Positions 1 to 64,000 of a stretch of DNA of 64,000 nt are shown here, piece by piece. The notes under the pieces were generated by a model that made no database searches, was not told where the DNA came from, and worked only from the letters and a program-made list of their open reading frames with translations. Every line of letters starts with the position of its first letter. Position 1 is the first letter of the stretch. The DNA comes from Desulfovibrio sp. JY (lineage in GTDB: Bacteria > Desulfobacterota > Desulfovibrionia > Desulfovibrionales > Desulfovibrionaceae), in the NCBI GenBank assembly GCA_021730285.1, contig CP082962.1, positions 2,728,001 to 2,792,000 of the forward strand. The letters run 5' to 3'. The position numbers were made by a program, and so were the translations under genes.

Positions 1-172
1 TGAAGTCCGTGACGACCAGGTCGAAGGGCGTTTCCTCGAGCCTGGCCAGGGCGGGGGCGGCGGACAGGAACGTCTCCACCACGCAGCCGTGCTTGGTCAG
101 GTGGATGCGCAGCATGTCGCCGACCACTTTCTCGTCGTCGATAACCATGATTCTAGGCGGTTGTGCTTGCAT
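1..172 (-). CDS. Response regulator receiver domain, C-terminus beyond window
   Basis: Only the first 57 codons are inside the window. They read as a receiver domain: acidic pair D12/D13 in a VIDDE motif and the phospho-acceptor D56 in VVTDF. The start at 172 overlaps the last 20 bases of the preceding kinase gene (stop at 153), so the two are translationally coupled, and the kinase is the likely phosphodonor. Whether an output domain follows cannot be seen. Being the last visible gene of the long leftward operon, it probably carries the output of that pathway. The family call is firm; the partner kinase is inferred from adjacency. Confidence 0.88.
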   Translation of the reverse strand, partial: MQAQPPRIMVIDDEKVVGDMLRIHLTKHGCVVETFLSAAPALARLEETPFDLVVTDF

Positions 173-1571
173 GGGATTCCTCCGTGGGGATCAGGGCCGG
201 CAGGTCGATGAAGCAGGTGGTGCCGGCGCCGACCGTGCTTTCCACCCGCAGCCGTCCCTGATGGTTTTTGACGATGCCGTAGCTGACCGAGAGCCCGAGC
301 CCGGTACCTTCGGTACCTTTGGTGCTGAAGAACGGATCGAAGATATGGGGCAGGATGTCGGGTGGGATGCCCTTGCCGGTATCGGACACCACGATGCGGG
401 CCGTGCCGTCGTCGGCGCGCGTGGCGATGCGCAGGCTGCCGCCCGGGCTCATGGACTGGATGGCGTTGGTGATGCAGTTGATGAGCACCTGGTGCATTTG
501 CGACACGTCGGCCTTGACCATGGGCGCGTCCGGGGCGAGGTCGAGGCGCAGGTCGATGTTGGAGACGTGGAGCATGTTGCGCACGAGCGGCAGCGTGCCC
601 TGCACGAGGTCGTTGAGGCATATCTGGCGCATGCTGGCCGTCTTGGGCTTGGAGAAGTCGAGCAGGTTGGTGACGATGCCGTGGATGCGGCCGCATTCCT
701 CCTGGATCTGGCGCATCATGTCCTTGCGGTCGGCCGGGGACAGGTCCTCGTCCATGGTCTCGAAGGTCTCGGCCATCATGGAGATGTTGTTGACAGGGTT
801 GGTGATCTCGTGGGCCACGCCGGCGGTCAGGGTGCCGAGGGAGGCGAGTTTTTTCGATTGCAGGATCTCGGCCTCGCGGGAGCTCAGGCGCTGCGACATG
901 CTGTTGACGGCCCGGATGACCGAGGCGAGCTCGTCCTTGCTGTGGGGCTCTTCGATGCTTTCGAACTTGCCTTCGGCGATGGCCCCGGCCAGCCGCTCGA
1001 CCTTGGCCAGGGAGAGCAGCACCTTGCGGAAAAGGAGCGGCGCGGCCAGCACGGCGGTGCAGACCACGGCGGCCAGGGACACGGTCATGGTGCGCCGGGA
1101 CAGGGCGATGATCTCGCTCACCTGCTCCCGTTCGCGGCTGACCAGGGCTGTGGAGAATTCCCGCAGGGCCCGGCCGGCCTCGCGCATGGACTGCTCCGAT
1201 TCCGGGCCGGCGTTGCCGCTGGCGGCGGCCGTGTCCACGGCGGCAGCGTAGGCGTCCAGGCGGCGGCGCAGGGCCAGGTAATTGGCCTCGCCGGCCCCGC
1301 GCACGATGCGGTCGCGCGATCTGGCCAGGGTGTCGCGGGTCTCCTCGATCTTGCTCGCGATCTCCCGAAGCGCGCCCTTGTCCTTGAAGAGAAACAGGTT
1401 TTTTTCCGAAAGCCGCATCTCCAGGAAATCGGCGTTGAGGTCGTCCTGGACTTCCACGAAGCGCAGCTTGTCCACCACCCGGTTCATGTCGTTTTGGGCC
1501 AGCAGGGCCAAGACGAGGATGAGCGCGAGGCTGACGCAACTGCCGACGATCAGCTTGGTCTTGATCTTCAT
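153..1571 (-). CDS. Membrane sensor histidine kinase, HBM-like sensor
   Basis: 472-residue sensor kinase. Membrane segments lie at about 7-25 and 161-181, enclosing a helical periplasmic sensor. That sensor carries the motif MRLSEKNLFLF (52-62), which resembles helical bimodular (HBM) domains and recurs in two other kinases of this window. A HAMP-like linker follows, then a HisKA domain with H254 in GVAHEITNP, and a HATPase domain with DTGKGIP and GTGLGLS boxes. The start at 1571 forms an ATGA overlap with the upstream DUF202 gene; a start further upstream would extend into that gene and lacks a typical signal-anchor. It is the penultimate visible gene of the operon and overlaps the response regulator after it. 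The ligand is unknown. Confidence 0.9.
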   Translation of the reverse strand: MKIKTKLIVGSCVSLALILVLALLAQNDMNRVVDKLRFVEVQDDLNADFLEMRLSEKNLFLFKDKGALREIASKIEETRDTLARSRDRIVRGAGEANYLALRRRLDAYAAAVDTAAASGNAGPESEQSMREAGRALREFSTALVSREREQVSEIIALSRRTMTVSLAAVVCTAVLAAPLLFRKVLLSLAKVERLAGAIAEGKFESIEEPHSKDELASVIRAVNSMSQRLSSREAEILQSKKLASLGTLTAGVAHEITNPVNNISMMAETFETMDEDLSPADRKDMMRQIQEECGRIHGIVTNLLDFSKPKTASMRQICLNDLVQGTLPLVRNMLHVSNIDLRLDLAPDAPMVKADVSQMHQVLINCITNAIQSMSPGGSLRIATRADDGTARIVVSDTGKGIPPDILPHIFDPFFSTKGTEGTGLGLSVSYGIVKNHQGRLRVESTVGAGTTCFIDLPALIPTEESHASTTA

Positions 1572-2617
1572 GCCGCGTCCCCTTCCGGGTCCATGCACCG
1601 GGGCGTGCGCACCGGCTCCTTGCGCACGGGCCAATACCAGAGCAGGCCATCGACGATCATGGCCACGCCGGCGACGACGAGCAGCCAGTCCACGATGGAC
1701 AGGGCGCTGGTCCCGAAATAGCGCAAAAGTCCGAGCCCGAGGCCCAGGATGGCCACGCCGGTGCGGATGAAGGCCAGGCCGGTGCGGGCCCGGGCGGCGA
1801 TGGTGCGGTAGCAGGCGCAGACCGTACGCTGGGCGGCCAGGACGTTGCGCTCCCGGGCCAGATGGATGCGTTCCGGCGCGCCGGAGGCGATTTCGAGGAT
1901 GGTGGCGTGGTTTTCGAGCATGTCGCCGAGGCGCGCCAGCATGGTGTGCTTGGACACCGGACGCGGCCTGCCGGGCTCCTCGATAAAGTGGTATTCCTCC
2001 AGGAACTGGAGCGCGGCGGCCGAGACCTCGACCAGGGTCTGGATGCCGGGCAGGCGGTGCCGCGACAGGCGCAGGCCCAGGTAGGCCCGTACGGCAAAGG
2101 CGGCCAGGGTCAGGCCGACGGCCAGCCCGGCGGCGTCGAGGGCCGTCTGCCAGGGCGTTTTGGCCGAGCGCAAAAGCGTGTTGCCAAGGGCCGTGAGCCC
2201 GAGGCCGAAGCGCATGACGTTAAGCCAGGTGCGGCCCGTGGCCATGTCCGTGCGCCAGCAGGCCAGGCGCGTGCGCCAGTGGGCCATGGTGTTGCGCCAG
2301 TAGGCCAGATTGGTGCGCACGACGCCGACCGGCGCGCCGGTCACGGACGGGGCGAAATCGGCGGCCAGCCGGCGCAGGTCGAGCGGCGCGGCCGGCACGA
2401 AGCGCAGGGCGTATTCGGGAAAGGCGCCGGCGGCCTCCGCGCGCAGGGCGGCGTTGTCCGGGAGGAGAGCGGCCACGACCACGGTTTGGCCGTCGCAAAG
2501 GGCGACCGGCAGCCAGTCGGCCCTGGCGAAGGTTTCGGCCGGGACCCGGGCCAGAAGTTCCGCCGGAATGCGCAGGCGTTCGTCGAAAACGAGGGGGGTG
2601 GCGGCATCAGGCGGCAT
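1568..2617 (-). CDS. Membrane protein with two DUF202 domains and GspE-N-like N-terminus
   Basis: 349 residues. Residues 10-90 resemble the N-terminal domain of GspE/PilB-type ATPases (MshEN-like; IPAELLARVP, then LPVALCDGQTVVVAA); this is a resemblance judged by eye. Two DUF202 (YidH-type) units follow at about 99-182 and 254-332. Each begins with an amphipathic helix of seven-residue repeats based on Arg-Thr (for example RTNLAYW, RTRLACW, RTDMATG) and runs into paired membrane helices. The ORF could be opened further upstream, but that would cross into the preceding gene; ATG 2617 overlaps its end by 11 bases. It is co-transcribed with a three-unit DUF202 protein and a kinase. DUF202 function is not established; these units resemble the Vtc1 part of polyphosphate polymerase complexes only distantly. 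Confidence 0.82.
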   Translation of the reverse strand: MPPDAATPLVFDERLRIPAELLARVPAETFARADWLPVALCDGQTVVVAALLPDNAALRAEAAGAFPEYALRFVPAAPLDLRRLAADFAPSVTGAPVGVVRTNLAYWRNTMAHWRTRLACWRTDMATGRTWLNVMRFGLGLTALGNTLLRSAKTPWQTALDAAGLAVGLTLAAFAVRAYLGLRLSRHRLPGIQTLVEVSAAALQFLEEYHFIEEPGRPRPVSKHTMLARLGDMLENHATILEIASGAPERIHLARERNVLAAQRTVCACYRTIAARARTGLAFIRTGVAILGLGLGLLRYFGTSALSIVDWLLVVAGVAMIVDGLLWYWPVRKEPVRTPRCMDPEGDAA

Positions 2618-4115
2618 TGTCCCCTCCCAACCCGGCGCTGGCCCGGCCCCAGGTCTCTTCGGGCATGGTGTAGTCCGGTACGGCCAGTTCGAAGTCCGCC
2701 GTGCACACGTCCGTGGCTTGCCTGGCCCGTCTGGCCGCGAGGTAGGCGCGCAGGCCGTCGGTAAGCAGCACGATGCCGCCGGCAATCAGTACGAGGTTGA
2801 ACACGGTCCAGCCGGTCGAACCCGTGCCGAACCAGGCGAGCAGGCCCAGGCCGACGGCCACGGCGTTGTTGCCGGTGCGAATAAGCGACAGACCGGTGCG
2901 GCCCCGGGCCATCTGGGTGCGCAGCCTTGCCAGGACGTTTCGTTCCTCGGCCAGGGTGGTGCGCTCAAGCGCCAGTCCGGTGGTTCCGAGCACGCCCGGC
3001 GCGGCGTCCGGCCAGGAGGGCGGGGGCGTGTCCGGGCCCGGGGGCGGGGCGGCCTCGGGCGACGCCATGGTGCGGGGGCTCGGGCAGGCTTCGGCACGGC
3101 AGACGGCGGCCTGGCACATGCGCCCGGCCCGTCTGGCCGGCAGATACCAGGACAGCCCTTCCAGGGCCATGACCGTGCCCACGGCGATAAGGCCGAAGCT
3201 GGCCACGTCCCAGGAACCGTGGTGAAACTGGCGGATCATGGCGATGCCGACGCCGGAGACGCCGATGCCGGTGCGCCCGAGGGCCAGACCGGTGCGGGAG
3301 CAGGCCATGACCGAACGCAGTTCGGCGAGCGTCGTGCGCTCCAGGGCCAGGCTCGTGCGATCCATGGCTAAAAAACGGCGTCGGGCCGTGGGGGACAAAA
3401 GCGCCCAGGCGGTCCGCAGCGCCCTGGCCCCGGGCACGGCCGGCAGCCAGCGGAAGCACGGCCAGAGCGGATCGGCGGCGACGGCCAGAACGCCGGTGTT
3501 GCCAAGGGCCGGATCGGGCAGGGGCACGGGATCGGGCTGGCCGCGATGGGAGGCGCGCCGGGCCGGCAGGTACCAGATGATGCCGTCGATAATGAAGAAA
3601 ATGCCGGCGCAAAGGACGATGGCCTCAAGCGGCAAAGTGTAGCCCAGGCCGAGGACCCGCAGCAGCACCAGGACCACGGTCAAAAAGGCGATGCCCGTGC
3701 GGAACATGGCCAGCCCGGTGCGGCCCCGGGCCAGGGTGGTGCGAAAGCCGGCCAGAAACGAGCGGCGCGCCGCCAGATAGGTGCGCACCTTGGCCAGGTC
3801 CGTTCGGGACGCCTCGGGCGGAAAGCCGGGGCACACGTCCAGGGTGTTGTTGACGATGTGGCGCACGATGGCGGGGTCGACCGCGATCAGGCGCACCTCG
3901 GCCACGCCAAGCGCCGCCTTGACGGTGGCCTCCAGGGCGTCGCTTACGCTGGCGGCCCAGATGACGGCCGTGTCGCCGTCGCTTGCGACCGGGGCCCACA
4001 TTCCTTCCCGCATGGCGGCAAGCGCCCCCCGGCCGCGAAAAGCCTTGGGAACGGCGAAATCCTCGTCCAGACCGGCCGGATCAAAGGTCTCCGGCGTGAA
4101 AATCCTGTCGGTCAT
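2607..4115 (-). CDS. Membrane protein with three tandem DUF202 domains
   Basis: 502 residues. An N-terminal alpha/beta region (about 15-95) resembles the one in the next gene. It is followed by three DUF202 units at about 104-187, 250-330 and 380-463. Each has the Arg-Thr heptad helix (RTTLARG, RTGLAMF, RTGIAFL in unit 1) and ends in a membrane hairpin closing with YLPARRA or YLAARRA. A Pro-rich linker (345-375) separates units 2 and 3. ATG 4115 is preceded by GAGGAG at good spacing, which favours it over an upstream in-frame ATG with low-complexity sequence. The gene follows the PEP-synthase-like genes and overlaps the two-unit DUF202 gene by 11 bases. Three DUF202 units in one chain is unusual; the family is normally single-domain. 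Role unknown. Confidence 0.83.
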   Translation of the reverse strand: MTDRIFTPETFDPAGLDEDFAVPKAFRGRGALAAMREGMWAPVASDGDTAVIWAASVSDALEATVKAALGVAEVRLIAVDPAIVRHIVNNTLDVCPGFPPEASRTDLAKVRTYLAARRSFLAGFRTTLARGRTGLAMFRTGIAFLTVVLVLLRVLGLGYTLPLEAIVLCAGIFFIIDGIIWYLPARRASHRGQPDPVPLPDPALGNTGVLAVAADPLWPCFRWLPAVPGARALRTAWALLSPTARRRFLAMDRTSLALERTTLAELRSVMACSRTGLALGRTGIGVSGVGIAMIRQFHHGSWDVASFGLIAVGTVMALEGLSWYLPARRAGRMCQAAVCRAEACPSPRTMASPEAAPPPGPDTPPPSWPDAAPGVLGTTGLALERTTLAEERNVLARLRTQMARGRTGLSLIRTGNNAVAVGLGLLAWFGTGSTGWTVFNLVLIAGGIVLLTDGLRAYLAARRARQATDVCTADFELAVPDYTMPEETWGRASAGLGGDNAA

Positions 4116-4125
4116 GGCTCCTCTC

Positions 4126-6705
4126 TTATGATGCTTCCTGCGCCGGGGCGTCGGCGGGTATGGCGGTTTCCCCGGCCTGGGCCCAAAAGGCGTCGGCCGC
4201 CCGGGCCGGGGCGTCATCGTCGGTCATGGCCGCGTCGAGGAGGCGCATGAAGGACAGCAGGCGGCCGAGCAACACGAGTCCCTTGGCGGCGTCGTCGCCG
4301 GAGACGTCGGTGAGGCTGGCGGTGACGAGGTCGCCGCGCCTGTCCACGTAAAACCCGGCCGCAGCCAGAATGTCGGCCAGGCAGGTGGCCCGGCGTTCGC
4401 GAAGCGGCGTGGCCGCGCCGCCGCCCTTGACGCGCAGCCGCACGTAATTGCCGCGCGTCCTCGGGCCGCACACGGCGTCGATCATGGCGAAATGAAATTC
4501 CACCCGGGCGTTGACGTTGACGTAGTCCCGCGCGGCCAGGGCGTAGTTGGGCTCGCCCACGGGCCTTTTGCCGCGCGCGTCGGTGATCCCCCGGCCCATG
4601 ACCCCGCTAACGTCCCGGCCGTTCGGTCCGGAGGGCGGCGTGGCGTAGGGCGTCGCCCCGGCGTTGAGCCCCTGCCACAAGGCGGCCAGCGGCTGGCTCG
4701 TCAGGTCGCCGGCGGTGATGAACCGGCCGGTTGCGTCTTCGCGCACGCCGCCGCCGAGGTCGATGACCATGACCTCGAAGGGCGCGTTGCCGCGCAGGAT
4801 GCGCACATGGCTGAAGGCTTCGTCGAGGAGCTCGTCCCCGGCCTCGAACAGGGCCAGGATGGCGGCCTCGTGGGCGAAGCGGATGATGTCGTGCAGGCTT
4901 TGGCATTCCACGGCCGCGAAGGTGGGGCCGTAGGCGTTGGTGAGGTTTAAGGGCACGGTCAGTTCGCGCACCCTGGCCCGGCCGGGCGTCAGGGCCACGC
5001 GCGGGGCCTTGGCCGTTTCCGGGCGCGGCGCGGCCAGGAGTTCCGACAGGTCGCCGATGACGGCGGGCATGGCCGAGACCGACCCGGCCGCGGCGTCCAA
5101 CACCGCCGGCACGCCGTCCGGAATGGCGGTGATCGCCCCGGTGGCCCGGGTGAGCATGGGCCGGCCCAGTTCCCGGGCCACGGTGGAAAGATGATCGGTG
5201 GGGTTGCCCCCGGCCGCGACCACGCCCTGCCAGGACGGGAGCAGCCGGGCCGCCTCGGGCGTGGCCGCCGCCAGCACCGCGATGACCGGGCCGGCAATGG
5301 GCGTGTCGAGGTTCTCCGGGCCGCGTACATGCCGGGTGCGGCCCAGGCACCGGCCGGGACAGGCGGCCATGCCGCCATGGAAATATTCGCCGCCGGCGAT
5401 GTCGGGCGTCGCGCCGCCGGCCTGCCCGGTCAGGCGCACCGGCCGGGACTGGAGCACGCGCAGCTCTCCCGAGGCGGTCACGGCCCATTCCATGTCCTGG
5501 GGCGCTCCGGCCAACGCCTCGGAGGCCAGACCCAGCCGGCACAACCGGGCGAGGGTCTCGGGGGAGACGACCGGACGTTCCCGCTCGTCTTCCGGCACGG
5601 CCTCGCGGCGCACGCCGCCGGCCGGATCGGGCACGGCCCGGATGGTCTTTGTCGCCGGCCGGGCGAGCACGTCGGCGAGGTCGTCGCGGGAGACGCGGAA
5701 AATATCGGTCGGGGCCTCGCCGTCCACGGCCAGGATGCCGAGCCCCGGCACGGCCGAGACCAGCAGGCGCCCGGAGGCGGGGCGCACCGGGTCCAGGGTG
5801 AAGAGCACCCCGGCGCCCACGGCCGGCACCATCTCCTGGACGAGCACGGCCATGTCGCAGGCGGCGGCGGGAAGCCCGGCTTGCAGGCGGTAGGCTACGG
5901 CCCGCTGGCCGAAGACCCCGGCCATGACCTCGAGAAAGCCGTTCTCCAGGGTATCCGGGGTGAGGTTTAAAACGGTGACGTACTGGCCGGCGAAGGAGTG
6001 CTCCAGCATGTCCTCGGTGAGCGCGCTGCTGCGGGCGGCCAGCCTGGCGGAGCCGTTTGCCGCGAGCCGTTCCCCGGCTTGGCGCAGGTCTTCGCGCAAC
6101 CAATCGGGAAGCGTCGCGTCCATGACGGCCTGGCGCGCCCTTTCGCAGGCGTCGGCCAGTCCCGGGCCTTCGGAACCGGCGGCGTGGAACATTTTGCGGA
6201 TGCGCCCGTCAAGGCCGGCTTCGCGCAGGAAATCCCGGCAGGCCCTGGCCGTGACCGCGAAGCCGTCCGGCACGGGAAAGCCGTTTTGCTTAAGCAGCGA
6301 CAGGCTCGCCGCCTTGCCGCCCACGCGCTTGGGGGCAAGGTTGCGGCCGAGCGGCTGGCACGACGGCTGGCGGGCCGTTTCCTCCATGGTCTCGAGCGCA
6401 ACGCGAAGGGCCTCTTCCAGGCGCAACTGCCGGGCGTAGAGGAGTTGATGCCCGCCGTCGGTCAGGCGGCTGACCCCGTCGACCAGTTCGAAGGTCACGG
6501 CCTGCAAGTCTTCCACAAGGCCCGTCAGTTCGGCCGTGGCGGCCCCGGTTTCCAGGGCCGCCTCGACCTTGGCCAACCTATCGAGGGCCCGTTCGTTGTT
6601 GGCGAGCAGGATGCGGAAGGTATGGTAGCGCACCTTGAGCGCGTCCAGGGCGGCCCGCCGCCTGGCTTCGCGTCGGTCCTTGAGCGCTCCCCAGGGGGTC
6701 CACAT
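4126..6705 (-). CDS. PEP-synthase-like phosphotransferase, third paralogue
   Basis: 859 residues. A helical N-terminal region (about 20-110) is followed by a PPDK/PEP-synthase ATP-binding domain with key motifs intact: ARSSALTED near 225 with SFAGQY, and QDMEW near 403 followed by LQSRPV. Next comes a swivelling phosphohistidine domain with H505 in TDHLSTVAREL. The C-terminal part (about 590-850) is not the usual PEP/pyruvate barrel. It shares motifs with the two upstream paralogues (CQSLHDIIRFAHE near 600, YVNVN...FHFAMIDA, RRGDLV). ATG 6705 overlaps the TGA of the preceding gene by one base. It probably makes a phosphohistidine from ATP, but the acceptor is unknown; it should not be annotated as ppsA without the barrel. 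Confidence 0.85.
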   Translation of the reverse strand: MWTPWGALKDRREARRRAALDALKVRYHTFRILLANNERALDRLAKVEAALETGAATAELTGLVEDLQAVTFELVDGVSRLTDGGHQLLYARQLRLEEALRVALETMEETARQPSCQPLGRNLAPKRVGGKAASLSLLKQNGFPVPDGFAVTARACRDFLREAGLDGRIRKMFHAAGSEGPGLADACERARQAVMDATLPDWLREDLRQAGERLAANGSARLAARSSALTEDMLEHSFAGQYVTVLNLTPDTLENGFLEVMAGVFGQRAVAYRLQAGLPAAACDMAVLVQEMVPAVGAGVLFTLDPVRPASGRLLVSAVPGLGILAVDGEAPTDIFRVSRDDLADVLARPATKTIRAVPDPAGGVRREAVPEDERERPVVSPETLARLCRLGLASEALAGAPQDMEWAVTASGELRVLQSRPVRLTGQAGGATPDIAGGEYFHGGMAACPGRCLGRTRHVRGPENLDTPIAGPVIAVLAAATPEAARLLPSWQGVVAAGGNPTDHLSTVARELGRPMLTRATGAITAIPDGVPAVLDAAAGSVSAMPAVIGDLSELLAAPRPETAKAPRVALTPGRARVRELTVPLNLTNAYGPTFAAVECQSLHDIIRFAHEAAILALFEAGDELLDEAFSHVRILRGNAPFEVMVIDLGGGVREDATGRFITAGDLTSQPLAALWQGLNAGATPYATPPSGPNGRDVSGVMGRGITDARGKRPVGEPNYALAARDYVNVNARVEFHFAMIDAVCGPRTRGNYVRLRVKGGGAATPLRERRATCLADILAAAGFYVDRRGDLVTASLTDVSGDDAAKGLVLLGRLLSFMRLLDAAMTDDDAPARAADAFWAQAGETAIPADAPAQEAS

Positions 6706-9029
6706 CACGCCCCCCTCCCGGCGGCTTCGAAATCGGCTTCCAGCGCGTCCACGTCGCCCGGGCCGGAAAGCCCCACGTCGCGCTGGCGGGTAAAGGCGGT
6801 CAGCCGGCCAAGCAGGGTCAGCGCCGCTTCCGCGACCTCGGCCTCGACCATCTTGAGCCGCGCCACCACCAGATCGCCCTCGGCCGAAGCCTTGAAATCG
6901 AACCGGGACAGCAGGCGCAGCAAAAAGGCCGCCCGGGCCGCCCGGGCCGTGGCGTGGGCCATGCCGCCCACGAACCGGAAGTAGACGGAATTCTTGTCCG
7001 GGTTGTCGCCGCAGTAGGCGTCCACCACGCTGAAATGGTAGCCCAGGCGCAGGCTGATGTTGCAATAGGAGCGGGCGGCGATGGCCAGGTTGCCGCCCCC
7101 CTTGCCGGCCATGCCCGTCATGGCGGCCATGGTGCGGTCCATGCCGCCGAGGATCTCGCGCAGCCCCACCCGGGCCGGGGACTGGTCCCACATGCCCGGG
7201 GCGACGACGCCGGCCAGGAAGGCGCGAAGCGGCCGGCTGCGCACGGCGTCGATGCCCTCGCCGTCCTCGGCTCCGGAGGCGAGCCCGCCGCCGATGTCGA
7301 GCACGCGCAGGAAAAGGGGCACCGGCAAGGGCAGCGGCTTGGCCAACGACTGCGACACCCCGGCGAGGCGCATCTCGGCCAGGGCGGTGACGGCTTTCTC
7401 GTGGGAAAAATGGATGAGGTCGTGAAAGGTGCGGCAGCCTTCTTCCGTGAAGTTCGGCGCGTCGGGATCGGTCAGGTTGAGCCCGGCGATGCGGCGCAGA
7501 AGCCGCCGCAGGGTCAGGTATTCGGGATCGTCAGGGCTCAGCCCCGCGTCCTGGGCGACGCGTCCGGTGCTGGCTCCCTTGCGCACCTCGCCCATCTCGG
7601 CGTCCACGGTGACGACCAGGCCCTCGGGCAGGGCGGCCAGCGCCCCGGGCAGGCCGAAAAGGGCCGGCGTGCGAAATTCGCGGGCCACGGCGGCCAGATG
7701 GCCGGCCGCGTCGCCCACCTCGGCCACCATGGCCCCGGCCCGGCGCAGCACCGGGGCCAGGACCGGCGAGGCCGACCGGGTCACGGCCACGGCCCCGAAG
7801 GGAAAATCCGCCGGATCGGTGCGGTCGGTGACGTGGATGACCGCGCCGCTGCCGCGTCCCAGGCAGGCGGCCTCGCCGCCGTAAAGGAGCAGCTCGCCTT
7901 CGGGACGTGCGGCTTCGCCACAGGACTGGCAGGCGCGCATGGCCACCCGGGTGAAATGAAACGCGCCCCCGGTATCCCGGAAAAAATCGAGGACAAGCGG
8001 CCCGCCGAGGAGCCGTTCGGCGGCGAGAGCCAGGCCGGCCAGGGCGGCGGCCGCGTCGAACGGGAGCAGGGCCGTGCCGCGCAGGTGGCCGTTTGGGGCC
8101 GGGGACAGGGGCTTTTCGCCGTCGGGCAGGGGCCTGTCCAGGTCCTTTGGGGCAAGGCGCGAGCGGCGCACGGCAAAAGGATGGGCCCGCTCCAGGTAAA
8201 AGACATCCGGCGCGTCCGGGTGCTCGGGCGAGGCGACCTCGATGACCAGGAACTCCCCGCCGTCCGGGGCGGTGTCCAGGGTGCGGACAAGGCCGGTCAT
8301 GACGGCCGGCGTTTCGGCCAGGATCAGGGCCGTGGGCTGCTCCTGCGGCGCGTGCTGCCGTGCCTTTTGCATTTCCCGTGTCAGGGCCGGGATGACGGCT
8401 TCGGGGGTGGCCGCGCCGCGCCAGAACCCGAGGCCTTCGCCGGAGGCGGCTTCGACGCGGACCATGACGTCCGCCGGGGCGTCCTTGTCGCCAAAAGCGG
8501 CCAGGGCCTGGGTGAGCGCCCGACCCGCCGCGTCGGTCGGACCGGCGTCGTCGAAGGCGGCGGTGGTCAGGGCCACGCCTTGCGGCACGGGCAGGCCCAG
8601 GTGGCCGGAAAGTTCGCCCAGGGCCGCCGGGCCGAAGCCGACCTTGGGCCGGTCCTCCAGGCGCAGGCCGGCGAGGTCGCGCACCGTGTCCTCGTCGCCC
8701 GCCGGCGGACGCCCGGCCAGGATGTCCTCCACGGCGGCGTTTATGGCCATGTAGCGGTCGTAAAGGGCCACGTGGGCGTTCCCGGTCATGGCGTTCAGGG
8801 CATACACGGTCTGGTGGGTCAGTTCCGCCACTTCCCGGGCGGCCTTGTCCAGAAAGCTGCGGTCGAAGATGTATTCGCCGCCGAGCATGCGTTCCATTTC
8901 CGCCATCTTGGCCAGGGCGGCGGTGTTGGATTCCAGCAGCGACCGGAACTTGGAGAAAAGCGAGCGCGCGGTGCGGCTCGGGTCCGCCCCGGCCGGTCCG
9001 ACGGACGGGGGGGCGAATTCAGCCGGCAT
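6705..9029 (-). CDS. PEP-synthase-like protein with degenerate ATP domain, second paralogue
   Basis: 774 residues, same layout as its neighbours: helical N-terminus (LFSKFRSLLESN, about 23-110), ATP-grasp region, phosphohistidine domain with H444 in AAGHLAAVAREFR, and the shared C-terminal domain (CRTFHDLIHFSHEK near 530). Unlike the paralogues, the ATP-binding motifs are gone. The RSSA/ED/FAGQY block is replaced by VRVEAASGEGLGFW, and no QDxEW motif is present. The phosphohistidine site is kept. This pattern suggests a non-catalytic or acceptor partner rather than an independent kinase (inference). It overlaps the upstream receiver gene by 11 bases and the downstream paralogue by one base. 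Confidence 0.83.
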   Translation of the reverse strand: MPAEFAPPSVGPAGADPSRTARSLFSKFRSLLESNTAALAKMAEMERMLGGEYIFDRSFLDKAAREVAELTHQTVYALNAMTGNAHVALYDRYMAINAAVEDILAGRPPAGDEDTVRDLAGLRLEDRPKVGFGPAALGELSGHLGLPVPQGVALTTAAFDDAGPTDAAGRALTQALAAFGDKDAPADVMVRVEAASGEGLGFWRGAATPEAVIPALTREMQKARQHAPQEQPTALILAETPAVMTGLVRTLDTAPDGGEFLVIEVASPEHPDAPDVFYLERAHPFAVRRSRLAPKDLDRPLPDGEKPLSPAPNGHLRGTALLPFDAAAALAGLALAAERLLGGPLVLDFFRDTGGAFHFTRVAMRACQSCGEAARPEGELLLYGGEAACLGRGSGAVIHVTDRTDPADFPFGAVAVTRSASPVLAPVLRRAGAMVAEVGDAAGHLAAVAREFRTPALFGLPGALAALPEGLVVTVDAEMGEVRKGASTGRVAQDAGLSPDDPEYLTLRRLLRRIAGLNLTDPDAPNFTEEGCRTFHDLIHFSHEKAVTALAEMRLAGVSQSLAKPLPLPVPLFLRVLDIGGGLASGAEDGEGIDAVRSRPLRAFLAGVVAPGMWDQSPARVGLREILGGMDRTMAAMTGMAGKGGGNLAIAARSYCNISLRLGYHFSVVDAYCGDNPDKNSVYFRFVGGMAHATARAARAAFLLRLLSRFDFKASAEGDLVVARLKMVEAEVAEAALTLLGRLTAFTRQRDVGLSGPGDVDALEADFEAAGRGA

Positions 9030-9435
9030 GACGCGCGCCCGGCAGGGTGGTCTCGAGCCGCCTGACCACGTCCAGGATGTCGGCCAGTTTGAACGGCTTG
9101 GCCACGAAATCGAAGGCCCCCTTGTGGAAGGACTCCTTGGCCGTCTCCAGGGTGGCGAAGCCGGTGATGACGATGCAGCCGACGGTTGGCGAGACGGCCT
9201 TGACCTTTTCCAGAAAGCCCATGCCGTCGAGGCCGTCCATCTTGAGGTCCGTGATGACGATGTCGGCCGGGGCCTCGGCGAACCGGGCCAGGGCGGCCTC
9301 GCTTTCGGTGAAGGTCTCCACGTCGTAGCCGGCCTTCTGGAAGGCGGGTCTCAAGCGTTTGACCACGATGGGCTCGTCGTCGAGGATGAGGATGCGGCGT
9401 TTCTTGGCGGTTGCGGCGTCGTTGGCGTCGATCAT
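9019..9435 (-). CDS. Single-domain response regulator
   Basis: 138-residue stand-alone receiver with no output domain. D19/D20 form the acidic pocket, D63 in VITDLKMDG is the phospho-acceptor, T in VITGFA and K in AKPFK complete the active site. A 13-residue hydrophilic N-terminal tail precedes the domain. It is sandwiched between two PEP-synthase-like genes: ATGA overlap with the upstream one and an 11-base overlap with the downstream one. Coupling this tight suggests it acts with these proteins as a phosphate shuttle or allosteric switch rather than on DNA (inference). Confidence 0.92.
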   Translation of the reverse strand: MIDANDAATAKKRRILILDDEPIVVKRLRPAFQKAGYDVETFTESEAALARFAEAPADIVITDLKMDGLDGMGFLEKVKAVSPTVGCIVITGFATLETAKESFHKGAFDFVAKPFKLADILDVVRRLETTLPGARHAG

Positions 9436-12008
9436 TTGATATCCTCCATCACCGGTTTGATGGCGGCCAGGAATTCCTCGGCAAAGCAGTGCGCGTCGCC
9501 CTCGCGGCTCATGCGCACGTCGAGCTGGCGCGTAAATCCGACCAGGCCGCCGAGCAGGCGCAGTTTGGCCCGCATGGCTTCCTTGTCAAGGGACTTGATG
9601 CGGCCGACCACCAGGTCGCCGTGCAGTTCCACCCGGAAATCCGAGCGTTCGAGGATCTTGCCGATGCAGCCCGCGCGCCGGGCCCGCCGGCGGAAATCCG
9701 TTACCCCGCCGAGAAAGCGGAAGTACAGGCTGTTGTCGGCCGGCACCTCGCCGACGTAGGCGTCGACGAGCACGAAGTGGTAGCCCAGGTGCAGATTCAG
9801 GTTCATGTACTCCCGGGACACCACGGCCAGATTGCGCCCGAGCTTGGCCGTGGCCCCGTCCCGGGGGCCGTAGGTGCGCGTGAGGCTCGCCATGAAGCTG
9901 CCCATGTCCACGGACACGGGTTCGGTGCTCCACATGCCGGAGTCGTCGAGTCCCCGCAACAGTTCCGAAAGCGGCAGGGAGGCCAGGGCGGCGGGTTCGA
10001 TCTCGCCCATGCCGCCGCGGGCCTCACCGTCGAGGTCGATGATGAAGAGGTTTAAGGGCAGGGAGGTCTTGAGCCGGGCGGCCGCGGCGTCGAGCAGGCC
10101 CTGGCCGGATTCGCTCAGTTCGATCAGCTCGGCCACGGATTTTTCGTGAATGAACCGCGTGATGTCATGGTAGGTGCGGCAGGAGGCCGGGGCGAAGTCC
10201 CGCGAATGGGGATCGACCAGGGCCAGGGGCGTGATCTTCTTGAGCAGCCGGCGCAGCAGCCGGTATTCGTAGGAGTCCTCGTAGACGTCCTCCTCGGTCA
10301 GCTCGAAAAAGCGCAGTTCCTTGATGAGCCCCCGGTAGACCACGTTCTGGGTGGCGTCCACGGTGATCTCGTCGCCGGTTTTGAGCAGTTCCGTGGCCAC
10401 GCCGCAGCCGACGATGGTGGGCACGCGGAATTCCCGGGCCACGGTGGCCATGTGCCCGGCCGGGGAACCGATGTCGGTCAGGATGCCCTGGGCCCGGGAC
10501 ATGATGCGCGAATAGCGCGGCGAGGTGTGGCGCGAGACGAGGATGGCCCCGAAGGGGAAGTCGTCGAGATCCTCCTCGTTCTGGACCACCTGCACCTTGC
10601 CCATGGCCACGCCGCGCTGGACCACGTCGCCGCGTCCGGAAAAGACGGCCTCGGCCTGGCTGGTGGCCGCGTCGATGGCCCCGGTGCGCTTTTCCGGCCG
10701 GCCGGAAAAGACCAGGGCCCGGCTTTGCAGGATGTAGAGCCGGCCGGCGGCGTCGAAAGTCCATTCCACGTCCTGGGGCCGCTTGAAATATTTTTCCAGG
10801 GTCAGCGCCGCTTCGCCAAGCAGGCTCAGGTCCGCTTCGCTCAAGCAGGAAACCCCGGCCAGTTCCTCGGGCACGGGCACGAAATCCGCGCCGCCGCCGG
10901 GAGTGAGCACCATCTGCCGGGTCTTTTGGGCAATATCCCGGGAGGTGGCGGCAAAGGGGGAATGGCGCTGGAGCAGGAAGGTGTCGGTCTCGATCTCGCC
11001 GCCGACCACGGGCGCGCACTGGCCCCAGGCGGCGCTGACGAAAACGCCTTCCTCTTTTTCGGTCATGGGCGCGTAGGTGTAGAGCGCGCCGCTGACGCGG
11101 GAGTCGATCATGACCTGGCAGCCCACGGCCATGACCGCCTCGTGTTCCTTGAATCCCCGGCGGCGGCGGTACAGCCAGGCTTCCGGGGAATAGAGGCTGG
11201 CCACGACTTTCTTGAAGGCGGTGTGGATCTCCGTCGGAGCCACGCCGATGACGCTCTCGTACTGGCCGGCGAAGGTGGTCTCGCCGTCCTCGTCCCAGGC
11301 GCTGCTGCGAAGGGCCAGTGCCTCGGGCGCGCGGCCGAGCCGTTCGGTGAGTTCGTCCAGGGATGCGGCCAGACTGCGGGCCAGGCCACGGGGAATGCTG
11401 GCCGCGAGGATATGGGCGGTGACGGCCCAGGACACGCCCCGGATGTTTTTTTCCTCGTCGAGGTCCAGAAGCTTGGCCTGCTCGCGGATGAATTCCGGCA
11501 GATTGTTTTTGGCCATGAAATCGGCGAACGCGCCGGTGGTGACGACAAAGCCGTCGGGCACGGGCAGGGCGAGCCTGTTTTTGAGCTCCCCGAGCATGGC
11601 GAACTTGCCGCCCACGGCCTCGCCCATGTCCGCGCGAAGCGCCGACAGGGGCAGGGTGGGGGGGGTGTCCGGGAAGCGGTGCCGGCCGGCGAGCTCGTCC
11701 TGCATTTCCTGGCGGATGCGCTCGAAGGCGGCGAAAAGTTCGACGTTTTTGCCCTGGTCGAGGATGGACAGGTCGGAGACGAGCTTGAAGACCTGGTCGG
11801 AGAGTTCCTCGCAGGCGGATTCGATGTAGCGGCGGTCGAAGACGTATTCGCCGCCGAGCTTGTCGGCCATGTCGGCCATGAGCGTGAGAATGCGGTTGTT
11901 GCGCTCGAGGACGCTCTTGAACTTCTTGAAGAGCACCACGAAGGGAACCGGGGCCTTGCCCCGCCGCCAGAAGCATACCGCGTCGCGGATACCGCTTAAC
12001 ACGCCCAT
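9432..12008 (-). CDS. PEP-synthase-like phosphotransferase, first paralogue
   Basis: 858 residues. Helical N-terminus (LFKKFKSVLERNN, about 27-110). PPDK_N-type ATP-binding domain with LRSSAWDEDGE near 232 and FAGQYES just after, and PQDVEW near 413 leading to ILQSRAL. Phosphohistidine domain with H519 in SPAGHMATVAREFR. C-terminal domain from about 560, with CRTYHDITRFIHEK near 610 and YMNLNLHLGYHF further on. It replaces the PEP/pyruvate-binding barrel expected of PEP synthase. All ATP-side motifs look functional, so autophosphorylation from ATP is plausible; the phosphoacceptor substrate is not. It begins 32 bases after the TIGR02186-type gene ends and overlaps the receiver gene (ATGA). 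A degraded metabolic enzyme is possible but less likely given three linked copies. Confidence 0.86.
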   Translation of the reverse strand: MGVLSGIRDAVCFWRRGKAPVPFVVLFKKFKSVLERNNRILTLMADMADKLGGEYVFDRRYIESACEELSDQVFKLVSDLSILDQGKNVELFAAFERIRQEMQDELAGRHRFPDTPPTLPLSALRADMGEAVGGKFAMLGELKNRLALPVPDGFVVTTGAFADFMAKNNLPEFIREQAKLLDLDEEKNIRGVSWAVTAHILAASIPRGLARSLAASLDELTERLGRAPEALALRSSAWDEDGETTFAGQYESVIGVAPTEIHTAFKKVVASLYSPEAWLYRRRRGFKEHEAVMAVGCQVMIDSRVSGALYTYAPMTEKEEGVFVSAAWGQCAPVVGGEIETDTFLLQRHSPFAATSRDIAQKTRQMVLTPGGGADFVPVPEELAGVSCLSEADLSLLGEAALTLEKYFKRPQDVEWTFDAAGRLYILQSRALVFSGRPEKRTGAIDAATSQAEAVFSGRGDVVQRGVAMGKVQVVQNEEDLDDFPFGAILVSRHTSPRYSRIMSRAQGILTDIGSPAGHMATVAREFRVPTIVGCGVATELLKTGDEITVDATQNVVYRGLIKELRFFELTEEDVYEDSYEYRLLRRLLKKITPLALVDPHSRDFAPASCRTYHDITRFIHEKSVAELIELSESGQGLLDAAAARLKTSLPLNLFIIDLDGEARGGMGEIEPAALASLPLSELLRGLDDSGMWSTEPVSVDMGSFMASLTRTYGPRDGATAKLGRNLAVVSREYMNLNLHLGYHFVLVDAYVGEVPADNSLYFRFLGGVTDFRRRARRAGCIGKILERSDFRVELHGDLVVGRIKSLDKEAMRAKLRLLGGLVGFTRQLDVRMSREGDAHCFAEEFLAAIKPVMEDIK

Positions 12009-12040
12009 GACCGTTTTGCCTTTCTAGTCGCAGGGCCCGG

Positions 12041-12793
12041 CTAGTGCGCCCCGCTTTTGGAACCGCTGCACAGCTGGCCGATGATGAAGCCGCCGAGGAT
12101 GGCGATGATCGAGGCCAGGACGCCGAAAAGCAGCCCATGGTTGAAGGCCATGTTGGCCATGAACGCCGGAATGCCCACGAACGAGGCTGCCACGTCCACC
12201 TCGCCGAGCGCCGTCTCGGTCCCGCCGGCGACGGCAAAGGCCTCCACGGCATAGGCGCCGGGGGAAAGCCGGGAAGGCACGTGGAGCACGGCGGTAAACG
12301 GCCGCATGCCGTCGGCCTCCGGGCCGAAGGTGACCGTGCCGGCATGGTCCTTATATAGCTTTTCGGCCCGCTGGTAATGCAGGAATTCCTTGATGAGCCC
12401 GGCCTTGTCCGGGGACTTGGCCTCCGCGGTGATGCGCTCGGCCAGCCCGGGAATGCCCAGATGGTCCAGGCTTGCTTCCGGCAGGCCGTCCGAGGCGGCG
12501 ATGAGAAACACCTTGGGCGCGCCGGTGAAGGTCACCTTGTCGAGGTTCATCCACAAGACGCCAAGCGCCTTGCCCTTCTGCTTCATGTGGAAGGTGTCGG
12601 GTTCGCCGGACAGGCGCACGGCCACTTGGGCGCCGGCCGGGGCCTTGCCCGTGACCGTCAGGTCGATGCCGTCATAGAGCGCGCCGATGCGGATAGCCGG
12701 GGGCGTGACCGCAAGCGCCGGGTCCTCGGCGGCGAAGGCCGAAGCCGGGGCCAGAAGACAACACAAGGTCAGGAGGAGAAGTACGCGCCGCAT
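12041..12793 (-). CDS. TIGR02186-type membrane protein linked to TSUP permease
   Basis: 250 residues with a cleavable-looking signal peptide (RRVLLLLTLCCLLAPASAFA) and one C-terminal membrane helix (about 215-240, LLFGVLASIIAILGGFIIGQ). The body is a beta-rich extracytoplasmic domain beginning PPAIRIGALYDGIDLTVTG. This fits the TIGR02186/Alph_Pro_TM family, which commonly neighbours TauE/SafE permeases. Start ATG 12793 lies one base after the permease stop (TAGCATG); an upstream in-frame ATG would sit inside the permease gene. It probably acts at the outer face of the membrane with the permease. Its molecular function is unknown. Confidence 0.82.
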   Translation of the reverse strand: MRRVLLLLTLCCLLAPASAFAAEDPALAVTPPAIRIGALYDGIDLTVTGKAPAGAQVAVRLSGEPDTFHMKQKGKALGVLWMNLDKVTFTGAPKVFLIAASDGLPEASLDHLGIPGLAERITAEAKSPDKAGLIKEFLHYQRAEKLYKDHAGTVTFGPEADGMRPFTAVLHVPSRLSPGAYAVEAFAVAGGTETALGEVDVAASFVGIPAFMANMAFNHGLLFGVLASIIAILGGFIIGQLCSGSKSGAH

Positions 12794-12794
12794 G

Positions 12795-13733
12795 CTAGTG
12801 TCCTCCAATGGCCGCCAGCAGCACATTGGGGCGGGCCAGCAGTTCGTAGAGCATCTTGAACATGACGATCAGCACGATGCCGGCCAGGTAGACCTTCAGC
12901 TGGTCGCCCTGCAGCTTGCGGCCGATGCGGGCGCCGATCTGGGCCCCCAGGGCCGAGCCGATCAGCAGGATGAGCGCCAGGACGAAGTCCACGGTGTGGT
13001 TGGTCCAGGCCTGCATGATGGTGACGTTAAGGCAGGTGAAAAGCACCTGAAAGAGGCTCGTGCCCACGACCACGTGCATGGGCATGCGCAGCATGTAGAC
13101 CATGACCGGAACCATGATGAAGCCGCCGCCGACGCCCATGATGGCGGAGAGCACGCCGACCAGGCTGCCCAAAAACAGGGGCATGATCAGCGACATGCGC
13201 ACGCCCGAGCGGGGGAATTCCATCTGGAAGGGCAGGCTGGCCATCATCCTGGCGTAGCCGGAGGGCTTTTTGGGCGCGGCCGGCTTTTGCGACGGATTCT
13301 TGGCCTTGCGCATGGAGGTGATGGACTCGATGAACATGTAGGAGCCCACGCTGCCGAGCATGAGCACGTAGGTGATGCTGATGAGAAAGTCGGCGTTGCC
13401 CATGGCCCGCAGGACCTTGATCAGCTGGACGCCCAGCGTGCCGCCGACGACGCCGCCGATCAGCAGCAGCAGGCCCATCTTGACGTCGACGTTGCCGAGC
13501 CGCAGGTGGATGAGCGTGCCCGAGGTGGAGGCGCCCACGATCTGGTTGGAGTCCGAAGCCGCGGCCACGGTGGGCGGAATGCCCATCATCATCAGAAGCG
13601 GCGTCATCAGGAAGCCCCCTCCGACGCCGAAGATGCCCGAGAGAAGTCCCACACCCCCACCCAGGCCGAGTACGGCCAGGATGTTCACCGAGTTTCCGGC
13701 GATGGGCAGGTACATGGTCATGGGAATGCTCAT
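12795..13733 (-). CDS. TSUP (TauE/SafE) family anion permease
   Basis: 312 residues, multi-pass. Two related halves each contain the family signature: GLLSGIFGVGGGFLMTPLL near 30 and GVLSAIMGVGGGFIMVPV near 200, with about eight hydrophobic helices and a basic cytoplasmic loop (about 135-175) between them. TSUP proteins move sulfite, sulfoacetate, sulfonates or other small organic or sulfur anions; the substrate here cannot be read from sequence. ATG 13733 overlaps the stop of the stress-protein gene (ATGA). As second gene of the operon it suggests the pathway senses or handles an exported or imported anion. Confidence 0.9.
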   Translation of the reverse strand: MSIPMTMYLPIAGNSVNILAVLGLGGGVGLLSGIFGVGGGFLMTPLLMMMGIPPTVAAASDSNQIVGASTSGTLIHLRLGNVDVKMGLLLLIGGVVGGTLGVQLIKVLRAMGNADFLISITYVLMLGSVGSYMFIESITSMRKAKNPSQKPAAPKKPSGYARMMASLPFQMEFPRSGVRMSLIMPLFLGSLVGVLSAIMGVGGGFIMVPVMVYMLRMPMHVVVGTSLFQVLFTCLNVTIMQAWTNHTVDFVLALILLIGSALGAQIGARIGRKLQGDQLKVYLAGIVLIVMFKMLYELLARPNVLLAAIGGH

Positions 13734-14170
13734 GTCGCCTTTCCTTTTGGCTGCGTTGCCGTTTCGTCCTTGCGCGGACTGACAAGCTCCACCCGGCACG
13801 AAACCCGGTGCAGGATCTGGCGCAGGGACTGTGTTTCCCGCTCCGATTGCCGCCCCTCGGCGTCGGTTGTTTCCGCCACCAGCAGCGTGACCTTGCGGTC
13901 CTTGGCGAATCGGATCACCTCATCCTCGAAGATCCCCTCGGCCACGAACCACTCGATGGCGACGCCCTCGGACCGGGCCCGTTCGACGAGCAGGCGCAGC
14001 TGCCGCCGCGCCTCCACTTCGGCCAGCGGCGGGGTCGCCTGTCCCTCGGGCGGGGCCGTGACGAAGAGCACGGACACCTTGGCCGGAATGCGCCGGGCCA
14101 GGGCAACGGCCCGTCCCAGCGCTCCGAAGGCCCCATGCCGGGGCGTCATGCAAACGAGTATGTGTTCCAT
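13730..14170 (-). CDS. UspA-type universal stress protein, first gene of operon
   Basis: 146 residues with a Usp-like alpha/beta order: ILVCMTPRHGAFGALGRAVALA at the start, VSVLFVTAP, VAIEWFVAEG, and VTLLVAETTD near 110. The canonical ATP-binding GxxGxxxxS motif is not evident, so nucleotide binding is uncertain. ATG 14170 is preceded by GGGAGGG at about 11 bases. It leads the leftward operon and overlaps the permease gene by four bases. Many TSUP operons begin with such a protein, so it may be a cytoplasmic accessory factor (inference). Confidence 0.8.
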   Translation of the reverse strand: MEHILVCMTPRHGAFGALGRAVALARRIPAKVSVLFVTAPPEGQATPPLAEVEARRQLRLLVERARSEGVAIEWFVAEGIFEDEVIRFAKDRKVTLLVAETTDAEGRQSERETQSLRQILHRVSCRVELVSPRKDETATQPKGKAT

Positions 14171-14191
14171 GGCGTTTCTCGCCCTCCCTGC

Positions 14192-14207
14192 AGCAACCTG
14201 CGGGCCA
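14192..14207 (-). promoter_or_regulatory. Candidate sigma-54 promoter for the leftward operon
   Basis: Read on the minus strand the bases are TGGCCC-GCAGG-TTGCT, close to the TGGCAC-N5-TTGC consensus with GG and GC ten bases apart. An NtrC-type activator is encoded next door. Against it, the predicted transcription start (about 14181) would lie downstream of the GGGAGGG ribosome site at 14182-14188 and only about 11 bases from ATG 14170, so the message would be nearly leaderless. Confidence 0.4.
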
Positions 14208-14323
14208 ACTTTGCTGAAAAAGGACAACATGGCGGGAATGCGGGCATTTCCTCTACGCGGCCGGCAGCGGTCGCCACGGTCGTGTTTCAGATTGGAAGAA
14301 ACGGCGGACGGCGGGCCGGACTT

Positions 14324-14340
14324 TGTTCCGAAGTGGAACA
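14324..14340. promoter_or_regulatory. Perfect 6-5-6 palindrome, candidate activator binding site
   Basis: TGTTCC-GAAGT-GGAACA is a perfect inverted repeat with a 5-base spacer. A second, weaker one, GTTTC-N9-GAAAC, lies about 25 bases to the left (14284-14302). It sits between the two divergent operons, roughly 117 bases from the leftward and 51 bases from the rightward sigma-54-like elements. That is where an enhancer-type site for the neighbouring NtrC-family regulator would be expected. The binding protein is inferred. Confidence 0.4.
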
Positions 14341-14390
14341 TGCGGCCCCAGGCGACCGGGACGGGTTCAATGAAATGAGCAGGTTATGTT

Positions 14391-14406
14391 TGGAATGGGG
14401 ATTGCT
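14391..14406 (+). promoter_or_regulatory. Candidate sigma-54 promoter for the kinase/NtrC pair
   Basis: TGGAAT-GGGGA-TTGCT has GG and GC ten bases apart, as sigma-54 requires, and a perfect TTGC -12 element; the -24 element differs at two positions. The predicted start near 14416 leaves a leader of about 84 bases before ATG 14500, which is reasonable. It would make the activator self-regulated. Confidence 0.42.
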
Positions 14407-14499
14407 AACCCTGCCCTGGCCGGTCCGTCGGGGTTGGCGGCTTTGCGGGGCGGTCGAAAAAGGGTAGCTTGTCGCTTCCCGGCAACAAGGATTGAGGCC

Positions 14500-15942
14500 A
14501 TGCTGCGCACCATCCGTTCCAAAATGATCTTCACTTTCGCGGTGAGTCTGTTCTCCGTGCTGGTTTTGGCCGTCTTTCACCTGGGCAGCCTGTCGGCGCT
14601 TCGGGAGCGCTATCTGGTCAGCGAACGGGTCGAGGACCTGCAGAACGACATTCTGGAAGTCCGGCGCTTCGAAAAAAATTTCCTGTTATATCACGATATT
14701 TCCAGCTTGCGCGAGGGCCTCGACTACCTCGACGAGGTGGACCGTCTGGCCGGCGGCCTCACCGGCGGCATGGCCCACGAACTGGGTGAAAAGGCCTATC
14801 GTGAATTTTTAAACGACCTGGAAGCCTACCGCACGGCCCTGTCCCGGCTGTCGGAGCAGGGCAAGCCCACGCCCGAGGAAACCGAGGCCGTGCGCAACAA
14901 GGGCAAGGCCCTCACCGACTTCGCCACCAGGCTCCTTTCGGCCAAGCGGGCCCGCATCCATGAGACCATCCGCCAGTCCCTGGCTTTGCCCTTCGCCTTT
15001 GTCGGCGTGTTTCTGGCCGTGACCATCGCCGTGGTGGCGCTCGTTTCCACCCGGGTGCTGCGGCCGCTGGCTCTGTTGCGCGAGACCACGCGCCGGGTGG
15101 GCGACGGCGATTTCCGGCCGGTGGCCTTGCGTTCCGATCTGTCCGACGAGATTTCCGGGCTCATGGGGGCGTTTAACCGCATGGCCCACCAGATCGAGGT
15201 CAATCAGGAGGATTTGCTCCAGGCCCGCAAGATGGCGGCGCTCGGCACCTTTACCGCCGGCGTGGCCCACGAGCTCAACAACCCGCTCAACAACATCGCG
15301 CTGACCGCCGACGCCCTGCGCGAGGATTATGCAGACACCCTCGACGCCGACGGCCGGGAGCTTGTGGACGACATCACGGGGCAGGCCGACCGGGCGGCGG
15401 ACATCGTGCGCAACCTGCTCGATTTTTCCCGCACCGAGCGACCGCCCTTGGTGCCGCTTTCCCCGGCCGAAGTGGTGCGCTCGAGCCTCAATCTGGTTAA
15501 AAACCAGATACAGGCTGCGGGCGTGCGCCTGGAAACGGAGTATGCCCCGGAGCTGCCCCCCATCCGGGGGGATTTGCGCAGCCTCCAGCAGGTGCTGGTC
15601 AACATCGTGCAAAACGCCGCCCAGGCCACGCCTCCCGGCGGCGTCGTGCGCGTGGAAACCTGCCTCGGCCGGGACGCCGGCCATATCCGCATCAGCGTGG
15701 CCGATACCGGCCCCGGCATCCCCCCGAGCGTGCGGGAGCACATCTTCGAACCGTTTTTCACCACCAAGGGCGTGGGCAAGGGCACGGGCCTGGGGCTGGC
15801 CGTGGCCTATTCCCTGGTCAAGCGCCATGGCGGCCGCATCGAGGTCGAGTCCCCGGAGGACGGCGGCGCGGTCTTTACCGTGCGCCTGCCCGTCGCGCCG
15901 CCCGCCACGCCCGAAGACGCCCCGGAGCAAGGGACCTCATGA
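14500..15942 (+). CDS. Membrane sensor histidine kinase, HBM-like sensor
   Basis: 480 residues. Membrane helices at about 10-30 and 165-190 flank a helical sensor with the motif [14 protein letters not shown] (53-66), typical of HBM domains. A HAMP linker ([14 protein letters not shown]) follows, then HisKA with H257 in [12 protein letters not shown], and HATPase boxes ADTGPGIP and GTGLGLA. ATG 14500 was chosen because AAGG/TTGAGG stretches precede it and it starts directly before the signal-anchor; an ATG 114 bases upstream lacks a site and would cover the promoter. The stop overlaps the NtrC-type regulator start (ATGA). It probably controls the divergent operon through that regulator (inference from arrangement). 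Confidence 0.92.
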
Positions 15943-17282
15943 AGCATCGCATCGCCGTGGTGGATGACGAGACCATCGTGTGCAACCGCCTCAGCCGCGC
16001 CCTGGCCAAGGACGGCGACGCGGTGGAGGCCTTCACCGAGGGCCGGTCGTTTCTGGCCCGTCAGGCCGAGGACCCGTTCGACCTGGTCTTTCTGGATTTG
16101 CGCCTGCCGGACGAGGACGGCATTTCGCTTTTGCCCCGCATCAAGGCGGCCTCGCGCGACACCGAAGTGATCCTCGTGACCGGGTTCGGCTCCATCGAGA
16201 CGGCGGTGGAGGCGGTCAAGGAGGGGGCGTTCCACTACGTCCAAAAGCCGGTGAAGCTGGCCGAAGTGCGAAGCCTCGCCGGCGCGGCCCTGGAGCGCAT
16301 CGACCTGCGCCGGGAAAACGCCCGGCTGCGCGAGGCACTGCGCGACGGTTCCGAGGGCAAGGCCATGATCGGCACCTCGCCGGCCATCCGCAAGGTCTTC
16401 GCCATGATCGACAAGGTGGCCCCCATCGACTGCAACGTCCTGCTGCTTGGGGCCAGCGGCACGGGCAAGGAGCTGGTGGCACGGGCGCTGCACAGCCAGA
16501 GCAAGCGCAGCGACCGCCCGTTCGTGTCGTTTAACTGCGGCGGGTTTACCGACGAACTCATCAGCAGCGAGCTGTTCGGCTACGAGAAGGGGGCCTTTAC
16601 CGGCGCGACGGCAACCCGCATCGGGCTCTTCGAATCCGCGGCCGGGGGCACGGTCTTTCTCGACGAGATCGGCGAGATGCCCCTTTCCATGCAGGTCAAG
16701 CTCCTGCGCGTCATCCAGGAGCGCAAGCTCCTGCGCGTCGGCGGCACCAAGCCCATCGACCTCGACGTGCGCCTCATTGCCGCCACCAACAAGGACCTCA
16801 AGCACGAGGCCGCGGTCGGCGCGTTTCGCGAGGACCTGTTTTTTCGCTTAAACGTCGTGACCATCCACCTGCCGCGCCTGGACGAGCGCCGCGACGACAT
16901 CGCCCCCCTGACCACCCACTTCCTGGAAAAATACAGCCTGGCCTTCCACAAGGCCGTCACCCGGGTCGAGCCCGAGGCCATGCGCATCCTTTGTGCCTAC
17001 AGCTACCCGGGCAATGTCCGGGAGCTGGAAAACATCGTGGAGCGCGGCGTGGCCCTGGCCGAGGGCGAGACGCTGCGGGTCCAGGACCTGCCCTCGGACC
17101 TGCGCCAGCTCTCCTTCGACTCCATCGAGGGCGAGGGGCTCATGTCGCTTGAAGAGATGGAGCGGCGCTACATCATGCGGGTGCTTGAGCGCACGGGCTA
17201 CAACAAGGGGCTTTCGGCCCAGATTCTGGACGTGCCCCGCACCACGCTGTGGCGCAAGCTCAAGCAGTACGGCCTGGACTAG
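15939..17282 (+). CDS. NtrC-family sigma-54-dependent response regulator
   Basis: 447 residues in the standard three-part layout. Receiver domain 1-120 with D9/D10, phospho-acceptor D53 and K in QKPVK. AAA+ domain with Walker A GASGTGKE near 170, the sigma-54 contact loop GAFTGA near 218 and GTVFLDEIGEM as Walker B. A Fis-type helix-turn-helix ends the protein (KGLSAQILDVPRTTLWRKL). The intact GAFTGA means it can activate sigma-54 RNA polymerase. It follows its kinase with a four-base overlap. Likely targets are the sigma-54-like promoters in the 14171-14499 spacer. Confidence 0.95.
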   Translation: MKHRIAVVDDETIVCNRLSRALAKDGDAVEAFTEGRSFLARQAEDPFDLVFLDLRLPDEDGISLLPRIKAASRDTEVILVTGFGSIETAVEAVKEGAFHYVQKPVKLAEVRSLAGAALERIDLRRENARLREALRDGSEGKAMIGTSPAIRKVFAMIDKVAPIDCNVLLLGASGTGKELVARALHSQSKRSDRPFVSFNCGGFTDELISSELFGYEKGAFTGATATRIGLFESAAGGTVFLDEIGEMPLSMQVKLLRVIQERKLLRVGGTKPIDLDVRLIAATNKDLKHEAAVGAFREDLFFRLNVVTIHLPRLDERRDDIAPLTTHFLEKYSLAFHKAVTRVEPEAMRILCAYSYPGNVRELENIVERGVALAEGETLRVQDLPSDLRQLSFDSIEGEGLMSLEEMERRYIMRVLERTGYNKGLSAQILDVPRTTLWRKLKQYGLD

Positions 17283-17346
17283 GGCCGGTTCGCGGCCGAC
17301 GGCGCGCGCTGCTCGGGGCCTGTCGCGGGGCGGGGAGGCGGGGCGC

Positions 17347-17799
17347 TCAGTCCCTGGCGTGGGCGGTCAGGAAGATGTCGAGCTGGTTGGCGAATGCCGC
17401 CTTGTCGCGGTTGCCGAGCGGCGGGGGGCCCCCGGTGACCACGCCGCTGCTGCGCAAATCATACAGCAGATTCCGCATAGCCAGACGGCCCTGGATGTTG
17501 TCCTTGCCGTAGAGCTCCCCTCTGGGGCTCAGGGCGTGGGCGTCTTTTTCGATGACCAGGGCGGCCAGCGGGATATCCGCCGTGATCACCAGATCGCCGG
17601 GCGCGACCCGGGCGACGATGGCCGCGTCCACCACGTCGAAGCCCTGGCCCACCCGGATGGCGCTGATGCGGGGCGAGGCCGGCACGGCCAGGGACTTGTT
17701 GGCGATAAGAGTCAGCCCGAGGTCCAGGCGTATGGCCGCGCGGAACAGGATTTCCTTGATGGGGGTCGGCAAGGCGTCGGCATCGACATAGATGTGCAT
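17347..17799 (-). CDS. yaiI: YaiI/YqxD family (DUF188) protein
   Basis: 150 residues matching the UPF0178/DUF188 family over its full length: [11 protein letters not shown] at the start, a second acidic strand [21 protein letters not shown], then [17 protein letters not shown], which is the family hallmark, and a C-terminal NQLDIFLT. The fold is PIN-like with acidic residues that may bind metal; no reaction is established. ATG 17799 has GAGGA about eight bases upstream. It lies 11 bases after the AarF-type gene and is probably the last gene of the folD-aarF unit. Confidence 0.92.
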
Positions 17800-17810
17800 G
17801 GAAATGTTCC

Positions 17811-19493
17811 TCAGGAATCCCGGCCCAGGGCCCCGGAGCGCTTGATGGCCCGCAAAAGCCGCAGTCCGAGCCCCAAGGACCAGAAGCCGCCCAGGGCGCC
17901 GAAAAGCGACACGCCGAAGAGGATGGGCGGCACCCGGTTGGCGAGAAGCAGACACGAGCCCAGAAAGAGCGCCGCGCAGAGCATGCCGTAGACGAGGCGG
18001 TTTATGGGCGCGTCCAGGCCCTTGTGGGAAAGCTGCACGTCGAGGCGGCCTTCCCGGCCCCGGCGCAGGATTTCCAAAACGTCGCGGGGAAAGGCGTCGA
18101 AAAGTGCGCTCCAGTCCCGGGAGCTGCGCCTAAGCCGCCCGAAAAGTTCGCCCGGCGAAAAGCGGCGCATGAGGATTTTCGAGGCATAGGGCGTGATGAC
18201 CTCGATCAGGGAAAAGCCGGGATTGAGCGTGGCTGCCGCGCCCTCGAGCACGATGAAGACCTTGATGAGCATGGCCACGCTCGGCGGCAGCAAAATGCCG
18301 TGGCGGCGCACGAGCCCCATGACGTCGCCAAGGGCTCCGGACAGATCGAATTCCCCCACGGACTGGCCGGCGTAGTCGGCCACGAACTCCTCGATGTCGG
18401 CCCGAAGCGCCTCGCGGTCGAGCCCCGGCGGCACCCGGCCAAGGCGAGTGACCTGTTCGGTCATGGCCTCGGCGTCGCCGGTCGCCACGGCCACCAGCAC
18501 CTCCTCCAGCGCCCGGCGGGTGCGCTCGTCGATGCGCCCCACCATGCCGCAGTCGAGCAGCCCCAGCCGGTCTTCGCCAAGGATCAGGATGTTGCCCGGA
18601 TGCGGGTCGGCATGAAAGAAATTGTCGCGGAAGATCATCTCGAAAAAGATGTCCGCCGCGTTTCGGGCCAGGGTTGCCCGGCGGGCGTTTTCCTCGGGTG
18701 TCTTCGGCCCGGCCGCCATCTCGGCCACGGTGCGGCCTGAAAGCTCCTCCATGGTCAGCACCCGGCGGGCGCTGCGTTCCGGAAAGGAGCGGGGAAAGGC
18801 CACCCGGGCGTCGCCGGCGAAATTGGCCGCGAAATGGCGGAGATTTTTCTCCTCGCGGGTAAAATCCAGTTCGCGAAGGATGGTGCGGCGTATTTCCGTC
18901 GCCACGGCCAGGGGCTGGTACAGGCGCAGGTGCACGATGCCCCGTTCGGCCAGCTCGGCCAGGCCCATGGCGATGTCCAGGTCGGCCCGCACGTCGTCCT
19001 CGATGCCGGCGTGCTGCACCTTGACCACCACGGCCGTGCCGTCGGGCAGCGTCGCCCGGTGCACCTGGCCGATGGAAGCCGAGGCGATGGGCGTTTCCTG
19101 GAAGTCGGCGAAAAGATCCGCGATGGGCGCGCCGAGTTCGGCCTCGATGGTGCGGCGCACGCTCTCCGGCGCGTCGGGCGCGGTGTCGTCGCGCAGTTTG
19201 GCCAGCTCACTGGCCAGGTCCGGGCCGACCAGATCGGCCCGGGTGCTCAGTATCTGGCCCAGCTTGATGGCCGTGGGCCCCAGTTCGCCGAGCGCCAGGC
19301 GCAGCCGCTCGTCGCGGCGCATGGCGGCCAGGCTTCTCCCGGCCGGTCCCGTCAAATGGTCCTTGAAAAAGGACGGGTCGATGACCGCCAGGAACTCGGC
19401 CAAGCCGTACTTGGCCAAAACGCCGGCGATTTCCTTGAACCGCCGGGCGTTTCGGGCCAGATGCGGAATGCTGGCCAGGGAGAACACGGCCAC
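17811..19493 (-). CDS. AarF/UbiB (ABC1) family atypical kinase
   Basis: 560 residues. Family motifs are in order: [21 protein letters not shown] near 80 (KxGQ loop), AxAS-like [13 protein letters not shown] near 135, VVVKVQ with the invariant lysine, HADPHPGN near 292 and [10 protein letters not shown] just after. The C-terminus has two membrane helices (about 500-545). UbiB-type proteins support quinone or lipid metabolism; in an organism that likely uses menaquinone the exact role is uncertain. No ATG fits: the reading frame opens at GTG 19493, two bases after the folD stop, with a second GTG at 19487. Co-transcribed with folD. Confidence 0.9.
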
Positions 19494-19495
19494 GC

Positions 19496-20377
19496 CTACT
19501 CCACCGGGCAAAGCGGCTTTTCCCGCCGCCAGCGAAACGCCTCCACGGTGTTGGACATGAGCGTGGCGATGGTCATGGGGCCCACGCCGCCGGGCACCGG
19601 GGTGATGGCCGAAACGACGTCCTTGACCCCGTCGAAATCCACGTCGCCGGACAGCTTGCCGTCGGGCAGGCGGTTCATGCCCACGTCCACGATCACCGCG
19701 CCGGGCTTGACCATGTCCCGGGTGATGAGCCTGGCCTTGCCGATGGCCGGCACGATGAGATCGGCCTGCCGGCAGACCGCGCCGAGGTCCGGGGTGCGCG
19801 AATGGCACACCGTGACCGTGGCGTTGCCGAAGGGGGAATGGGCGGACAGCAGCATGGCCATGGGCTTGCCCACGATGTTGCTGCGCCCGACCACCACGGC
19901 GTTTTTGCCGGCCGGGGACAGGCCGTAGTATTCGAGCAGCTTGATGACGCCGTAGGGCGTGCAGGGCTTGAGTCCCGGCAGGCCGATGGAGAGCCGGCCG
20001 ACGTTTTCCGGGTGGAAGCCGTCCACGTCCTTTTTGGGGTCGACCAGGGACAGGCAGCGGCCCACGTCCAGGCCCCGGGGCAGGGGAAGCTGGAGCAGGA
20101 TGCCGTCGATGTCGTCGCTGCCGCTCAGTTCCGTGATGAGCTTTTCCAGGGCGCACTGGCCGGTCGCGCCGTCGAGGCGCCAGATGCGCGACACGATGCC
20201 CACTTCCTCGCAGGCTTTTTCCTTGTAGCGGACGTAGATCTGGGACGCGGGGTCCTCGCCGACCAGGATCACGGCCAGATGGGGCGCCCGGCCGTATTCC
20301 CGGACAATGGCGTCCACGTCGTCCTTGACCTTCTGGCGCAACTCGGCCGCGACTTTTTTCCCGTCGATAAGCAGCAT
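19496..20377 (-). CDS. folD: Bifunctional methylenetetrahydrofolate dehydrogenase/cyclohydrolase
   Basis: 293 residues, normal length for FolD. It interconverts 5,10-methylene-, 5,10-methenyl- and 10-formyl-tetrahydrofolate in the cytoplasm using NADP. Visible signatures are [14 protein letters not shown] near 52 with the catalytic lysine, [10 protein letters not shown] near 95, [17 protein letters not shown] near 165 (nucleotide site) and [15 protein letters not shown] near 265. ATG 20377 follows AGGAGG at good spacing. It lies 258 bases after eno, separated by several hairpins, and reads into the AarF-type gene with a two-base gap. Confidence 0.97.
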
Positions 20378-20404
20378 GGTGGGTCCTCCTTCGGAAGGCA
20401 GGAA

Positions 20405-20446
20405 CCGGGGAGGAACCCCCTTTTGCAAAAGGGGGTTCCTCCCCGG
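20405..20446. repeat. Perfect 42-bp hairpin of the GGAACCC...GGGTTCC family
   Basis: The two 21-base arms are exact complements (CCGGGGAGGAACCCCC then TTTTG on the left, centre TTTTG/CAAAA). It is followed on the plus strand by ACCCCTCCTCCCCGAAAACT, a tail also seen after the hairpins at 26156, 34411 and 54887. It lies in the leader of folD, only 28 bases before its start codon. It could act as a terminator or attenuator there. Confidence 0.75.
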
Positions 20447-20504
20447 ACCCCTCCTCCCCGAAAACTCTTAGCTGGAGAGCCGGGCCTCCGTCCACCCGAA
20501 TTGA

Positions 20505-20561
20505 CGCGGCCTGGTCGTTGTCCGGCGAGGCCATGCCTCGCCGGACAACGCCCAGGCCGCG
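20505..20561. repeat. 57-bp near-perfect palindrome between eno and folD
   Basis: Inner arms CGTTGTCCGGCGAGGC and GCCTCGCCGGACAACG flank a CAT loop (20516-20550). Beyond a single T/C mismatch the arms continue with CGCGGCCTGG and CCAGGCCGCG. It has no T-run, so it is not a classical terminator. No coding sequence is supported here. Confidence 0.75.
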
Positions 20562-20573
20562 CGAATGAGGGGT

Positions 20574-20620
20574 CCGGGGAGGCCATGCCTCCCCGGCGGG
20601 GTCGAGGGGCAGCGCCCCTC
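20574..20620 (-). terminator. Two stacked hairpins after eno
   Basis: CCGGGGAGGC-CAT-GCCTCCCCGG (20574-20596) and GAGGGGC-AGC-GCCCCTC (20604-20620) lie 16 to 60 bases beyond the eno stop. They are GC-rich stems with three-base loops. The second is closest to eno and is the likeliest terminator or 3' stabiliser. The first belongs to a GGGGAGGC-N3-GCCTCCCC family that recurs near 26483 and 48846. Confidence 0.55.
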
Positions 20621-20635
20621 GCTCTTCGTTTTGTC

Positions 20636-22863
<2,228 letters not shown>

Positions 22864-22903
22864 GAATCGGTCCCCCGGAGCCGGCGGCATGGATGCCCGG
22901 CGG

Positions 22904-23710
22904 CTATGGCAGGCGTTTGTCGCGCCGGGCGCGGCCCTGGTCCCGGCCGAGCCAGAGTTGGCGCAATCCCTCGAGCAACAGTTCCGGCCGCACGTCGCGG
23001 ATGGCCGGGCAGATGGGGGCAAGCTTCTCGGCGAAGCCGCCGGTGGCGATGACGTGGGTCTCGCCGCCCAGATGGGCCATCAGGCGGGCGGTGATGCCCG
23101 ATACCATATCGGCAAAGCCGAACACAAATCCCTGGTTGATGCAATCCGTGGTGGAACGTCCGATGGAGAGCGCGCCGTCGCCCGGGTCGAGGGCCACGTG
23201 GGGCAGCTTGGCCGTCTTGCTGACTAGGCCGGACAGCGAGGTGCGCATGCCGGGGCAGATGAGCCCGCCGAGAAAGGCGTCGTCCCGCACGCAGTCGAAG
23301 TTGGTGGCCGTGCCGAAATCGACCACGATGACCGAGGGCGTGGAAACGGCCAGCCGGCCGGCATAGGCCGTGACGAGGCGGTCCGCGCCGACTTCGTGGG
23401 GCCGGCCGTAGAGATTTTTGAGCGGCACCGGGATGTCGACGGACACGAAATGCAGCCGGGAGCCGATGTAGCGCGAGACGGCCTGGGAAAGGACGGGGTT
23501 CAGGGGCGGCACCACGCTCGAGGCGATGGCGGTTTCCACGTCGGCCGGCCGCACGCCGTGGATGGACAGGGCCGTGACCAGGGAGAGTCCCAGGCTGTCC
23601 GGGGTGGCCGAATGGTTGGTCGGCAGGGCGAACGACGGCCCCAGCCCCGAACGCTCGGCCAGACCGAACTTGATGTTGGTGTTGCCAACGTCGATGAGCA
23701 GGGCGGGCAT
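22904..23710 (-). CDS. coaX: Type III pantothenate kinase
   Basis: 268 residues. Phosphorylates pantothenate, the first step of coenzyme A synthesis; type III enzymes need a monovalent cation. Motifs: LLIDVGNTNIKFGL at the start (ATP-binding, DxGNT), GADRLVTAYAG near 108, VVDFGTATNFDCV near 128, GGLICPGMRTS near 150 and IATGGFAEKLAP near 225. It starts seven bases after the esterase stop and is followed by the TPR gene. The length and motif order are normal for the family. Confidence 0.97.
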   Translation of the reverse strand: MPALLIDVGNTNIKFGLAERSGLGPSFALPTNHSATPDSLGLSLVTALSIHGVRPADVETAIASSVVPPLNPVLSQAVSRYIGSRLHFVSVDIPVPLKNLYGRPHEVGADRLVTAYAGRLAVSTPSVIVVDFGTATNFDCVRDDAFLGGLICPGMRTSLSGLVSKTAKLPHVALDPGDGALSIGRSTTDCINQGFVFGFADMVSGITARLMAHLGGETHVIATGGFAEKLAPICPAIRDVRPELLLEGLRQLWLGRDQGRARRDKRLP

Positions 23711-23717
23711 GGCGCGC

Positions 23718-24455
23718 TTACCGGGTCGCGGCGGCCTGGGCTGCCTTGGCGGCCGGGGCGGCGGTTACGTGTTTGAGGAACGTTTCGACGTCGGGCAGGA
23801 TGCGTCCCACGATGACGTCCACGCCCTTGGCGGTCGGGTGTAGGCCGTCAGGCAGGGTCAGGCCGTAATGGCCGGTGACGCCGTCGAGGAAAAAGGGATA
23901 GAGCACGGCGTGGTATTTTTGGGCCAGCGCCGGATAAATGGCGTCAAAGGCGGCGGCGTAGTCCGCGCCGTAGTTTTTGGCCGAGCGCATGCCGCATAAC
24001 AGCACCGGAATGCCGGCCTTGGCGAGCCTGGCCATGATGGTGTCCAGGTTCGCCTTGGCCGCCTCGGGGTCCTGGCCGCGCAGCATGTCGTTGGCCCCGA
24101 GCTCGAGGATGACGCCGTCGGGGGCGGTCTTCATGACGCCTTCCAGGCGGGACAGGCCGCCGATGGTCGTGTCGCCCGAGACACCGAAATTGTCGATGAC
24201 CACATGGTAGCCCCTGGCCGCAAGCGCCGCCTGGAGCTTGGCCGGAAAGGCGTCGTCGGCGGGCAGGCCGTAGCCGGCGGTCAGGCTGTCGCCAAGGGCG
24301 GCCAGACGGATTTCGGCGGCCGGGGCGGGGAACGTCATAAGCCCTCCGAAAAGCAGGAAGACCAGCAGCGCCAAGGCCGCCACGGCTCTGAATTGTCTTT
24401 TCCGGGCAAGTTGGTATCGTACCAGTTCGGCAACAAGGGAAGGAGCATTTTGCAT
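23718..24455 (-). CDS. Exported SGNH hydrolase, TesA-type arylesterase/lysophospholipase
   Basis: 245 residues. A basic N-terminus and hydrophobic helix (about 22-42) form a signal peptide ending near FPAPAAE. All SGNH blocks are present: GDSLTAGYG near 52 with the nucleophile serine, FGVSGDTTIGGL, ELGANDML, and DGLHPTAKG near 220 with Asp and His of the triad. It is likely a periplasmic esterase with broad acyl-ester specificity. ATG 24455 shares its CATG with the start of the divergent ABC gene. No other in-frame ATG, GTG or TTG would keep the signal peptide. A tesA/ybbA divergent pair is a known arrangement in other proteobacteria. Confidence 0.9.
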   Translation of the reverse strand: MQNAPSLVAELVRYQLARKRQFRAVAALALLVFLLFGGLMTFPAPAAEIRLAALGDSLTAGYGLPADDAFPAKLQAALAARGYHVVIDNFGVSGDTTIGGLSRLEGVMKTAPDGVILELGANDMLRGQDPEAAKANLDTIMARLAKAGIPVLLCGMRSAKNYGADYAAAFDAIYPALAQKYHAVLYPFFLDGVTGHYGLTLPDGLHPTAKGVDVIVGRILPDVETFLKHVTAAPAAKAAQAAATR

Positions 24456-25140
24456 GGGTGGTCCGGCTGATAACATGATTGCGCTGTCGGATGTGCGCCT
24501 GACGTTACAAAGCCGGGCCGGCCGGGTCAACATCCTGCGCGGCGTGGATCTGGCCGCCGCTCCGGGCGAGCGGCTGGCCGTCATGGGGCCTTCGGGCGCG
24601 GGCAAAACCTCGCTTCTGATGCTCCTGGCCGGGCTGGAGCGGGCCACGTCGGGCTCGGTGCGCGTTGCCGGCCACGATCTTTCGGCCATGGACGAGGACG
24701 CCCTGGCCGCCTTTCGCCGGGAAAACGTGGGCATTGTCTTTCAAGGTTTTCATCTGGTGCCGGCCATGACCGCCCTGGAAAACGCGGCCCTGTCCCTGGA
24801 ATTCGCCGGCCGTCGCGACGCCTTCGACCGGGCCCGGGAGGCTCTGGCGGACGTGGGCCTGTCCGACAGGCTGGACCATTTCCCGGCCGAGCTTTCCGGC
24901 GGCGAACAGCAGCGGGTGGCCCTGGCCCGGGCCCTGGCTCCCCGGCCGCGCCTGCTCCTCGCCGACGAACCCACGGGCAACCTCGACAGCGAGACCGGAC
25001 TTCGGGTGATGGACCTGCTTTTCTCCCTGGCCGCCGGCACGACCCTGGTGCTGGTCACCCACGACCCGGGTCTGGCCGGACGCTGCGGCCGGGTGGCCAG
25101 GCTGCGCGACGGTCGCATGGAAGACGGAGTGGCGGCGTAA
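24454..25140 (+). CDS. ABC transporter ATP-binding protein, YbbA/LolD type
   Basis: 228 residues. Walker A GPSGAGKTS near 44, Q-loop VFQGFHLVPAMTALENA, signature LSGGEQQRVALARAL near 148, Walker B LLLADEPTGNLDS and H-loop THD. This is the MacB/LolD/YbbA ATPase class, which powers permeases that extract lipids or toxins from the membrane. No permease gene follows, which is unusual; it may act with one encoded elsewhere. AAGGAAGGAG lies eight bases before ATG 24454. An internal ATG at 24475 has no such site. Confidence 0.94.
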   Translation: MGGPADNMIALSDVRLTLQSRAGRVNILRGVDLAAAPGERLAVMGPSGAGKTSLLMLLAGLERATSGSVRVAGHDLSAMDEDALAAFRRENVGIVFQGFHLVPAMTALENAALSLEFAGRRDAFDRAREALADVGLSDRLDHFPAELSGGEQQRVALARALAPRPRLLLADEPTGNLDSETGLRVMDLLFSLAAGTTLVLVTHDPGLAGRCGRVARLRDGRMEDGVAA

Positions 25141-25662
25141 GTGAAGCGCCTCTTTTTCGCCCCGCGCGGCCACAGCCCCCTGGAGCGACTGGCCCGGGCG
25201 CTGCTCCTCGCCGGGGTGTTCGCCCTGGCCATGGTGGCCTACCGGAAACATTTCGACCACGTGATCGAACAGGCCGAAGCCCAGGGCACCATTGCCGACC
25301 CCGGCCATGTCCTGGCCAATGCCGACCGGGCCCTGGCCCTTGGCGCGGCCCAGGACCTTCGGCGGCGCTACGGCCTGGATTTGCGCCTGCGCCTGGGTGG
25401 AAAGCCCACCCCCCCGTCCCCGGACGATCCCCAAACCGTGTGGTTTTACCTGGCCCCCGATTGCCGGGGAAGCCGCGTGGTCGCTCCGGCCCTGGTGGCT
25501 TCCGCCCTGCCGGAAAACCTGTTGAACGATCTGGGCAGCGGGCATATGGACGCGGCCTGCCGGGAAGGACGCCCCCGCGAGGGCGTGCTCGGCGCGCTCG
25601 GAGTCTTTATCGACGCCCTCGGCCACGCGGCGGGCCGAGGCAAAGGAGTACAGCATGAATGA
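25141..25662 (+). CDS. Membrane-anchored TPM-domain-like protein
   Basis: 173 residues starting at GTG 25141, immediately after the ABC gene TAA. One membrane helix (about 18-38) is followed by an extracytoplasmic domain. ADPGHVLANADRALALGAAQDLRRRYGLDL resembles the start of TPM (PF04536) domains when read in two parts (ADPGHVLANADRALA, then LGAAQDLRRRYGLDL). The domain looks short and the family call is by eye. It overlaps rnhA by eight bases. Adjacent ABC ATPase and TPM protein may act together at the envelope; function unproven. Confidence 0.68.
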   Translation: MKRLFFAPRGHSPLERLARALLLAGVFALAMVAYRKHFDHVIEQAEAQGTIADPGHVLANADRALALGAAQDLRRRYGLDLRLRLGGKPTPPSPDDPQTVWFYLAPDCRGSRVVAPALVASALPENLLNDLGSGHMDAACREGRPREGVLGALGVFIDALGHAAGRGKGVQHE

Positions 25663-26143
25663 AGAAGCGAAAACGCCGCGCCAGGCGGTGACCATTCACA
25701 CCGACGGAGCCTGTCTGGGCAATCCCGGCCCCGGCGGCTACAGCGCCATCTGGGAGATCGACGGGGAACGCGTCGAAATCTGCGGCGGGCGCAAGCTCAC
25801 CACCAACAACCGCATGGAACTTCTCGCCGCCATCGAGGCGCTGGAAGCCCTGGAAAGCCCGACCGACGTGACGCTCATCACCGACTCGCGCTACGTCCAC
25901 GACGCCATCGAAAAACGCTGGCTGGCCGGCTGGCAAAAACGCGGCTGGGTCAACGCCGAAAAAAAGCCGGTCAAAAACCAGGACCTCTGGCGACGCCTCA
26001 TCCCGCTGCTCAAAATCCACAATATCAAATTCCACTGGGTGCGCGGCCATACCGGCAACCCGGACAACGAACGCTGCGACGTGCTGGCCAAACAAGCCGC
26101 CAATTCCAGAGACCTGCCCGTTGATGAAGGGTATCCGGGATAG
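25655..26143 (+). CDS. rnhA: Ribonuclease HI
   Basis: 162 residues. Degrades the RNA strand of RNA-DNA hybrids in the cytoplasm. The four acidic catalytic residues are visible: D in HTDGACLGNPGPGGY (17), E in NNRMELLAAIEAL, D in ITDSRYVHDAI, and D in NPDNERCDVLA near 145, with the active-site His in RGHTG. The basic handle WQKRGWVNAEKKPVKNQDLW is present as in type HI enzymes. It overlaps the TPM-like gene and is followed after 12 bases by a strong hairpin. Confidence 0.97.
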   Translation: MNEEAKTPRQAVTIHTDGACLGNPGPGGYSAIWEIDGERVEICGGRKLTTNNRMELLAAIEALEALESPTDVTLITDSRYVHDAIEKRWLAGWQKRGWVNAEKKPVKNQDLWRRLIPLLKIHNIKFHWVRGHTGNPDNERCDVLAKQAANSRDLPVDEGYPG

Positions 26144-26155
26144 AGGGGAGAAGAA

Positions 26156-26201
26156 CCGGGGGAGGGAACCCCTTTTTGAAAAAAGGGGTTCCCTCCCCCG
26201 G
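26156..26201. terminator. Perfect 46-bp hairpin after rnhA
   Basis: 22-base exact arms (CCGGGGGAGGGAACCCC then TTTTT) around GA. The right arm is followed by ACCCCCACCCTCCCGAAAAACTTTC, in two parts ACCCCCACCCTCCC and GAAAAACTTTC, a tail shared with other hairpins in this window. It lies in a convergent space, so it can serve both rnhA and the leftward glycosyltransferase gene. Confidence 0.7.
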
Positions 26202-26285
26202 ACCCCCACCCTCCCGAAAAACTTTCATAGGGTGGTGAGTCGAGACTTTCTGCAAGGCTTCGGAAAGTAAAATTCCTTCTTTTTT

Positions 26286-26379
26286 CGCCCCGAAGGGGCG
26301 ACGGCGTGGTGGAGGCGGGATTTGCCCGGGACGAGCTTGTCGCGAAGCGACATGCACCGTGCCGGCAAATGCCGCCTCC
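26286..26379. repeat. Structured intergenic repeat, copy 1
   Basis: A small hairpin CGCCCC-GAA-GGGGCG (26286-26300) precedes a three-tier palindrome (26311-26379). The outer arms are GGAGGCGGGATTTGCC and GGCAAATGCCGCCTCC, the middle stem is CGGGACG with CGTGCCG, and the inner stem is TGTCGC-GAA-GCGACA. The same architecture with changed but still pairing bases occurs at 49082-49175. Similarity between the copies continues for about 100 bases beyond. The rest of 26144-26524 holds only hairpins and no supported gene. Confidence 0.75.
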
Positions 26380-26524
26380 ATCTTCACTCCTCCGGCCTCC
26401 CGCCAGCCAATCCCGCTCCCGCCCGACTAGAGCCGGGAAGGGGGGACCGGGGGGCCCTCGGCCTCCCGGCGAAGGGGTGCAGGGGAGGCGGAGCCTCCCC
26501 GCGTTTCCCGTCCCTATCCGCGCC

Positions 26525-27550
26525 CTATCCGCGTTCCCGTCCGCGCCCGGGGCCTGCGCCCCTGGCCGCGTCCAGATAGACCCTCGCCGCCGGCGTGCCG
26601 GAAAGGGCTTCGGCCCAGTGCAGGTAGAGCGGGCGCAGGTAGCGGCCGTGCACAAGGTCCACCGTGGCGCGGCGCTCGGCGACAAGGGCGTCCAGGGACT
26701 GGGAGGCGAACCAGTCGGCAAAGGCCCGGGCGCGGTGCACGGCGCGGTGGCCGGCGTCGATCTTGGCCAGGCCCGAGGCGGCCACGCGGCGGCAGCGCGC
26801 CGGATCGGCCAGAAGCCGGTCGACGAGGGCGCACAAGCCTTCGAAATCCTCCTGGTCGTAGAGAAAAAAGTCCTTCCCGTCGGTGAAAAGCCTGTCCTGG
26901 CCGTGGCCGATGCGCGGCGTCACCAGCGCGCAGCCGCAGCCGAGCGCCTCGAACAGGCGGTAGTTCATGTCGCCGCCTTCGGCGATATTGAGCACCAGCC
27001 TGGCTGTGGGGAAAATCGCCCGGAAATCGCCCGTGCGCGAGGCAAATCCCGGGAAGCGTTGCCGCAATCGGGCCAGCAGGGCGCTTCGAAACGGGGTGAG
27101 CGCCGGGTCGTCCTTGCCCACGAACACCATGTCCAGGGTCTTGGCCGCCTCGCGGGGGACGTCGGCCGGCGCGGCGAAGGGCGGGGACCACAACAGCCGC
27201 GAGGCGTCGAGACGGGGGGCGGCGAAACGTGGCAGATGGTCGCCGAGGCTCACGCAGCACAGGTCGAAGGCCTGGGCGTAGAGCGGATACCAGGAGTGGA
27301 TGTGGGAATCGATGCAGTGAAAGACCGTGGGGCAGGGATAGGACTCGAGGCCCAGCAGAAAGGGCGCGCTGCTCTTGTCGCCGTAGACCAGGGCGTCGGG
27401 CGCGAAGCCGAAAAACGCGGTCAGGTCGTCCCAGGTGAAAAAGCGTTCCCCGGCCACGGGCCGGGCCTGGACCTCCCATCCCTGGGGCGCGAGATACGGG
27501 CCCAGGGAGGCGGCGAAGAGCCCGTTGGCCAGCCAGGCCAGCCGTTTCAC
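26525..27550 (-). CDS. Glycosyltransferase, CgeB/GT4-like C-terminal domain
   Basis: 341 residues. The C-terminal half resembles the Glyco_trans_1_2/CgeB family: GGDMNYRLFEALGCGCALVT near 195 (in two parts GGDMNYRLFEALG and CGCALVTPRIG), followed by LFTDGKDFFLYDQEDFEGL. The N-terminal half has a Rossmann-like pattern (VFHCIDSHIHSW, LDMVFVGKDDP). It probably transfers a sugar to a protein or polysaccharide acceptor. ATG 27550 forms an ATGA overlap with the preceding glycosyltransferase gene. Third of three glycosyl-type genes in one leftward unit; donor and acceptor unknown. Confidence 0.78.
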   Translation of the reverse strand: MKRLAWLANGLFAASLGPYLAPQGWEVQARPVAGERFFTWDDLTAFFGFAPDALVYGDKSSAPFLLGLESYPCPTVFHCIDSHIHSWYPLYAQAFDLCCVSLGDHLPRFAAPRLDASRLLWSPPFAAPADVPREAAKTLDMVFVGKDDPALTPFRSALLARLRQRFPGFASRTGDFRAIFPTARLVLNIAEGGDMNYRLFEALGCGCALVTPRIGHGQDRLFTDGKDFFLYDQEDFEGLCALVDRLLADPARCRRVAASGLAKIDAGHRAVHRARAFADWFASQSLDALVAERRATVDLVHGRYLRPLYLHWAEALSGTPAARVYLDAARGAGPGRGRERG

Positions 27551-28338
27551 GGCAGCGCCTCGCTGGCCGCGCGCCAGGGAAAGGCGGCCGCGTAGCGGCG
27601 CAGGCTTTCCGGGTCCATGGCCAGCACGCGCTCGTATTCCCGGCAGTTGGCGGCATAATGCGGATTGCGCTCCGGGTGGCTGTCGCGCTGTCGGGGATGG
27701 CGCAGGTGGTAGATGTGCCCCGGGACCGTCTCCAGGCGGTAGCCGAGACCCTGCATGCGCCGGAGCACTTCCCGGTCCTCATGGCCCCAGGATTTGAAAT
27801 ATTCGTTGTAGCCGCCGGCGGAAAGCAGGCTTTGCCGGCGAAAAACCACCACTCCGCCCGTGGCGTCGGGGTAGAGCACCCGCAGTTCCCCGCGTCCCGG
27901 GAAATCCCTGGGCTCGCCCATGAGCCGGGGGATCTCGGGCTCCGGCACGTCCAGGCACACGCCGCTGTAGGGCAGGGCGATGTCGCAGCCTGGCCGCACC
28001 AGGGCGCAGGCGCGCCGGATGTTGGCTGGGTGGCACAGGATGTCGGCGTCATAGACCACGGCCAGGTCGGTGTCGCAGGCGGCGAGCAGGCGATTGAGGA
28101 GCCGGGTCTTGTAGAAAAAGGGGCTGTCGTCCGGGAGGAAATCGTAGCGGATATGGGGCAGGTGCTCGGCGATGTGGTCCTTGAACACGGGCGCGGGGCC
28201 GGCTTCGAGAACATGGACGCCGGCGTCGAAGGAGGTCCGCAGGAAGCGCAGCACGATCTTGAGATTGCGCACGCGCTCCAGGCTGTCGCAGGTGACGGCG
28301 AGCAGAAAGGTCGCCTGGCGCAGGTCGTAGCGGTCCAT
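27547..28338 (-). CDS. Family 2-like glycosyltransferase with galactosyltransferase-type C-terminus
   Basis: 263 residues. GT-A layout: TFLLAVTCDSLERVRNL near 10, the metal-binding DXD motif as VYDADILCHP near 88, and GGVVVFRRQSLLSAGGYNE followed by SWGHEDREVLRRMQGLGY near 165-190, typical of Glyco_transf_7C domains. ATG 28338 has AAGGAG at ideal spacing; a longer upstream reading overlaps the previous gene and lacks a site. It lies 19 bases after the WsaF-like gene and overlaps the next one. Substrate unknown. Confidence 0.82.
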   Translation of the reverse strand: MDRYDLRQATFLLAVTCDSLERVRNLKIVLRFLRTSFDAGVHVLEAGPAPVFKDHIAEHLPHIRYDFLPDDSPFFYKTRLLNRLLAACDTDLAVVYDADILCHPANIRRACALVRPGCDIALPYSGVCLDVPEPEIPRLMGEPRDFPGRGELRVLYPDATGGVVVFRRQSLLSAGGYNEYFKSWGHEDREVLRRMQGLGYRLETVPGHIYHLRHPRQRDSHPERNPHYAANCREYERVLAMDPESLRRYAAAFPWRAASEALP

Positions 28339-28357
28339 GGGCTCCTTGCCCCGCCTT

Positions 28358-29581
28358 TCAGGCGGCGGGCTCCCCGATGCCGAGCACGGGCAGGCCGGCC
28401 CGGCGGAAATTGGCGCTCCAGGGAAGCGGGCTGACCGATTTCGGAAAGACGATCGGCGTCTCCCGGCCGGCGCGCGCCCTGGCCGCCTCGATGGCCTGGG
28501 CCAGGACGTCCGCCGCCCGTTTCGGGTCGGTCGGGTCGATGTTGCGGATGCGCGGATGTTCCCGGGACAGGTCCTTGGCCGGGGGATAGGCGTTGGTAAG
28601 GACTTCCAGGCCGAAGCAGGCCATTTCCAGCGGCGGATAGGACGGATGGGGCGAGGCCATAAGCGCCATGCCGACATGGCTTTGGAGCAGGGCGGCGGCG
28701 TAGTCGGCCATGGACAGGGTGCCGAGGCTATGCAGCACCGTGCCGTGGCCGAAATCCACGTCCTCGTGGGGCGTGCCGGCGCTTAAAAAGGTGACGTTGC
28801 GGCCCTGGGTCGGGCCATAGGTTGCGGCATAGGCGGCGATGACGGCCATCAGCGCCGGAAAGCAGTTGCGGTGGTGTCCGGGGCGGCCGTAGACGAGCAC
28901 GTTTATGCGTTCGCCCTGCCGGGCGGGAACGTTGCCGCCAAGGCTCCCGAGCACGGTGCCGAGCAGCGCGTCCAGGGAGGGTTTGACCACGATGGGGTTT
29001 GGGAAGGCATAGTTTCTGGCGGCGAAAAACCGGTACAGTTCCCGGGAATGGAAGATGGCCTGGCAGGCCTCGCCATGGCGGTAGGTCCCTTCGGCGGCCA
29101 GGTGCTTGAGCCCCATGGGATAAAAGCCCGGCTCCCAGTCCAGGATGAAATAGTAGAAGGGAATGGGGGGCAGACCGGCGGCGGCGAAAAGCGCGGCCGC
29201 CCGCTCCCAGACGAGCACCGTGCGCCAGTTGGGGCAAAGGAGCACGTCGGCCGGGTGAAAGACGATTTCCGCGCCGTCGTGCAGGGAAACGGTCTCGACG
29301 ATTTCCCCGGGTCGGCGCAGCAAGGCCGCGCCGCAGTCGATGCGCCCGGAAGCTTCCGGCAGGGGCGTGAGGACAAGGCAGCGCACGGCCGCGTAATGGG
29401 GGGCCAGATGGGCGGCCAGGGCCAGAGCCGAGGCCATGCCGCCGAACAGGTGTTCCCGGTGCAGATGGGGCAGGCAGATATTCAGGCGCGGCGGCCCGGG
29501 CTCGCGGCGCACGGCGAAGCGGGCGCGCGGGGGAAGCAGGTCGTCGAAGGCGTCGGGATCGTAGGGGACGGATGCTGACAT
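28358..29581 (-). CDS. WsaF-like glycosyltransferase (rhamnosyltransferase type)
   Basis: 407 residues. The N-terminal motif LNICLPHLHREHLFGGMASAL (in parts LNICLPHLHREH and LFGGMASALALAAHL) with PFYYFILDWEPGFYPMG near 145 matches the WsaF/rhamnan-synthesis type. The C-terminal domain has LVYGRPGHHRNCF, SAGTPHEDVDFGHG and MASPHPSYPPLEMACFGLEV, a GT4-like donor site. ATG 29581 lies four bases after the HD-domain gene stop. The ribosome site is weak, so translation may be coupled. Likely builds surface polysaccharide; the sugar is inferred from family only. Confidence 0.8.
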   Translation of the reverse strand: MSASVPYDPDAFDDLLPPRARFAVRREPGPPRLNICLPHLHREHLFGGMASALALAAHLAPHYAAVRCLVLTPLPEASGRIDCGAALLRRPGEIVETVSLHDGAEIVFHPADVLLCPNWRTVLVWERAAALFAAAGLPPIPFYYFILDWEPGFYPMGLKHLAAEGTYRHGEACQAIFHSRELYRFFAARNYAFPNPIVVKPSLDALLGTVLGSLGGNVPARQGERINVLVYGRPGHHRNCFPALMAVIAAYAATYGPTQGRNVTFLSAGTPHEDVDFGHGTVLHSLGTLSMADYAAALLQSHVGMALMASPHPSYPPLEMACFGLEVLTNAYPPAKDLSREHPRIRNIDPTDPKRAADVLAQAIEAARARAGRETPIVFPKSVSPLPWSANFRRAGLPVLGIGEPAA

Positions 29582-29585
29582 GGAG

Positions 29586-30662
29586 CTATCCGGCGTTGGC
29601 GGGCGGCTTGGGGGCCGCCTCCGGCTCCGGGGAGGGCGCATCCTCCTTGACGGCCTGTCCGCCGTTCTTGAGTATTTCCGCATCGGCCAGGATCATGATC
29701 AGGCGCTTGAACATGGCCTTGTCCAGGGTATCCTTGCGGGCCTCCATCTTGCGCAGGGCCTCGAAGGGCGGATAGGCCGGCCGCCAGACGCAGGCCCGGG
29801 TCAGGGCGTCGTAGGTGTTGCAGACGCAAAGCGCCTTGACGTAGGCCGGGATGCCGGCGCCGGGCAGCCCGGCGGGAAAGCCCCGGCCGTCCTCCTGCTC
29901 GTGGTGGAATAAAATGCAGTGCATGGTCTCGGGCGGCAGCGGCAGGCCCATGCAAAATCCGACCCCGAGCGCCGGATGGGAGCGGAACTGGGTTTCCTCC
30001 TCGGGCGTCCAGGAGTCCGGCCGACGCTCGACGAGTCCGGGGGGCAGGCCGAGCTTGCCCACGTCGTGCAACAGCGCCCCGACCCCGACCTTGACGAGCA
30101 ATGCCTCGTTAAAGCCCTTGCGGTCCATGAGCATAAGCGAGGTGAGCACCATGACGGCCAGGCCGTGCTGGTATTCCTGGTAGCCCTTGGAAACCAGCCG
30201 GGCCACGTTTTGCACCGCGCCCGGATCCTGTAAAAAGCCCACGGTCTGGCGCACGAGCTTGCCGATCTGTTCGAACCGGGCGCGGCTTATGGAATGGGGT
30301 AGCTTTTCCTCGAGCACGCATTTGGCCAGGGAAACGGCGCTTTCGTGCCAAACCTCGGCTCGCTCGGACAGGGGAATGGATTCGTCGAGGAGCAGTTCGC
30401 CGAGGCTTTCGCGCAGGTAATTCTCGTAATGGCGCAGCTCACCCTGGTGGATGTAGACTGTCGGCGTGCCCGTGGACCGCAGCCGGCCCAGTTGTTCCTT
30501 GCTGAAGGCGGCCCCGCGCGAGGCGTAGAGCACGAGCCCGGACCCCTTGCGCACGTAGACGGAGAACCGGCCGTTGCCCCAGGGGCGCAGGGAGAGGGTC
30601 TTTACCGGAAAATACGACTTGAGTTCCGGGGACGGGAGGGCGTCTTCGGGGGCGGTGTTCAT
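29586..30662 (-). CDS. HD-GYP-like domain protein
   Basis: 358 residues. The N-terminal 110 residues resemble the small domain that precedes HD-GYP in other proteins (TLSLRPWGNGRFSVYVRKG). The HD domain follows with LLHDVGKLGLP near 198, HPALGVGFC, and HHEQEDGRGFPAGLPGAGIP near 250, the GYP signature with Tyr replaced by Phe, so cyclic-di-GMP hydrolysis is plausible but not certain. A Pro/Glu/Ala-rich tail ends the protein. It overlaps the Pat-type gene by four bases and precedes the glycosyltransferase genes, suggesting second-messenger control of surface sugars (inference). Confidence 0.86.
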   Translation of the reverse strand: MNTAPEDALPSPELKSYFPVKTLSLRPWGNGRFSVYVRKGSGLVLYASRGAAFSKEQLGRLRSTGTPTVYIHQGELRHYENYLRESLGELLLDESIPLSERAEVWHESAVSLAKCVLEEKLPHSISRARFEQIGKLVRQTVGFLQDPGAVQNVARLVSKGYQEYQHGLAVMVLTSLMLMDRKGFNEALLVKVGVGALLHDVGKLGLPPGLVERRPDSWTPEEETQFRSHPALGVGFCMGLPLPPETMHCILFHHEQEDGRGFPAGLPGAGIPAYVKALCVCNTYDALTRACVWRPAYPPFEALRKMEARKDTLDKAMFKRLIMILADAEILKNGGQAVKEDAPSPEPEAAPKPPANAG

Positions 30663-33358
30663 GCGGGAGCCGCCTCCCCGGGGCCGGGATCGTTTAAGGG
30701 CAGCCGCATTTCCGCCACTTCCTCGTCGTAGTTGCGCACCACCGAAAAGCCGAGCTTGTCGGCCAGGCCCTGCATGCCGCCGTTTTCCATGAGCGCCTGC
30801 CCGGTCAGCTCCCGCGTGCCGCGTTCCTTGCAGTAGCGGATGATTTTTTCCATGAGCAGCCGCCCGAGTCCCTGGCCTTTGAGGTCCGAGCGCACGATGA
30901 CCGCGAATTCGGCCGAGGAATTGTCCGGCCTTGTCGAGGCCCGCACCACGCCCAGGGTCTCGGGCGCGTCGTCGTCGCCCGGAGCGGTGGCGATAAAGGC
31001 CATCTCCCGCTCGTAGTCGATCTGGGTCAGCCGGGCCATCTCGGTATGGGTGAGCTCACGCACCACGCCGAAAAACCGGAAGCGCAGGTCCTCGGGCGAG
31101 AGGTGCTTGAAAAAGGCGAAATGGGCCGGCTCGTCCTCGGGCCGGATGGGGCGCAGCATGACGTGGCGGCCGGATTTGAGGGTCACGCACTCCTCGAGTT
31201 CCCGGGGGTAGGGCCGGATGGCCAGGCGGTGCGGATTGGGCTGCGCCTCCGGGGTGAGCCGGATGGCCGCGCCGATGACCTGCACGCCTTCGGGCGTGGC
31301 CAGGATGGGGTTCAAGTCGATGGCCGCGATGCGCTCCAGGTCGGCCACGCATTGGGAAATCTGGTTGAGCGTCAGACAGATGGCGTCGATGTTCGCGCCG
31401 GGCTGGCCGGCCGCGCCCTTGAGCGTCGCCGCGACGCGGGTGCGGAAGATGAGGTCGCGGGCCAGGGACATGTTGAGCGGGGTGAGGGCCACGGCCTTGT
31501 CCCGCGTCACCCTGGCGGCGATGCCCCCCTGGCCGAAGATGACGTACGGTCCGAAGACCGGGTCCACCCGGGCCTGGATGGTCACCTCGTGGGCGCCGGT
31601 CCGTTTGCCCATCTCCTGGATCACGTAGCCCTCGATGTGGGCCTCGGGCACATGGGCCAGGGCGCGCGACCGGACCGCCTCGGCCGCTTCGAGCACGGCC
31701 TCCCCGCCGGAAATGTCCAGGGCGATGCCGCCTACGTCGAAGGGCTGGGGAATGTCCGGGGAGACGATCTTGACCGCCACGGGATAGCCCAGGGCCTCGG
31801 CGGCGGCCACGGCGTCGTCGGCGTCTTCGGTGAACTGGGAGGCCACGGCCGTCACGCCATAGTAGCCGAGCACTTCCTTGGCCTCGGGATCGGTCAGCGT
31901 GAGGCGCCCCTCGGCAAAGGCGCGTTCCACCACGGCCCTGGCCGCGTCCGGGTCCGGGGCGAATTCGCTCGGCAGGCTCGCCGGCATCTCCATGAGCAGT
32001 TCCTGGTTGCGGCGGTAGCGCAGCAGATGCACGAAGGCGGAGACGGCCTGGTCCGGCGTCTCGTAGGTGGGCACGCCGGCGTCGTTTAAGGTCTTCAGCG
32101 CCCCGCCCGAAGCCGGGTCGTAGCCCATCCAGCAGGCCAGCACCGTGCGGTTGGTCTTGGCCAGCACATCGGCCATGGCCGAGGCGGCGTCGTCGGCCGA
32201 GATGCCGGGAAAGGGCACGTGGATGACGAGCACGGCGCTTATGTGCGGCGAGCGCAAAAGCGCCCGCAAGGCTTCGGCGTAATCGGCCGGGGCGGCGTCG
32301 AAGCTCATGTCCACCACGCCGTGGCGCAGCCAGTTGGGGCCGAGCAGGGCGGAAAGCGACTCGCTGGCCTCGGCGTCGAAATTGGCGAGTCCCCCGCCGC
32401 CTTCGAGCAGGGCGTCGGCGGCCATGATGCCGATGGAGCCGCCGTTGGTCAGGATGGCGAGCGTGTCCCCGCGCAGGGGGCGCGAGCGGGCCAGTGTCTG
32501 GGCGGCGTCGAACAGCGCGTCGATTTCGCCCACGCGCAGCATGCCGGCCCGGCGAAAAGCCTCGTCGTAGACCTCGTCGCGGCCCTCGGACGGATCCGGC
32601 GGGTAGATGCTCCAGAGCTTGCGCCCGGGTTTTATCACCAGCACCGGCTTGTTGCGCGCCGCCGCCCGGGAGGCGCTCATGAACGACCGCGCGTCGGTGA
32701 CGGACTCGATATAGAGCAGGATCGAGCGCGTATGCGGGTCCTGGGCCATGTAGTCAAGGATGTCGGCGTACTTGAGGTCCACCCGGTCGCCAAGCGACAA
32801 AATATGGGAAAAGCCGATGCCCTTGGTGCCGGCCCAGTCGAGGACGGCGGAAAAAAGCGAGGCGGACTGGGAAATAAAGGCGATGCGGCCGGGGATGGCT
32901 TCGGAAGTGGCCAGGGAACAGTTGAGCCCGAGCCCCGGCACGACCAGCCCGAGCCCCGACGGCCCCAGGATGCGCAGGCCCGACGGCGCGGCGGCCTCGA
33001 GCATGCGGGCGCTTAAGGCGCGCTTGGCCTCGCGCGGCAACTTGGCCCAGCCCGGAGGCAGCACCACGGCCGCGCCCACGCCCCGGCGGCCGAGGTCGCG
33101 CAGGTATTCCGGCACGGACTCCGGATCGGTGGCGATGACGGCGAGGTCCGGAGTCAGGGGCAGCGTGTCCACCGACTTGTAGCAAAGCACCCCGGAGATG
33201 GCGTCATGGGCGGGATTGACCGGCATGACCGGCCCCAGGAACTTGCCGCCAAGCAGGTTTTTCATGATCACCGCGCCCACGTGGCCGGGATCGGCGGAGG
33301 CGCCAATGACGGCCACGGAATTGGGCCGGAACAGGGCGTCAAGGCTTCGGGCGCTCAA
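30659..33358 (-). CDS. Pat-type protein: acyl-CoA synthetase (NDP-forming)-like domains fused to GNAT acetyltransferase
   Basis: 899 residues. CoA-binding domain (about 8-130, NSVAVIGASADPGHVGAV), succinyl-CoA ligase-like domains (about 145-450), ATP-grasp domain (about 480-690) and a C-terminal GNAT domain (about 730-885) with the acetyl-CoA loop VRSDLKGQGLGRLLMEKII. This is the architecture of the Pat/YfiQ protein lysine acetyltransferase. No ATG opens the gene near the conserved start. TTG 33358 has GGAG six bases upstream and begins just before the CoA-binding domain. Divergent from an enoyl-CoA hydratase-like gene. Confidence 0.9.
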   Translation of the reverse strand: MSARSLDALFRPNSVAVIGASADPGHVGAVIMKNLLGGKFLGPVMPVNPAHDAISGVLCYKSVDTLPLTPDLAVIATDPESVPEYLRDLGRRGVGAAVVLPPGWAKLPREAKRALSARMLEAAAPSGLRILGPSGLGLVVPGLGLNCSLATSEAIPGRIAFISQSASLFSAVLDWAGTKGIGFSHILSLGDRVDLKYADILDYMAQDPHTRSILLYIESVTDARSFMSASRAAARNKPVLVIKPGRKLWSIYPPDPSEGRDEVYDEAFRRAGMLRVGEIDALFDAAQTLARSRPLRGDTLAILTNGGSIGIMAADALLEGGGGLANFDAEASESLSALLGPNWLRHGVVDMSFDAAPADYAEALRALLRSPHISAVLVIHVPFPGISADDAASAMADVLAKTNRTVLACWMGYDPASGGALKTLNDAGVPTYETPDQAVSAFVHLLRYRRNQELLMEMPASLPSEFAPDPDAARAVVERAFAEGRLTLTDPEAKEVLGYYGVTAVASQFTEDADDAVAAAEALGYPVAVKIVSPDIPQPFDVGGIALDISGGEAVLEAAEAVRSRALAHVPEAHIEGYVIQEMGKRTGAHEVTIQARVDPVFGPYVIFGQGGIAARVTRDKAVALTPLNMSLARDLIFRTRVAATLKGAAGQPGANIDAICLTLNQISQCVADLERIAAIDLNPILATPEGVQVIGAAIRLTPEAQPNPHRLAIRPYPRELEECVTLKSGRHVMLRPIRPEDEPAHFAFFKHLSPEDLRFRFFGVVRELTHTEMARLTQIDYEREMAFIATAPGDDDAPETLGVVRASTRPDNSSAEFAVIVRSDLKGQGLGRLLMEKIIRYCKERGTRELTGQALMENGGMQGLADKLGFSVVRNYDEEVAEMRLPLNDPGPGEAAPA

Positions 33359-33473
33359 ACAAAGCTCCGCGGCAGAGGTTAGGGAGGGTTCGGGCAAGGA
33401 TAGAAGGCTCGCCCGGCCAAGGCAAGGGGTTTTGGCGTTTTCGGGCTGCCGGCGTGGGGGAGGCGCGGTCGTG

Positions 33474-33502
33474 TTGACAGGTCGTGGCGGCGATGGCAGG
33501 TT
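33474..33502 (+). promoter_or_regulatory. Weak sigma-70-like promoter
   Basis: A perfect TTGACA (33474-33479) is followed after 17 bases by CAGGTT, a poor -10 match. It lies about 80 bases before ATG 33584 in the 225-base divergent spacer between the Pat-type and hydratase-like genes. Confidence 0.3.
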
Positions 33503-33583
33503 CCAATAAAGCCGGCGGTTTGACGCCGGGAACCGGCGGCCGGACGCCACGGCTTCCCGCCGCGCGCCAGCAAGGAGGTTTCC

Positions 33584-34390
33584 ATGGAAGTCGCCACCAG
33601 CTTGGTTACCGACAACGAGTTTTTTTCTTCCGAACGCCGGGACAACATGCTGATCGTGCGGGCCAAGCCCCACTTCGTCACGCACGCCCGGGACCTCAAA
33701 AAAATCGACACCTTTTTCGATCACCTGGAGATCATCGCCCATACCGACCAGGTGAGTGTGGTCATTTTCGTCGGCCCCCACCAGCCGAGCGGCGCCGGCG
33801 ACACCTTGAAGTTTTTCGACGACTTCCTGACCTCGCGGCGGGAGGATTTCCTCATCCAGCGCCTGTTCAATCTCGTCAACAACTATACCGTGACCATGGC
33901 CGGCCTCAACAAGGTCACCATCCACGCCGACAGGGGCCATGTTTCGTTTTTCCACTTAAACGGCGCGCTGTCGTGCGACTACCGTATCGTGGGCGAAGGC
34001 ACGTTGTTCGAGAACGCCTTTGCCGAGCTCGGCACGGTTCCCAAGGGCGGCGGCGGCTATTTTCTGTCGCGCCTGCTCGGCGGCGGCAAGGCGGGCGAAG
34101 TGCTCCAATGGCCGCGTTTTTCCGCCGAAGAGGCGCTCGACCTCGGCATCGTGGACAAGATCGTGCCCGCCGACCGCATCGAGGAAGAAGCGATCAAGGT
34201 CGCCCACAATTACCGGGAGCCGCAGGTTTCCACCATGCTGGCCATCCGCAAGCTGCTCAAAAGCGACCTGGGCGATTTGCGCCGGTCCCTGGAACTCGAG
34301 GATCTGTTGATTCTCAACCGCGTGAATTCGCCGGAATTCAAGAAGGCCATGGCCGAACGACGGGCCGCCCGGGAGGCCGCCGGAGCGTGA
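33584..34390 (+). CDS. Enoyl-CoA hydratase/isomerase (crotonase) family protein
   Basis: 268 residues. Crotonase-fold landmarks are visible: LSCDYRIVGEGTLFENAFAE near 128, LGTVPKGGGGYFLSRLLGGG near 150, and FSAEEALDLGIVDKIVPAD near 178. The usual G-G oxyanion segment before the CDYRI strand is replaced by HADRGHVSFFHLNGA, so normal hydratase chemistry is doubtful. AAGGAGG precedes ATG 33584 at ideal spacing. The gene is alone on this strand and ends 21 bases before a repeat hairpin. Function unknown beyond the fold. Confidence 0.85.
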   Translation: MEVATSLVTDNEFFSSERRDNMLIVRAKPHFVTHARDLKKIDTFFDHLEIIAHTDQVSVVIFVGPHQPSGAGDTLKFFDDFLTSRREDFLIQRLFNLVNNYTVTMAGLNKVTIHADRGHVSFFHLNGALSCDYRIVGEGTLFENAFAELGTVPKGGGGYFLSRLLGGGKAGEVLQWPRFSAEEALDLGIVDKIVPADRIEEEAIKVAHNYREPQVSTMLAIRKLLKSDLGDLRRSLELEDLLILNRVNSPEFKKAMAERRAAREAAGA

Positions 34391-34397
34391 AATGGGG

Positions 34398-34475
34398 ATG
34401 CCTCCGGCGGCCAGGGGGAAACTTTTTGAAAAAAGTTTCCCCCTGGACCCCCTTCAAAAACTTTCAAAGGGGATC
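34398..34475. repeat. Outer inverted repeat, left copy, with 36-bp hairpin
   Basis: Contains the hairpin CCAGGGGGAAACTTTTT-GA-AAAAAGTTTCCCCCTGG (34411-34446; arms 17 bases) and the tail ACCCCCTTCAAAAACTTTC. The whole 78-base segment recurs in inverted orientation at 37036-37113 with only a few differences. The hairpin may also terminate the hydratase-like gene. Between here and 34714 no coding sequence is supported. Confidence 0.78.
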
Positions 34476-34713
34476 GAGGGGCGCGTAGCTTCACCCCATG
34501 CGGGGGTGGAGGCTTTTCCGAATTCGAAAAGAAGGCAGACTTTTTTCAAGAAGGGCGGGAACGCATTGTTCCGGTGCGCGGAAGCGTTCGATGCGGCCGA
34601 AAGTCTTTACCGACAGGCCGTAACGGTATTGCATTGCGCGTTGGGAGGATTTCCATCCGAGCCTGAGGCGCGATCGGGAAACAGGATACTTCCAGGAAGG
34701 GACGCGTGACCTG

Positions 34714-34799
34714 GGTCGGCGGGGGCGGGTGGAGCGGACGCGAAGGCGTATTCTTCAAATATGCGCCGCACGCGGCCGACCTGCCCGCCCCCGCCGACC
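34714..34799. repeat. Inner inverted repeat, left copy (86 bp)
   Basis: 86 bases with terminal inverted repeats GGTCGGCGGGGGCGGG / CCCGCCCCCGCCGACC and a core containing GTATTCTTCAAATATGC. Its reverse complement occurs at 36604-36689 with the same length and roughly eight mismatches. The element looks like a small non-coding mobile or REP-like unit. It lies 50 bases after the Ahb-type gene stop. Confidence 0.75.
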
Positions 34800-34848
34800 A
34801 GCAGAGAAGTTCTAAGGGTATTTCCGCATACCTGGCAGCCTCGCCGGG

Positions 34849-35337
34849 CTAGAAATAGCGCATACTGACTTTCTTGAGTTCCTTGAGGCTGAAAAGCATG
34901 GCGTAGTCGTCGAGGCCCGTCTCGCGGCAAAGCGCCTCGACCACGGCCTGGCAATCGTCCTGGTTGCGGCCGTGGATCATGGTGTAAAGATTGTACGGCC
35001 AGTCCAGGCAGTTGATCCGGTGGTAGCAGTGGCTGATTTCCGGACGCTTGGACATGATGGCGCCCATGCGGTCCACGTCTTCCTCGGACACGTACCAGGC
35101 CACCATGACGTTGGCCCCGAACCCGGCTTTCTGGTGCTTGAGCGTGGCCCCGAACCGCCGGATCTCCCCGGACGCGGTCATGCGGGAGAGCAGGGCGATG
35201 ACATGGGCTTCGTCCGTGCCCGCGGCCGCGGCAATGTCGGCATAGGGCGTGGCCGAGTCGGGCAGGCTGCCCTGCACCCGTTTGAGAATTTCCCTGTCGG
35301 TGTCCGTCAGTTCGGTTTTCGCCGCTTTCGTGGTCAT
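34849..35337 (-). CDS. Siroheme decarboxylase subunit, AhbA/AhbB (Lrp/AsnC-like)
   Basis: 162 residues. Lrp/AsnC-type helix-turn-helix (about 10-70, ending GEIRRFGATLKHQKAGFGAN) followed by a ferredoxin-like domain with HCYHRINCLDWPYNLYTMIHG near 115 (read HCYHR, then WPYNLYTM) and a C-terminal LKELKKVSMRYF. This matches siroheme decarboxylases of the alternative heme pathway, which convert siroheme to 12,18-didecarboxysiroheme in sulfate reducers and methanogens. Which of the two subunits it is cannot be decided here, and no partner is in the window. ATG 35337 was preferred because the upstream extension reads through the promoter side. Divergent from gpsA. Confidence 0.85.
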   Translation of the reverse strand: MTTKAAKTELTDTDREILKRVQGSLPDSATPYADIAAAAGTDEAHVIALLSRMTASGEIRRFGATLKHQKAGFGANVMVAWYVSEEDVDRMGAIMSKRPEISHCYHRINCLDWPYNLYTMIHGRNQDDCQAVVEALCRETGLDDYAMLFSLKELKKVSMRYF

Positions 35338-35536
35338 GGCCGCTCCCGCTTGCGTCGTTGGAAAGCCTTTGTCTCTACCGGCTTTGTATGCTAGAGGCAA
35401 CTCCACGCGGCGTCGCGCCTGGGGGCATATTTCGGACCTTGGGCGGACGATCGGCGATTATGAAACGGGGGGGGCCGGCCAGGGGCGCGCGCGACAGGCG
35501 CGACGCCCGGGGGCGTACCCGTCGGAGGCGCATTTC

Positions 35537-36529
35537 ATGAAGATAGCGGTGTTGGGCGGCGGCAGCTGGGGCACCACCCTGGCCGACCTGCTGGCGAAAA
35601 AGGGCCACGATGCCCGGCTTTGGGTGCGCGAACAGGCGGTCATGAGCGAGATCCGCACCACCCGGGAGAATTCCTGGTATCTGCCCGGCCGCAAACTGGC
35701 CGACAACCTCGAGGTCAGCACCGACGCGGCGGCCGTATCCGACGGGGTCAAGCACTTCGTTTTCGCCGTCCCCTGCCAGTTCATCCGCAATGCCTACCAG
35801 CGCTATCTCAAGTACCTGCCCAAGGGCGCAGTGATCATCTGCGCGAGCAAGGGCATCGAGCTCGACAGCCTCATGACCATGTCCCAGGTGTGCGAGGACG
35901 CCCTGGCGGCGGTCAAGCCCCGTTTCGCCATGCTTTCGGGGCCGTCTTTCGCCTACGAGGTCATCCGCGAAATGCCGACGGCCGTGACGCTTGCCTGCAA
36001 GGACAAAAAGGCGGCCAAAGAGGTGCAGGAGGCGCTGTCCACGTCCTATTTCCGGGTCTACACCTCCACGGACGTGCGCGGGGTGGAACTTGGCGGGGCG
36101 ATCAAGAACATCATCGCCATCGCCGCCGGCGTGGCCGACGGGCTGGGGTTCGGCGGCAATGCCCGGGCGGCGCTCATCACGCGGGGGCTTAGCGAAATGA
36201 GCCGGCTCGGCAAGGCCATGGGCGGCGAGCGGCAGACCTTCATGGGGCTTTCGGGCATGGGCGATCTGGTGCTCACCTGCACCGGCGACCTGTCCCGCAA
36301 CCGGCAGGTCGGCCTGCGCCTGGCCAAGGGCCAAAAACTCCTCGACATCCTGGCCGAGATGAAGATGGTGGCCGAGGGCGTCAAGACCACCGAGGCGGTC
36401 CATGCCCTGTGCGGCAAGCTCGGCATCGACATGCCGCTGAGCGAGCAGGTCTATGCCATCTTATATAAAGACAAGGACCCGTCCGAGGCCGTCTACGAGC
36501 TGATGACCCGTTCGCTCAAGGACGAATAG
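35537..36529 (+). CDS. gpsA: Glycerol-3-phosphate dehydrogenase [NAD(P)+]
   Basis: 330 residues, full length. Reduces dihydroxyacetone phosphate to sn-glycerol-3-phosphate for phospholipid synthesis. The N-terminal dinucleotide site IAVLGGGSWGTTLADLL, VIICASKGIEL near 98, MLSGPSFAYEV near 135, the catalytic lysine region LGGAIKNIIAIAAGVADGL near 190 and GLSGMGDLVLTC near 240 are all present. ATG 35537 has GGAGG seven bases upstream; longer readings overlap the divergent Ahb-type gene. It is bracketed by two nested inverted-repeat pairs. Confidence 0.97.
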   Translation: MKIAVLGGGSWGTTLADLLAKKGHDARLWVREQAVMSEIRTTRENSWYLPGRKLADNLEVSTDAAAVSDGVKHFVFAVPCQFIRNAYQRYLKYLPKGAVIICASKGIELDSLMTMSQVCEDALAAVKPRFAMLSGPSFAYEVIREMPTAVTLACKDKKAAKEVQEALSTSYFRVYTSTDVRGVELGGAIKNIIAIAAGVADGLGFGGNARAALITRGLSEMSRLGKAMGGERQTFMGLSGMGDLVLTCTGDLSRNRQVGLRLAKGQKLLDILAEMKMVAEGVKTTEAVHALCGKLGIDMPLSEQVYAILYKDKDPSEAVYELMTRSLKDE

Positions 36530-36603
36530 GTTTAAGTCTTTTCCGATTGGGTTGATTGGGTTGGTCGCTCGATTGGCCGATGACTTGATTTGATTGGTTG
36601 GGT

Positions 36604-36689
36604 GGTCGGCGGGGGCGGGCAGGGCAGCCGCGTGCGGCGCATATTTGAAGAATACGCCTTCGCGTCCGACCTGCCCGCCCCCGTCGGCC
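36604..36689. repeat. Inner inverted repeat, right copy (86 bp)
   Basis: Reverse-complement partner of 34714-34799, same length, about 90 percent identical by eye. It keeps the terminal GGTCGGCGGGGGCGGG and the core GCATATTTGAAGAATACGCC. It starts 75 bases after the gpsA stop. Confidence 0.75.
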
Positions 36690-36690
36690 C

Positions 36691-36861
36691 TGGTCACGCG
36701 TCCCATCTCCGGCAGCCGTCCTCTTGCCCCGGCCACGTGTCCCCATCACTGGAAGCCGTTCTATTCCCCGGCCGCGCGTCCCCATCGCTAGGACGCCATC
36801 CTGTTGTCCCGGCCGCGCGTCCCATCTCCGGAAGCCGTCCAGTCGCCTCGGCCGCGCGTCA
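36691..36861. repeat. 39-bp imperfect tandem repeat, about four and a half units
   Basis: CGCGTC or CGTGTC anchors recur at 36697, 36736, 36775, 36816 and 36855, a period of 39 to 41. Each unit reads roughly CGCGTCCCATCTCCGGAAGC then CGTCCTNTTGCCCCGGCC. Adjacent to the inner inverted repeat in a convergent space. Nothing codes convincingly here; the reading frames across it give low-complexity Arg/Gly peptides. Bases 36862-37035 show no further recognisable feature. Confidence 0.65.
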
Positions 36862-37035
36862 GGACCGAATGGCGAATGTCCCTGCACGCAAGACATCGGC
36901 TGCGGTTTGTCGGCAAACGCGCCCCCCGCACGAACATCCCTTCGCCAGAAACGACGCCTTCCTGCCCTCGTTCAGGACAAGCCTCCCACCATCTCACGGC
37001 ACTGAAGAATATCCCTCTTTTCCTGGGAGTTATGC

Positions 37036-37113
37036 CCCCCCCTTTGAAAGTTTTTGAAGGGGGTCCAGGGGGAAACTTTTTTTAAAAAGTTTCCCCCTGG
37101 CCGCCGGAGGCAT
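37036..37113. repeat. Outer inverted repeat, right copy, with 36-bp hairpin
   Basis: Reverse complement of 34398-34475. The hairpin CCAGGGGGAAACTTTTT..AAAAAGTTTCCCCCTGG occupies 37065-37100, and GCCGCCGGAGGCAT on its right mirrors the ATGCCTCCGGCGGC that precedes the left copy. It lies 27 bases from the stop of the leftward receiver gene and may terminate it. Confidence 0.78.
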
Positions 37114-37139
37114 TTCTTCCCTCTCCCTCCCTCCATCTA

Positions 37140-37529
37140 TTATAATGGCCTGGTTGCCTGGCGGCGGTCATAGACGGCCCGGATGGCGCCTTCGAGTTCC
37201 TCGGTGGGGCAGGGTTTGAGCAGGTAATCGGCCGCGCCGCCGGCGATCATGGCCGAGGCGATGTCGACCGAGGCATGGCCGGTGAGCACCAGCACTTCGG
37301 CTTCGGGGCAGGCCTGGCGCAAAAGCGGCAGGGCTTCTTCGCCCGAGAGTCCGGGCATCTTCACGTCCAGCACGATCACGTCGCAGGGGGATTGGCCCAG
37401 AAGGGCGAGCGCCGCTTCGCCGCCGCCGGCGGCGCGCACGGAAAAGCCGTGGCGCGAGAGCAGCTTGGCCAGGGTTTCGCGAAAGCGTTCCTCGTCGTCC
37501 ACAATGAGCACACGGATGGGGTCGGCCAT
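37140..37529 (-). CDS. Single-domain response regulator
   Basis: 129-residue receiver: D11/D12 acidic pair, phospho-acceptor D55 in VIVLDVKMPG, VLTGHAS and KPCPTEEL with the conserved Thr and Lys. No output domain. ATG 37529 lies 32 bases after the stop of the preceding kinase. It is the last gene of a kinase-receiver-kinase-receiver unit, so it may be the end point of a relay or a protein-binding switch. Confidence 0.93.
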   Translation of the reverse strand: MADPIRVLIVDDEERFRETLAKLLSRHGFSVRAAGGGEAALALLGQSPCDVIVLDVKMPGLSGEEALPLLRQACPEAEVLVLTGHASVDIASAMIAGGAADYLLKPCPTEELEGAIRAVYDRRQATRPL

Positions 37530-37561
37530 TGGGGGGCTCCGTTTTTTGGGGGGACGTAGCG

Positions 37562-38506
37562 TTACAGGGGCAGGGTCACGGTGAAGGTCGCGCCTTCTCC
37601 GGGCGGGCTTGCGGCGGCGAGCGTTCCGCCAAGGCGCGCCACGATGCCGTGGGAGAGCGACAGGCCCAGTCCCGTGCCCTGGCCGGGTTGTTTGGTGGTG
37701 AAAAAGGGATCGAAGATCTTGTCCATGTTTGCCGGGGCGATGCCGCTGCCGGTATCGCGCACGGCGACGACGGCCCATTTCCCTTCGCGTCGCGTGGACA
37801 GGGTGATGGAGCCGCCTTTCGGCGTGGCGTGCAGGGCATTGGTCAGGAGGTTCAAAATCACCTGTCGCAGGAGCGGCACGTCGGTGCGCACCGGCGGCAG
37901 ATCGGCCGAGTAGTCGCGCACGATGACCACGTCCCGGCCCCGGGCCTCGCGTTCGACCAAAAGCGCCATGTCCTCGATGACCCGGTCCAGGGCCTCTTCC
38001 TGGAGCACGGGGTCCATCTTGCGGGCGAAATTGAGAAGCTTGTGGGTGATCTGGCGGCAACGGTCCACCTGGCTGGCGATTTCGCGCAGGCTGTCGCGGG
38101 CGTCGACCAGATCCGCCTCGGCGAGGCAGGGCCCGCCGGCCAGAAGCTCCCGGGCCAGGTCGAGCTCCTGGGTGATGATGGCCAGCGGATTGTTGATCTC
38201 GTGGGCTATGCCCGAGGACAGTTCGCCTATCGAGGCGAGCTTTTGGGACTGGAGCAGGCGCAGGTCCATTTCGCGCAGTTCGTGTTCGTGGCGGCGGGTG
38301 CGCCGGGCCAGCATCAGGGCCGAGCCGATGCACACGGCGCCGGCGAAAAGGGCCAGGGCGACGTCCACGGCCGGGGGTGTGGCCAAGGTGGCCACCACCG
38401 CCGCGCCGGCCAGGGCAGGGGACAGCACGGTGTAGGGCCAAAGGGGCGCGAACGCGCCCGGGTCAACCCTGCCGGGTACGGGCTTCGGTGAGGTTTTTGC
38501 GTTCAT
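37562..38506 (-). CDS. Small membrane histidine kinase
   Basis: 314 residues. Two hydrophobic stretches (about 23-65) with almost no loop make a minimal membrane anchor and no sizeable periplasmic sensor. HisKA domain with H102 in GIAHEINNPLAI, then HATPase boxes (LLTNALHATPKGG, DTGSGIAP, GTGLGLSLSHG). ATG 38506 lies inside the preceding receiver gene (44-base overlap) without a clear ribosome site, so the two are probably coupled. It may take signals from the receiver just upstream or the larger kinase at 38981. Confidence 0.9.
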   Translation of the reverse strand: MNAKTSPKPVPGRVDPGAFAPLWPYTVLSPALAGAAVVATLATPPAVDVALALFAGAVCIGSALMLARRTRRHEHELREMDLRLLQSQKLASIGELSSGIAHEINNPLAIITQELDLARELLAGGPCLAEADLVDARDSLREIASQVDRCRQITHKLLNFARKMDPVLQEEALDRVIEDMALLVEREARGRDVVIVRDYSADLPPVRTDVPLLRQVILNLLTNALHATPKGGSITLSTRREGKWAVVAVRDTGSGIAPANMDKIFDPFFTTKQPGQGTGLGLSLSHGIVARLGGTLAAASPPGEGATFTVTLPL

Positions 38507-38858
38507 AGGCTTTGCGGGCCTTTCCCAGCAGTTCCTCGAAGTCCACGGGCTTGAGCACGTAATCGTAAGCCCCGAGCGACATCCCTTCCATGCCGGCCTC
38601 CACCGAGGCGTGGCCGGTCAGGATAATGACCTCGACCAGGGGATGGCGTTTTTTTATTTCCCGAAGCACCGTCATCCCGTCCATGCCCGGCATGCGCATG
38701 TCGAGGATGACCACATCGAAGTCCTGGCTTTCCATCAGCTCCAGGGCCTGGGCGCCGCTTGCGGCGGCGGTGACCGGAATCTGGCGATAGGTGAAGCGTT
38801 TGACCAGGGTTTCGATGAAATCGGCCTCGTCGTCCACGGCCAGTACGCGAAGTCCCAT
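38463..38858 (-). CDS. Single-domain response regulator
   Basis: 131-residue receiver with D9/D10, phospho-acceptor D53 in VVILDMRMPGMDG, LTGHAS and KPVDFEEL. ATG 38858 has GGGGAGGA at ideal spacing, which decides it over an upstream in-frame ATG at 38960. It follows the large sensor kinase by 122 bases and overlaps the small kinase by 44. The receiver and its C-terminal helix are all there is; no DNA-binding output. Confidence 0.93.
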   Translation of the reverse strand: MGLRVLAVDDEADFIETLVKRFTYRQIPVTAAASGAQALELMESQDFDVVILDMRMPGMDGMTVLREIKKRHPLVEVIILTGHASVEAGMEGMSLGAYDYVLKPVDFEELLGKARKAYERKNLTEARTRQG

Positions 38859-38980
38859 CCGTTCCTCCCCTGCCGCGCTTACAGTTCCTTCCCACGGCGC
38901 GGTGCGCTCGGCGTTTTCAGGGAACAGCCGCCATTGGAATCCATCGTTTTTTTTAACCAATGCCTTTTAAAAACACGGCC

Positions 38981-40633
<1,653 letters not shown>

Positions 40634-40656
40634 ACGGACGCCTCGCTGGTTATGCC

Positions 40657-40680
40657 GCCTGGGACGAAAATAGCCCAGGC
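40657..40680. terminator. Stem-loop between two kinase genes
   Basis: GCCTGGG-N10-CCCAGGC gives a 7-bp stem with an A/T-rich loop, 26 bases after the stop of the upstream kinase gene. No T-run follows, so termination may be weak. Confidence 0.35.
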
Positions 40681-40705
40681 CCGCCGCGATGGAAAGCGGA
40701 GTCGC

Positions 40706-42529
40706 TTACGCGGCTTCGGCCAGCGGTACGGTGACGGATACCGTACTGCCTTTTCCGGGTTCGCCGGAGATTCGGATGGAGCCTCCGTGGTACTCGACCA
40801 CGGCCCGCGCTGCCGCCAGGCCGATGCCGAGCCCCGGCATCTTGCCGGTGAGATTGTCGCCGAGCTGGAGAAATTTTTCGAAAACCGCCTCGCGCTTTTC
40901 CGGGGGAATGCCGGGGCCGCTGTCCTCCACGCTGATGACGGCCATGGGCCCTTCGCGCGTCACCCGGCAGGCGATGTGCCCGGAGTCGGTGAACTTGACG
41001 GCGTTGGAAAAAAGATGGCGCAGCACGTAGACGAGGCGTTCACGGTCGCAGCGAAGCGGCGGCAGGTTGATAGGGATCTCGCTGGCGTACTGCAGCCCCT
41101 TTTCCGCGATGGCCCCGGCGAAGGGTGAAACGGCCCGCTCCACGACTTCGGCCGCGTGGACCAAACCTATGGCGAGCGGCGTTTCCCCGGCTTCCAGAGA
41201 GGACAGCTCCAGCACGTTGTCGATCATCTGGGCCAGCCGTCGTCCCTCGCCGAGCATGATGTCCAGGTTCTCGCGAAACCGGGCCAGCTCGGCGTCGAGT
41301 TCCGGCCGGCCGGCTACGGCCTGGGGCAGGGGGCGGCCGCGTTCCAGGCGTTTGCGCATGACCTGGGCGAAGCCGACCATGGATGTCAGCGGCGTTTTGA
41401 GCTCGTGGGAGACGAGGCTTAAGAAATTGGCCTTGACCCGGCCGAGATCCTCGGCGCGCTGGCAGGCCTCCCGGGCGCGCCTGGCCTCTTCGGCTGCCTC
41501 GCGCTCCTTGCGGGCCAGATCGAGAATGGTGGCGAGCAGATGGGTTTCCATGCGGCCGATGTCCTCGGCCAGGGCGTGAAATTCCCCTGTGAACGCGGTC
41601 GGATTCAGGTCGGACGCCTCGCCCCGGGCCACCCGGCGGGCATGTTCGCCGATGGCGGCAAGCGGCATGGCCACGGACCGGAACACGGCCCAGGCGGCCA
41701 GGCCCACCAGGATAAGGACCGCGCCCTGGATGCTCCAGCCGATCAGGGCGGATTGCCGCACGATGTCCCGGCGGTGGGTTTCATAGTGCTGCTCGAGCGC
41801 CTCGGTCATGGGTTCGAGGGCCCGGGCGGCGGCTACGAAGGCGGTGGTGGTGGAGCCGACCTGTTCCAGGCGGCCGGCATAGGTGGCCAGGGCTTCGCGG
41901 TAGCGCGCAAGCGCGGTGGCGGCGGCCTCGCCGGCCGGGCCGTTGTCCCGGGCCTTGGCGGTCAGCTCGTCCACTGCCGTCTCCAGGCCCTGCAACGGCA
42001 CCCCGGTACCCGAGACGAGCCAGCGCTTTTCCAGCAGACGCAGCCGGGCGAGGCCGCCGGCGAGCGCCGGGTCGGCGCGTTCCAGGTGCTCCAGGTCCAG
42101 GGAGCGATCCAGAAAAAGCGTGGCCGGCGTATCGACGCCCGTGGCGTCGGGATTGCCGGTCATGGCGTGGAAGCTGGTCAGATAGTCGCGCAACAGGTGC
42201 AGGGCCGCGTCGCAGGAGGCGGCATGGGCCGGGTCGAGTCCGCGGATGGCTTCCACGTCCCGGATGGCCGTTTGCTGATTGCGGCGCACGGCGGCCAGGG
42301 ATTCCTGGTCGTGGCGCAGGAAGTAGTTCTTTTCCTGGCGCCGCATGCCGAGCACCGCGATCTTGGCGGACACGGCCAGACGTTCCAGCTCCAGGGTGCG
42401 CTCGGTAAGACGGGTTTCCAGATGGTCAACAGTAAAGACCAGCAGGAAGCCCGCCAGAATGCAGCCGAAAAGCGCCAGCAGCTTATGCTTGACGCTTATG
42501 GCCGCGAATGTCGCCCCGGGTGCTCTCAC
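40706..42529 (-). CDS. Membrane sensor histidine kinase with long HBM-like sensor
   Basis: 607 residues. Helices at about 15-35 and 255-280 enclose a helical sensor with GMRRQEKNYFLRHD at 61-74, the HBM-like motif shared with two other kinases here. HAMP (AIGEHARRVARGE), coiled coil (about 335-365), HisKA with H375 in LVSHELKTPLTS and HATPase boxes EDSGPGIPPEKRE and GLGIGLAAARAV. GTG 42529 is preceded by GGAGGGAG and was chosen over an upstream ATG without a site. No receiver gene is adjacent, so its partner is unclear; the MsrAB gene upstream is separated by a terminator. Confidence 0.9.
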   Translation of the reverse strand: MRAPGATFAAISVKHKLLALFGCILAGFLLVFTVDHLETRLTERTLELERLAVSAKIAVLGMRRQEKNYFLRHDQESLAAVRRNQQTAIRDVEAIRGLDPAHAASCDAALHLLRDYLTSFHAMTGNPDATGVDTPATLFLDRSLDLEHLERADPALAGGLARLRLLEKRWLVSGTGVPLQGLETAVDELTAKARDNGPAGEAAATALARYREALATYAGRLEQVGSTTTAFVAAARALEPMTEALEQHYETHRRDIVRQSALIGWSIQGAVLILVGLAAWAVFRSVAMPLAAIGEHARRVARGEASDLNPTAFTGEFHALAEDIGRMETHLLATILDLARKEREAAEEARRAREACQRAEDLGRVKANFLSLVSHELKTPLTSMVGFAQVMRKRLERGRPLPQAVAGRPELDAELARFRENLDIMLGEGRRLAQMIDNVLELSSLEAGETPLAIGLVHAAEVVERAVSPFAGAIAEKGLQYASEIPINLPPLRCDRERLVYVLRHLFSNAVKFTDSGHIACRVTREGPMAVISVEDSGPGIPPEKREAVFEKFLQLGDNLTGKMPGLGIGLAAARAVVEYHGGSIRISGEPGKGSTVSVTVPLAEAA

Positions 42530-42685
42530 GACCGTCTCCCTCCCCGCCTGGGGGCCGATGGCGGTTGCCGCCGGTCCCGGCCGCGCGGCGTTGCAGTCGC
42601 AACTGCTCGGTAAACCGTAGCGCAACCGGCCTGGGTTAGCCAGTGGATTGTTCCCTGTTTCACATGCGACGGCAGGGCTGACGGA

Positions 42686-42723
42686 AAACGTCCCGAAGCG
42701 GCGGGGGCCGTTCCGGGACGTTT
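42686..42723 (-). terminator. Terminator of msrAB
   Basis: Ten-base arms AAACGTCCCG / CGGGACGTTT with an inner CGG/CCG pairing and a GC-rich loop. On the minus strand the stem ends in GTTTTCC. It begins 26 bases beyond the msrAB stop. Confidence 0.7.
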
Positions 42724-42748
42724 GGGGAAAGGCGGAGGCGGTGGCGGG

Positions 42749-43900
42749 TTACTGCACGTCCTTTTCGAATGCGCCGTAGCCGTCGGCCGCCATGTCCTTG
42801 GCGGGAATGAAGCGCAGGGCGGCGGAATTCATGCAGTAGCGAAGGCCGGTCGGCGCGGGGCCGTCCTTGAAGACGTGGCCCAGGTGCGAATCGCCGTGGC
42901 GGCTGCGCACTTCGGTGCGCGTGGTGAAAAGGCGTTTGTCCTCGCGCGTGACGATGTTGTCCGGGACCAGCGGCCGGGTGAAGCTCGGCCAGCCCGTGCC
43001 CGAATCGTACTTGTCGCGGGAGCTGAAGAGCGGCTCGCCGGACACGACGTCCACGTAGATGCCGGGGGCCTTGTTGTTCCAGTAGGCATTGTCGAAAGGC
43101 CGTTCCGTGCCTTCGTTTTGGGTGACCTCGAACTGCAGGGGCGTCAGGCGCTTTTGCAGGGCGGCGGCGTCGGGCTTCTTGAACTGCCGCCAGTCGCCGT
43201 TGGCCTTCGGTTCCGGCGCGTCGGGCTTTTTATCCCAGACCTGGGCCAGAAACTGGTCGCGGCCGGAAAAGCGCCGGTAGGTCTGGTACTGGAGCTTGTG
43301 GGTCTTGTAATAGTTCTGGTGGTAGGCCTCGGCGTTGGTGAAGAAGGTAAAAGGCAAGACGGCCGTGGTCAGCGGCTTGTCGAAACGGCCCGTGGCGGCC
43401 AGGTCGGCCAGGGCTGCTTCGGCTTCCTTTTTTTGGGCCTCGGTGTGGTAGAAAATGGCTGTGCGGTATTGCCGGCCCCGGTCGGCGAACTGGCCGTCCG
43501 GGTCGGTGGGATCGATGTGGCGCAAAAATGCGTCGAGAATCTGGCGGTAGCTTACGCGCGCGGGATCGTAAAAGACCTGGACGGCCTCGTAGTGGCCGGT
43601 GCGGCCGGAGGAGACCTGTTCGTAGTCGGGGTGGGGCTCCTCCCCGCCGGTATAGCCCGAAACGACGTCCAGGACGCCGGGGAGCTTTTCCAGGTCCGAT
43701 TCCACGCACCAGAAGCAGCCGCCGGCAAGGGTCGCCACGTGTTGCGTGGCATCGTTGTGGCTGGTCATGGCGGTTTCTGTCCTGGTTGCGGTTTGGCCGG
43801 CTCCGAAGACGGAGACGGCGGAAAAAAGCAATGCCAAAAGGCCCAGGGCCAGGGCGGCGGTCCGGGACCGTATGGGCAACATGTATTTTCGGAGGGGCAT
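42749..43900 (-). CDS. msrAB: Exported MsrA-MsrB methionine sulfoxide reductase fusion
   Basis: 383 residues. A signal peptide (about 12-34, [20 protein letters not shown]) exports it. The MsrA domain (about 52-205) has the catalytic GGCFWCVE and [13 protein letters not shown] with the substrate-binding acid. The MsrB domain (about 245-370) has [17 protein letters not shown] and the catalytic Cys in [12 protein letters not shown]. The MsrB zinc cysteines are absent and the usual resolving Cys of SGCGWPSF is Thr, so recycling must differ from the two-cysteine scheme. AAGGAGG precedes ATG 43900. It repairs oxidised methionine in periplasmic proteins, a role that fits an anaerobe exposed to oxygen. 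Confidence 0.95.
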
Positions 43901-44016
43901 GGCGACCTCCTTGGCGGCATTCCGTTGGGCGGTAAATTCCTACGCCGCAGGTTCCATACCCTGGAATAAGACAGAAAACGGCGCAGGGAAGGGGGAGGCT
44001 GGTCGCAATGGGGGGC

Positions 44017-44796
44017 TTAGGAATCCTTGGCGGTGACGTAGGGGTGGGCGCGCACGACCCCGAGCACGGTGGCCAGCTCGCTGTCGGCCAGGCTGTAGCG
44101 GGCGCGGCAGGTATCCAGATCGCCCATCAGGCAGGCTTCCTGGACCGCTTTCATGCTCTTGAGCAGCTGATTGGCCCGTATGGGGCCGGCCATGCCGGCC
44201 AGATCATGGGACGCGGCCACGGCGGCTTCCAGGTTGCCGCTCTCCAGGGCCTGGCGCAGGGCGCATCGCCGGGACTCGGCCAGTTCCAGAAAAAGCGTCA
44301 GCATTTCCGTGGCGAATTCCCGCCGGCTTTCGCGGATGAAGGCGGTCAGGTCGAAGGCGGCTTGCGGGCCGGTCCCTTTGCCCTGGGGCATGGATGCCCA
44401 GCGATCGAGGGCCTGGCGCAGATCGTCGGCGTGCAGGGGTTTGGGCAGGTGGTCGTTCATGCCCGCGTCCAGGCACCGGGCACGGTCGTCCCGCATGGCA
44501 AAGGCGGTGGTGGCCAGAATGGGGATGTTCGGCGCATTGACGGTTCCGGCCTTGCCGTCGCGGATGATCCGGGTCAGTTCTAGGCCGTTGGTGTCCGGCA
44601 ACTGGATATCCATGAGAATGATGTCGAAACGCTGGGAAGCCAGGATGGAGAGCGCCTGCCGTCCGTCGCAGGCCGCGGCCGGGACGTGGCCGAGCCTGCG
44701 CAACAGATGCAGCATGTAGAGTTGGTTGACGTCGTTGTCATCCACCACCAGCACGGACAGGGAAGATTTGGCCTGATCCGGCCCGCTTGCGCTCAT
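44017..44796 (-). CDS. Receiver-HPt two-domain protein
   Basis: 259 residues. Receiver domain with D19/D20, phospho-acceptor D63 in ILMDIQLPDTNG and KPLHADDL near 117. A histidine phosphotransfer domain follows with H197 in SHDLAGMAGPIRA, which carries the HxLxGxA signature. Receiver and HPt in one chain is normally a relay intermediate between a hybrid kinase and a second receiver; no hybrid kinase is in the window. ATG 44796 has AGGAC upstream; an earlier in-frame ATG at 44859 lacks a site. Confidence 0.9.
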   Translation of the reverse strand: MSASGPDQAKSSLSVLVVDDNDVNQLYMLHLLRRLGHVPAAACDGRQALSILASQRFDIILMDIQLPDTNGLELTRIIRDGKAGTVNAPNIPILATTAFAMRDDRARCLDAGMNDHLPKPLHADDLRQALDRWASMPQGKGTGPQAAFDLTAFIRESRREFATEMLTLFLELAESRRCALRQALESGNLEAAVAASHDLAGMAGPIRANQLLKSMKAVQEACLMGDLDTCRARYSLADSELATVLGVVRAHPYVTAKDS

Positions 44797-44883
44797 ACGC
44801 GTGTCCTGAAATCCTTCGCCAACCGTACGATCGGCCGGCTGCTCAGTTGCGAGGACCAAATGATAGCATAAAGCCGAATGAAT

Positions 44884-45720
44884 TCAAGCGGGGGGCAAAC
44901 CGGTGTTCCCGGCCTGGGCGATGGCGGTGTCAGCCGTGGCACACGTGAAGCCGGCGGCGAGCAGGGCGGCCTTGCCCCGGACGCTTAAGTCGGTGAGGAA
45001 GTCGAACTGGTCGCGGGAGTCCACGGGATAGGCCTTGAGCGCATAGCGGGTGCCGAGCGGGGTTTCCGCCACGATCACGGACACCGGGCGGTCACAGTCG
45101 AGAAAGGGGCTGGAAAGGGCCGTATCGCGCAGGATCTCCCTGGCCCGGACGCTGTCGTGCTCCGGCACGAGGCGCCAGGTGGCCACGCACAGGAGCGTGC
45201 GTTTGCCGTCGTTGGCGTTATAGACCGGGTCCTTCCAAATGACGCCGTGGGGGATGGTCACCACGGTGTCGTCGGGGGTGACGAGGCGCAGGCTGCGGTG
45301 GTTGACGGCCAGCACCTCGCCGTAGGCGTCGCCGATGCGCACGAAATCGCCCGGCCGGTACGGTTTTTCGAAAACGACCACCACCCCGGCCAGCAGGTTG
45401 GTGGCGTATTCCTTGAACGCGAAGCCGAGCACGATGCCGAATATCGAGGCCAGGGCGATCAGGTTGGCGGCCGTGGGGCGAACGACCATGGGGAGGATGA
45501 GCAGGGCGCTGCCGAGGATGATGACCAGCCGCAGGAACGGGATCAGGGGCAAAAGCCGCAGTCGCCACCCCGGGGCCAGGCGGCCGGTCACCCAGGGGAT
45601 GGCGATGTCGACCAGCTTTTTGAGAATCCAGGCGCTGCAGAGAACGGCTGCAATGGCCAGGTAGTTGATGGAGTCCAGGTCGCGCAGGATGGACAGGGCG
45701 TGCTCTCGTATCTGGTCCAT
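44884..45720 (-). CDS. MscS-family mechanosensitive channel
   Basis: 278 residues. Three to four membrane helices in the first 125 residues; the pore helix region LIALASIFGIVLGFAFKEYATNLLAG near 118 (read LIALASIFGIVLG and FAFKEYATNLLAG) is followed by the MscS beta domain FEKPYRPGDFVRIGDAYGEV, VNHRSLRLVTPDD and TIPHGVIWKDPVYN. Such channels release solutes on osmotic downshock. AAGGA precedes ATG 45720, eight bases after the stop of the next gene upstream. Co-transcription with a degenerate P-loop protein is notable. Confidence 0.92.
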   Translation of the reverse strand: MDQIREHALSILRDLDSINYLAIAAVLCSAWILKKLVDIAIPWVTGRLAPGWRLRLLPLIPFLRLVIILGSALLILPMVVRPTAANLIALASIFGIVLGFAFKEYATNLLAGVVVVFEKPYRPGDFVRIGDAYGEVLAVNHRSLRLVTPDDTVVTIPHGVIWKDPVYNANDGKRTLLCVATWRLVPEHDSVRAREILRDTALSSPFLDCDRPVSVIVAETPLGTRYALKAYPVDSRDQFDFLTDLSVRGKAALLAAGFTCATADTAIAQAGNTGLPPA

Positions 45721-45728
45721 GGCGGTCC

Positions 45729-46937
45729 TTACGCGTCGTCGGCCAGGTAGCCCTGCTCGGCAAGCAGCCGGCGGCAGGCGGGCAGGGCCACGGGCGTCAC
45801 GCGGCAGCGGCCGGCCGTGGCGGCAATGATGCCCGCCCGGCGCAATCGGGCCAAAACACCCGGTATGGCGTCGGCCAGAAGCGGCAGCAGCCGGGCCAGC
45901 CAGTCCGGCGTCAGTCCGCCGTGGACAAGCAGGGCGGACACGATGAACACCGTTTCGCGTCGGGCCTTGCCCGGCACTTCCGACGCGGTGGTCTGGGCGA
46001 AGGGGCGCACCCACAGCGGGCGAGCCATGGGGTCCGGGTCAAGTTGCGGATGTCGCAGGGCCAGGGGATCGGCGCCGAAAAGGATGTTTCGCCGCCAAAA
46101 GGCCAGGGCCGCGCCCGGCTGGCCCAGGACGTAAAAAGCCAGGTTCTTGAGAAAATCCGAGGTCGGCGCGTCAGGGTCGTCGGCCTCCGGCAGGACCGGT
46201 GCGCCGGTGTCGGACTGGAGCACCGTCACATGGCCGGTCAGGGCCGGGGCGGTGGCGAGCCAGCGGCCAAGGGCCTGGCCGTCGAATGGCGCCAGGGTCA
46301 GCGGCTTGGGGAAAAACGCCTCCAGGTCCGTGGCGCGGCGCAGGTAGGCCCAGGCGAACGAGCCGCAGCCGCAAAAAACCGCGCGGCCGCCGGCGGCAAG
46401 CCGCGCGCCAAGCCGGCGCAGCAGCGTCAACCCGTCGGCGTGGCGCAAAAAGAGCCGTTCCAGCCGGGGAATGCACACCGGCCCTCCCCGGTGGCTGTCC
46501 AGGCGCGACAGCCATTCCCCGCCCCCGGCCAGGATTGCCTCGGGTGTGGGCGGGGCGAGGATCGGCATGTCGCAACGCCTGGCGGCCAGGGCCAGGGCGG
46601 TGATGCCCGCGCCACCCGGCGGATCCACCACCAGCACGTTGTCGGAAGGGTGCTCCATGGCCACGGTGCAGGTGGGGAGCAGGTCTTCGGCGGCCAGATC
46701 CGGCCGCAGGGACGGGGAGATGGCGTCGGTGAGGCGGGTCGGCGGCGGGTAGAGCTTTTCCGGTCCGGAAAAGGGCTCGACCTGCCGGGGGCGGCCGAGA
46801 AAACCGTGGAAGATGGACCGAAGCTCCCGCCGCACCGTGGCCGTGGTCGGCCCATGGGGACGGGCGTAATCGGCCAGGGCGATAAAACGCCAGGGACCGG
46901 GGGCGTGCTCGCCAGCCGGAGCGGAGGGTCGGGACAT
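45729..46937 (-). CDS. Degenerate P-loop protein upstream of MscS
   Basis: 402 residues, no confident family. Around 100-118 it reads VLVVDPPGGAGITALALAA, a Walker-A-like loop in which the invariant Lys is missing (GGAGIT). CIPRLERLFLRHADGL and GRAVFCGCGSFAWAYLRR follow, as in AAA+ or STAND-type ATPases. The C-terminal 80 residues look like a winged helix (RRETVFIVSALLVHGG, VLARLRRAGIIAATAGRCRV). No membrane segment. It starts at 46937 and ends eight bases before the MscS gene, so it may regulate or localise the channel. Function unknown; ATP binding is doubtful. Confidence 0.7.
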   Translation of the reverse strand: MSRPSAPAGEHAPGPWRFIALADYARPHGPTTATVRRELRSIFHGFLGRPRQVEPFSGPEKLYPPPTRLTDAISPSLRPDLAAEDLLPTCTVAMEHPSDNVLVVDPPGGAGITALALAARRCDMPILAPPTPEAILAGGGEWLSRLDSHRGGPVCIPRLERLFLRHADGLTLLRRLGARLAAGGRAVFCGCGSFAWAYLRRATDLEAFFPKPLTLAPFDGQALGRWLATAPALTGHVTVLQSDTGAPVLPEADDPDAPTSDFLKNLAFYVLGQPGAALAFWRRNILFGADPLALRHPQLDPDPMARPLWVRPFAQTTASEVPGKARRETVFIVSALLVHGGLTPDWLARLLPLLADAIPGVLARLRRAGIIAATAGRCRVTPVALPACRRLLAEQGYLADDA

Positions 46938-47545
46938 AATCGGACGTTAGCCCAAGGCCGGCGCGCCGGCAATCCCGGACGCGGCCGGCGAGAGCGGAAA
47001 CAGCGGTTGGCGAGTCGGCCTGGGGAAGGTCCCGCATGCGGGTGCCCGGAGGGGGGCGCGTGCCGGAAACGTGAAGAGAATTTCATGATGGAACCCGGGG
47101 GAAACGACGACCTGTCCGCGACGTCCCATGCGTCGCTGCGGAAAGCCGTTCCGAATCCCCCCCCGAGCGGCTCTGAAAAAGGAGGCACAGCCCTGGGTTT
47201 GCCCCCGGGGGACTTGCCATCTCGACGGTTAACCCTTACCTGATGGCGTGGCTGGGATGCTGCATACTACGAACACCGCGTGGTGCGGAGACCTCGCCTG
47301 GAGGTGCCCCGATTGGCGTCCCGGCTGGCGTAATGTTCCGGGGCGCTTGTGCGTTGCGGCGTCGGGCGTGAAGCGGCGCAAACCGCGCGGCTTCGATGAC
47401 GCGGCCGGCCCGGAACCGTTCCCACCACGGTTTTTCCCGTAACCTCGTCCCCGTCGTGCCGCCGTCCCCGCAACCGTTGGGAATGGGACGGTTTCGGTCA
47501 TGGCCCGACGGACCGCTCACTCGGCAAGGCAGAAGAGACCCTCCT
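46938..47545. other. 608-bp divergent spacer without a supported gene
   Basis: No open frame with a ribosome site and coding-like composition was found on either strand. It should contain the promoters of the leftward P-loop/mscS pair and the rightward membrane-protein pair, but no strong -35/-10 or -24/-12 element stands out. A terminator-like stem-loop lies at 47414-47435. Confidence 0.5.
47414..47435 (+). terminator. Orphan rho-independent-like stem-loop
   Basis: AACCGT-TCCCACC-ACGGTT followed by TTT (five T in all). No plus-strand gene precedes it for 10 kb. It lies about 110 bases before ATG 47546, so it could end a leader or a small RNA. Confidence 0.35.
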
Positions 47546-48313
47546 ATGGATAACCCGCAAGACAACGACGCGACCGAAGCCAAGGGCGGCGCAGCCAGCC
47601 TGGGCGGCTTCGGCATGACCCTGTCCGACAGGGAAAAAAAGAACCTGCTGACCTTCCTCTCCATCGGGGTCATCCTGGTGGAATTCGCCGTCACCATCGC
47701 GGCCGTGTGCTACGGCATCATCAACTCCCACAAGCTCCCGGACGGCACGACCCAGTTCCGCTTCCCCTGGATTCCCTACGGCGTGGCCCTGATCCTCGCT
47801 CCGGCGGCCATCATGCTCGTGGTCAACATCATCGGCCAGGGCTTCAACCGCTTCTTCAAGGGCGATCCGGCCATGGACGAGGAACACCTGCGCTATATGC
47901 CCGAACGGCTGCGGAAAATCATCAGCCTGTCGCGCGGCCTGCCCACCATCATCCTGCTCGGCGGCCTGATGCTCCTCGGCGTGGCGCTCTATTACCTCGA
48001 CGCGGTCATCCAGATGCTCCTGCGCATCGGCGACCACGTGGAGGTCATCGCGCCGTGGGTCATGCTCGGACTCGTGGCAGCCTGGTGCCTAAGCTACCTC
48101 GTGCGCATGTGGTTTCTTTACAAAACCCGGCGCATGCAGGAGGAATACGCCTTCCGCCGCGAGGTCCTCGAACGCACGGGCATCGTCATCGTCGACGGCC
48201 AAAAGCATATCACCGCCGATGGCCGGACCGTGTGCGACCAAAAGGCCCTGCCCGGTCGCGTCATCGACGTGCTGCCGCCCGGTGAGTCCGATGTGGACAA
48301 GGAGGCCCCATGA
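47546..48313 (+). CDS. Four-helix membrane protein of unknown function
   Basis: 255 residues. Hydrophobic helices at about 30-55, 70-95, 128-150 and 165-190; a charged loop with EEHLRYMPERLRKIISLSRGL lies between helices 2 and 3, in parts EEHLRYMPERLRK and IISLSRGL. The C-terminal cytoplasmic tail (about 195-255) holds IVIVDGQKHITADGRTV. No catalytic motif is visible. A GAGACCCTCCT stretch precedes ATG 47546, a weak ribosome site. It overlaps the next gene by four bases, so the two products probably work together. Confidence 0.78.
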   Translation: MDNPQDNDATEAKGGAASLGGFGMTLSDREKKNLLTFLSIGVILVEFAVTIAAVCYGIINSHKLPDGTTQFRFPWIPYGVALILAPAAIMLVVNIIGQGFNRFFKGDPAMDEEHLRYMPERLRKIISLSRGLPTIILLGGLMLLGVALYYLDAVIQMLLRIGDHVEVIAPWVMLGLVAAWCLSYLVRMWFLYKTRRMQEEYAFRREVLERTGIVIVDGQKHITADGRTVCDQKALPGRVIDVLPPGESDVDKEAP

Positions 48314-48831
48314 CAACAACATCCGATAATGCCGCCGCCGGTCTGCGGGAAAAAGCCCGCGTGGCGCTCCTTCGCCGCGTGGCCAGGACCGACGACGTCG
48401 GCCGCGCCGAAGCCCTGTCCGCCTTCGTCAACCTGGCCCGGCCCGACCTCGGGCCCGAGGCGGCCCGGGTCCTGGCCGAAAAAACGCCCCGCCTGCTGCC
48501 GCAACTAACGGAAAAGTGGATCGGCATGTTCGTGGACCGGCTTTTCGAAACCGTGCCCCTGCCCCAGCTCGAAATTCTCTGCGACGAGAGCGAGGAAAAC
48601 GAGGCCGCCCTGGCCCTGGCCTACGTGATGTTTCTCGAATCCGAACGCATGGAAAAACAGATGGCCGAAGACCTGGCCGCCTGCGACCTGCCGCCCGGCA
48701 AGGACGGCAGCGACCTGGCCGCCGAAGTCTGCCGCCGCCTGACTACGGCCGAGGAAAAACGACGCCAGGAAGGACGCCGCAAGGCCGCGGAATACCAGCG
48801 CACACACGGACGTCGTAGTAAGTTGAACTAG
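48310..48831 (+). CDS. Soluble helical protein of unknown function
   Basis: 173 residues, rich in Ala, Glu, Leu and Arg, with no signal or membrane segment. The middle (about 60-125) is predicted helical (EKWIGMFVDRLFETVPLPQL, LALAYVMFLESERMEKQMAE). The tail is basic (KRRQEGRRKAAEYQRTHGRR). Its ATG overlaps the membrane-protein stop (ATGA). It likely binds or regulates that partner. No family recognised. Confidence 0.75.
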   Translation: MTTTSDNAAAGLREKARVALLRRVARTDDVGRAEALSAFVNLARPDLGPEAARVLAEKTPRLLPQLTEKWIGMFVDRLFETVPLPQLEILCDESEENEAALALAYVMFLESERMEKQMAEDLAACDLPPGKDGSDLAAEVCRRLTTAEEKRRQEGRRKAAEYQRTHGRRSKLN

Positions 48832-48845
48832 GCGCGTTTTTCGGT

Positions 48846-48868
48846 CGGGGGAGGCGCTGCCTCCCCCG
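48846..48868. terminator. Hairpin after the 173-residue gene
   Basis: CGGGGGAGGC-GCT-GCCTCCCCCG, perfect 10-base arms, 14 bases after the stop. Same family as the hairpins at 20574 and 26483. GAACCCCCTCC follows. Confidence 0.6.
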
Positions 48869-48959
48869 AACCCCCTCCGCCGGGAGGCCATGGGCCCCCC
48901 GGACCCCCCTTTACGCTTTGATCGAGCGGGACTTCGCGGGTTGGCGGACGATCGGGTAA

Positions 48960-49030
48960 TTGTTGCGGCAATCGGCCCGGCGACATGAGGCGCTTTCGCG
49001 CCTCGACGCCGGACGCGATTGCCGCAACAA
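48960..49030. repeat. Three-tier 71-bp palindrome
   Basis: Outer arms TTGTTGCGGCAATCG / CGATTGCCGCAACAA (15 bases, exact), middle CCGGCG / CGCCGG and inner GAGGCGC-TTTC-GCGCCTC. The nesting resembles that of the structured repeats at 26311 and 49108, though the bases differ. Confidence 0.75.
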
Positions 49031-49081
49031 CCACGCCAGCGGCGAAGCGCCGCATTTCAAGAAGAACTTTTTTCTGAATGT

Positions 49082-49175
49082 CGCCCCAAAGGGGCGACCG
49101 GCGCGGTGGGGGCGGAATTTGCCCGGGACGAGCCTGCCGCGAAGCGGCGGCAGCGTCCCGACAAATTCCGCCCCC
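49082..49175. repeat. Structured intergenic repeat, copy 2
   Basis: Small hairpin CGCCCC-AAA-GGGGCG (49082-49096) then a 68-base palindrome (49108-49175). Its outer arms are GGGGGCGGAATTTG / CAAATTCCGCCCCC, the middle stem CGGGACG / CGTCCCG and the inner stem TGCCGC-GAA-GCGGCG. It aligns with 26286-26379 and, like it, lies between two convergent genes. Similarity extends to about 49270. No gene is supported in 48832-49341. Confidence 0.75.
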
Positions 49176-49341
49176 ATCTTCTCCACTCTCCGCCCTCCCG
49201 CCAGCCAACGCCTCCCTCGCCCAACCAAAGCACACCGGAAGGGGGGCCCGGGGGGCCCATGGCCTCCCGGCGGGGTCTGGGGCAGAGCCCCAGCCAGCTC
49301 CTGCCTCTGCTCCTACCTCTACCTCATGCCTGCGCCCGCGC

Positions 49342-51033
49342 CTACGCGAGGTAGCCTTCGCGTTCGAGGTAGAGCAGCACTTCCTGGGCGGCTTCGCCGG
49401 GGGCGAGGCTGGTGGTGTCGAGGGTGATTTCCGGGTGTTCGGGGATTTCATAGGGGTCGTCGATGCCGGTGACGCCTTTGACGATGCCGGCCCGGGCCTT
49501 GGCGTAGAGGCCTTTGCGGTCGCGTTGTTCGCAGACGGCAAGCGGGGTGGCCATGTGGATTTCGACAAATCCGCCGTGGGGCGCGACGAGGCTGCGGGCT
49601 TCGTTGCGCGAGCTTGCGTAGGGGGCGATGGGGGCGCAGATGGCGATGCCGCCGTTTTTGGTGATTTCGCTGGCCACGAAGCCGATGCGGGCGATGTTGA
49701 GGTTGCGGTGTTCCTTGGTGAAGGTCAGTTCGCTGGAGAGGTGGCGGCGCACGATGTCGCCGTCGAGCAGGGTGACGGGCCGGGTGCGCAGTTCCATGAA
49801 CTTGACGTAGAGGATTTTGGCCAGGGTGGATTTTCCGGCTCCGGAGAGGCCGGTCATGAAGAGGGTGAAGCCCTGCCGGGACCGTGGGGGAAAGACGGCG
49901 CGCAGTTCGGCTGTCACCTCGGGCATGGTGAACCAGTCCGGGATATCCAGGTCGAATTCCAGCCGGCGGCGGAATTCCGCGGCGTCGATGGTTTTGACGG
50001 TCATTTCCGGCCCGACCTGGGCGCGGGGCATATACTGGGCCTTTTCCTCCACGTAATCCATGCAGGTTTCCGGAATCATGGCGATGCCGGTTTCGTCGGC
50101 GAAGTCGGCCACCAAGCGTTGGGCCTGCCCGGCGGGATAGAGCGGCTCGGCCTCCGGGGGCATGGGGTCGGCGTGGCGGCCTCCGATGAGGGCGTGGGTG
50201 CAGCCGTGGTTTTTCTGGATCAGCGCCTCGAACAGGGCCTGCCGGGGGCCGGCCGTGCGCAGGGGCAGGGGCAGCAGGTTTAAAAGCAGCATGTTTTTGG
50301 GGAAGGCGTCGGCGAAGATGCGGGCGCAGCGGATGCCGGCGAAGTGGGCCGCGCCTTCGGCCATGGCGTCGCCCACCGCCCGCAGCAGCAGGACGCTTGC
50401 CCCGGCGTCCATGGCGGCCTGACGGAGCATGGCCCTCTGGCGGCAGTGGAGCAGGGAGCCCGTCTGGTAGCCGAGAACCTTGCGCCAGCCGCGTTGCTGC
50501 AGGACGGCCTGGACTTCGGCCGGGCTGCGGCGCATCTCGGGAAAATCGACATGGGGCGGCAGGGACAGGCCGACCACGGGGCCGGCCACCCGGTACGCGC
50601 CTGTGCGCCGGACATGGGCGCGGGCTCCCGGATGGGACGCGATATCCTGGACGGCGAAAATGGCCCGGGCCTCGCCTTCGGGGTCGGCCGGCCAGACCTC
50701 GGCGACGGTCATGGCGGCCAGCATGAAGCCTTCCTGGTCGCGCAGGGCCAGCTTGTCCCCGGATTCGAGGCTTTCGCCGAGGGGGCCGGGCACGTCGAGG
50801 CTCACCGGCATGGGCCAGGGTGTGCCGTCGGCCAGGCGCATGGAGGCCAGTACCGCTTCGAAGTCGTCCTTTCCGAGATATCCCGTCAGCGGGTAGTAGG
50901 CCCGCGACAGCAGGAGCTCCAGATCGAGCAGTTGGAGCGGGGAGAGGTTAAAGGATTTGTAGGAGAGGGATTCGGCCTTGATTTCCTCGGCACGTCGAAA
51001 ATGCACGAGGAGATTTTGCGCGTGATTGTCCAT
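49342..51033 (-). CDS. ATP sulfurylase-like domain fused to APS kinase
   Basis: 563 residues. Residues 1-160 resemble the PUA-like N-domain of ATP sulfurylase and about 165-380 its catalytic domain. The nucleotide-binding signature QTRNPxHxxH reads QTGSLLHCRQ near 188, losing Arg, Asn and the second His, so sulfurylase activity is doubtful. The APS kinase part (about 385-563) is intact: GLSGAGKSTLA near 394, LLDGDIVRRHL, CAPIAPYASSRNEAR, FVEIHM, KGLYAKARAG and TGIDDPYE. It should make PAPS from APS, for sulfation rather than for dissimilatory sulfate reduction. ATG 51033 opens the conserved N-domain. Confidence 0.9.
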   Translation of the reverse strand: MDNHAQNLLVHFRRAEEIKAESLSYKSFNLSPLQLLDLELLLSRAYYPLTGYLGKDDFEAVLASMRLADGTPWPMPVSLDVPGPLGESLESGDKLALRDQEGFMLAAMTVAEVWPADPEGEARAIFAVQDIASHPGARAHVRRTGAYRVAGPVVGLSLPPHVDFPEMRRSPAEVQAVLQQRGWRKVLGYQTGSLLHCRQRAMLRQAAMDAGASVLLLRAVGDAMAEGAAHFAGIRCARIFADAFPKNMLLLNLLPLPLRTAGPRQALFEALIQKNHGCTHALIGGRHADPMPPEAEPLYPAGQAQRLVADFADETGIAMIPETCMDYVEEKAQYMPRAQVGPEMTVKTIDAAEFRRRLEFDLDIPDWFTMPEVTAELRAVFPPRSRQGFTLFMTGLSGAGKSTLAKILYVKFMELRTRPVTLLDGDIVRRHLSSELTFTKEHRNLNIARIGFVASEITKNGGIAICAPIAPYASSRNEARSLVAPHGGFVEIHMATPLAVCEQRDRKGLYAKARAGIVKGVTGIDDPYEIPEHPEITLDTTSLAPGEAAQEVLLYLEREGYLA

Positions 51034-51160
51034 ACGTTTCTCGCTGGTGCTATGGTGGAAAGGCAGGGAGGAATGCGGTGGGACGGAAGATGTTTTACAA
51101 ATATGTCGGAACCTGGTGCATGTCCAGGACTTTCTCGTCGTTTTCGACGCTAGGCGGCGC

Positions 51161-52384
51161 TCAGGCGAACATGGCGCAGACGACCTCGAGGTGGCTTTCG
51201 GCCATGGCCACGATTTCGGGCAGGTCGGAGGGGGAAATCGCGGCCAGTCGCCAGGCTTGCGGAATGAACTCGGGGATGAGGCGTTCGCCGCTGCCGCCGG
51301 CCAGGGTGGCCACAGCCACCATGTCGGCCACGTTGATGATGGCCGGTTCCAGGGGCACGTCCGCGGCCATGGGGTCGTGGTGCCGCCAGACGGTCTGTTC
51401 CAGGCTTTCGGGGAAGCGCCATTTGCGCAACAGCATGCCGCCAAGTTCCGCGTGGTCGAAGCCGAAGGTCTCGCGTTCCACCACGACCAGATGCCTGTTC
51501 GATTCGGCGGCCCGGGCCAACGCCTCTCCGGATACGTCGGGAATGCGCTTGTAGAGCACCAGCCGGCCGATGTCGTGGAGCAGCCCGGCCACGAAATAAC
51601 GTTCCGGGCTGGGGTCGCCCAGGCGGGCGGACAGGATTTTGGCCACGAGGCCGACGCCGATGCTGTGCTGCCAGAATTGGCGCAGATCCACGCAGTCCGG
51701 CGGAATGTCCCGGAAAAGCGGCAGCACGGAAACGCCCATGGCCAGGGTGGAAAGCTGGTTGAGCCCAAGCAGCATGACCGCCCTTGTCAGGGTGTCGACG
51801 GAGGCGGGGGGCAGAGAGCCGGAGACGCGCAGGGTGCGGGCGTAAAAGGCGCTGTTGACGAGCTTTAAGAGCTTGGCCGTCAGGCTCGGGTCCTTGCCGA
51901 TGACCGCCGCCGCCTCTTCGATGGTGGAGGAGGGGTCGCTGAGGACTTCCCGGATGCGCATGAAGACTTCGGGCAGCGAGACGAGGACCGGATCGCCGGT
52001 GAGGATTTTTTCCGGCGCGGGCACGCCGGCCGGGGCATCGGGTTTGCGGCGCGCCGGCCGACAGGCCTTGGGCGGGACGCGGGTGTCCGCCCGGGCCAGG
52101 GCCTGGCGGCGCAACTCGATCACGAAGGGGTTGTCCCCGGGCAGATGGACGAACCGGGACAGGACGGCTTGCGCGGCATCCTCGGGCGCGTCATCCGTCG
52201 GCGCGTCCTGAGGCGGGGGCGGGGCTTCCACCTCGATTTCCCGGAGGTGCCAGCCGCGCAGCATGCGGATGTGCGTTTCCGTCAGGGAGGTGCCGCCGGT
52301 CAGGCGGTGATTGCCGTCGGGGCTTTCGGCATCTGCCGCCAGGACCATGCCCGGCTGCAGGTCGGCAAGGGAACGTAATGGCAT
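51161..52384 (-). CDS. HDOD-domain protein
   Basis: 407 residues. An N-terminal segment (1-55, LRSLADLQPGMVLAADAESP) resembles the small domain that often precedes HD-GYP. A Pro/Ala-rich linker (55-135) follows, then an HDOD domain (about 140-350): IGKDPSLTAKLLKLVNSAFY, LLGLNQLSTLAMGVS, FWQHSIGVGLVAKIL, FVAGLLHDIGRLVLY, FGFDHAELGGMLLRKW and VWRHHDP. HDOD proteins are usually non-catalytic signalling adaptors. ATG 52384 has AGGTGA upstream. It lies 127 bases upstream of the sulfurylase-like gene and is divergent from the LOG-domain gene. Confidence 0.93.
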   Translation of the reverse strand: MPLRSLADLQPGMVLAADAESPDGNHRLTGGTSLTETHIRMLRGWHLREIEVEAPPPPQDAPTDDAPEDAAQAVLSRFVHLPGDNPFVIELRRQALARADTRVPPKACRPARRKPDAPAGVPAPEKILTGDPVLVSLPEVFMRIREVLSDPSSTIEEAAAVIGKDPSLTAKLLKLVNSAFYARTLRVSGSLPPASVDTLTRAVMLLGLNQLSTLAMGVSVLPLFRDIPPDCVDLRQFWQHSIGVGLVAKILSARLGDPSPERYFVAGLLHDIGRLVLYKRIPDVSGEALARAAESNRHLVVVERETFGFDHAELGGMLLRKWRFPESLEQTVWRHHDPMAADVPLEPAIINVADMVAVATLAGGSGERLIPEFIPQAWRLAAISPSDLPEIVAMAESHLEVVCAMFA

Positions 52385-52588
52385 GGGCCGTCACCTGGCC
52401 GGGCGTGCCGCCGGCCTGGGTCGTGAAGGTTTGCGGCCGAACCGGCCAATGTTCTTTGCATTTCATTATCAACGTCAAGCCGGATGGGCAAGCGGGGGCG
52501 CGGACGGGGCTTTCCCCGCGAAGGCGCTTGGCCTATAAGGGAGGTCCGTATTCCCTCCGCCGCAACCACGCCATCTTTCGGAGGCATC

Positions 52589-54853
52589 ATGCTCACATCC
52601 CCGCTCGTTACCGGAGACGGTCAACTCGTCAGCGTCGGCGAGGTTCATTTCAACGAGGAACTGGCCGCGCCCCAGGCGCTTGGCGTCATGCGGTTTTCCC
52701 ATACCAGCGACGCCTTGCGCGGGCTGGTGCGCGATTTGCGCGACCGGGCCGCCCGCGATTCCCTGCCGCTGCATCGGTTCATGGAAATAAGCGGCCGTAG
52801 CGGCCACTCCCGCATCGGCCTCGACGTAAGCCTGACCGGCGAACCGCCGGAGGTTTCGGACGGGCAACGGACCGTGGACGTGTCGGTGGCGCTGACGGCG
52901 CTCAACGCCGTTCTGGCCGAGTCCCTGGCCGACCTGCGCTGCTTGTGCGACGCCGGGGGCGTGGACTTCGGCCGCCTGTTCATCCCGCGCGGGCCGGCGC
53001 TCGGCCGGGACGAGATCGAGGAGGCGCTCGATCGCGGCTGGCTGCTTTTGCCCGAGGGGCACCGCATCGACGCGGACGGCGTGATGGAAATTCCGCTGCT
53101 CGACATGCGCTACGTGCTTTCCTCGCGTCTGCTCGGCGTGGGGCGCAATTTCGCGGAGATGCTGATCAAGGGCAAGCACGGCCTGACCATTTTCCAGTGC
53201 CTTTCGCCGACCGGCATGCCGCCGGCTCTGGCCGCCAAGGAGTTTCTGGTCGGGGCCATGCACATCGCCATTGGTCCTTTCGTGGCCCTGATCGAGCGTC
53301 AGACGTCGTCGCCGGACGTGTTCCATCTGGCCTCGCGGCTGCTCGACGGCGTACGCACCACGGGCATCACCACGCCGCGCCAGGTGGAACTCTACAACGG
53401 CGGCGAGGATGCCGTGCCAACCGCAGGCCTGGCCATGCGGATGCGGCTGTACCCACCGGATGTGCGGCTGGCCGGGCTGGCCGAACGGGTGCTGCCGCCC
53501 GGGCGGGCCAGGGATGTGCTGGCGGCCGGGGTGGATTTCGCGGACCTGACCGGCATTTTCGATCCGGCCGTCGCCCGGGGGCTTTTGGACGAGATCACGG
53601 CCGGACCGGACGAAGGCGGCAGCTACGGCCGGATATTCATGCCCGGCCGGATGCTCGCCATCCCCTGGGAACAGGAGGAAGGGGGCTGGCTCCAGGAGTT
53701 CCAGTGGCGGCTGGTCTACGAGTACGCCCGGGGCAACATCCCGGAAGGCGTGCTCATGGGCGAGGAGATCCCCAAGCGGCTGCGGCCGTTTCTGGAGGGG
53801 CTGCGCTATGTCGGCGGCGAGCAGAACCTGTCCAAGGTGTTCGTGGCCGAGTCCTTGCCGCCGGTGGACACGTTGCGGGTGCTCAAACGAAACGGCATCG
53901 GCGTGGTGGCGGCCCGGGGCATGGGCTGTTCGGTCGGCGAACTCTGCCGGCTGCCGCATTTCCGCATGGACCAGACGCTTTACGAGGAGCTGGTGCGCCT
54001 GGAAAACGAGAGCATGCGGTTCTACCTGCTGCTCGACTACAACGGCCACGCCCAGGTGCGGGAATTTTTCCGGGGCCTGTGGGTGACGCGCGAAGGCAAG
54101 GAACGCCTGCCGGGCGTGCACACCACCATGGCCATGTTCGGCTCGTCCTGCGACGTGCTGGGGCCGGTGCTCGAGGCGCCGATCACGGAATTTCTGCGTC
54201 GGCTGCGGGATCATCCGCGCCTTGGCGAGGGCTTTGCCGTGGCCCACGGTTCCGGGCCGGGGGTCATGCAGACCGTGGACAACGCGGCGGCCGCCCTCGG
54301 CATCTTTCGCATGGGCGTCGGCATCAATGCCGAGGAAATCGGGCAGAAGACCAATTTCGAGCCCGAAGCCGTGGCCCAGTTCACCAACCTGGCCATGAAT
54401 ACGCGCCAGGACATCCTGGATCGGCGTTCGGTGTTCAAGGTCTTCAACCTCGGCGGCTTCGGCACCAGCTACGAGGTCAACATGGCGCTCACCTTCATGA
54501 AGATCGGCCAGTGCCTGCCCGCGCCGTACATCTTCGTCGATCCGGTGGGGCTCGGGCCCGGGGGCGAGCCGTTCTGGCGGCAGACGCTGAGCCAGTTCCG
54601 CACGCTTTCGAGCGACCTGTCCGGGGGCGGCTACGACCTCGGGCCGCTCGGGCCACGCTGGATCGTCAACTGCTGCCACGAGGTGACGAGCTACGAGCAG
54701 GGCTACGACGTCATCGCCGCCTTTCTGGACGACCCGGCCGCCTACTGGCGCGAACGCGAAATCCCGATGGAAAAGGTGCGACAGGCCCGGGATAACCTCC
54801 ACCGGGCCGGCATGCCCATCCCCCCCTGCATCGACGAAGCGCTTGGAGAGTGA
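52589..54853 (+). CDS. Large protein with C-terminal LOG-family (Rossmann) domain
   Basis: 754 residues. The C-terminal part (about 505-690) is a LOG/lysine-decarboxylase-like domain: AMFGSSCDVLGPV near 513, HGSGPGVMQTVDNAA near 553 and NLGGFGTSYEVNMAL near 620 in place of the PGGxGTxxE motif. This fold is found in cytokinin-activating and AMP/IMP-nucleotide-cleaving enzymes. The first 500 residues match no domain I recognise; they have no signal peptide. GGAGG lies four bases before ATG 52589. A single-gene unit ending in a strong hairpin. Substrate unknown; a ribonucleotide is plausible from the family. Confidence 0.82.
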   Translation: MLTSPLVTGDGQLVSVGEVHFNEELAAPQALGVMRFSHTSDALRGLVRDLRDRAARDSLPLHRFMEISGRSGHSRIGLDVSLTGEPPEVSDGQRTVDVSVALTALNAVLAESLADLRCLCDAGGVDFGRLFIPRGPALGRDEIEEALDRGWLLLPEGHRIDADGVMEIPLLDMRYVLSSRLLGVGRNFAEMLIKGKHGLTIFQCLSPTGMPPALAAKEFLVGAMHIAIGPFVALIERQTSSPDVFHLASRLLDGVRTTGITTPRQVELYNGGEDAVPTAGLAMRMRLYPPDVRLAGLAERVLPPGRARDVLAAGVDFADLTGIFDPAVARGLLDEITAGPDEGGSYGRIFMPGRMLAIPWEQEEGGWLQEFQWRLVYEYARGNIPEGVLMGEEIPKRLRPFLEGLRYVGGEQNLSKVFVAESLPPVDTLRVLKRNGIGVVAARGMGCSVGELCRLPHFRMDQTLYEELVRLENESMRFYLLLDYNGHAQVREFFRGLWVTREGKERLPGVHTTMAMFGSSCDVLGPVLEAPITEFLRRLRDHPRLGEGFAVAHGSGPGVMQTVDNAAAALGIFRMGVGINAEEIGQKTNFEPEAVAQFTNLAMNTRQDILDRRSVFKVFNLGGFGTSYEVNMALTFMKIGQCLPAPYIFVDPVGLGPGGEPFWRQTLSQFRTLSSDLSGGGYDLGPLGPRWIVNCCHEVTSYEQGYDVIAAFLDDPAAYWREREIPMEKVRQARDNLHRAGMPIPPCIDEALGE

Positions 54854-54886
54854 GGGTAGAGAGGAAGGAGGAAGAGTGAAGAAAGT

Positions 54887-54928
54887 GCGAGAGGGGAACC
54901 CTTTTTGAAAAAAGGGTTCCCCTCTCGC
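54887..54928. terminator. Perfect 42-bp hairpin after the LOG gene
   Basis: GCGAGAGGGGAACCCTTTTT-GA-AAAAAGGGTTCCCCTCTCGC, 20-base exact arms, starting 34 bases after the stop. The tail CTCCCCTCCCCAAAACTTTT is like those of the other family members. Confidence 0.7.
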
Positions 54929-55231
54929 GCTCTCCCCTCCCCAAAACTTTTACCCGGTTATGGCAATGGTGACGATAACATGCTGTAACCGTTAAAAGTC
55001 TTTTCCTATGTGGCCCGAAGTCAAGCCGGCTGACGCAGTCTAACCGCCCGTTTCCTATTCGCGCCCGAAGCGCCAAGTACCGATTCGGTAGTTTTCGGAT
55101 TTTCGCCATTTGAGAAACGCCGCCATGCGGCCAGACTTTTCCGCGACCAATCCGAAAAATTGTTGGCTGTTAGGCTTTCAGTCTTCCCTACTCGTTGCCA
55201 CAGGTCCTTGTTGGCGCTGCAATACCCTCTT

Positions 55232-55282
55232 GGCGGGCGAGGAGCACGGGGCTTCCCAGAGCCGGCGTGATCCTCGCCCGCC
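55232..55282. repeat. Inverted repeat just after the transposase gene
   Basis: GGCGGGCGAGGA (55232-55243) and TCCTCGCCCGCC (55271-55282) are exact complements with a 27-base loop, ending seven bases before the transposase stop. It could be the transposase terminator or part of the non-coding RNA of the element. Bases 54929-55231 hold no recognised feature; they may be the non-coding arm of the element. Confidence 0.5.
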
Positions 55283-55288
55283 GCCGTT

Positions 55289-56371
55289 TCACGCCATAAC
55301 CGCCTCAAATCGGTACGCTCGTTTCTCCAGGCTCAGCCGCCACAAAATGATGGCCAGTTTTCGAGCTAAGGCTGTGATGGCCTTTTGGGCCAGGCCGCTT
55401 TTCCCCAGCAACTTGTGATACCAGGCCTGAGCCTTCGGATCGTGTGCGCGCCATTTCCAGGCCGCCTCCACTAAAAGACTTCGCAGTTTGGTCTGCCCCA
55501 CGGGCCGTAACCTGGCCCGGCCCTTGCTCTCGCCGCTCTGGCGCACCATGGGGGCAAGTCCCAGATAGCTTGTCACCTCTTCGGCCCGGCTGAAACGTTC
55601 CGGCTGAAACAACTCCAGACGGAAGGTCGCGGCGATGAGCGGCCCCACACCGGGCACGGTGCGCAGGCACTTGATGACTTTGTCATGCTCTCCCTGGCGG
55701 CAAATTGTCTCAAGTTGCTGTTCAACGAGGGACAATTCGCTGGTGATGGCATGCATCTCCCGCACAAAACTTTCCAGCGTATACCGGGCAGCCTGATGCA
55801 TGGGCAGTTTAAGCAGGGATGCTACAGCGACCTTGCTCCAGTATTTCAGATTGGGTGGTTCGGTAAGGCCCAAAAAAAGCAGATGGGAATGGATGCGCAG
55901 TTTCACACGACGCAGGTCGTCGGCCAGATCGTGTCGTCGGCGCTCCAGGCTCCTCTGGGCTTCTTGCTCCTCGGTCGGCACGGCGATGGGACGCAGCATC
56001 CCCTTGGCGGCGTAATCGGCCAGTTTGACGCAATCGAGCCGGTCTGTTTTTGCGCCCCAGACCACGGGGCGGGGAATCCGACTGGGAGCCGCCACGAGAT
56101 TGGGAATCCCTGCCTTTGTGAGCGCTCTGGACAGGGTGAATCCGGTCGGCCCGGATTCACTGGCCGCCATGGCCACGGTGACGCCCACCGCGGCCAATTT
56201 GTCGATCAGAGCCTGCGGGCTCGCCGACATCACCAAGGTGTGGACGACTCCATCAAACCGACGTAACGCAACAAAATAACTATTTTTATGGACATCCAAT
56301 CCGACAAAAAAAGATCGACCTTGTGAAGCCTCCACAAACGCTTGAAGTTGGGATAACGCTTGTCCTGCCAT
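55289..56371 (-). CDS. IS110-family transposase
   Basis: 360 residues. The N-terminal DEDD (RuvC-like) domain begins FFVGLDVHKNSYFVALRR with the first Asp; MAASESGPTG carries Glu and GAKTDRLDCVKLADYAA the final Asp pair. The C-terminal Transposase_20 domain has TVPGVGPLIAATFRLEL, FSRAEEVTSYLGLAPMVRQSG and LRSLLVEAAW with the catalytic Ser region. GGAG lies at good spacing before ATG 56371. Full length with no frameshift, so the element may be active. IS110 recombinases use a bridge RNA made from the element's non-coding end. Confidence 0.94.
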   Translation of the reverse strand: MAGQALSQLQAFVEASQGRSFFVGLDVHKNSYFVALRRFDGVVHTLVMSASPQALIDKLAAVGVTVAMAASESGPTGFTLSRALTKAGIPNLVAAPSRIPRPVVWGAKTDRLDCVKLADYAAKGMLRPIAVPTEEQEAQRSLERRRHDLADDLRRVKLRIHSHLLFLGLTEPPNLKYWSKVAVASLLKLPMHQAARYTLESFVREMHAITSELSLVEQQLETICRQGEHDKVIKCLRTVPGVGPLIAATFRLELFQPERFSRAEEVTSYLGLAPMVRQSGESKGRARLRPVGQTKLRSLLVEAAWKWRAHDPKAQAWYHKLLGKSGLAQKAITALARKLAIILWRLSLEKRAYRFEAVMA

Positions 56372-56467
56372 GTTGGTCTCCTCGCCTCGTTTGTGTCTAC
56401 GAGCACATTTACTGGCACTATCAGCCAGTTTGAGGGTCGAGGCCAACATGGTATTTGGGAAGGGGGT

Positions 56468-56506
56468 CCGGGGGGGAACCCTTTCTCCAGAAAGGGTTCC
56501 CCCCGG
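56468..56506. terminator. Hairpin after the methyltransferase gene
   Basis: GGGGGGAACCCTTTCT-CC-AGAAAGGGTTCCCCCC with CCGG flanks, 20 bases beyond the methyltransferase stop. Member of the GGAACCC family. On its far side the tail ACCCCCTTCCC runs into the insertion-sequence border. Confidence 0.65.
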
Positions 56507-56526
56507 CTCGTTTCGGAAAATTTTCC

Positions 56527-57447
56527 CTACTCCATACTGCGGTGGGCGACGATGACTTCGCTGCGGATGCGTTCGTAGCGGTTGGCGTGGTCGCGGATGG
56601 CCCACCAGACCGAGCCCGCGATGCGGGCCTGCCAGCCCGGGCCGGCGTCGAGCATGTTGGCGATAACGGCCGCGCTGTCGCCGGATTCCGCCGTGCCGCC
56701 GAGCCAGTTTTCCGGTCTGGCCACGGTTTCGGACCAGGAGAAGGGGTCGGCCACGAGCAGGGTCGCCGTCTGTGCGCACACGCGTCTGGCCTCGACTAGG
56801 TGGAGCATCGGGCGCGGCAGCTTGTCCACGACATTGAGCGAGGCGACAAGGCCGAAGCTTGCGGCGCGAAACGGCAGGCGCGCGACGTCGGCCCGCACGA
56901 ATTCCACCGTGCCCTGTTGCAGCCGCTTGGGCAGGGAAAAGCCGAAGCGCGTGGTCAGAAGCCCCTGCCTCGGGGCGGTGAAGACCATTTCCTTTTTCCT
57001 GGCGATCCGTCGGGCCAGGGTGATGAAGGGCCGCGACAGGTCGACACCCACGGCGAAACCGGTTTTCGCGGCCATCTCGAAGGTGAAACGCCCCACGGCG
57101 CAGCCGGCGTCCAGGGCCGGCCCCGCGCAGTCTCCGGCCATCTCCAGCCAGCGCGGATAGGCGTCCGTGGCTTCGCGGTCCTCCCACAAATCGGCGTAGT
57201 GGCTCCACAGGTAGGAGGCGGCCAGCCTGTCCGTGTCGTAACGTTCCTGGGCCGTGGGCACGGCCTTTTCGGGCGGGGCCAGATCGGCCAGCCCGTCGGT
57301 GATGGCATAGGCCGCGCCGCAGCCGGGGCAGACGAGGGTCCCGGAGGTGATATCGTCGCCGGAATGGCCCTTGTCTTTAAGCTGTAGCGGATGTTCCTCG
57401 GGCAGACAGACCGGACAGACGAGCATATCGAGCAGGCTGGTGTGCAT
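56527..57447 (-). CDS. Class I SAM-dependent methyltransferase with Trm112-like zinc domain
   Basis: 306 residues. The first 55 residues are a Trm112-like zinc ribbon: LLDMLVCPVC and GTLVCPGCGAAYAITDGL give four paired cysteines. The methyltransferase fold follows with motif I LDAGCAVGRFTFEMA near 115, GVDLSRPFITLARRIAR and VRADVARLPFRAASFGLVAS near 192 (read ADVARLPFRAASF). The substrate is unknown. It starts 39 bases after nuoN in the same direction and may be read through from the nuo operon. The terminator hairpin follows. Confidence 0.85.
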   Translation of the reverse strand: MHTSLLDMLVCPVCLPEEHPLQLKDKGHSGDDITSGTLVCPGCGAAYAITDGLADLAPPEKAVPTAQERYDTDRLAASYLWSHYADLWEDREATDAYPRWLEMAGDCAGPALDAGCAVGRFTFEMAAKTGFAVGVDLSRPFITLARRIARKKEMVFTAPRQGLLTTRFGFSLPKRLQQGTVEFVRADVARLPFRAASFGLVASLNVVDKLPRPMLHLVEARRVCAQTATLLVADPFSWSETVARPENWLGGTAESGDSAAVIANMLDAGPGWQARIAGSVWWAIRDHANRYERIRSEVIVAHRSME

Positions 57448-57486
57448 GCGGTTTCCCCCTTTTGTTCTACGGCGGATGGGGGCTCG

Positions 57487-58893
57487 CTAGCCTTGCCCCC
57501 CGACCAGTTTGGCGATGGCGGCCATGAGCGGCCCGGGCCAGACGCCGAGCCAGAGCAGGCCGGCGGCCACGGCCCACAGGGTGAGACCGGCGGCCGGGCC
57601 GGCCGGGGCGGGAACGGCCGGGTAGGCTTCCACGCTCTCGCGCATGTAGAGGGTGGCCACGAGGCGCAGGGCGTAAAAGATGCCGATGACGGCCATGAGG
57701 ATGCCGAAGACGGCCAACCCCGTGTAGCCGGCCCGAAGCGCCGCGCCGAAGACCAGAAATTTGCCAATGAACCCGGCCGTTGGCGGCAGCCCGGCCAGGG
57801 ACAGCAGACAGAAGGCGAGGGCGCCGGCCAGCCAGGGATGGTCGTAGCCGAGGCCCTGGTAGGAGGTGATGGCGTCGCGGTCGGCGGCGTCGCCGGAAAG
57901 CGCCCCCACCGCGCCGAAGGCGCCGAGGTCCATGAGCGCATAGGCGGCCAGATAGAAAAGCGCGGCCTCGCCCCCGCCGGACTCGACGGCCAGGGCGGCC
58001 ATGGCGATGTAGCCCATCTGGGCGATGGAGGAATAGGCCAGCAGGCGTTTGACGCTTTTTTGCCGCAACGCGCCGATATTGCCCACGGCCATGGAGAGGC
58101 CCGAAATGGCGACCAGGGCCGGAGAGAGGACCCCCATGGCGTCAGGCGAAGCGTCGGCGCACAGATGGAGCAGCGCGGCGGCCGTGGCGGCCTTGGAGCC
58201 GGTGGAGAGGAAGGCGGCTACCGGGGCCGGCGCGCCTTGATAGGTGTCCGGCGTCCAGAGATGGATCGGGGCAAGGGAAAGCTTGAAGCCGATGCCGACC
58301 AGGGCCAGCGCCAGCCCGGCGGTGACGATGGGGCCGCCGGCGGCCAGGGAGTCGGCGATGTCGAGGGTGCCGCTGCCGGCGTAGATCAGGCTGATGCCGA
58401 AGGTGAGGGTGGCCAGGGCCACGGCTCCGGGCAGGAAGTACTTGAGCGCCGCTTCGGCCCCGAGCCTGTCGTTTAGGCGCGCGGCCACCAGGGCGTAGAG
58501 GCAAAGGGACGCCAGCTCGAGCCCCAAAAGGAGCATCAGCCAGTCGGTCGCCTCGGCCAAAAGCAGCATGCCGAGGGCCGACCACAAGGTCAGGCCGTAC
58601 AGGGCGTCGCCGGAAAATTTGCGCTCGTCGGCATAGCGGGCCAGCAGGCCGATCGTGCCCAGGGTGATGGCGCTTAGGAGCCCGGCGTAAAAGCGCGTCA
58701 TGCCGCTGGCGTCCGGGCCGGACTGGAAGGCCCAGATGCCCGGCACGAGGGCGAAGAGCGCGGCCAGGATCGGGAGCAGTCCCTTGGGCGCGCCCCGGCG
58801 GAAAATGGCCGCGCCAAGGGTGGCCAGTCCCCCGGCGGCCAGGGCCATGTGGGGAATCAGGTCGGGAAAAAGTCCGGTGAGTTGGGCGGGCAT
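57487..58893 (-). CDS. nuoN: NADH-quinone oxidoreductase subunit N
   Basis: 468 residues, about 14 membrane helices. Antiporter-like subunit of complex I, proton-translocating. Key lines: TDWLMLLLGLELASLCLYAL near 115 with the conserved Glu, LGAEAALKYFLPGAVALAT, LSLAPIHLWTPDTYQGAP near 210 with Lys-equivalent region, VKRLLAYSSIAQMGYIAMA near 280 and LSLAGLPPTAGFIGKFLVF near 365. AAGGA precedes ATG 58893. Last nuo gene of the operon, 18 bases after nuoM. Confidence 0.95.
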   Translation of the reverse strand: MPAQLTGLFPDLIPHMALAAGGLATLGAAIFRRGAPKGLLPILAALFALVPGIWAFQSGPDASGMTRFYAGLLSAITLGTIGLLARYADERKFSGDALYGLTLWSALGMLLLAEATDWLMLLLGLELASLCLYALVAARLNDRLGAEAALKYFLPGAVALATLTFGISLIYAGSGTLDIADSLAAGGPIVTAGLALALVGIGFKLSLAPIHLWTPDTYQGAPAPVAAFLSTGSKAATAAALLHLCADASPDAMGVLSPALVAISGLSMAVGNIGALRQKSVKRLLAYSSIAQMGYIAMAALAVESGGGEAALFYLAAYALMDLGAFGAVGALSGDAADRDAITSYQGLGYDHPWLAGALAFCLLSLAGLPPTAGFIGKFLVFGAALRAGYTGLAVFGILMAVIGIFYALRLVATLYMRESVEAYPAVPAPAGPAAGLTLWAVAAGLLWLGVWPGPLMAAIAKLVGGQG

Positions 58894-58911
58894 GGGGAGT
58901 CCTTTTCTGTC

Positions 58912-60450
58912 TTACAGGCCAAGCCCGGTTGTCACTGTCGCCACCGCTGGCCAGACCTGTCCGGCGATGATGTCGAGGGGGGCGCTGATGATCGACAGGA
59001 CGGGGCCGGGAAAAAGCCCGATCCAGAGCATGGCCAGGACCAGGGCGGCCATGAGCGCGGTTTCCCGGGGCGACAGGTCGGCAAAGGGGGCGTCCGAGCG
59101 GGGCGGGCCGAAGAGCGTGTCCCGGGCCAGACGCAGCAGGTAGATGAGCGTCGCGGCCATGCCGAGCACGGCGAAAGCGCCCGTGACGACATCGACCCGG
59201 AACAGCCCGAAGACGATCATGGCCTCGCCCACGAATCCGGACAGCCCCGGCAAGGCGGCCGAGGCCAGCACGCACACCAGAAAGGCCGCGCCGAACCGGG
59301 GGGCCTTGTTCCAGATGCCGCCCAGCACCGCGAAGCGGCGGCTGCCCATGCGTTCGCCGATCATGCCGGCCTGGGCGAACAGTCCGCCCGAGGTCAGGCC
59401 GTGGCTGACCATCATGACGACCGCGCCGCCGAGGGCCAGCCGGCTGCCGGAGACGATGGCGGCCACGGCCAGGCCCATATGTCCGATGCTCGAATAGGCG
59501 ACGAGCCGTTTGACGTCCTCCTGGGCCAGGGCAACCCACGAGGCGTAGAAGAGTCCGATCAGGCCAAGCACGGTCAGGACCGGGGCATAGGCCACGGCCG
59601 CTTCCGGGAAAAGGGGCAGGGCGAAGCGAATGAGCGCGTAGCCGCCGGTTTTCAGCAGCAGCCCGGCCAGGATGAGGCTGCCGGCCGTGGGGGCTTCGGT
59701 GTGGGCGTCGGGCAGCCACATGTGCACCGGCACGAGGGGAATTTTTATGGCAAACGACAGCACGAAGGCGGCGAAGAGCCAGCGCGCCGTGGCAAGCGGC
59801 AAATGGAGCCGCGTCAGGTCGTAGAGGGCGAAGGTGGGGCCGGTGGGGCCGTCGGCGGCGTAAATGCCGAGAGCGATGACGGCCAGGAACATGAGCAGGC
59901 CGCCCACGGCCGAGAACAGGAAGAATTTGATGGCCACCCGCATGCGGTCGCCATGGCCGAAGATGCCGATGAGGAAAAAGACCGGGATGAGCTGGGCTTC
60001 CCAGAAGAGCGCGAAAAGAAAGAGGTCCGTGGCCAGGAACACGCCCTGGACGGTTGCCAGCGAACAAAGGATCAGGGCGTAATAAAGGGCCGGACGTTTC
60101 ATATCGTCATGACGCGAGGCCAGCATGCAGCACACGCCGATAAAGGCGGTCAGCGCCACGAAGACGAGGCTCAATCCGTCGCAGGTCAGCGTATAGCGGA
60201 TGCCGAGCGCCGGTATCCAGGCGACGTCCTCGGTGGCCGGCAGGGAGGAGCGGCCCACGGCGAAAAGGAGGATCACCAGCAAGGCCATCGCGGCTTCGAT
60301 CAGGGCGGCGGCCAGGGCGTAGGAGCGGCAGGCCTCCCGGGAGCGCCGGAAAAGCGGCATGGCCACGGCCGCGGCCAGGGGCCAGAAAATGAGCAGGGTT
60401 AGCCAGGGGAGGTCCCGCAGCATGGACAGCATGGACGTCGTGGGCATCAT
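58912..60450 (-). CDS. nuoM: NADH-quinone oxidoreductase subunit M
   Basis: 512 residues, about 14 membrane helices. Antiporter-like complex I subunit. Signatures: YTLTCDGLSLVFVALTAFIG near 70, FALFWEAQLIPVFFLIGIFG near 135 with the conserved Glu, KIPLVPVHMWLPDAHTEAPT near 225, VKRLVAYSSIGHMGLAVAA near 310 and LPGLSGFVGEAMIVFGLF near 400. It lies between nuoL and nuoN with gaps of 12 and 18 bases. Confidence 0.96.
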   Translation of the reverse strand: MMPTTSMLSMLRDLPWLTLLIFWPLAAAVAMPLFRRSREACRSYALAAALIEAAMALLVILLFAVGRSSLPATEDVAWIPALGIRYTLTCDGLSLVFVALTAFIGVCCMLASRHDDMKRPALYYALILCSLATVQGVFLATDLFLFALFWEAQLIPVFFLIGIFGHGDRMRVAIKFFLFSAVGGLLMFLAVIALGIYAADGPTGPTFALYDLTRLHLPLATARWLFAAFVLSFAIKIPLVPVHMWLPDAHTEAPTAGSLILAGLLLKTGGYALIRFALPLFPEAAVAYAPVLTVLGLIGLFYASWVALAQEDVKRLVAYSSIGHMGLAVAAIVSGSRLALGGAVVMMVSHGLTSGGLFAQAGMIGERMGSRRFAVLGGIWNKAPRFGAAFLVCVLASAALPGLSGFVGEAMIVFGLFRVDVVTGAFAVLGMAATLIYLLRLARDTLFGPPRSDAPFADLSPRETALMAALVLAMLWIGLFPGPVLSIISAPLDIIAGQVWPAVATVTTGLGL

Positions 60451-60462
60451 GGCTGCGTTTCC

Positions 60463-62337
60463 TTATCCTTGTGTCCAGCCCACCGCGAGCCAGGTCAAAA
60501 TGACGGCGGCCAGGGCGAAGACGGTGACCAGGGAGACGGCGATGCGCCCGCCTCCCAGCCGGCGCAGGCCGTTCGACAGGCCGGAGATGCCGGCTGTGGC
60601 GGCCAGGACCGTGCCGTTTAACATATCCTCATCCACGCCGCGCCACAGGAAGGCCGCCGCCCGCACATACGGCGCGGCCAGCCATTTCCGGTAAAAGCCG
60701 TCCAGGCCGAGTCCGGCCGTGAGGCACCCGTCCGGCGCGGCCTTGGGCCGGCGCGCGGGCCGGTAGATGGCCCAGGCGATAAACAGGCCGCCGATGGCGA
60801 TGACCGCGTCCAGGACCATGACCACCACCTCGGCGTTTTCCACTTCGGGCGGGTTGGGGGCGACGGTCCCGGCCAGGAAGCTGTCGAGAAGTGGCTTTAT
60901 GTGGAAAAATTCCGGCAGGTTGATGAACCCGTACACCAGGGCCAGGACGCCCAGGGGCCACAGCGGGCGCTCCATGCGGAAGAGGGCCGGATCGTCGCTT
61001 AAGCGGGCCGGGTCGGCCGGATCGGCGAAAAAGGCCACGAAGTACATGCGGAAGACGTAGATGGCGGTTAAAAGCGCGGCCACGGTCCCGAGCACGAAGG
61101 ACAGCAGGAAAATGTCATTGGGGTGGGCCAGGGCGTCGGCCAGGGTCCGGCCCTTGCTGAAGTAGCCGGAGGTGGGCGGCAGGGCGGCCAACGCGGCCGC
61201 GCCACAGGTGAAAAGAACGAACAGGCCGGGCATCTTTTTGCGCAGCCGCGCGCCCATGCGGAAGATGTCGTGCTCCTCGTGAAAGGCCTGGATCATGACG
61301 CCGGAGCACATGAAGAGCAGGGACTTGAAAAAGGCGTGGCTTTGCAGGTGAAACATCGCGCCCGCCACGTCGCCGCAGCCGGCGGCCAGGAACATGTACC
61401 CGACCTGGCTTATGGTCGAATAGGCCAGGATGCGTTTGACGTCGCGTTGCCCGAGGGCGCAGATCGCGCCGTAAAGCGCCGTGGTCGCGCCGATGAAAGC
61501 TGCCGCCGCGCCGACGTCCGGGGCGAAGGCGAGCAGCGGGTCCAGGCGCATGAGCAGGTACACGCCGGCCGTGACCATTGTCGCGGCGTGAATCAGCGCC
61601 GAGACCGGGGTCGGGCCGGCCATGGCGTCGGGCAACCAGGCCGAAAGCGGCAGCTGGGCCGATTTCCCGAGCGCCGCAAAGAGGAAGCAAAAGCCGATGG
61701 CGGCGGCCATGCCCGGCGAAAGGGTCTCGGCCCTGGCGGCGAGGTCGGAAAGCGAGGCGTGGCCGAAAAGCGCGATGACGAGGCCGAGCGCCGCCACGTA
61801 GCCCAGGTCGCCGATGCGGGTCATGATGAACGCCTTGCGCCCGGCGTCCACGTTGGGCAGCTCCTCGTGCCAGAAGCCGATGAGCGCGAACGAGCAAAAT
61901 CCCACGCCTTCCCAGCCCATGAAAAGAAAGATCAGGTCGTCGGCCAGGGCTATGACCAGCATGAAGAAGACGAAGAGGTTCAAGTAGCAGAAATAGCGCG
62001 CAAAGGATTTGTCCTCGCGCATGTAGGTGGCGGAGTAGAGGTGGATGAGCAGGGCCACGAAGGTGACGGTGACGGTCATGACCCCGGCCACGCGGTCGTA
62101 GAGGAGCGAAAAGGCCGAGGAAAAGCCGTCGAAGGCGAACCAGGAGCCGTAGCTTATCCGGTGCGGCGCGACGCCAAGGCCCCAGATGGCGACGACGGCC
62201 ATGGCCAGGGCTCCGGCGATGGCGGCCGCGGCGGCCATGTTGCTGGCCCGACGGCCGCATTTCGCTCCCCAGCCGGCCTGGAACACCGCCCCGGCCAGGG
62301 GAAAGAGGAGCATGAGCGCAAGGAGTTCGGCCATCAT
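60463..62337 (-). CDS. nuoL: NADH-quinone oxidoreductase subunit L
   Basis: 624 residues, about 16 membrane helices including the long C-terminal lateral helix region. Signatures: FFMLVIALADDLIFLFMGWE and GVGFCSFALIGFW near 120-140, LPDAMAGPTPVSALIHAAT near 235, ILAYSTISQVGYMFLAAG near 310 and LPPTSGYFSKGRTL near 385. Two adjacent ATGs (62337 and 62334) overlap the nuoK stop as ATGATG. The second has better spacing from GGGGGA; either is possible. Proton-pumping antiporter-like subunit. Confidence 0.95.
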   Translation of the reverse strand: MMAELLALMLLFPLAGAVFQAGWGAKCGRRASNMAAAAAIAGALAMAVVAIWGLGVAPHRISYGSWFAFDGFSSAFSLLYDRVAGVMTVTVTFVALLIHLYSATYMREDKSFARYFCYLNLFVFFMLVIALADDLIFLFMGWEGVGFCSFALIGFWHEELPNVDAGRKAFIMTRIGDLGYVAALGLVIALFGHASLSDLAARAETLSPGMAAAIGFCFLFAALGKSAQLPLSAWLPDAMAGPTPVSALIHAATMVTAGVYLLMRLDPLLAFAPDVGAAAAFIGATTALYGAICALGQRDVKRILAYSTISQVGYMFLAAGCGDVAGAMFHLQSHAFFKSLLFMCSGVMIQAFHEEHDIFRMGARLRKKMPGLFVLFTCGAAALAALPPTSGYFSKGRTLADALAHPNDIFLLSFVLGTVAALLTAIYVFRMYFVAFFADPADPARLSDDPALFRMERPLWPLGVLALVYGFINLPEFFHIKPLLDSFLAGTVAPNPPEVENAEVVVMVLDAVIAIGGLFIAWAIYRPARRPKAAPDGCLTAGLGLDGFYRKWLAAPYVRAAAFLWRGVDEDMLNGTVLAATAGISGLSNGLRRLGGGRIAVSLVTVFALAAVILTWLAVGWTQG

Positions 62338-62642
62338 TCCCCCGTAAGCCGGTTGTAGTCGTCGATGGAGGCGGTCCCGCCCGAGCGCCGGCCGTGGACG
62401 AGCAGGGCCAGCCCGAGGCCGGCCTCGGCCGCGGCCAGCCCCATGACGATCAGCACCGCCGCCTGGCCGTCCAGGTTGCCCCAGGCCAGCGACGCGCCGA
62501 CAAAGGCGATCCCGGCGGCGGTGAGCATGAATTCCACGCCGACGAGGATCATGAGGATCGAACGCCGGGAAACGGCGCAAAGCGCCCCGATGGCGAAAAG
62601 CAGGCTGGCCACGGCCAGGACGTGGGACAAGGGCACGTTCAT
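62334..62642 (-). CDS. nuoK: NADH-quinone oxidoreductase subunit K
   Basis: 102 residues, three membrane helices, normal length. The conserved ILMILVGVEFMLTAAGIAFVG near 30-50 (ILMILVGVEFMLTA then AGIAFVG) holds a membrane-buried Glu, and VLIVMGLAAAEAGLGLALLV a second one, both needed for proton transfer. Overlaps nuoJ by four bases and nuoL by four. Confidence 0.96.
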   Translation of the reverse strand: MNVPLSHVLAVASLLFAIGALCAVSRRSILMILVGVEFMLTAAGIAFVGASLAWGNLDGQAAVLIVMGLAAAEAGLGLALLVHGRRSGGTASIDDYNRLTGE

Positions 62643-63160
62643 GCGGCGCTGCCTCCCTGCTGCCCGGCGTCGCGTTCGGCCCGGCCCAAAAGCAGCACGG
62701 CGGCCAGCGCGGCGAAAAGGATGATGGAAACGGCCTCCACCGCCAGCCAGTAGGTGCCGAAAAGCACCGTGCCCACGGCCGCCGGGCTGGCCATGGCCGC
62801 CGGCAGCAGGCCCCGGCCCACGGGATCGACGCCGATCAGGGCGAAAAGCGCCACAAGGGTCGCGGCGGCGATGACGCCCGGAACGACCAGCCGCGCCGCC
62901 GGCACCGCGCCAACGCCGACCGGCAGCCCGAGCAGCATGATGATGAAAAGAAAGAGCACCATGATGGCCCCGGCGTAGACCACCACCTCCAGTACGCCGG
63001 GCAGCGGCGCGCCGAGGACCACGAACACGCCGGCCGTGGCGATAAAGGCCACCACGGCGCAGCACACGGCATGGACGGGATTGCGCCGCGTGGCGGCAAG
63101 TCCCGCCGCGATGAGCAGCACGGCGGAGAGAAGGTAGAAAAGTGCGCCAAGAGCGGTCAT
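62639..63160 (-). CDS. nuoJ: NADH-quinone oxidoreductase subunit J
   Basis: 173 residues, five membrane helices. NPVHAVCCAVVAFIATAGVF near 27 and the signature LEVVVYAGAIMVLFLFIIML near 57, with the conserved Tyr and the pi-bulge helix of ND6. Starts nine bases after nuoI and overlaps nuoK. Confidence 0.96.
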   Translation of the reverse strand: MTALGALFYLLSAVLLIAAGLAATRRNPVHAVCCAVVAFIATAGVFVVLGAPLPGVLEVVVYAGAIMVLFLFIIMLLGLPVGVGAVPAARLVVPGVIAAATLVALFALIGVDPVGRGLLPAAMASPAAVGTVLFGTYWLAVEAVSIILFAALAAVLLLGRAERDAGQQGGSAA

Positions 63161-63169
63161 GATGTGATC

Positions 63170-63733
63170 CTACGGCAGAATGCTTTTGACATCCACGGGT
63201 TCGTCCTCGCCGATGTGTTCGCCTTTGGGCCTGCCGGCGGCCACGCCGGCATGGGCGTAGAAGTCGTAATCCGGGTCCTTGCCGCCGTGATCCACCAGCA
63301 AGTCCTCTTTTTCATAGACGAACGCCTCGATGGAATCCTTGGAAAAGGCGAATTCGGGCGTGAGTTGGATGGCGAGCGTGGGGCAGGCCTCCTCGCACAG
63401 GCCGCAGTAAATGCAGCGGGCGAAGTTGATGCGAAACCAGGCCGCGCGTCGCCGGCTGTCCGGGCCCTCCTCGGACTGCATGGAGATGCAGTTGACCGGA
63501 CAGACGCCGGAACAGAGGTAGCAGGCCACGCAGCGTTCCTTGCCGTCCGGGGAGCGGGTGAGAATGATGCGGCCGCGCGTGCGGGCCGGCATGGGCCGCT
63601 TGTATTCCGGGTACTGCTCGGTGACGGGCTTGCGGAAAAGGTGGGTCAGCGTCGCGGCGTAGGACCCGATGATCCCGGTCGCGCCGTCGACGACCTCGCG
63701 CAACAGGCCCGGCTTGTCGTTTTTATCTTCCAT
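63170..63733 (-). CDS. nuoI: NADH-quinone oxidoreductase subunit I (2x[4Fe-4S])
   Basis: 187 residues. Two ferredoxin motifs: CVACYLCSGVCPVNC near 66 and CIYCGLCEEACPTLA near 105, which carry clusters N6a and N6b in the peripheral arm. The PEYKRPMPARTRGRIILTR segment before them is typical. ATG 63733 has AAGGAG eight bases upstream; an in-frame GTG at 63739 is only two bases from that site and is less likely. Confidence 0.97.
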   Translation of the reverse strand: MEDKNDKPGLLREVVDGATGIIGSYAATLTHLFRKPVTEQYPEYKRPMPARTRGRIILTRSPDGKERCVACYLCSGVCPVNCISMQSEEGPDSRRRAAWFRINFARCIYCGLCEEACPTLAIQLTPEFAFSKDSIEAFVYEKEDLLVDHGGKDPDYDFYAHAGVAAGRPKGEHIGEDEPVDVKSILP

Positions 63734-63745
63734 CGGCACGACTCC

Positions 63746-64000
63746 TTACATCCCGGCGGCTAAAATCGCGCCGGTGACGAGGATGTTGACCAGCCCGAGC
63801 GGCACCAGGAACTTCCAACCCACGGCCATGAGCTGGTCGTAGCGAAGGCGCGGCAGCGAGGCCCGGGTCCAGATGAGAAAGACCGGCACGGCCAGGACCT
63901 TGAGCATGAACCAGACGATCGGCGGCAAAAAGGGCCCATGCCAGCCGCCCAGGAAAAAGACGGCGGTGATGGACCCCAAAAGAATCATGTTGACGTACTC
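63746..64000 (-). CDS. nuoH: NADH-quinone oxidoreductase subunit H, C-terminal 84 residues
   Basis: Only the end of the gene is in the window; it continues past 64000. The visible part reads EYVNMILLGSITAVFFLGGW, then PIVWFMLKVLAVPVFLIWTR and LPRLRYDQLMAVGWKFLVPL, all characteristic of NuoH/ND1 near the quinone site. It ends 12 bases before the nuoI start. It sets the order H-I-J-K-L-M-N of the operon. Confidence 0.96.
   Translation of the reverse strand, partial: EYVNMILLGSITAVFFLGGWHGPFLPPIVWFMLKVLAVPVFLIWTRASLPRLRYDQLMAVGWKFLVPLGLVNILVTGAILAAGM

Follow-up and report, generated by a model that had tools for sequence, protein, structure and literature searches.

Gene organization and upstream region

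The window, a 64,000-nucleotide stretch of the Desulfovibrio sp. JY genome, carries at its left end eleven minus-strand genes whose junction coordinates define an operon, with seven overlaps (4, 4, 11, 1, 11, 4, and 20 bases) and three gaps of at most 32 bases (1, 32, and 10 bases). A preliminary description had claimed eleven same-direction genes, mostly overlapping by 1–20 bases; all were found, and it is very likely that they are co-transcribed as a single unit. Among the ten window proteins scanned, Pfam confirmed Usp, TauE, Alph_Pro_TM, PPDK_N and PEP-utilizers, Response_reg, DUF202, and HisKA/HATPase_c/HAMP domains. The operon begins with a Usp-family protein (146 aa, 13730..14170; PF00582, 39.3 bits), whose gene shares an ATGA overlap with that of a TSUP/TauE permease (312 aa, 12795..13733; PF01925, 161.1 bits against a gathering score of 32.6), followed by an Alph_Pro_TM or TIGR02186-type protein (250 aa, 12041..12793; PF09608, 112.5 bits against 24.5), which scored below the NCBIfam TIGR02186 cut-off (43.8 versus 255.25 bits). 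Next are PEPS1 (858 aa, 9432..12008), the single-domain receiver REC (138 aa, 9019..9435; PF00072, 92 bits), PEPS2 (774 aa, 6705..9029), and PEPS3 (859 aa, 4126..6705). In Pfam, PEPS1 and PEPS3 match PPDK_N and PEP-utilizers, and PEPS2 matches PEP-utilizers alone. REC residues D19, D20, D63, T91, and K113 are kept in 23/23 orthologues. The remaining genes encode D3 (2607..4115), a membrane protein in which Pfam and alignment place three DUF202 units with RTxLA heptads next to each of them; D2 (1568..2617), with an MshEN domain and two DUF202 units (Pfam); the sensor histidine kinase HK (472 aa, 153..1571; HAMP-HisKA-HATPase in Pfam); and RR (126 aa, 1..172, ending 208 bases past the left edge of the window), a lone receiver with no output domain.

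Facing the operon on the plus strand are a divergent sensor histidine kinase belonging to the core cassette (14386..15942) and an NtrC-type sigma54 activator with receiver-AAA-Fis architecture (15939..17282; PF00072, PF00158, PF02954) and a GAFTGA motif in its translation. An HK, an NtrC, or both, of the type found in this pair lie near 20/23 core loci, and their orientation is divergent in some of these but not all. A sigma54 -24/-12 promoter-like site, TGGCCCGCAGGTTGCT, is located on the minus strand at 14192..14207, 21 nt before Usp. When the same region was scored in other loci, with a score and threshold of our own, sites above threshold were detected in 19/22 loci, 12–27 nt before the start, compared with 2.0 expected from shuffles; in the three loci scoring negative, the region lay upstream of TSUP, and no Usp was called there. 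Farther upstream, at 14324..14340 on the minus strand, the perfect palindrome TGTTCC-N5-GGAACA (0 mismatches) is a candidate activator (UAS) site. Candidates with no more than three mismatches occur 163–172 nt upstream of Usp in 14/19 loci, although three of the 14 have three mismatches, which is about the shuffle mean (the best match in shuffles averages 3.3–4.3 mismatches). The divergent pair would switch the operon on via sigma54. Neither this pair nor the sigma54 site figured in the preliminary description, which also did not mention the lone RR, the MshEN domain, or the loss of the PEPS2 ATP site. Within the window, Rfam at gathering scores gave no match and a tRNA search found none; four open reading frames to the right of NtrC (16993–22192) had no Pfam match, and the chosen frames are possibly not genes.

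Domain structure of the PEPS proteins

PEPS1 is composed of a helical N-terminal end, an ATP-grasp domain (residues ~115–437), a His swivel (~450–570, with H519), and a new C-terminal domain (~575–858). The likeness of the PEPS proteins to PEP synthase, PPDK, and rifampin phosphotransferase lies in the ATP-grasp and His swivel, and is apparent both in sequence and in predicted fold. The structures closest to the PEPS1 model were PEP synthase 2ols (Z 39.0, 1.9 Å over 312 residues) and rifampin phosphotransferase 5hv3 (Z 37.1, 2.4 Å over 313 residues), with PPDK also among the closest. Unlike PEP synthase and PPDK, the PEPS proteins have no match to the PEP/pyruvate barrel, since Pfam's PEP-utilizers_C was detected neither in the three PEPS (E 0.01) nor in 39 C-terminal domains (E 1), and by our own reading of the predicted model, the helices and strands of the domain that follows the swivel do not come in the sequence seen in the barrel. 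Having the ATP-grasp and swivel but with the barrel replaced by a new domain of ~280 residues, PEPS proteins are not PEP synthases; "PEP-synthase-like," the term originally applied to them, fits the N-terminal two thirds but not the C-terminal domain. Scores against NCBIfam models were far from the cut-offs, at 296.2 versus 739.75 bits for PEP_synth and 195.6 versus 999 bits for rifampin phosphotransferase. The latter enzyme is arranged as ATP-grasp, rifampin-binding domain, and His at the C-terminal end, in contrast to PEPS1, whose His domain (~450–570 of 858) precedes the new domain.

No Pfam model covers the C-terminal domain, and neither a sequence match in the PDB nor a clear match of fold was found for it. 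The best hits from Foldseek (E 0.047), a PDB profile search (E 0.44), and VIA-align (Z 5.6, 4.7 Å over 105 residues) were not usable, and such weak matches do not by themselves show a new fold. A literature search, conducted largely in journals open without subscription, returned no description of the window operon and no name for this domain in the text it covered. Positions H614, D615, H621, R778, D798, and G820 are invariant or nearly so.

ATP-site residues K135, R234, E415, Q428, and R430, which we take to be the phosphate/metal residues of the PEP synthase family, are kept in PEPS1 (23/23), the other paralogues (30/30), and PEPS3 (12/12). The swivel histidine is also kept, in 53/53 copies of PEPS1 and paralogues, 13/13 of PEPS2, and 12/12 of PEPS3. 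PEPS2 retains this histidine and the C-terminal domain but has lost the ATP site in all 13 copies long enough to be checked (K, E, and Q each 0/13; each R 3/13), and is nevertheless kept in the operon in 16/23 loci. Accordingly, the early proposal that these are ATP-driven phosphohistidine proteins is consistent with the residues of PEPS1 and PEPS3, but does not extend to PEPS2.

These features bear on the possibility that the PEPS are metabolic phosphotransferases, with the new domain binding a small molecule moved by TSUP and the two-component genes controlling only the expression or activity of the pathway. The structures nearest to the predicted PEPS1 model are small-molecule dikinases, and the conserved C-terminal positions are what would be expected of a putative binding site. 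Retention of a PEPS2 lacking its ATP site argues against this role, as does the absence of any common metabolic family among the 25 of 112 neighbor families listed. In addition, strains that lose a paralogous PEPS-like gene are protected against nitrate, and nitrate is not a known energy source for them (PMC4001038). We consider a metabolic role rather unlikely, although it is the next most probable after the reading given below.

Distribution of the PEPS genes and their neighbors

Usp-TSUP-TIGR02186-PEPS1-REC(-PEPS2-PEPS3) makes up a core that is found in many loci throughout the phylum, including 22 further loci of relatives (the named ones being Desulfovibrionaceae), where it is whole or cut by contig ends; a gene-order search thus did away with the concern that the arrangement is unique to this strain. 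TSUP and TIGR02186 (Alph_Pro_TM family) are a known neighbor pairing, and in the window operon this pair is joined to a PEPS-receiver cassette. To place numbers on the neighborhoods, 40 loci picked by hand, and so non-randomly, from the top of the match list (40/107 positive genomes) were compared with 142 overlapping control windows (302 genes, from 20 manually positioned regions, one in each of 20 genomes of the positive set). No more than four genes from PEPS, a TSUP was present in at least 29/40 loci versus 0/142 control windows, a receiver-bearing gene in 33/40 versus 9/142, and an HK in 24/40 versus 16/142; the TSUP counts are lower bounds because gene calling relied on a simple ORF rule in place of a gene finder and neighbors were named by phmmer with the window proteins. 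The tie of PEPS to TSUP permeases and receivers proposed at the outset is borne out by these counts. A lone receiver was the next gene for 32/60 PEPS genes, 28 of them on the same strand, compared with 1/302 control genes. Among the 144 neighbors left unnamed, Usp was the commonest (15), followed by DUF4881 and Metallophos (5 each).

PEPS clades also track TSUP clades. The 59 PEPS beside window-type TSUP require 2 changes on the tree versus 22.5 in shuffles (0/500 as low), in a FastTree phylogeny where two long branches meet and near-copies help the clustering; the PEPS of three loci (L145, L120, and L130) lie beside window-type TSUP but group with other types. That the gene order is due to chance, or is purely regional without functional coupling, is hardly credible, even though lineages vary in whether they have Usp, PEPS2/3, and the DUF202 parts, since it is contradicted by the tight overlaps, by recurrence through the phylum and in a second phylum (L208), and by the control windows devoid of TSUP.

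The gene set is suggestive of sulfur-type anions being moved under the control of a signal. Our preferred reading, to which we assign a probability of only about 0.4, is that it forms an anion-permease module of dissimilatory sulfate reducers, built on TSUP and under two-component control, with transport licensed by the PEPS as phosphohistidine proteins. How sulfate reducers control the traffic of sulfate, sulfite, thiosulfate, and toxic look-alikes such as nitrate and molybdate matters for oil souring and corrosion, and the PEPS genes place a conserved domain without a Pfam name beside TSUP permeases and signaling genes in these organisms. The domain was found in 107/297 phylum genomes, and 102 of these 107 carry dsrA; the five without a dsrA match are 62–80% complete. 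Because dsrA and PEPS share phylogeny, a Fisher test of this co-occurrence overstates the evidence. In the second phylum, PEPS was detected in 4/140 genomes, with dsrA in 3/4 versus 1/20 tested of the 136 others, and TSUP was within two genes of PEPS in 3/6 loci; the survey that produced these counts covered these two phyla. Three of the distribution results count against the anion-permease reading. First, 42/144 dsrA genomes have no new-domain match. Second, the PEPS genome G632 of the second phylum has no dsrA match. Third, 11/40 PEPS loci had no called TSUP at a distance of up to four genes, although wider TSUP seeds pair three of these (L122, L133, and L151) with a TSUP.

Related clusters, proposed mechanism, and the DUF202 tail

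The preliminary description named no system of this full composition; a published relative is the Desulfovibrio "nitrate cluster" (DVU0251-0245/Dde_0597-0605; PMC4001038). In the accessible part of that paper, D. vulgaris insertions in TSUP DVU0251, DVU0250, receiver DVU0247, and PPDK-like DVU0246 gave the same growth with or without 100 mM nitrate, nitrate-resistant mutants are published only for genes of DVU0251-0245 and their D. alaskensis homologues, and the authors propose a leaky thiosulfate transporter (PMC4001038). The nitrate cluster, as described there, and the window operon have in common a TSUP/TauE permease, an HK, a single receiver, and a PPDK-like protein. The window genome also carries its own orthologue of the cluster (L079; G000:C1, ~1.875–1.885 Mb), in the same order from TSUP on. 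By alignment, the PEPS of L079 carries the new C-terminal domain, and by synteny we infer that DVU0246 does too. In its published form, the nitrate cluster encodes a phosphonate-binding protein and a DSP phosphatase in place of the TIGR02186-type and Usp proteins of the window operon; the phosphonate-binding protein and the phosphatase are present in L079, and neither was detected among the ten proteins of the window that were scanned. The window operon further differs from the cluster so described in having three PEPS copies, a divergent NtrC pair, and a DUF202-HK-RR tail, and its TSUP falls in another TSUP cluster. The nitrate-cluster phenotypes, to the extent that the paper reports them, favor the anion-permease reading, but they concern a paralogous cassette and not the window operon. 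If PEPS phosphorylation does gate TSUP, these phenotypes would gain a mechanism, and the TSUP substrate could be tested in Desulfovibrio.

DVU0539-DVU0545 presents a similar layout, with a divergent HK and NtrC-type regulator facing Usp, an anion transporter, and a small membrane protein, and molybdate fitness phenotypes are reported (PMC10102598, PMC3333781); the operon is sigma54-dependent (PMC4641369, Table 1). Its transporter belongs to the PSE family (TC 2.A.98), not TSUP, and no PEPS, REC, or DUF202 appears in the available part of its description (PMC10102598). On the basis of this PSE transporter and lack of PEPS, orthology with DVU0542-0545 was rejected. DVU0118 with its target DVU0123-0121, for which the literature found offers a single table row (PMC4641369), is a possible orthologue of the window operon.

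The arrangement of kinases and receivers could also indicate pure signaling, the PEPS acting as ATP or energy-charge sensors that phosphorylate receivers and so merge energy state with the kinase signal, while TSUP is only a co-regulated target. The locus does hold two kinases and three receivers, and both the adjacency of lone receivers to PEPS and the intact REC active site would fit such a role. We regard it as improbable, because the matching of PEPS and TSUP clades and the shared mutant phenotypes (PMC4001038, in part) tie PEPS to the permease itself, and Table 3 of that paper shows no DNA-binding regulator in the nitrate cluster, so that a signal there would have no evident transcriptional outlet.

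In the licensed-transport reading, the TIGR02186-type protein would assist TSUP in carrying a sulfur oxyanion, or an anion resembling one, across the membrane. PEPS1 and PEPS3 would load phosphate from ATP onto the swiveling histidine, as dikinases do, and may pass it, or a conformational change, not to pyruvate but through the new C-terminal domain. PEPS2 is without the known ATP-binding residues and might be a relay or regulatory copy. REC would link PEPS to the histidine kinases, such that phosphorylation licenses or gates TSUP; alternatively, control of PEPS may lie with REC, or PEPS may have a metabolic role for which TSUP provides the transport. The PTS offers an analogy, a phosphate carrier tied to a transporter, and the predicted PEPS1 His swivel aligns with PTS enzyme I (2wqd; Z 17.2, 2.0 Å over 119 residues). 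The window operon differs from the PTS in having ATP-grasp instead of PEP input and a TSUP-type transporter, and Pfam found no HPr or EII among its genes. A broader proposal, which we think doubtful, is that of a new transport class in which phosphorylation controls the movement of anions, PTS-like for oxyanions and associated with dissimilatory sulfate/sulfite reduction; here a dikinase-like, ATP-charged His, an undescribed acceptor domain, and lone-receiver control would gate or energize TSUP, with the ATP-dead PEPS2 as relay.

The preliminary description had placed a DUF202 assembly at the center, as a membrane machine fed by PEPS, for example for polyphosphate or VTC-like synthesis. In VTC proteins, DUF202 forms the transmembrane part, and D3 lies within or right next to a PEPS cassette in 5/12 genomes that have it and ~5 kb away in a sixth, spanning five families. 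The DUF202-DUF202-HK-RR tail is a separate and rare module (7/297 phylum genomes and 6/199 order genomes, 12 different genomes in all), the other six D3 genomes have no PEPS in the stretch fetched, and most mapped PEPS loci across the phylum show no DUF202. Moreover, Pfam detected DUF202 and MshEN but no VTC catalytic domain in D3, D2, and eight relatives. DUF202 was accordingly rejected as the core output, and a PEPS-fed membrane machine appears very improbable; under our preferred reading, the tail may be a second sensory or membrane arm added in the lineage of the window. The five DUF202 domains originally counted are all present, two in D2 and three in D3, of which two pass Pfam and the third is evident from alignment and from the L117 orthologue. 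MshEN, a mark of candidate c-di-GMP receptors, is N-terminal in D2 (33.1 bits versus a cut-off of 23.1) and in some D3 orthologues, and the window D2 copy is without an N-terminal stretch that is present in L117 and L121.

The operon, its core and its control region

The operon runs on the minus strand from position 14170 in the order Usp, TSUP, TIGR02186-type protein, PEPS1, REC (a lone receiver), PEPS2, PEPS3, D3 and D2 (proteins with three and two DUF202 units), histidine kinase (HK) and RR (a final lone receiver), with junction overlaps of 4, 4, 11, 1, 11, 4 and 20 bases and gaps of 1, 32 and 10 bases. Translation and rechecking of the junctions bore out the coordinates and the list of eleven genes in the preliminary description, and the operon itself was confirmed, with a core that reaches further than had been thought and a D3-D2-HK-RR tail that reaches less far. 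The RR gene begins at 172 and crosses the window's left edge, finishing 208 bases outside it in a stretch of the same genome (L009). A terminator-like element, a perfect palindrome containing runs of T and of A, follows ten bases beyond its stop, at L009 13741-13782 (259-218 bases left of window base 0); the G+C-rich stretches around it seem, by eye only, to be repeated.

To follow the core, we compared the surroundings of PEPS1 orthologues at 23 loci, drawn from the order and from named Desulfovibrionaceae. TSUP and TIGR02186 lie upstream of PEPS1 in 22 of them, the contig of the remaining locus ending there, and REC is the next gene after PEPS1 in all 23. PEPS2 was present in 16/23, counting copies truncated at a contig end, and in some deeper lineages other genes replace PEPS2 and PEPS3; of two such genes in L070, one is Usp by Pfam and the other is without a Pfam match.

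A 16-base site resembling a sigma54 -24/-12 promoter lies upstream of Usp, its end 21 bases from the start of the gene. The region before Usp, or before TSUP if no Usp was called, was scored in 22 loci; 19 had such a site above a threshold of our own, each 12-27 bases before the start, compared with 2.0 expected from shuffles; the three misses are the three loci scored from TSUP. Further upstream, 170 bases before Usp, lies the palindrome TGTTCC-N5-GGAACA, which recurs at 163-172 bases with three or fewer mismatches in 14 of 19 loci, three of the 14 having 3 mismatches, about the shuffle mean. The best matches in L061 and L010 have 2 mismatches and lie at 126 and 128 bases instead, and L070, L071 and L011 had no good match among the 19 loci scored. 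Divergent to Usp are genes for a histidine kinase and for an NtrC-type activator, which combines receiver, sigma54-interaction and Fis domains. Of the 23 loci, 20 have such an HK, such an NtrC or both nearby, the orientation not always divergent; the other three comprise two contig ends and one absence within 2.8 kb (G010). From the promoter-like site, the palindrome and the divergent pair, we infer that this kinase and activator very likely switch the operon.

PEPS proteins and their C-terminal domain

Pfam places PPDK_N and PEP-utilizers domains in PEPS1 and PEPS3, and PEP-utilizers only in PEPS2. Among 78 aligned family members, residues K135, R234, E415, Q428 and R430, which we take from PPDK/RPH work to be those of the ATP site, are kept together with the swivel histidine H519 in PEPS1 (23/23), PEPS3 (12/12) and other paralogues (30/30). 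In PEPS2 (n=13), K, E and Q are each kept in 0/13 and each R in 3/13, while H519 is kept in 13/13, along with most conserved C-terminal positions. An AlphaFold model of PEPS1 (mean pLDDT 82.8) has an ATP-grasp matching PEP synthase 2ols (Z 39.0, 1.9 A over 312 residues), and a swivel matching PPDK, enzyme I and pyruvate kinase C-domains. We do not classify these proteins as PEP synthases, because no sign of a PEP-binding barrel was found by Pfam, PDB sequence, Foldseek or VIA-align searches.

The last ~280 residues of the first member matched no Pfam family above its cut-off, and among 39 such domains no family was common to more than two (best E 0.0044). Against PDB sequences nothing better than E 0.44 was found, and with the domain modelled alone (pLDDT 83.4) the best Foldseek E was 0.047 and the VIA-align Z never exceeded 5.6. 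In a sample of 297 genomes from the phylum, a profile of this domain matched 107 (E 1e-10 or better) and dsrA (TIGR02064) matched 144 (E 1e-50 or better): 102 genomes had both, 5 the domain without dsrA, 42 dsrA without the domain and 148 neither. All five domain-positive genomes without a dsrA match are 62-80% complete; the window's genome has two dsrA matches. Nine genomes were reached through loci, and the three Desulfovibrionaceae among them have 5-7 domain matches each; the other six, including a Nocardia and three cyanobacteria, have zero. In a second phylum, the domain occurs in 4/140 genomes, with dsrA in 3/4 of these compared with 1/20 of the others tested. Thus, across two phyla the domain tends to accompany dissimilatory sulfite reductase, with exceptions and in counts that ignore shared ancestry.

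Pairing with TSUP transporters and the likely role of the module

We examined 40 PEPS loci, from 40 of the 107 positive genomes, taken from the top of the match list. Within four genes of PEPS were TSUP (29 loci), TIGR02186 (16), a receiver-bearing gene (33) and a histidine kinase (24); a control of 142 overlapping nine-gene windows, drawn from 20 other regions of the same genomes and annotated in the same way, gave TSUP 0, receiver 9 and kinase 16. A lone receiver is immediately next to 32 of 60 PEPS genes (28 on the same strand), compared with 1/302 in the control. Usp accounts for 15 of 144 previously unnamed neighbours. PEPS beside the window's type of TSUP (59/85 tree rows, PEPS2 copies included) required 2 changes on the PEPS tree compared with 22.5 in shuffles, and two other TSUP types, T1 and T2, required 6 and 4 compared with 11.4 and 9.7; in each case 0/500 shuffles were as low. 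In the second phylum, TSUP is within two genes of PEPS in 3/6 loci, one of them ordered HK-TSUP-TIGR02186-PEPS-receiver-receiver, and one of the three sits in a genome without a dsrA match.

Paralogues in the order have CBS-domain proteins (L082, L084, by Pfam) and sodium:sulfate-symporter-type proteins (L082, one, by Pfam; L083 and L090, by BLAST cluster only) alongside. In L132, L135, L137 and L154, proteins of 206-208 aa lie near PEPS and a 418-443 aa TSUP; that of L135 is DUF4881 by Pfam, which matches 5/144 neighbours.

A cassette of this kind is already in print as the nitrate cluster, DVU0251-0245, presented without a mechanism in the study by Korte and others (PMC4001038). There, D. 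vulgaris insertion mutants of the TSUP gene DVU0251, the receiver gene DVU0247 and the PPDK-like gene DVU0246, and also of DVU0250, grew equally whether or not 100 mM nitrate was present. An orthologue lies in the window's own genome at L079:6560-15834 (G000:C1 ~1.875-1.885 Mb), in the nitrate-cluster order TauE, hypothetical, Phosphonate-bd, HK with cache and PAS, receiver, PEPS with the new domain and DSP phosphatase. Since the PEPS-like gene is downstream of TSUP, insertions in it should not silence TSUP by polarity. That cluster's genetics are the strongest evidence for TSUP, receiver and PEPS acting as one unit. Two points in the same report count against a clean story: DVU0250 is low in the pooled assay although its mutant is resistant when grown alone, and the list gives DVU0248 as a pseudogene in that strain. 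The look-alike operon DVU0542-0545, driven by DVU0539 (PMC3333781), carries a PSE transporter, and its reported phenotypes concern molybdate (PMC10102598).

The most likely role of the module is to put the timing of anion transport by TSUP under the control of signals. This reading draws on co-localisation, the promoter-like site, the intact phosphate-carrying residues, an intact REC (23/23 orthologues) and the matching of PEPS and TSUP types, all computed here, and on the shared mutant phenotype reported for the paralogous nitrate cluster (PMC4001038). A metabolic phosphotransferase and a pure energy-charge sensor are both live rivals for the role of PEPS. Under signal-timed transport, H519 would receive phosphate from ATP and then hand it to REC, TSUP or the new domain, with PEPS2 as a possible relay, and the anion would be sulfite, thiosulfate or sulfate. 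Korte and others suggested a leaky thiosulfate transporter (PMC4001038), and, according to a survey of the sulfate transporters of sulfate-reducing organisms, the function of their TSUP proteins cannot yet be predicted (PMC5840216). Set beside the published nitrate cluster, this operon is a variant that carries an undescribed domain, an apparently ATP-dead partner (PEPS2) and an added DUF202 arm.

The DUF202 tail

Among the 23 PEPS1 loci, the tail occurs in the window's genome and its nearest relative, G011 (PEPS1 96% identical), and L074 has a different DUF202 protein with HK and RR. A D3 profile matched 7/297 genomes of the phylum and 6/199 of the order, 12 different genomes in total. D3 is in or directly beside a PEPS cassette in five of these (G000, the window's own, G011, G353, G110 and G319), and in G159 about 5 kb separates it from a cassette's TSUP end. 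The stretches fetched from the other six, one of them cut by a contig end, held no PEPS; in G007, one of the six, a PEPS cassette lies ~25 kb from D3 on the same contig. From this distribution, the tail is a separate module, repeatedly joined to PEPS cassettes in different families, and it may serve as a second sensor arm.

Aligned D3 and D2 proteins have arginine-threonine heptads ahead of their DUF202 units, and several have an N-terminal MshEN domain. At L074:6987-8087 (G041), downstream of the PEPS cassette and adjoining the HK-RR pair, a 367-aa protein has 34 RTx[LFWM][AS] heptads that keep a register of 7 throughout, followed by one DUF202. Just past the HK of the PEPS cassette in G110, at L121:15042-17949, translation read by eye gave a CBS-domain-like protein and branched-chain ABC transporter-like genes.
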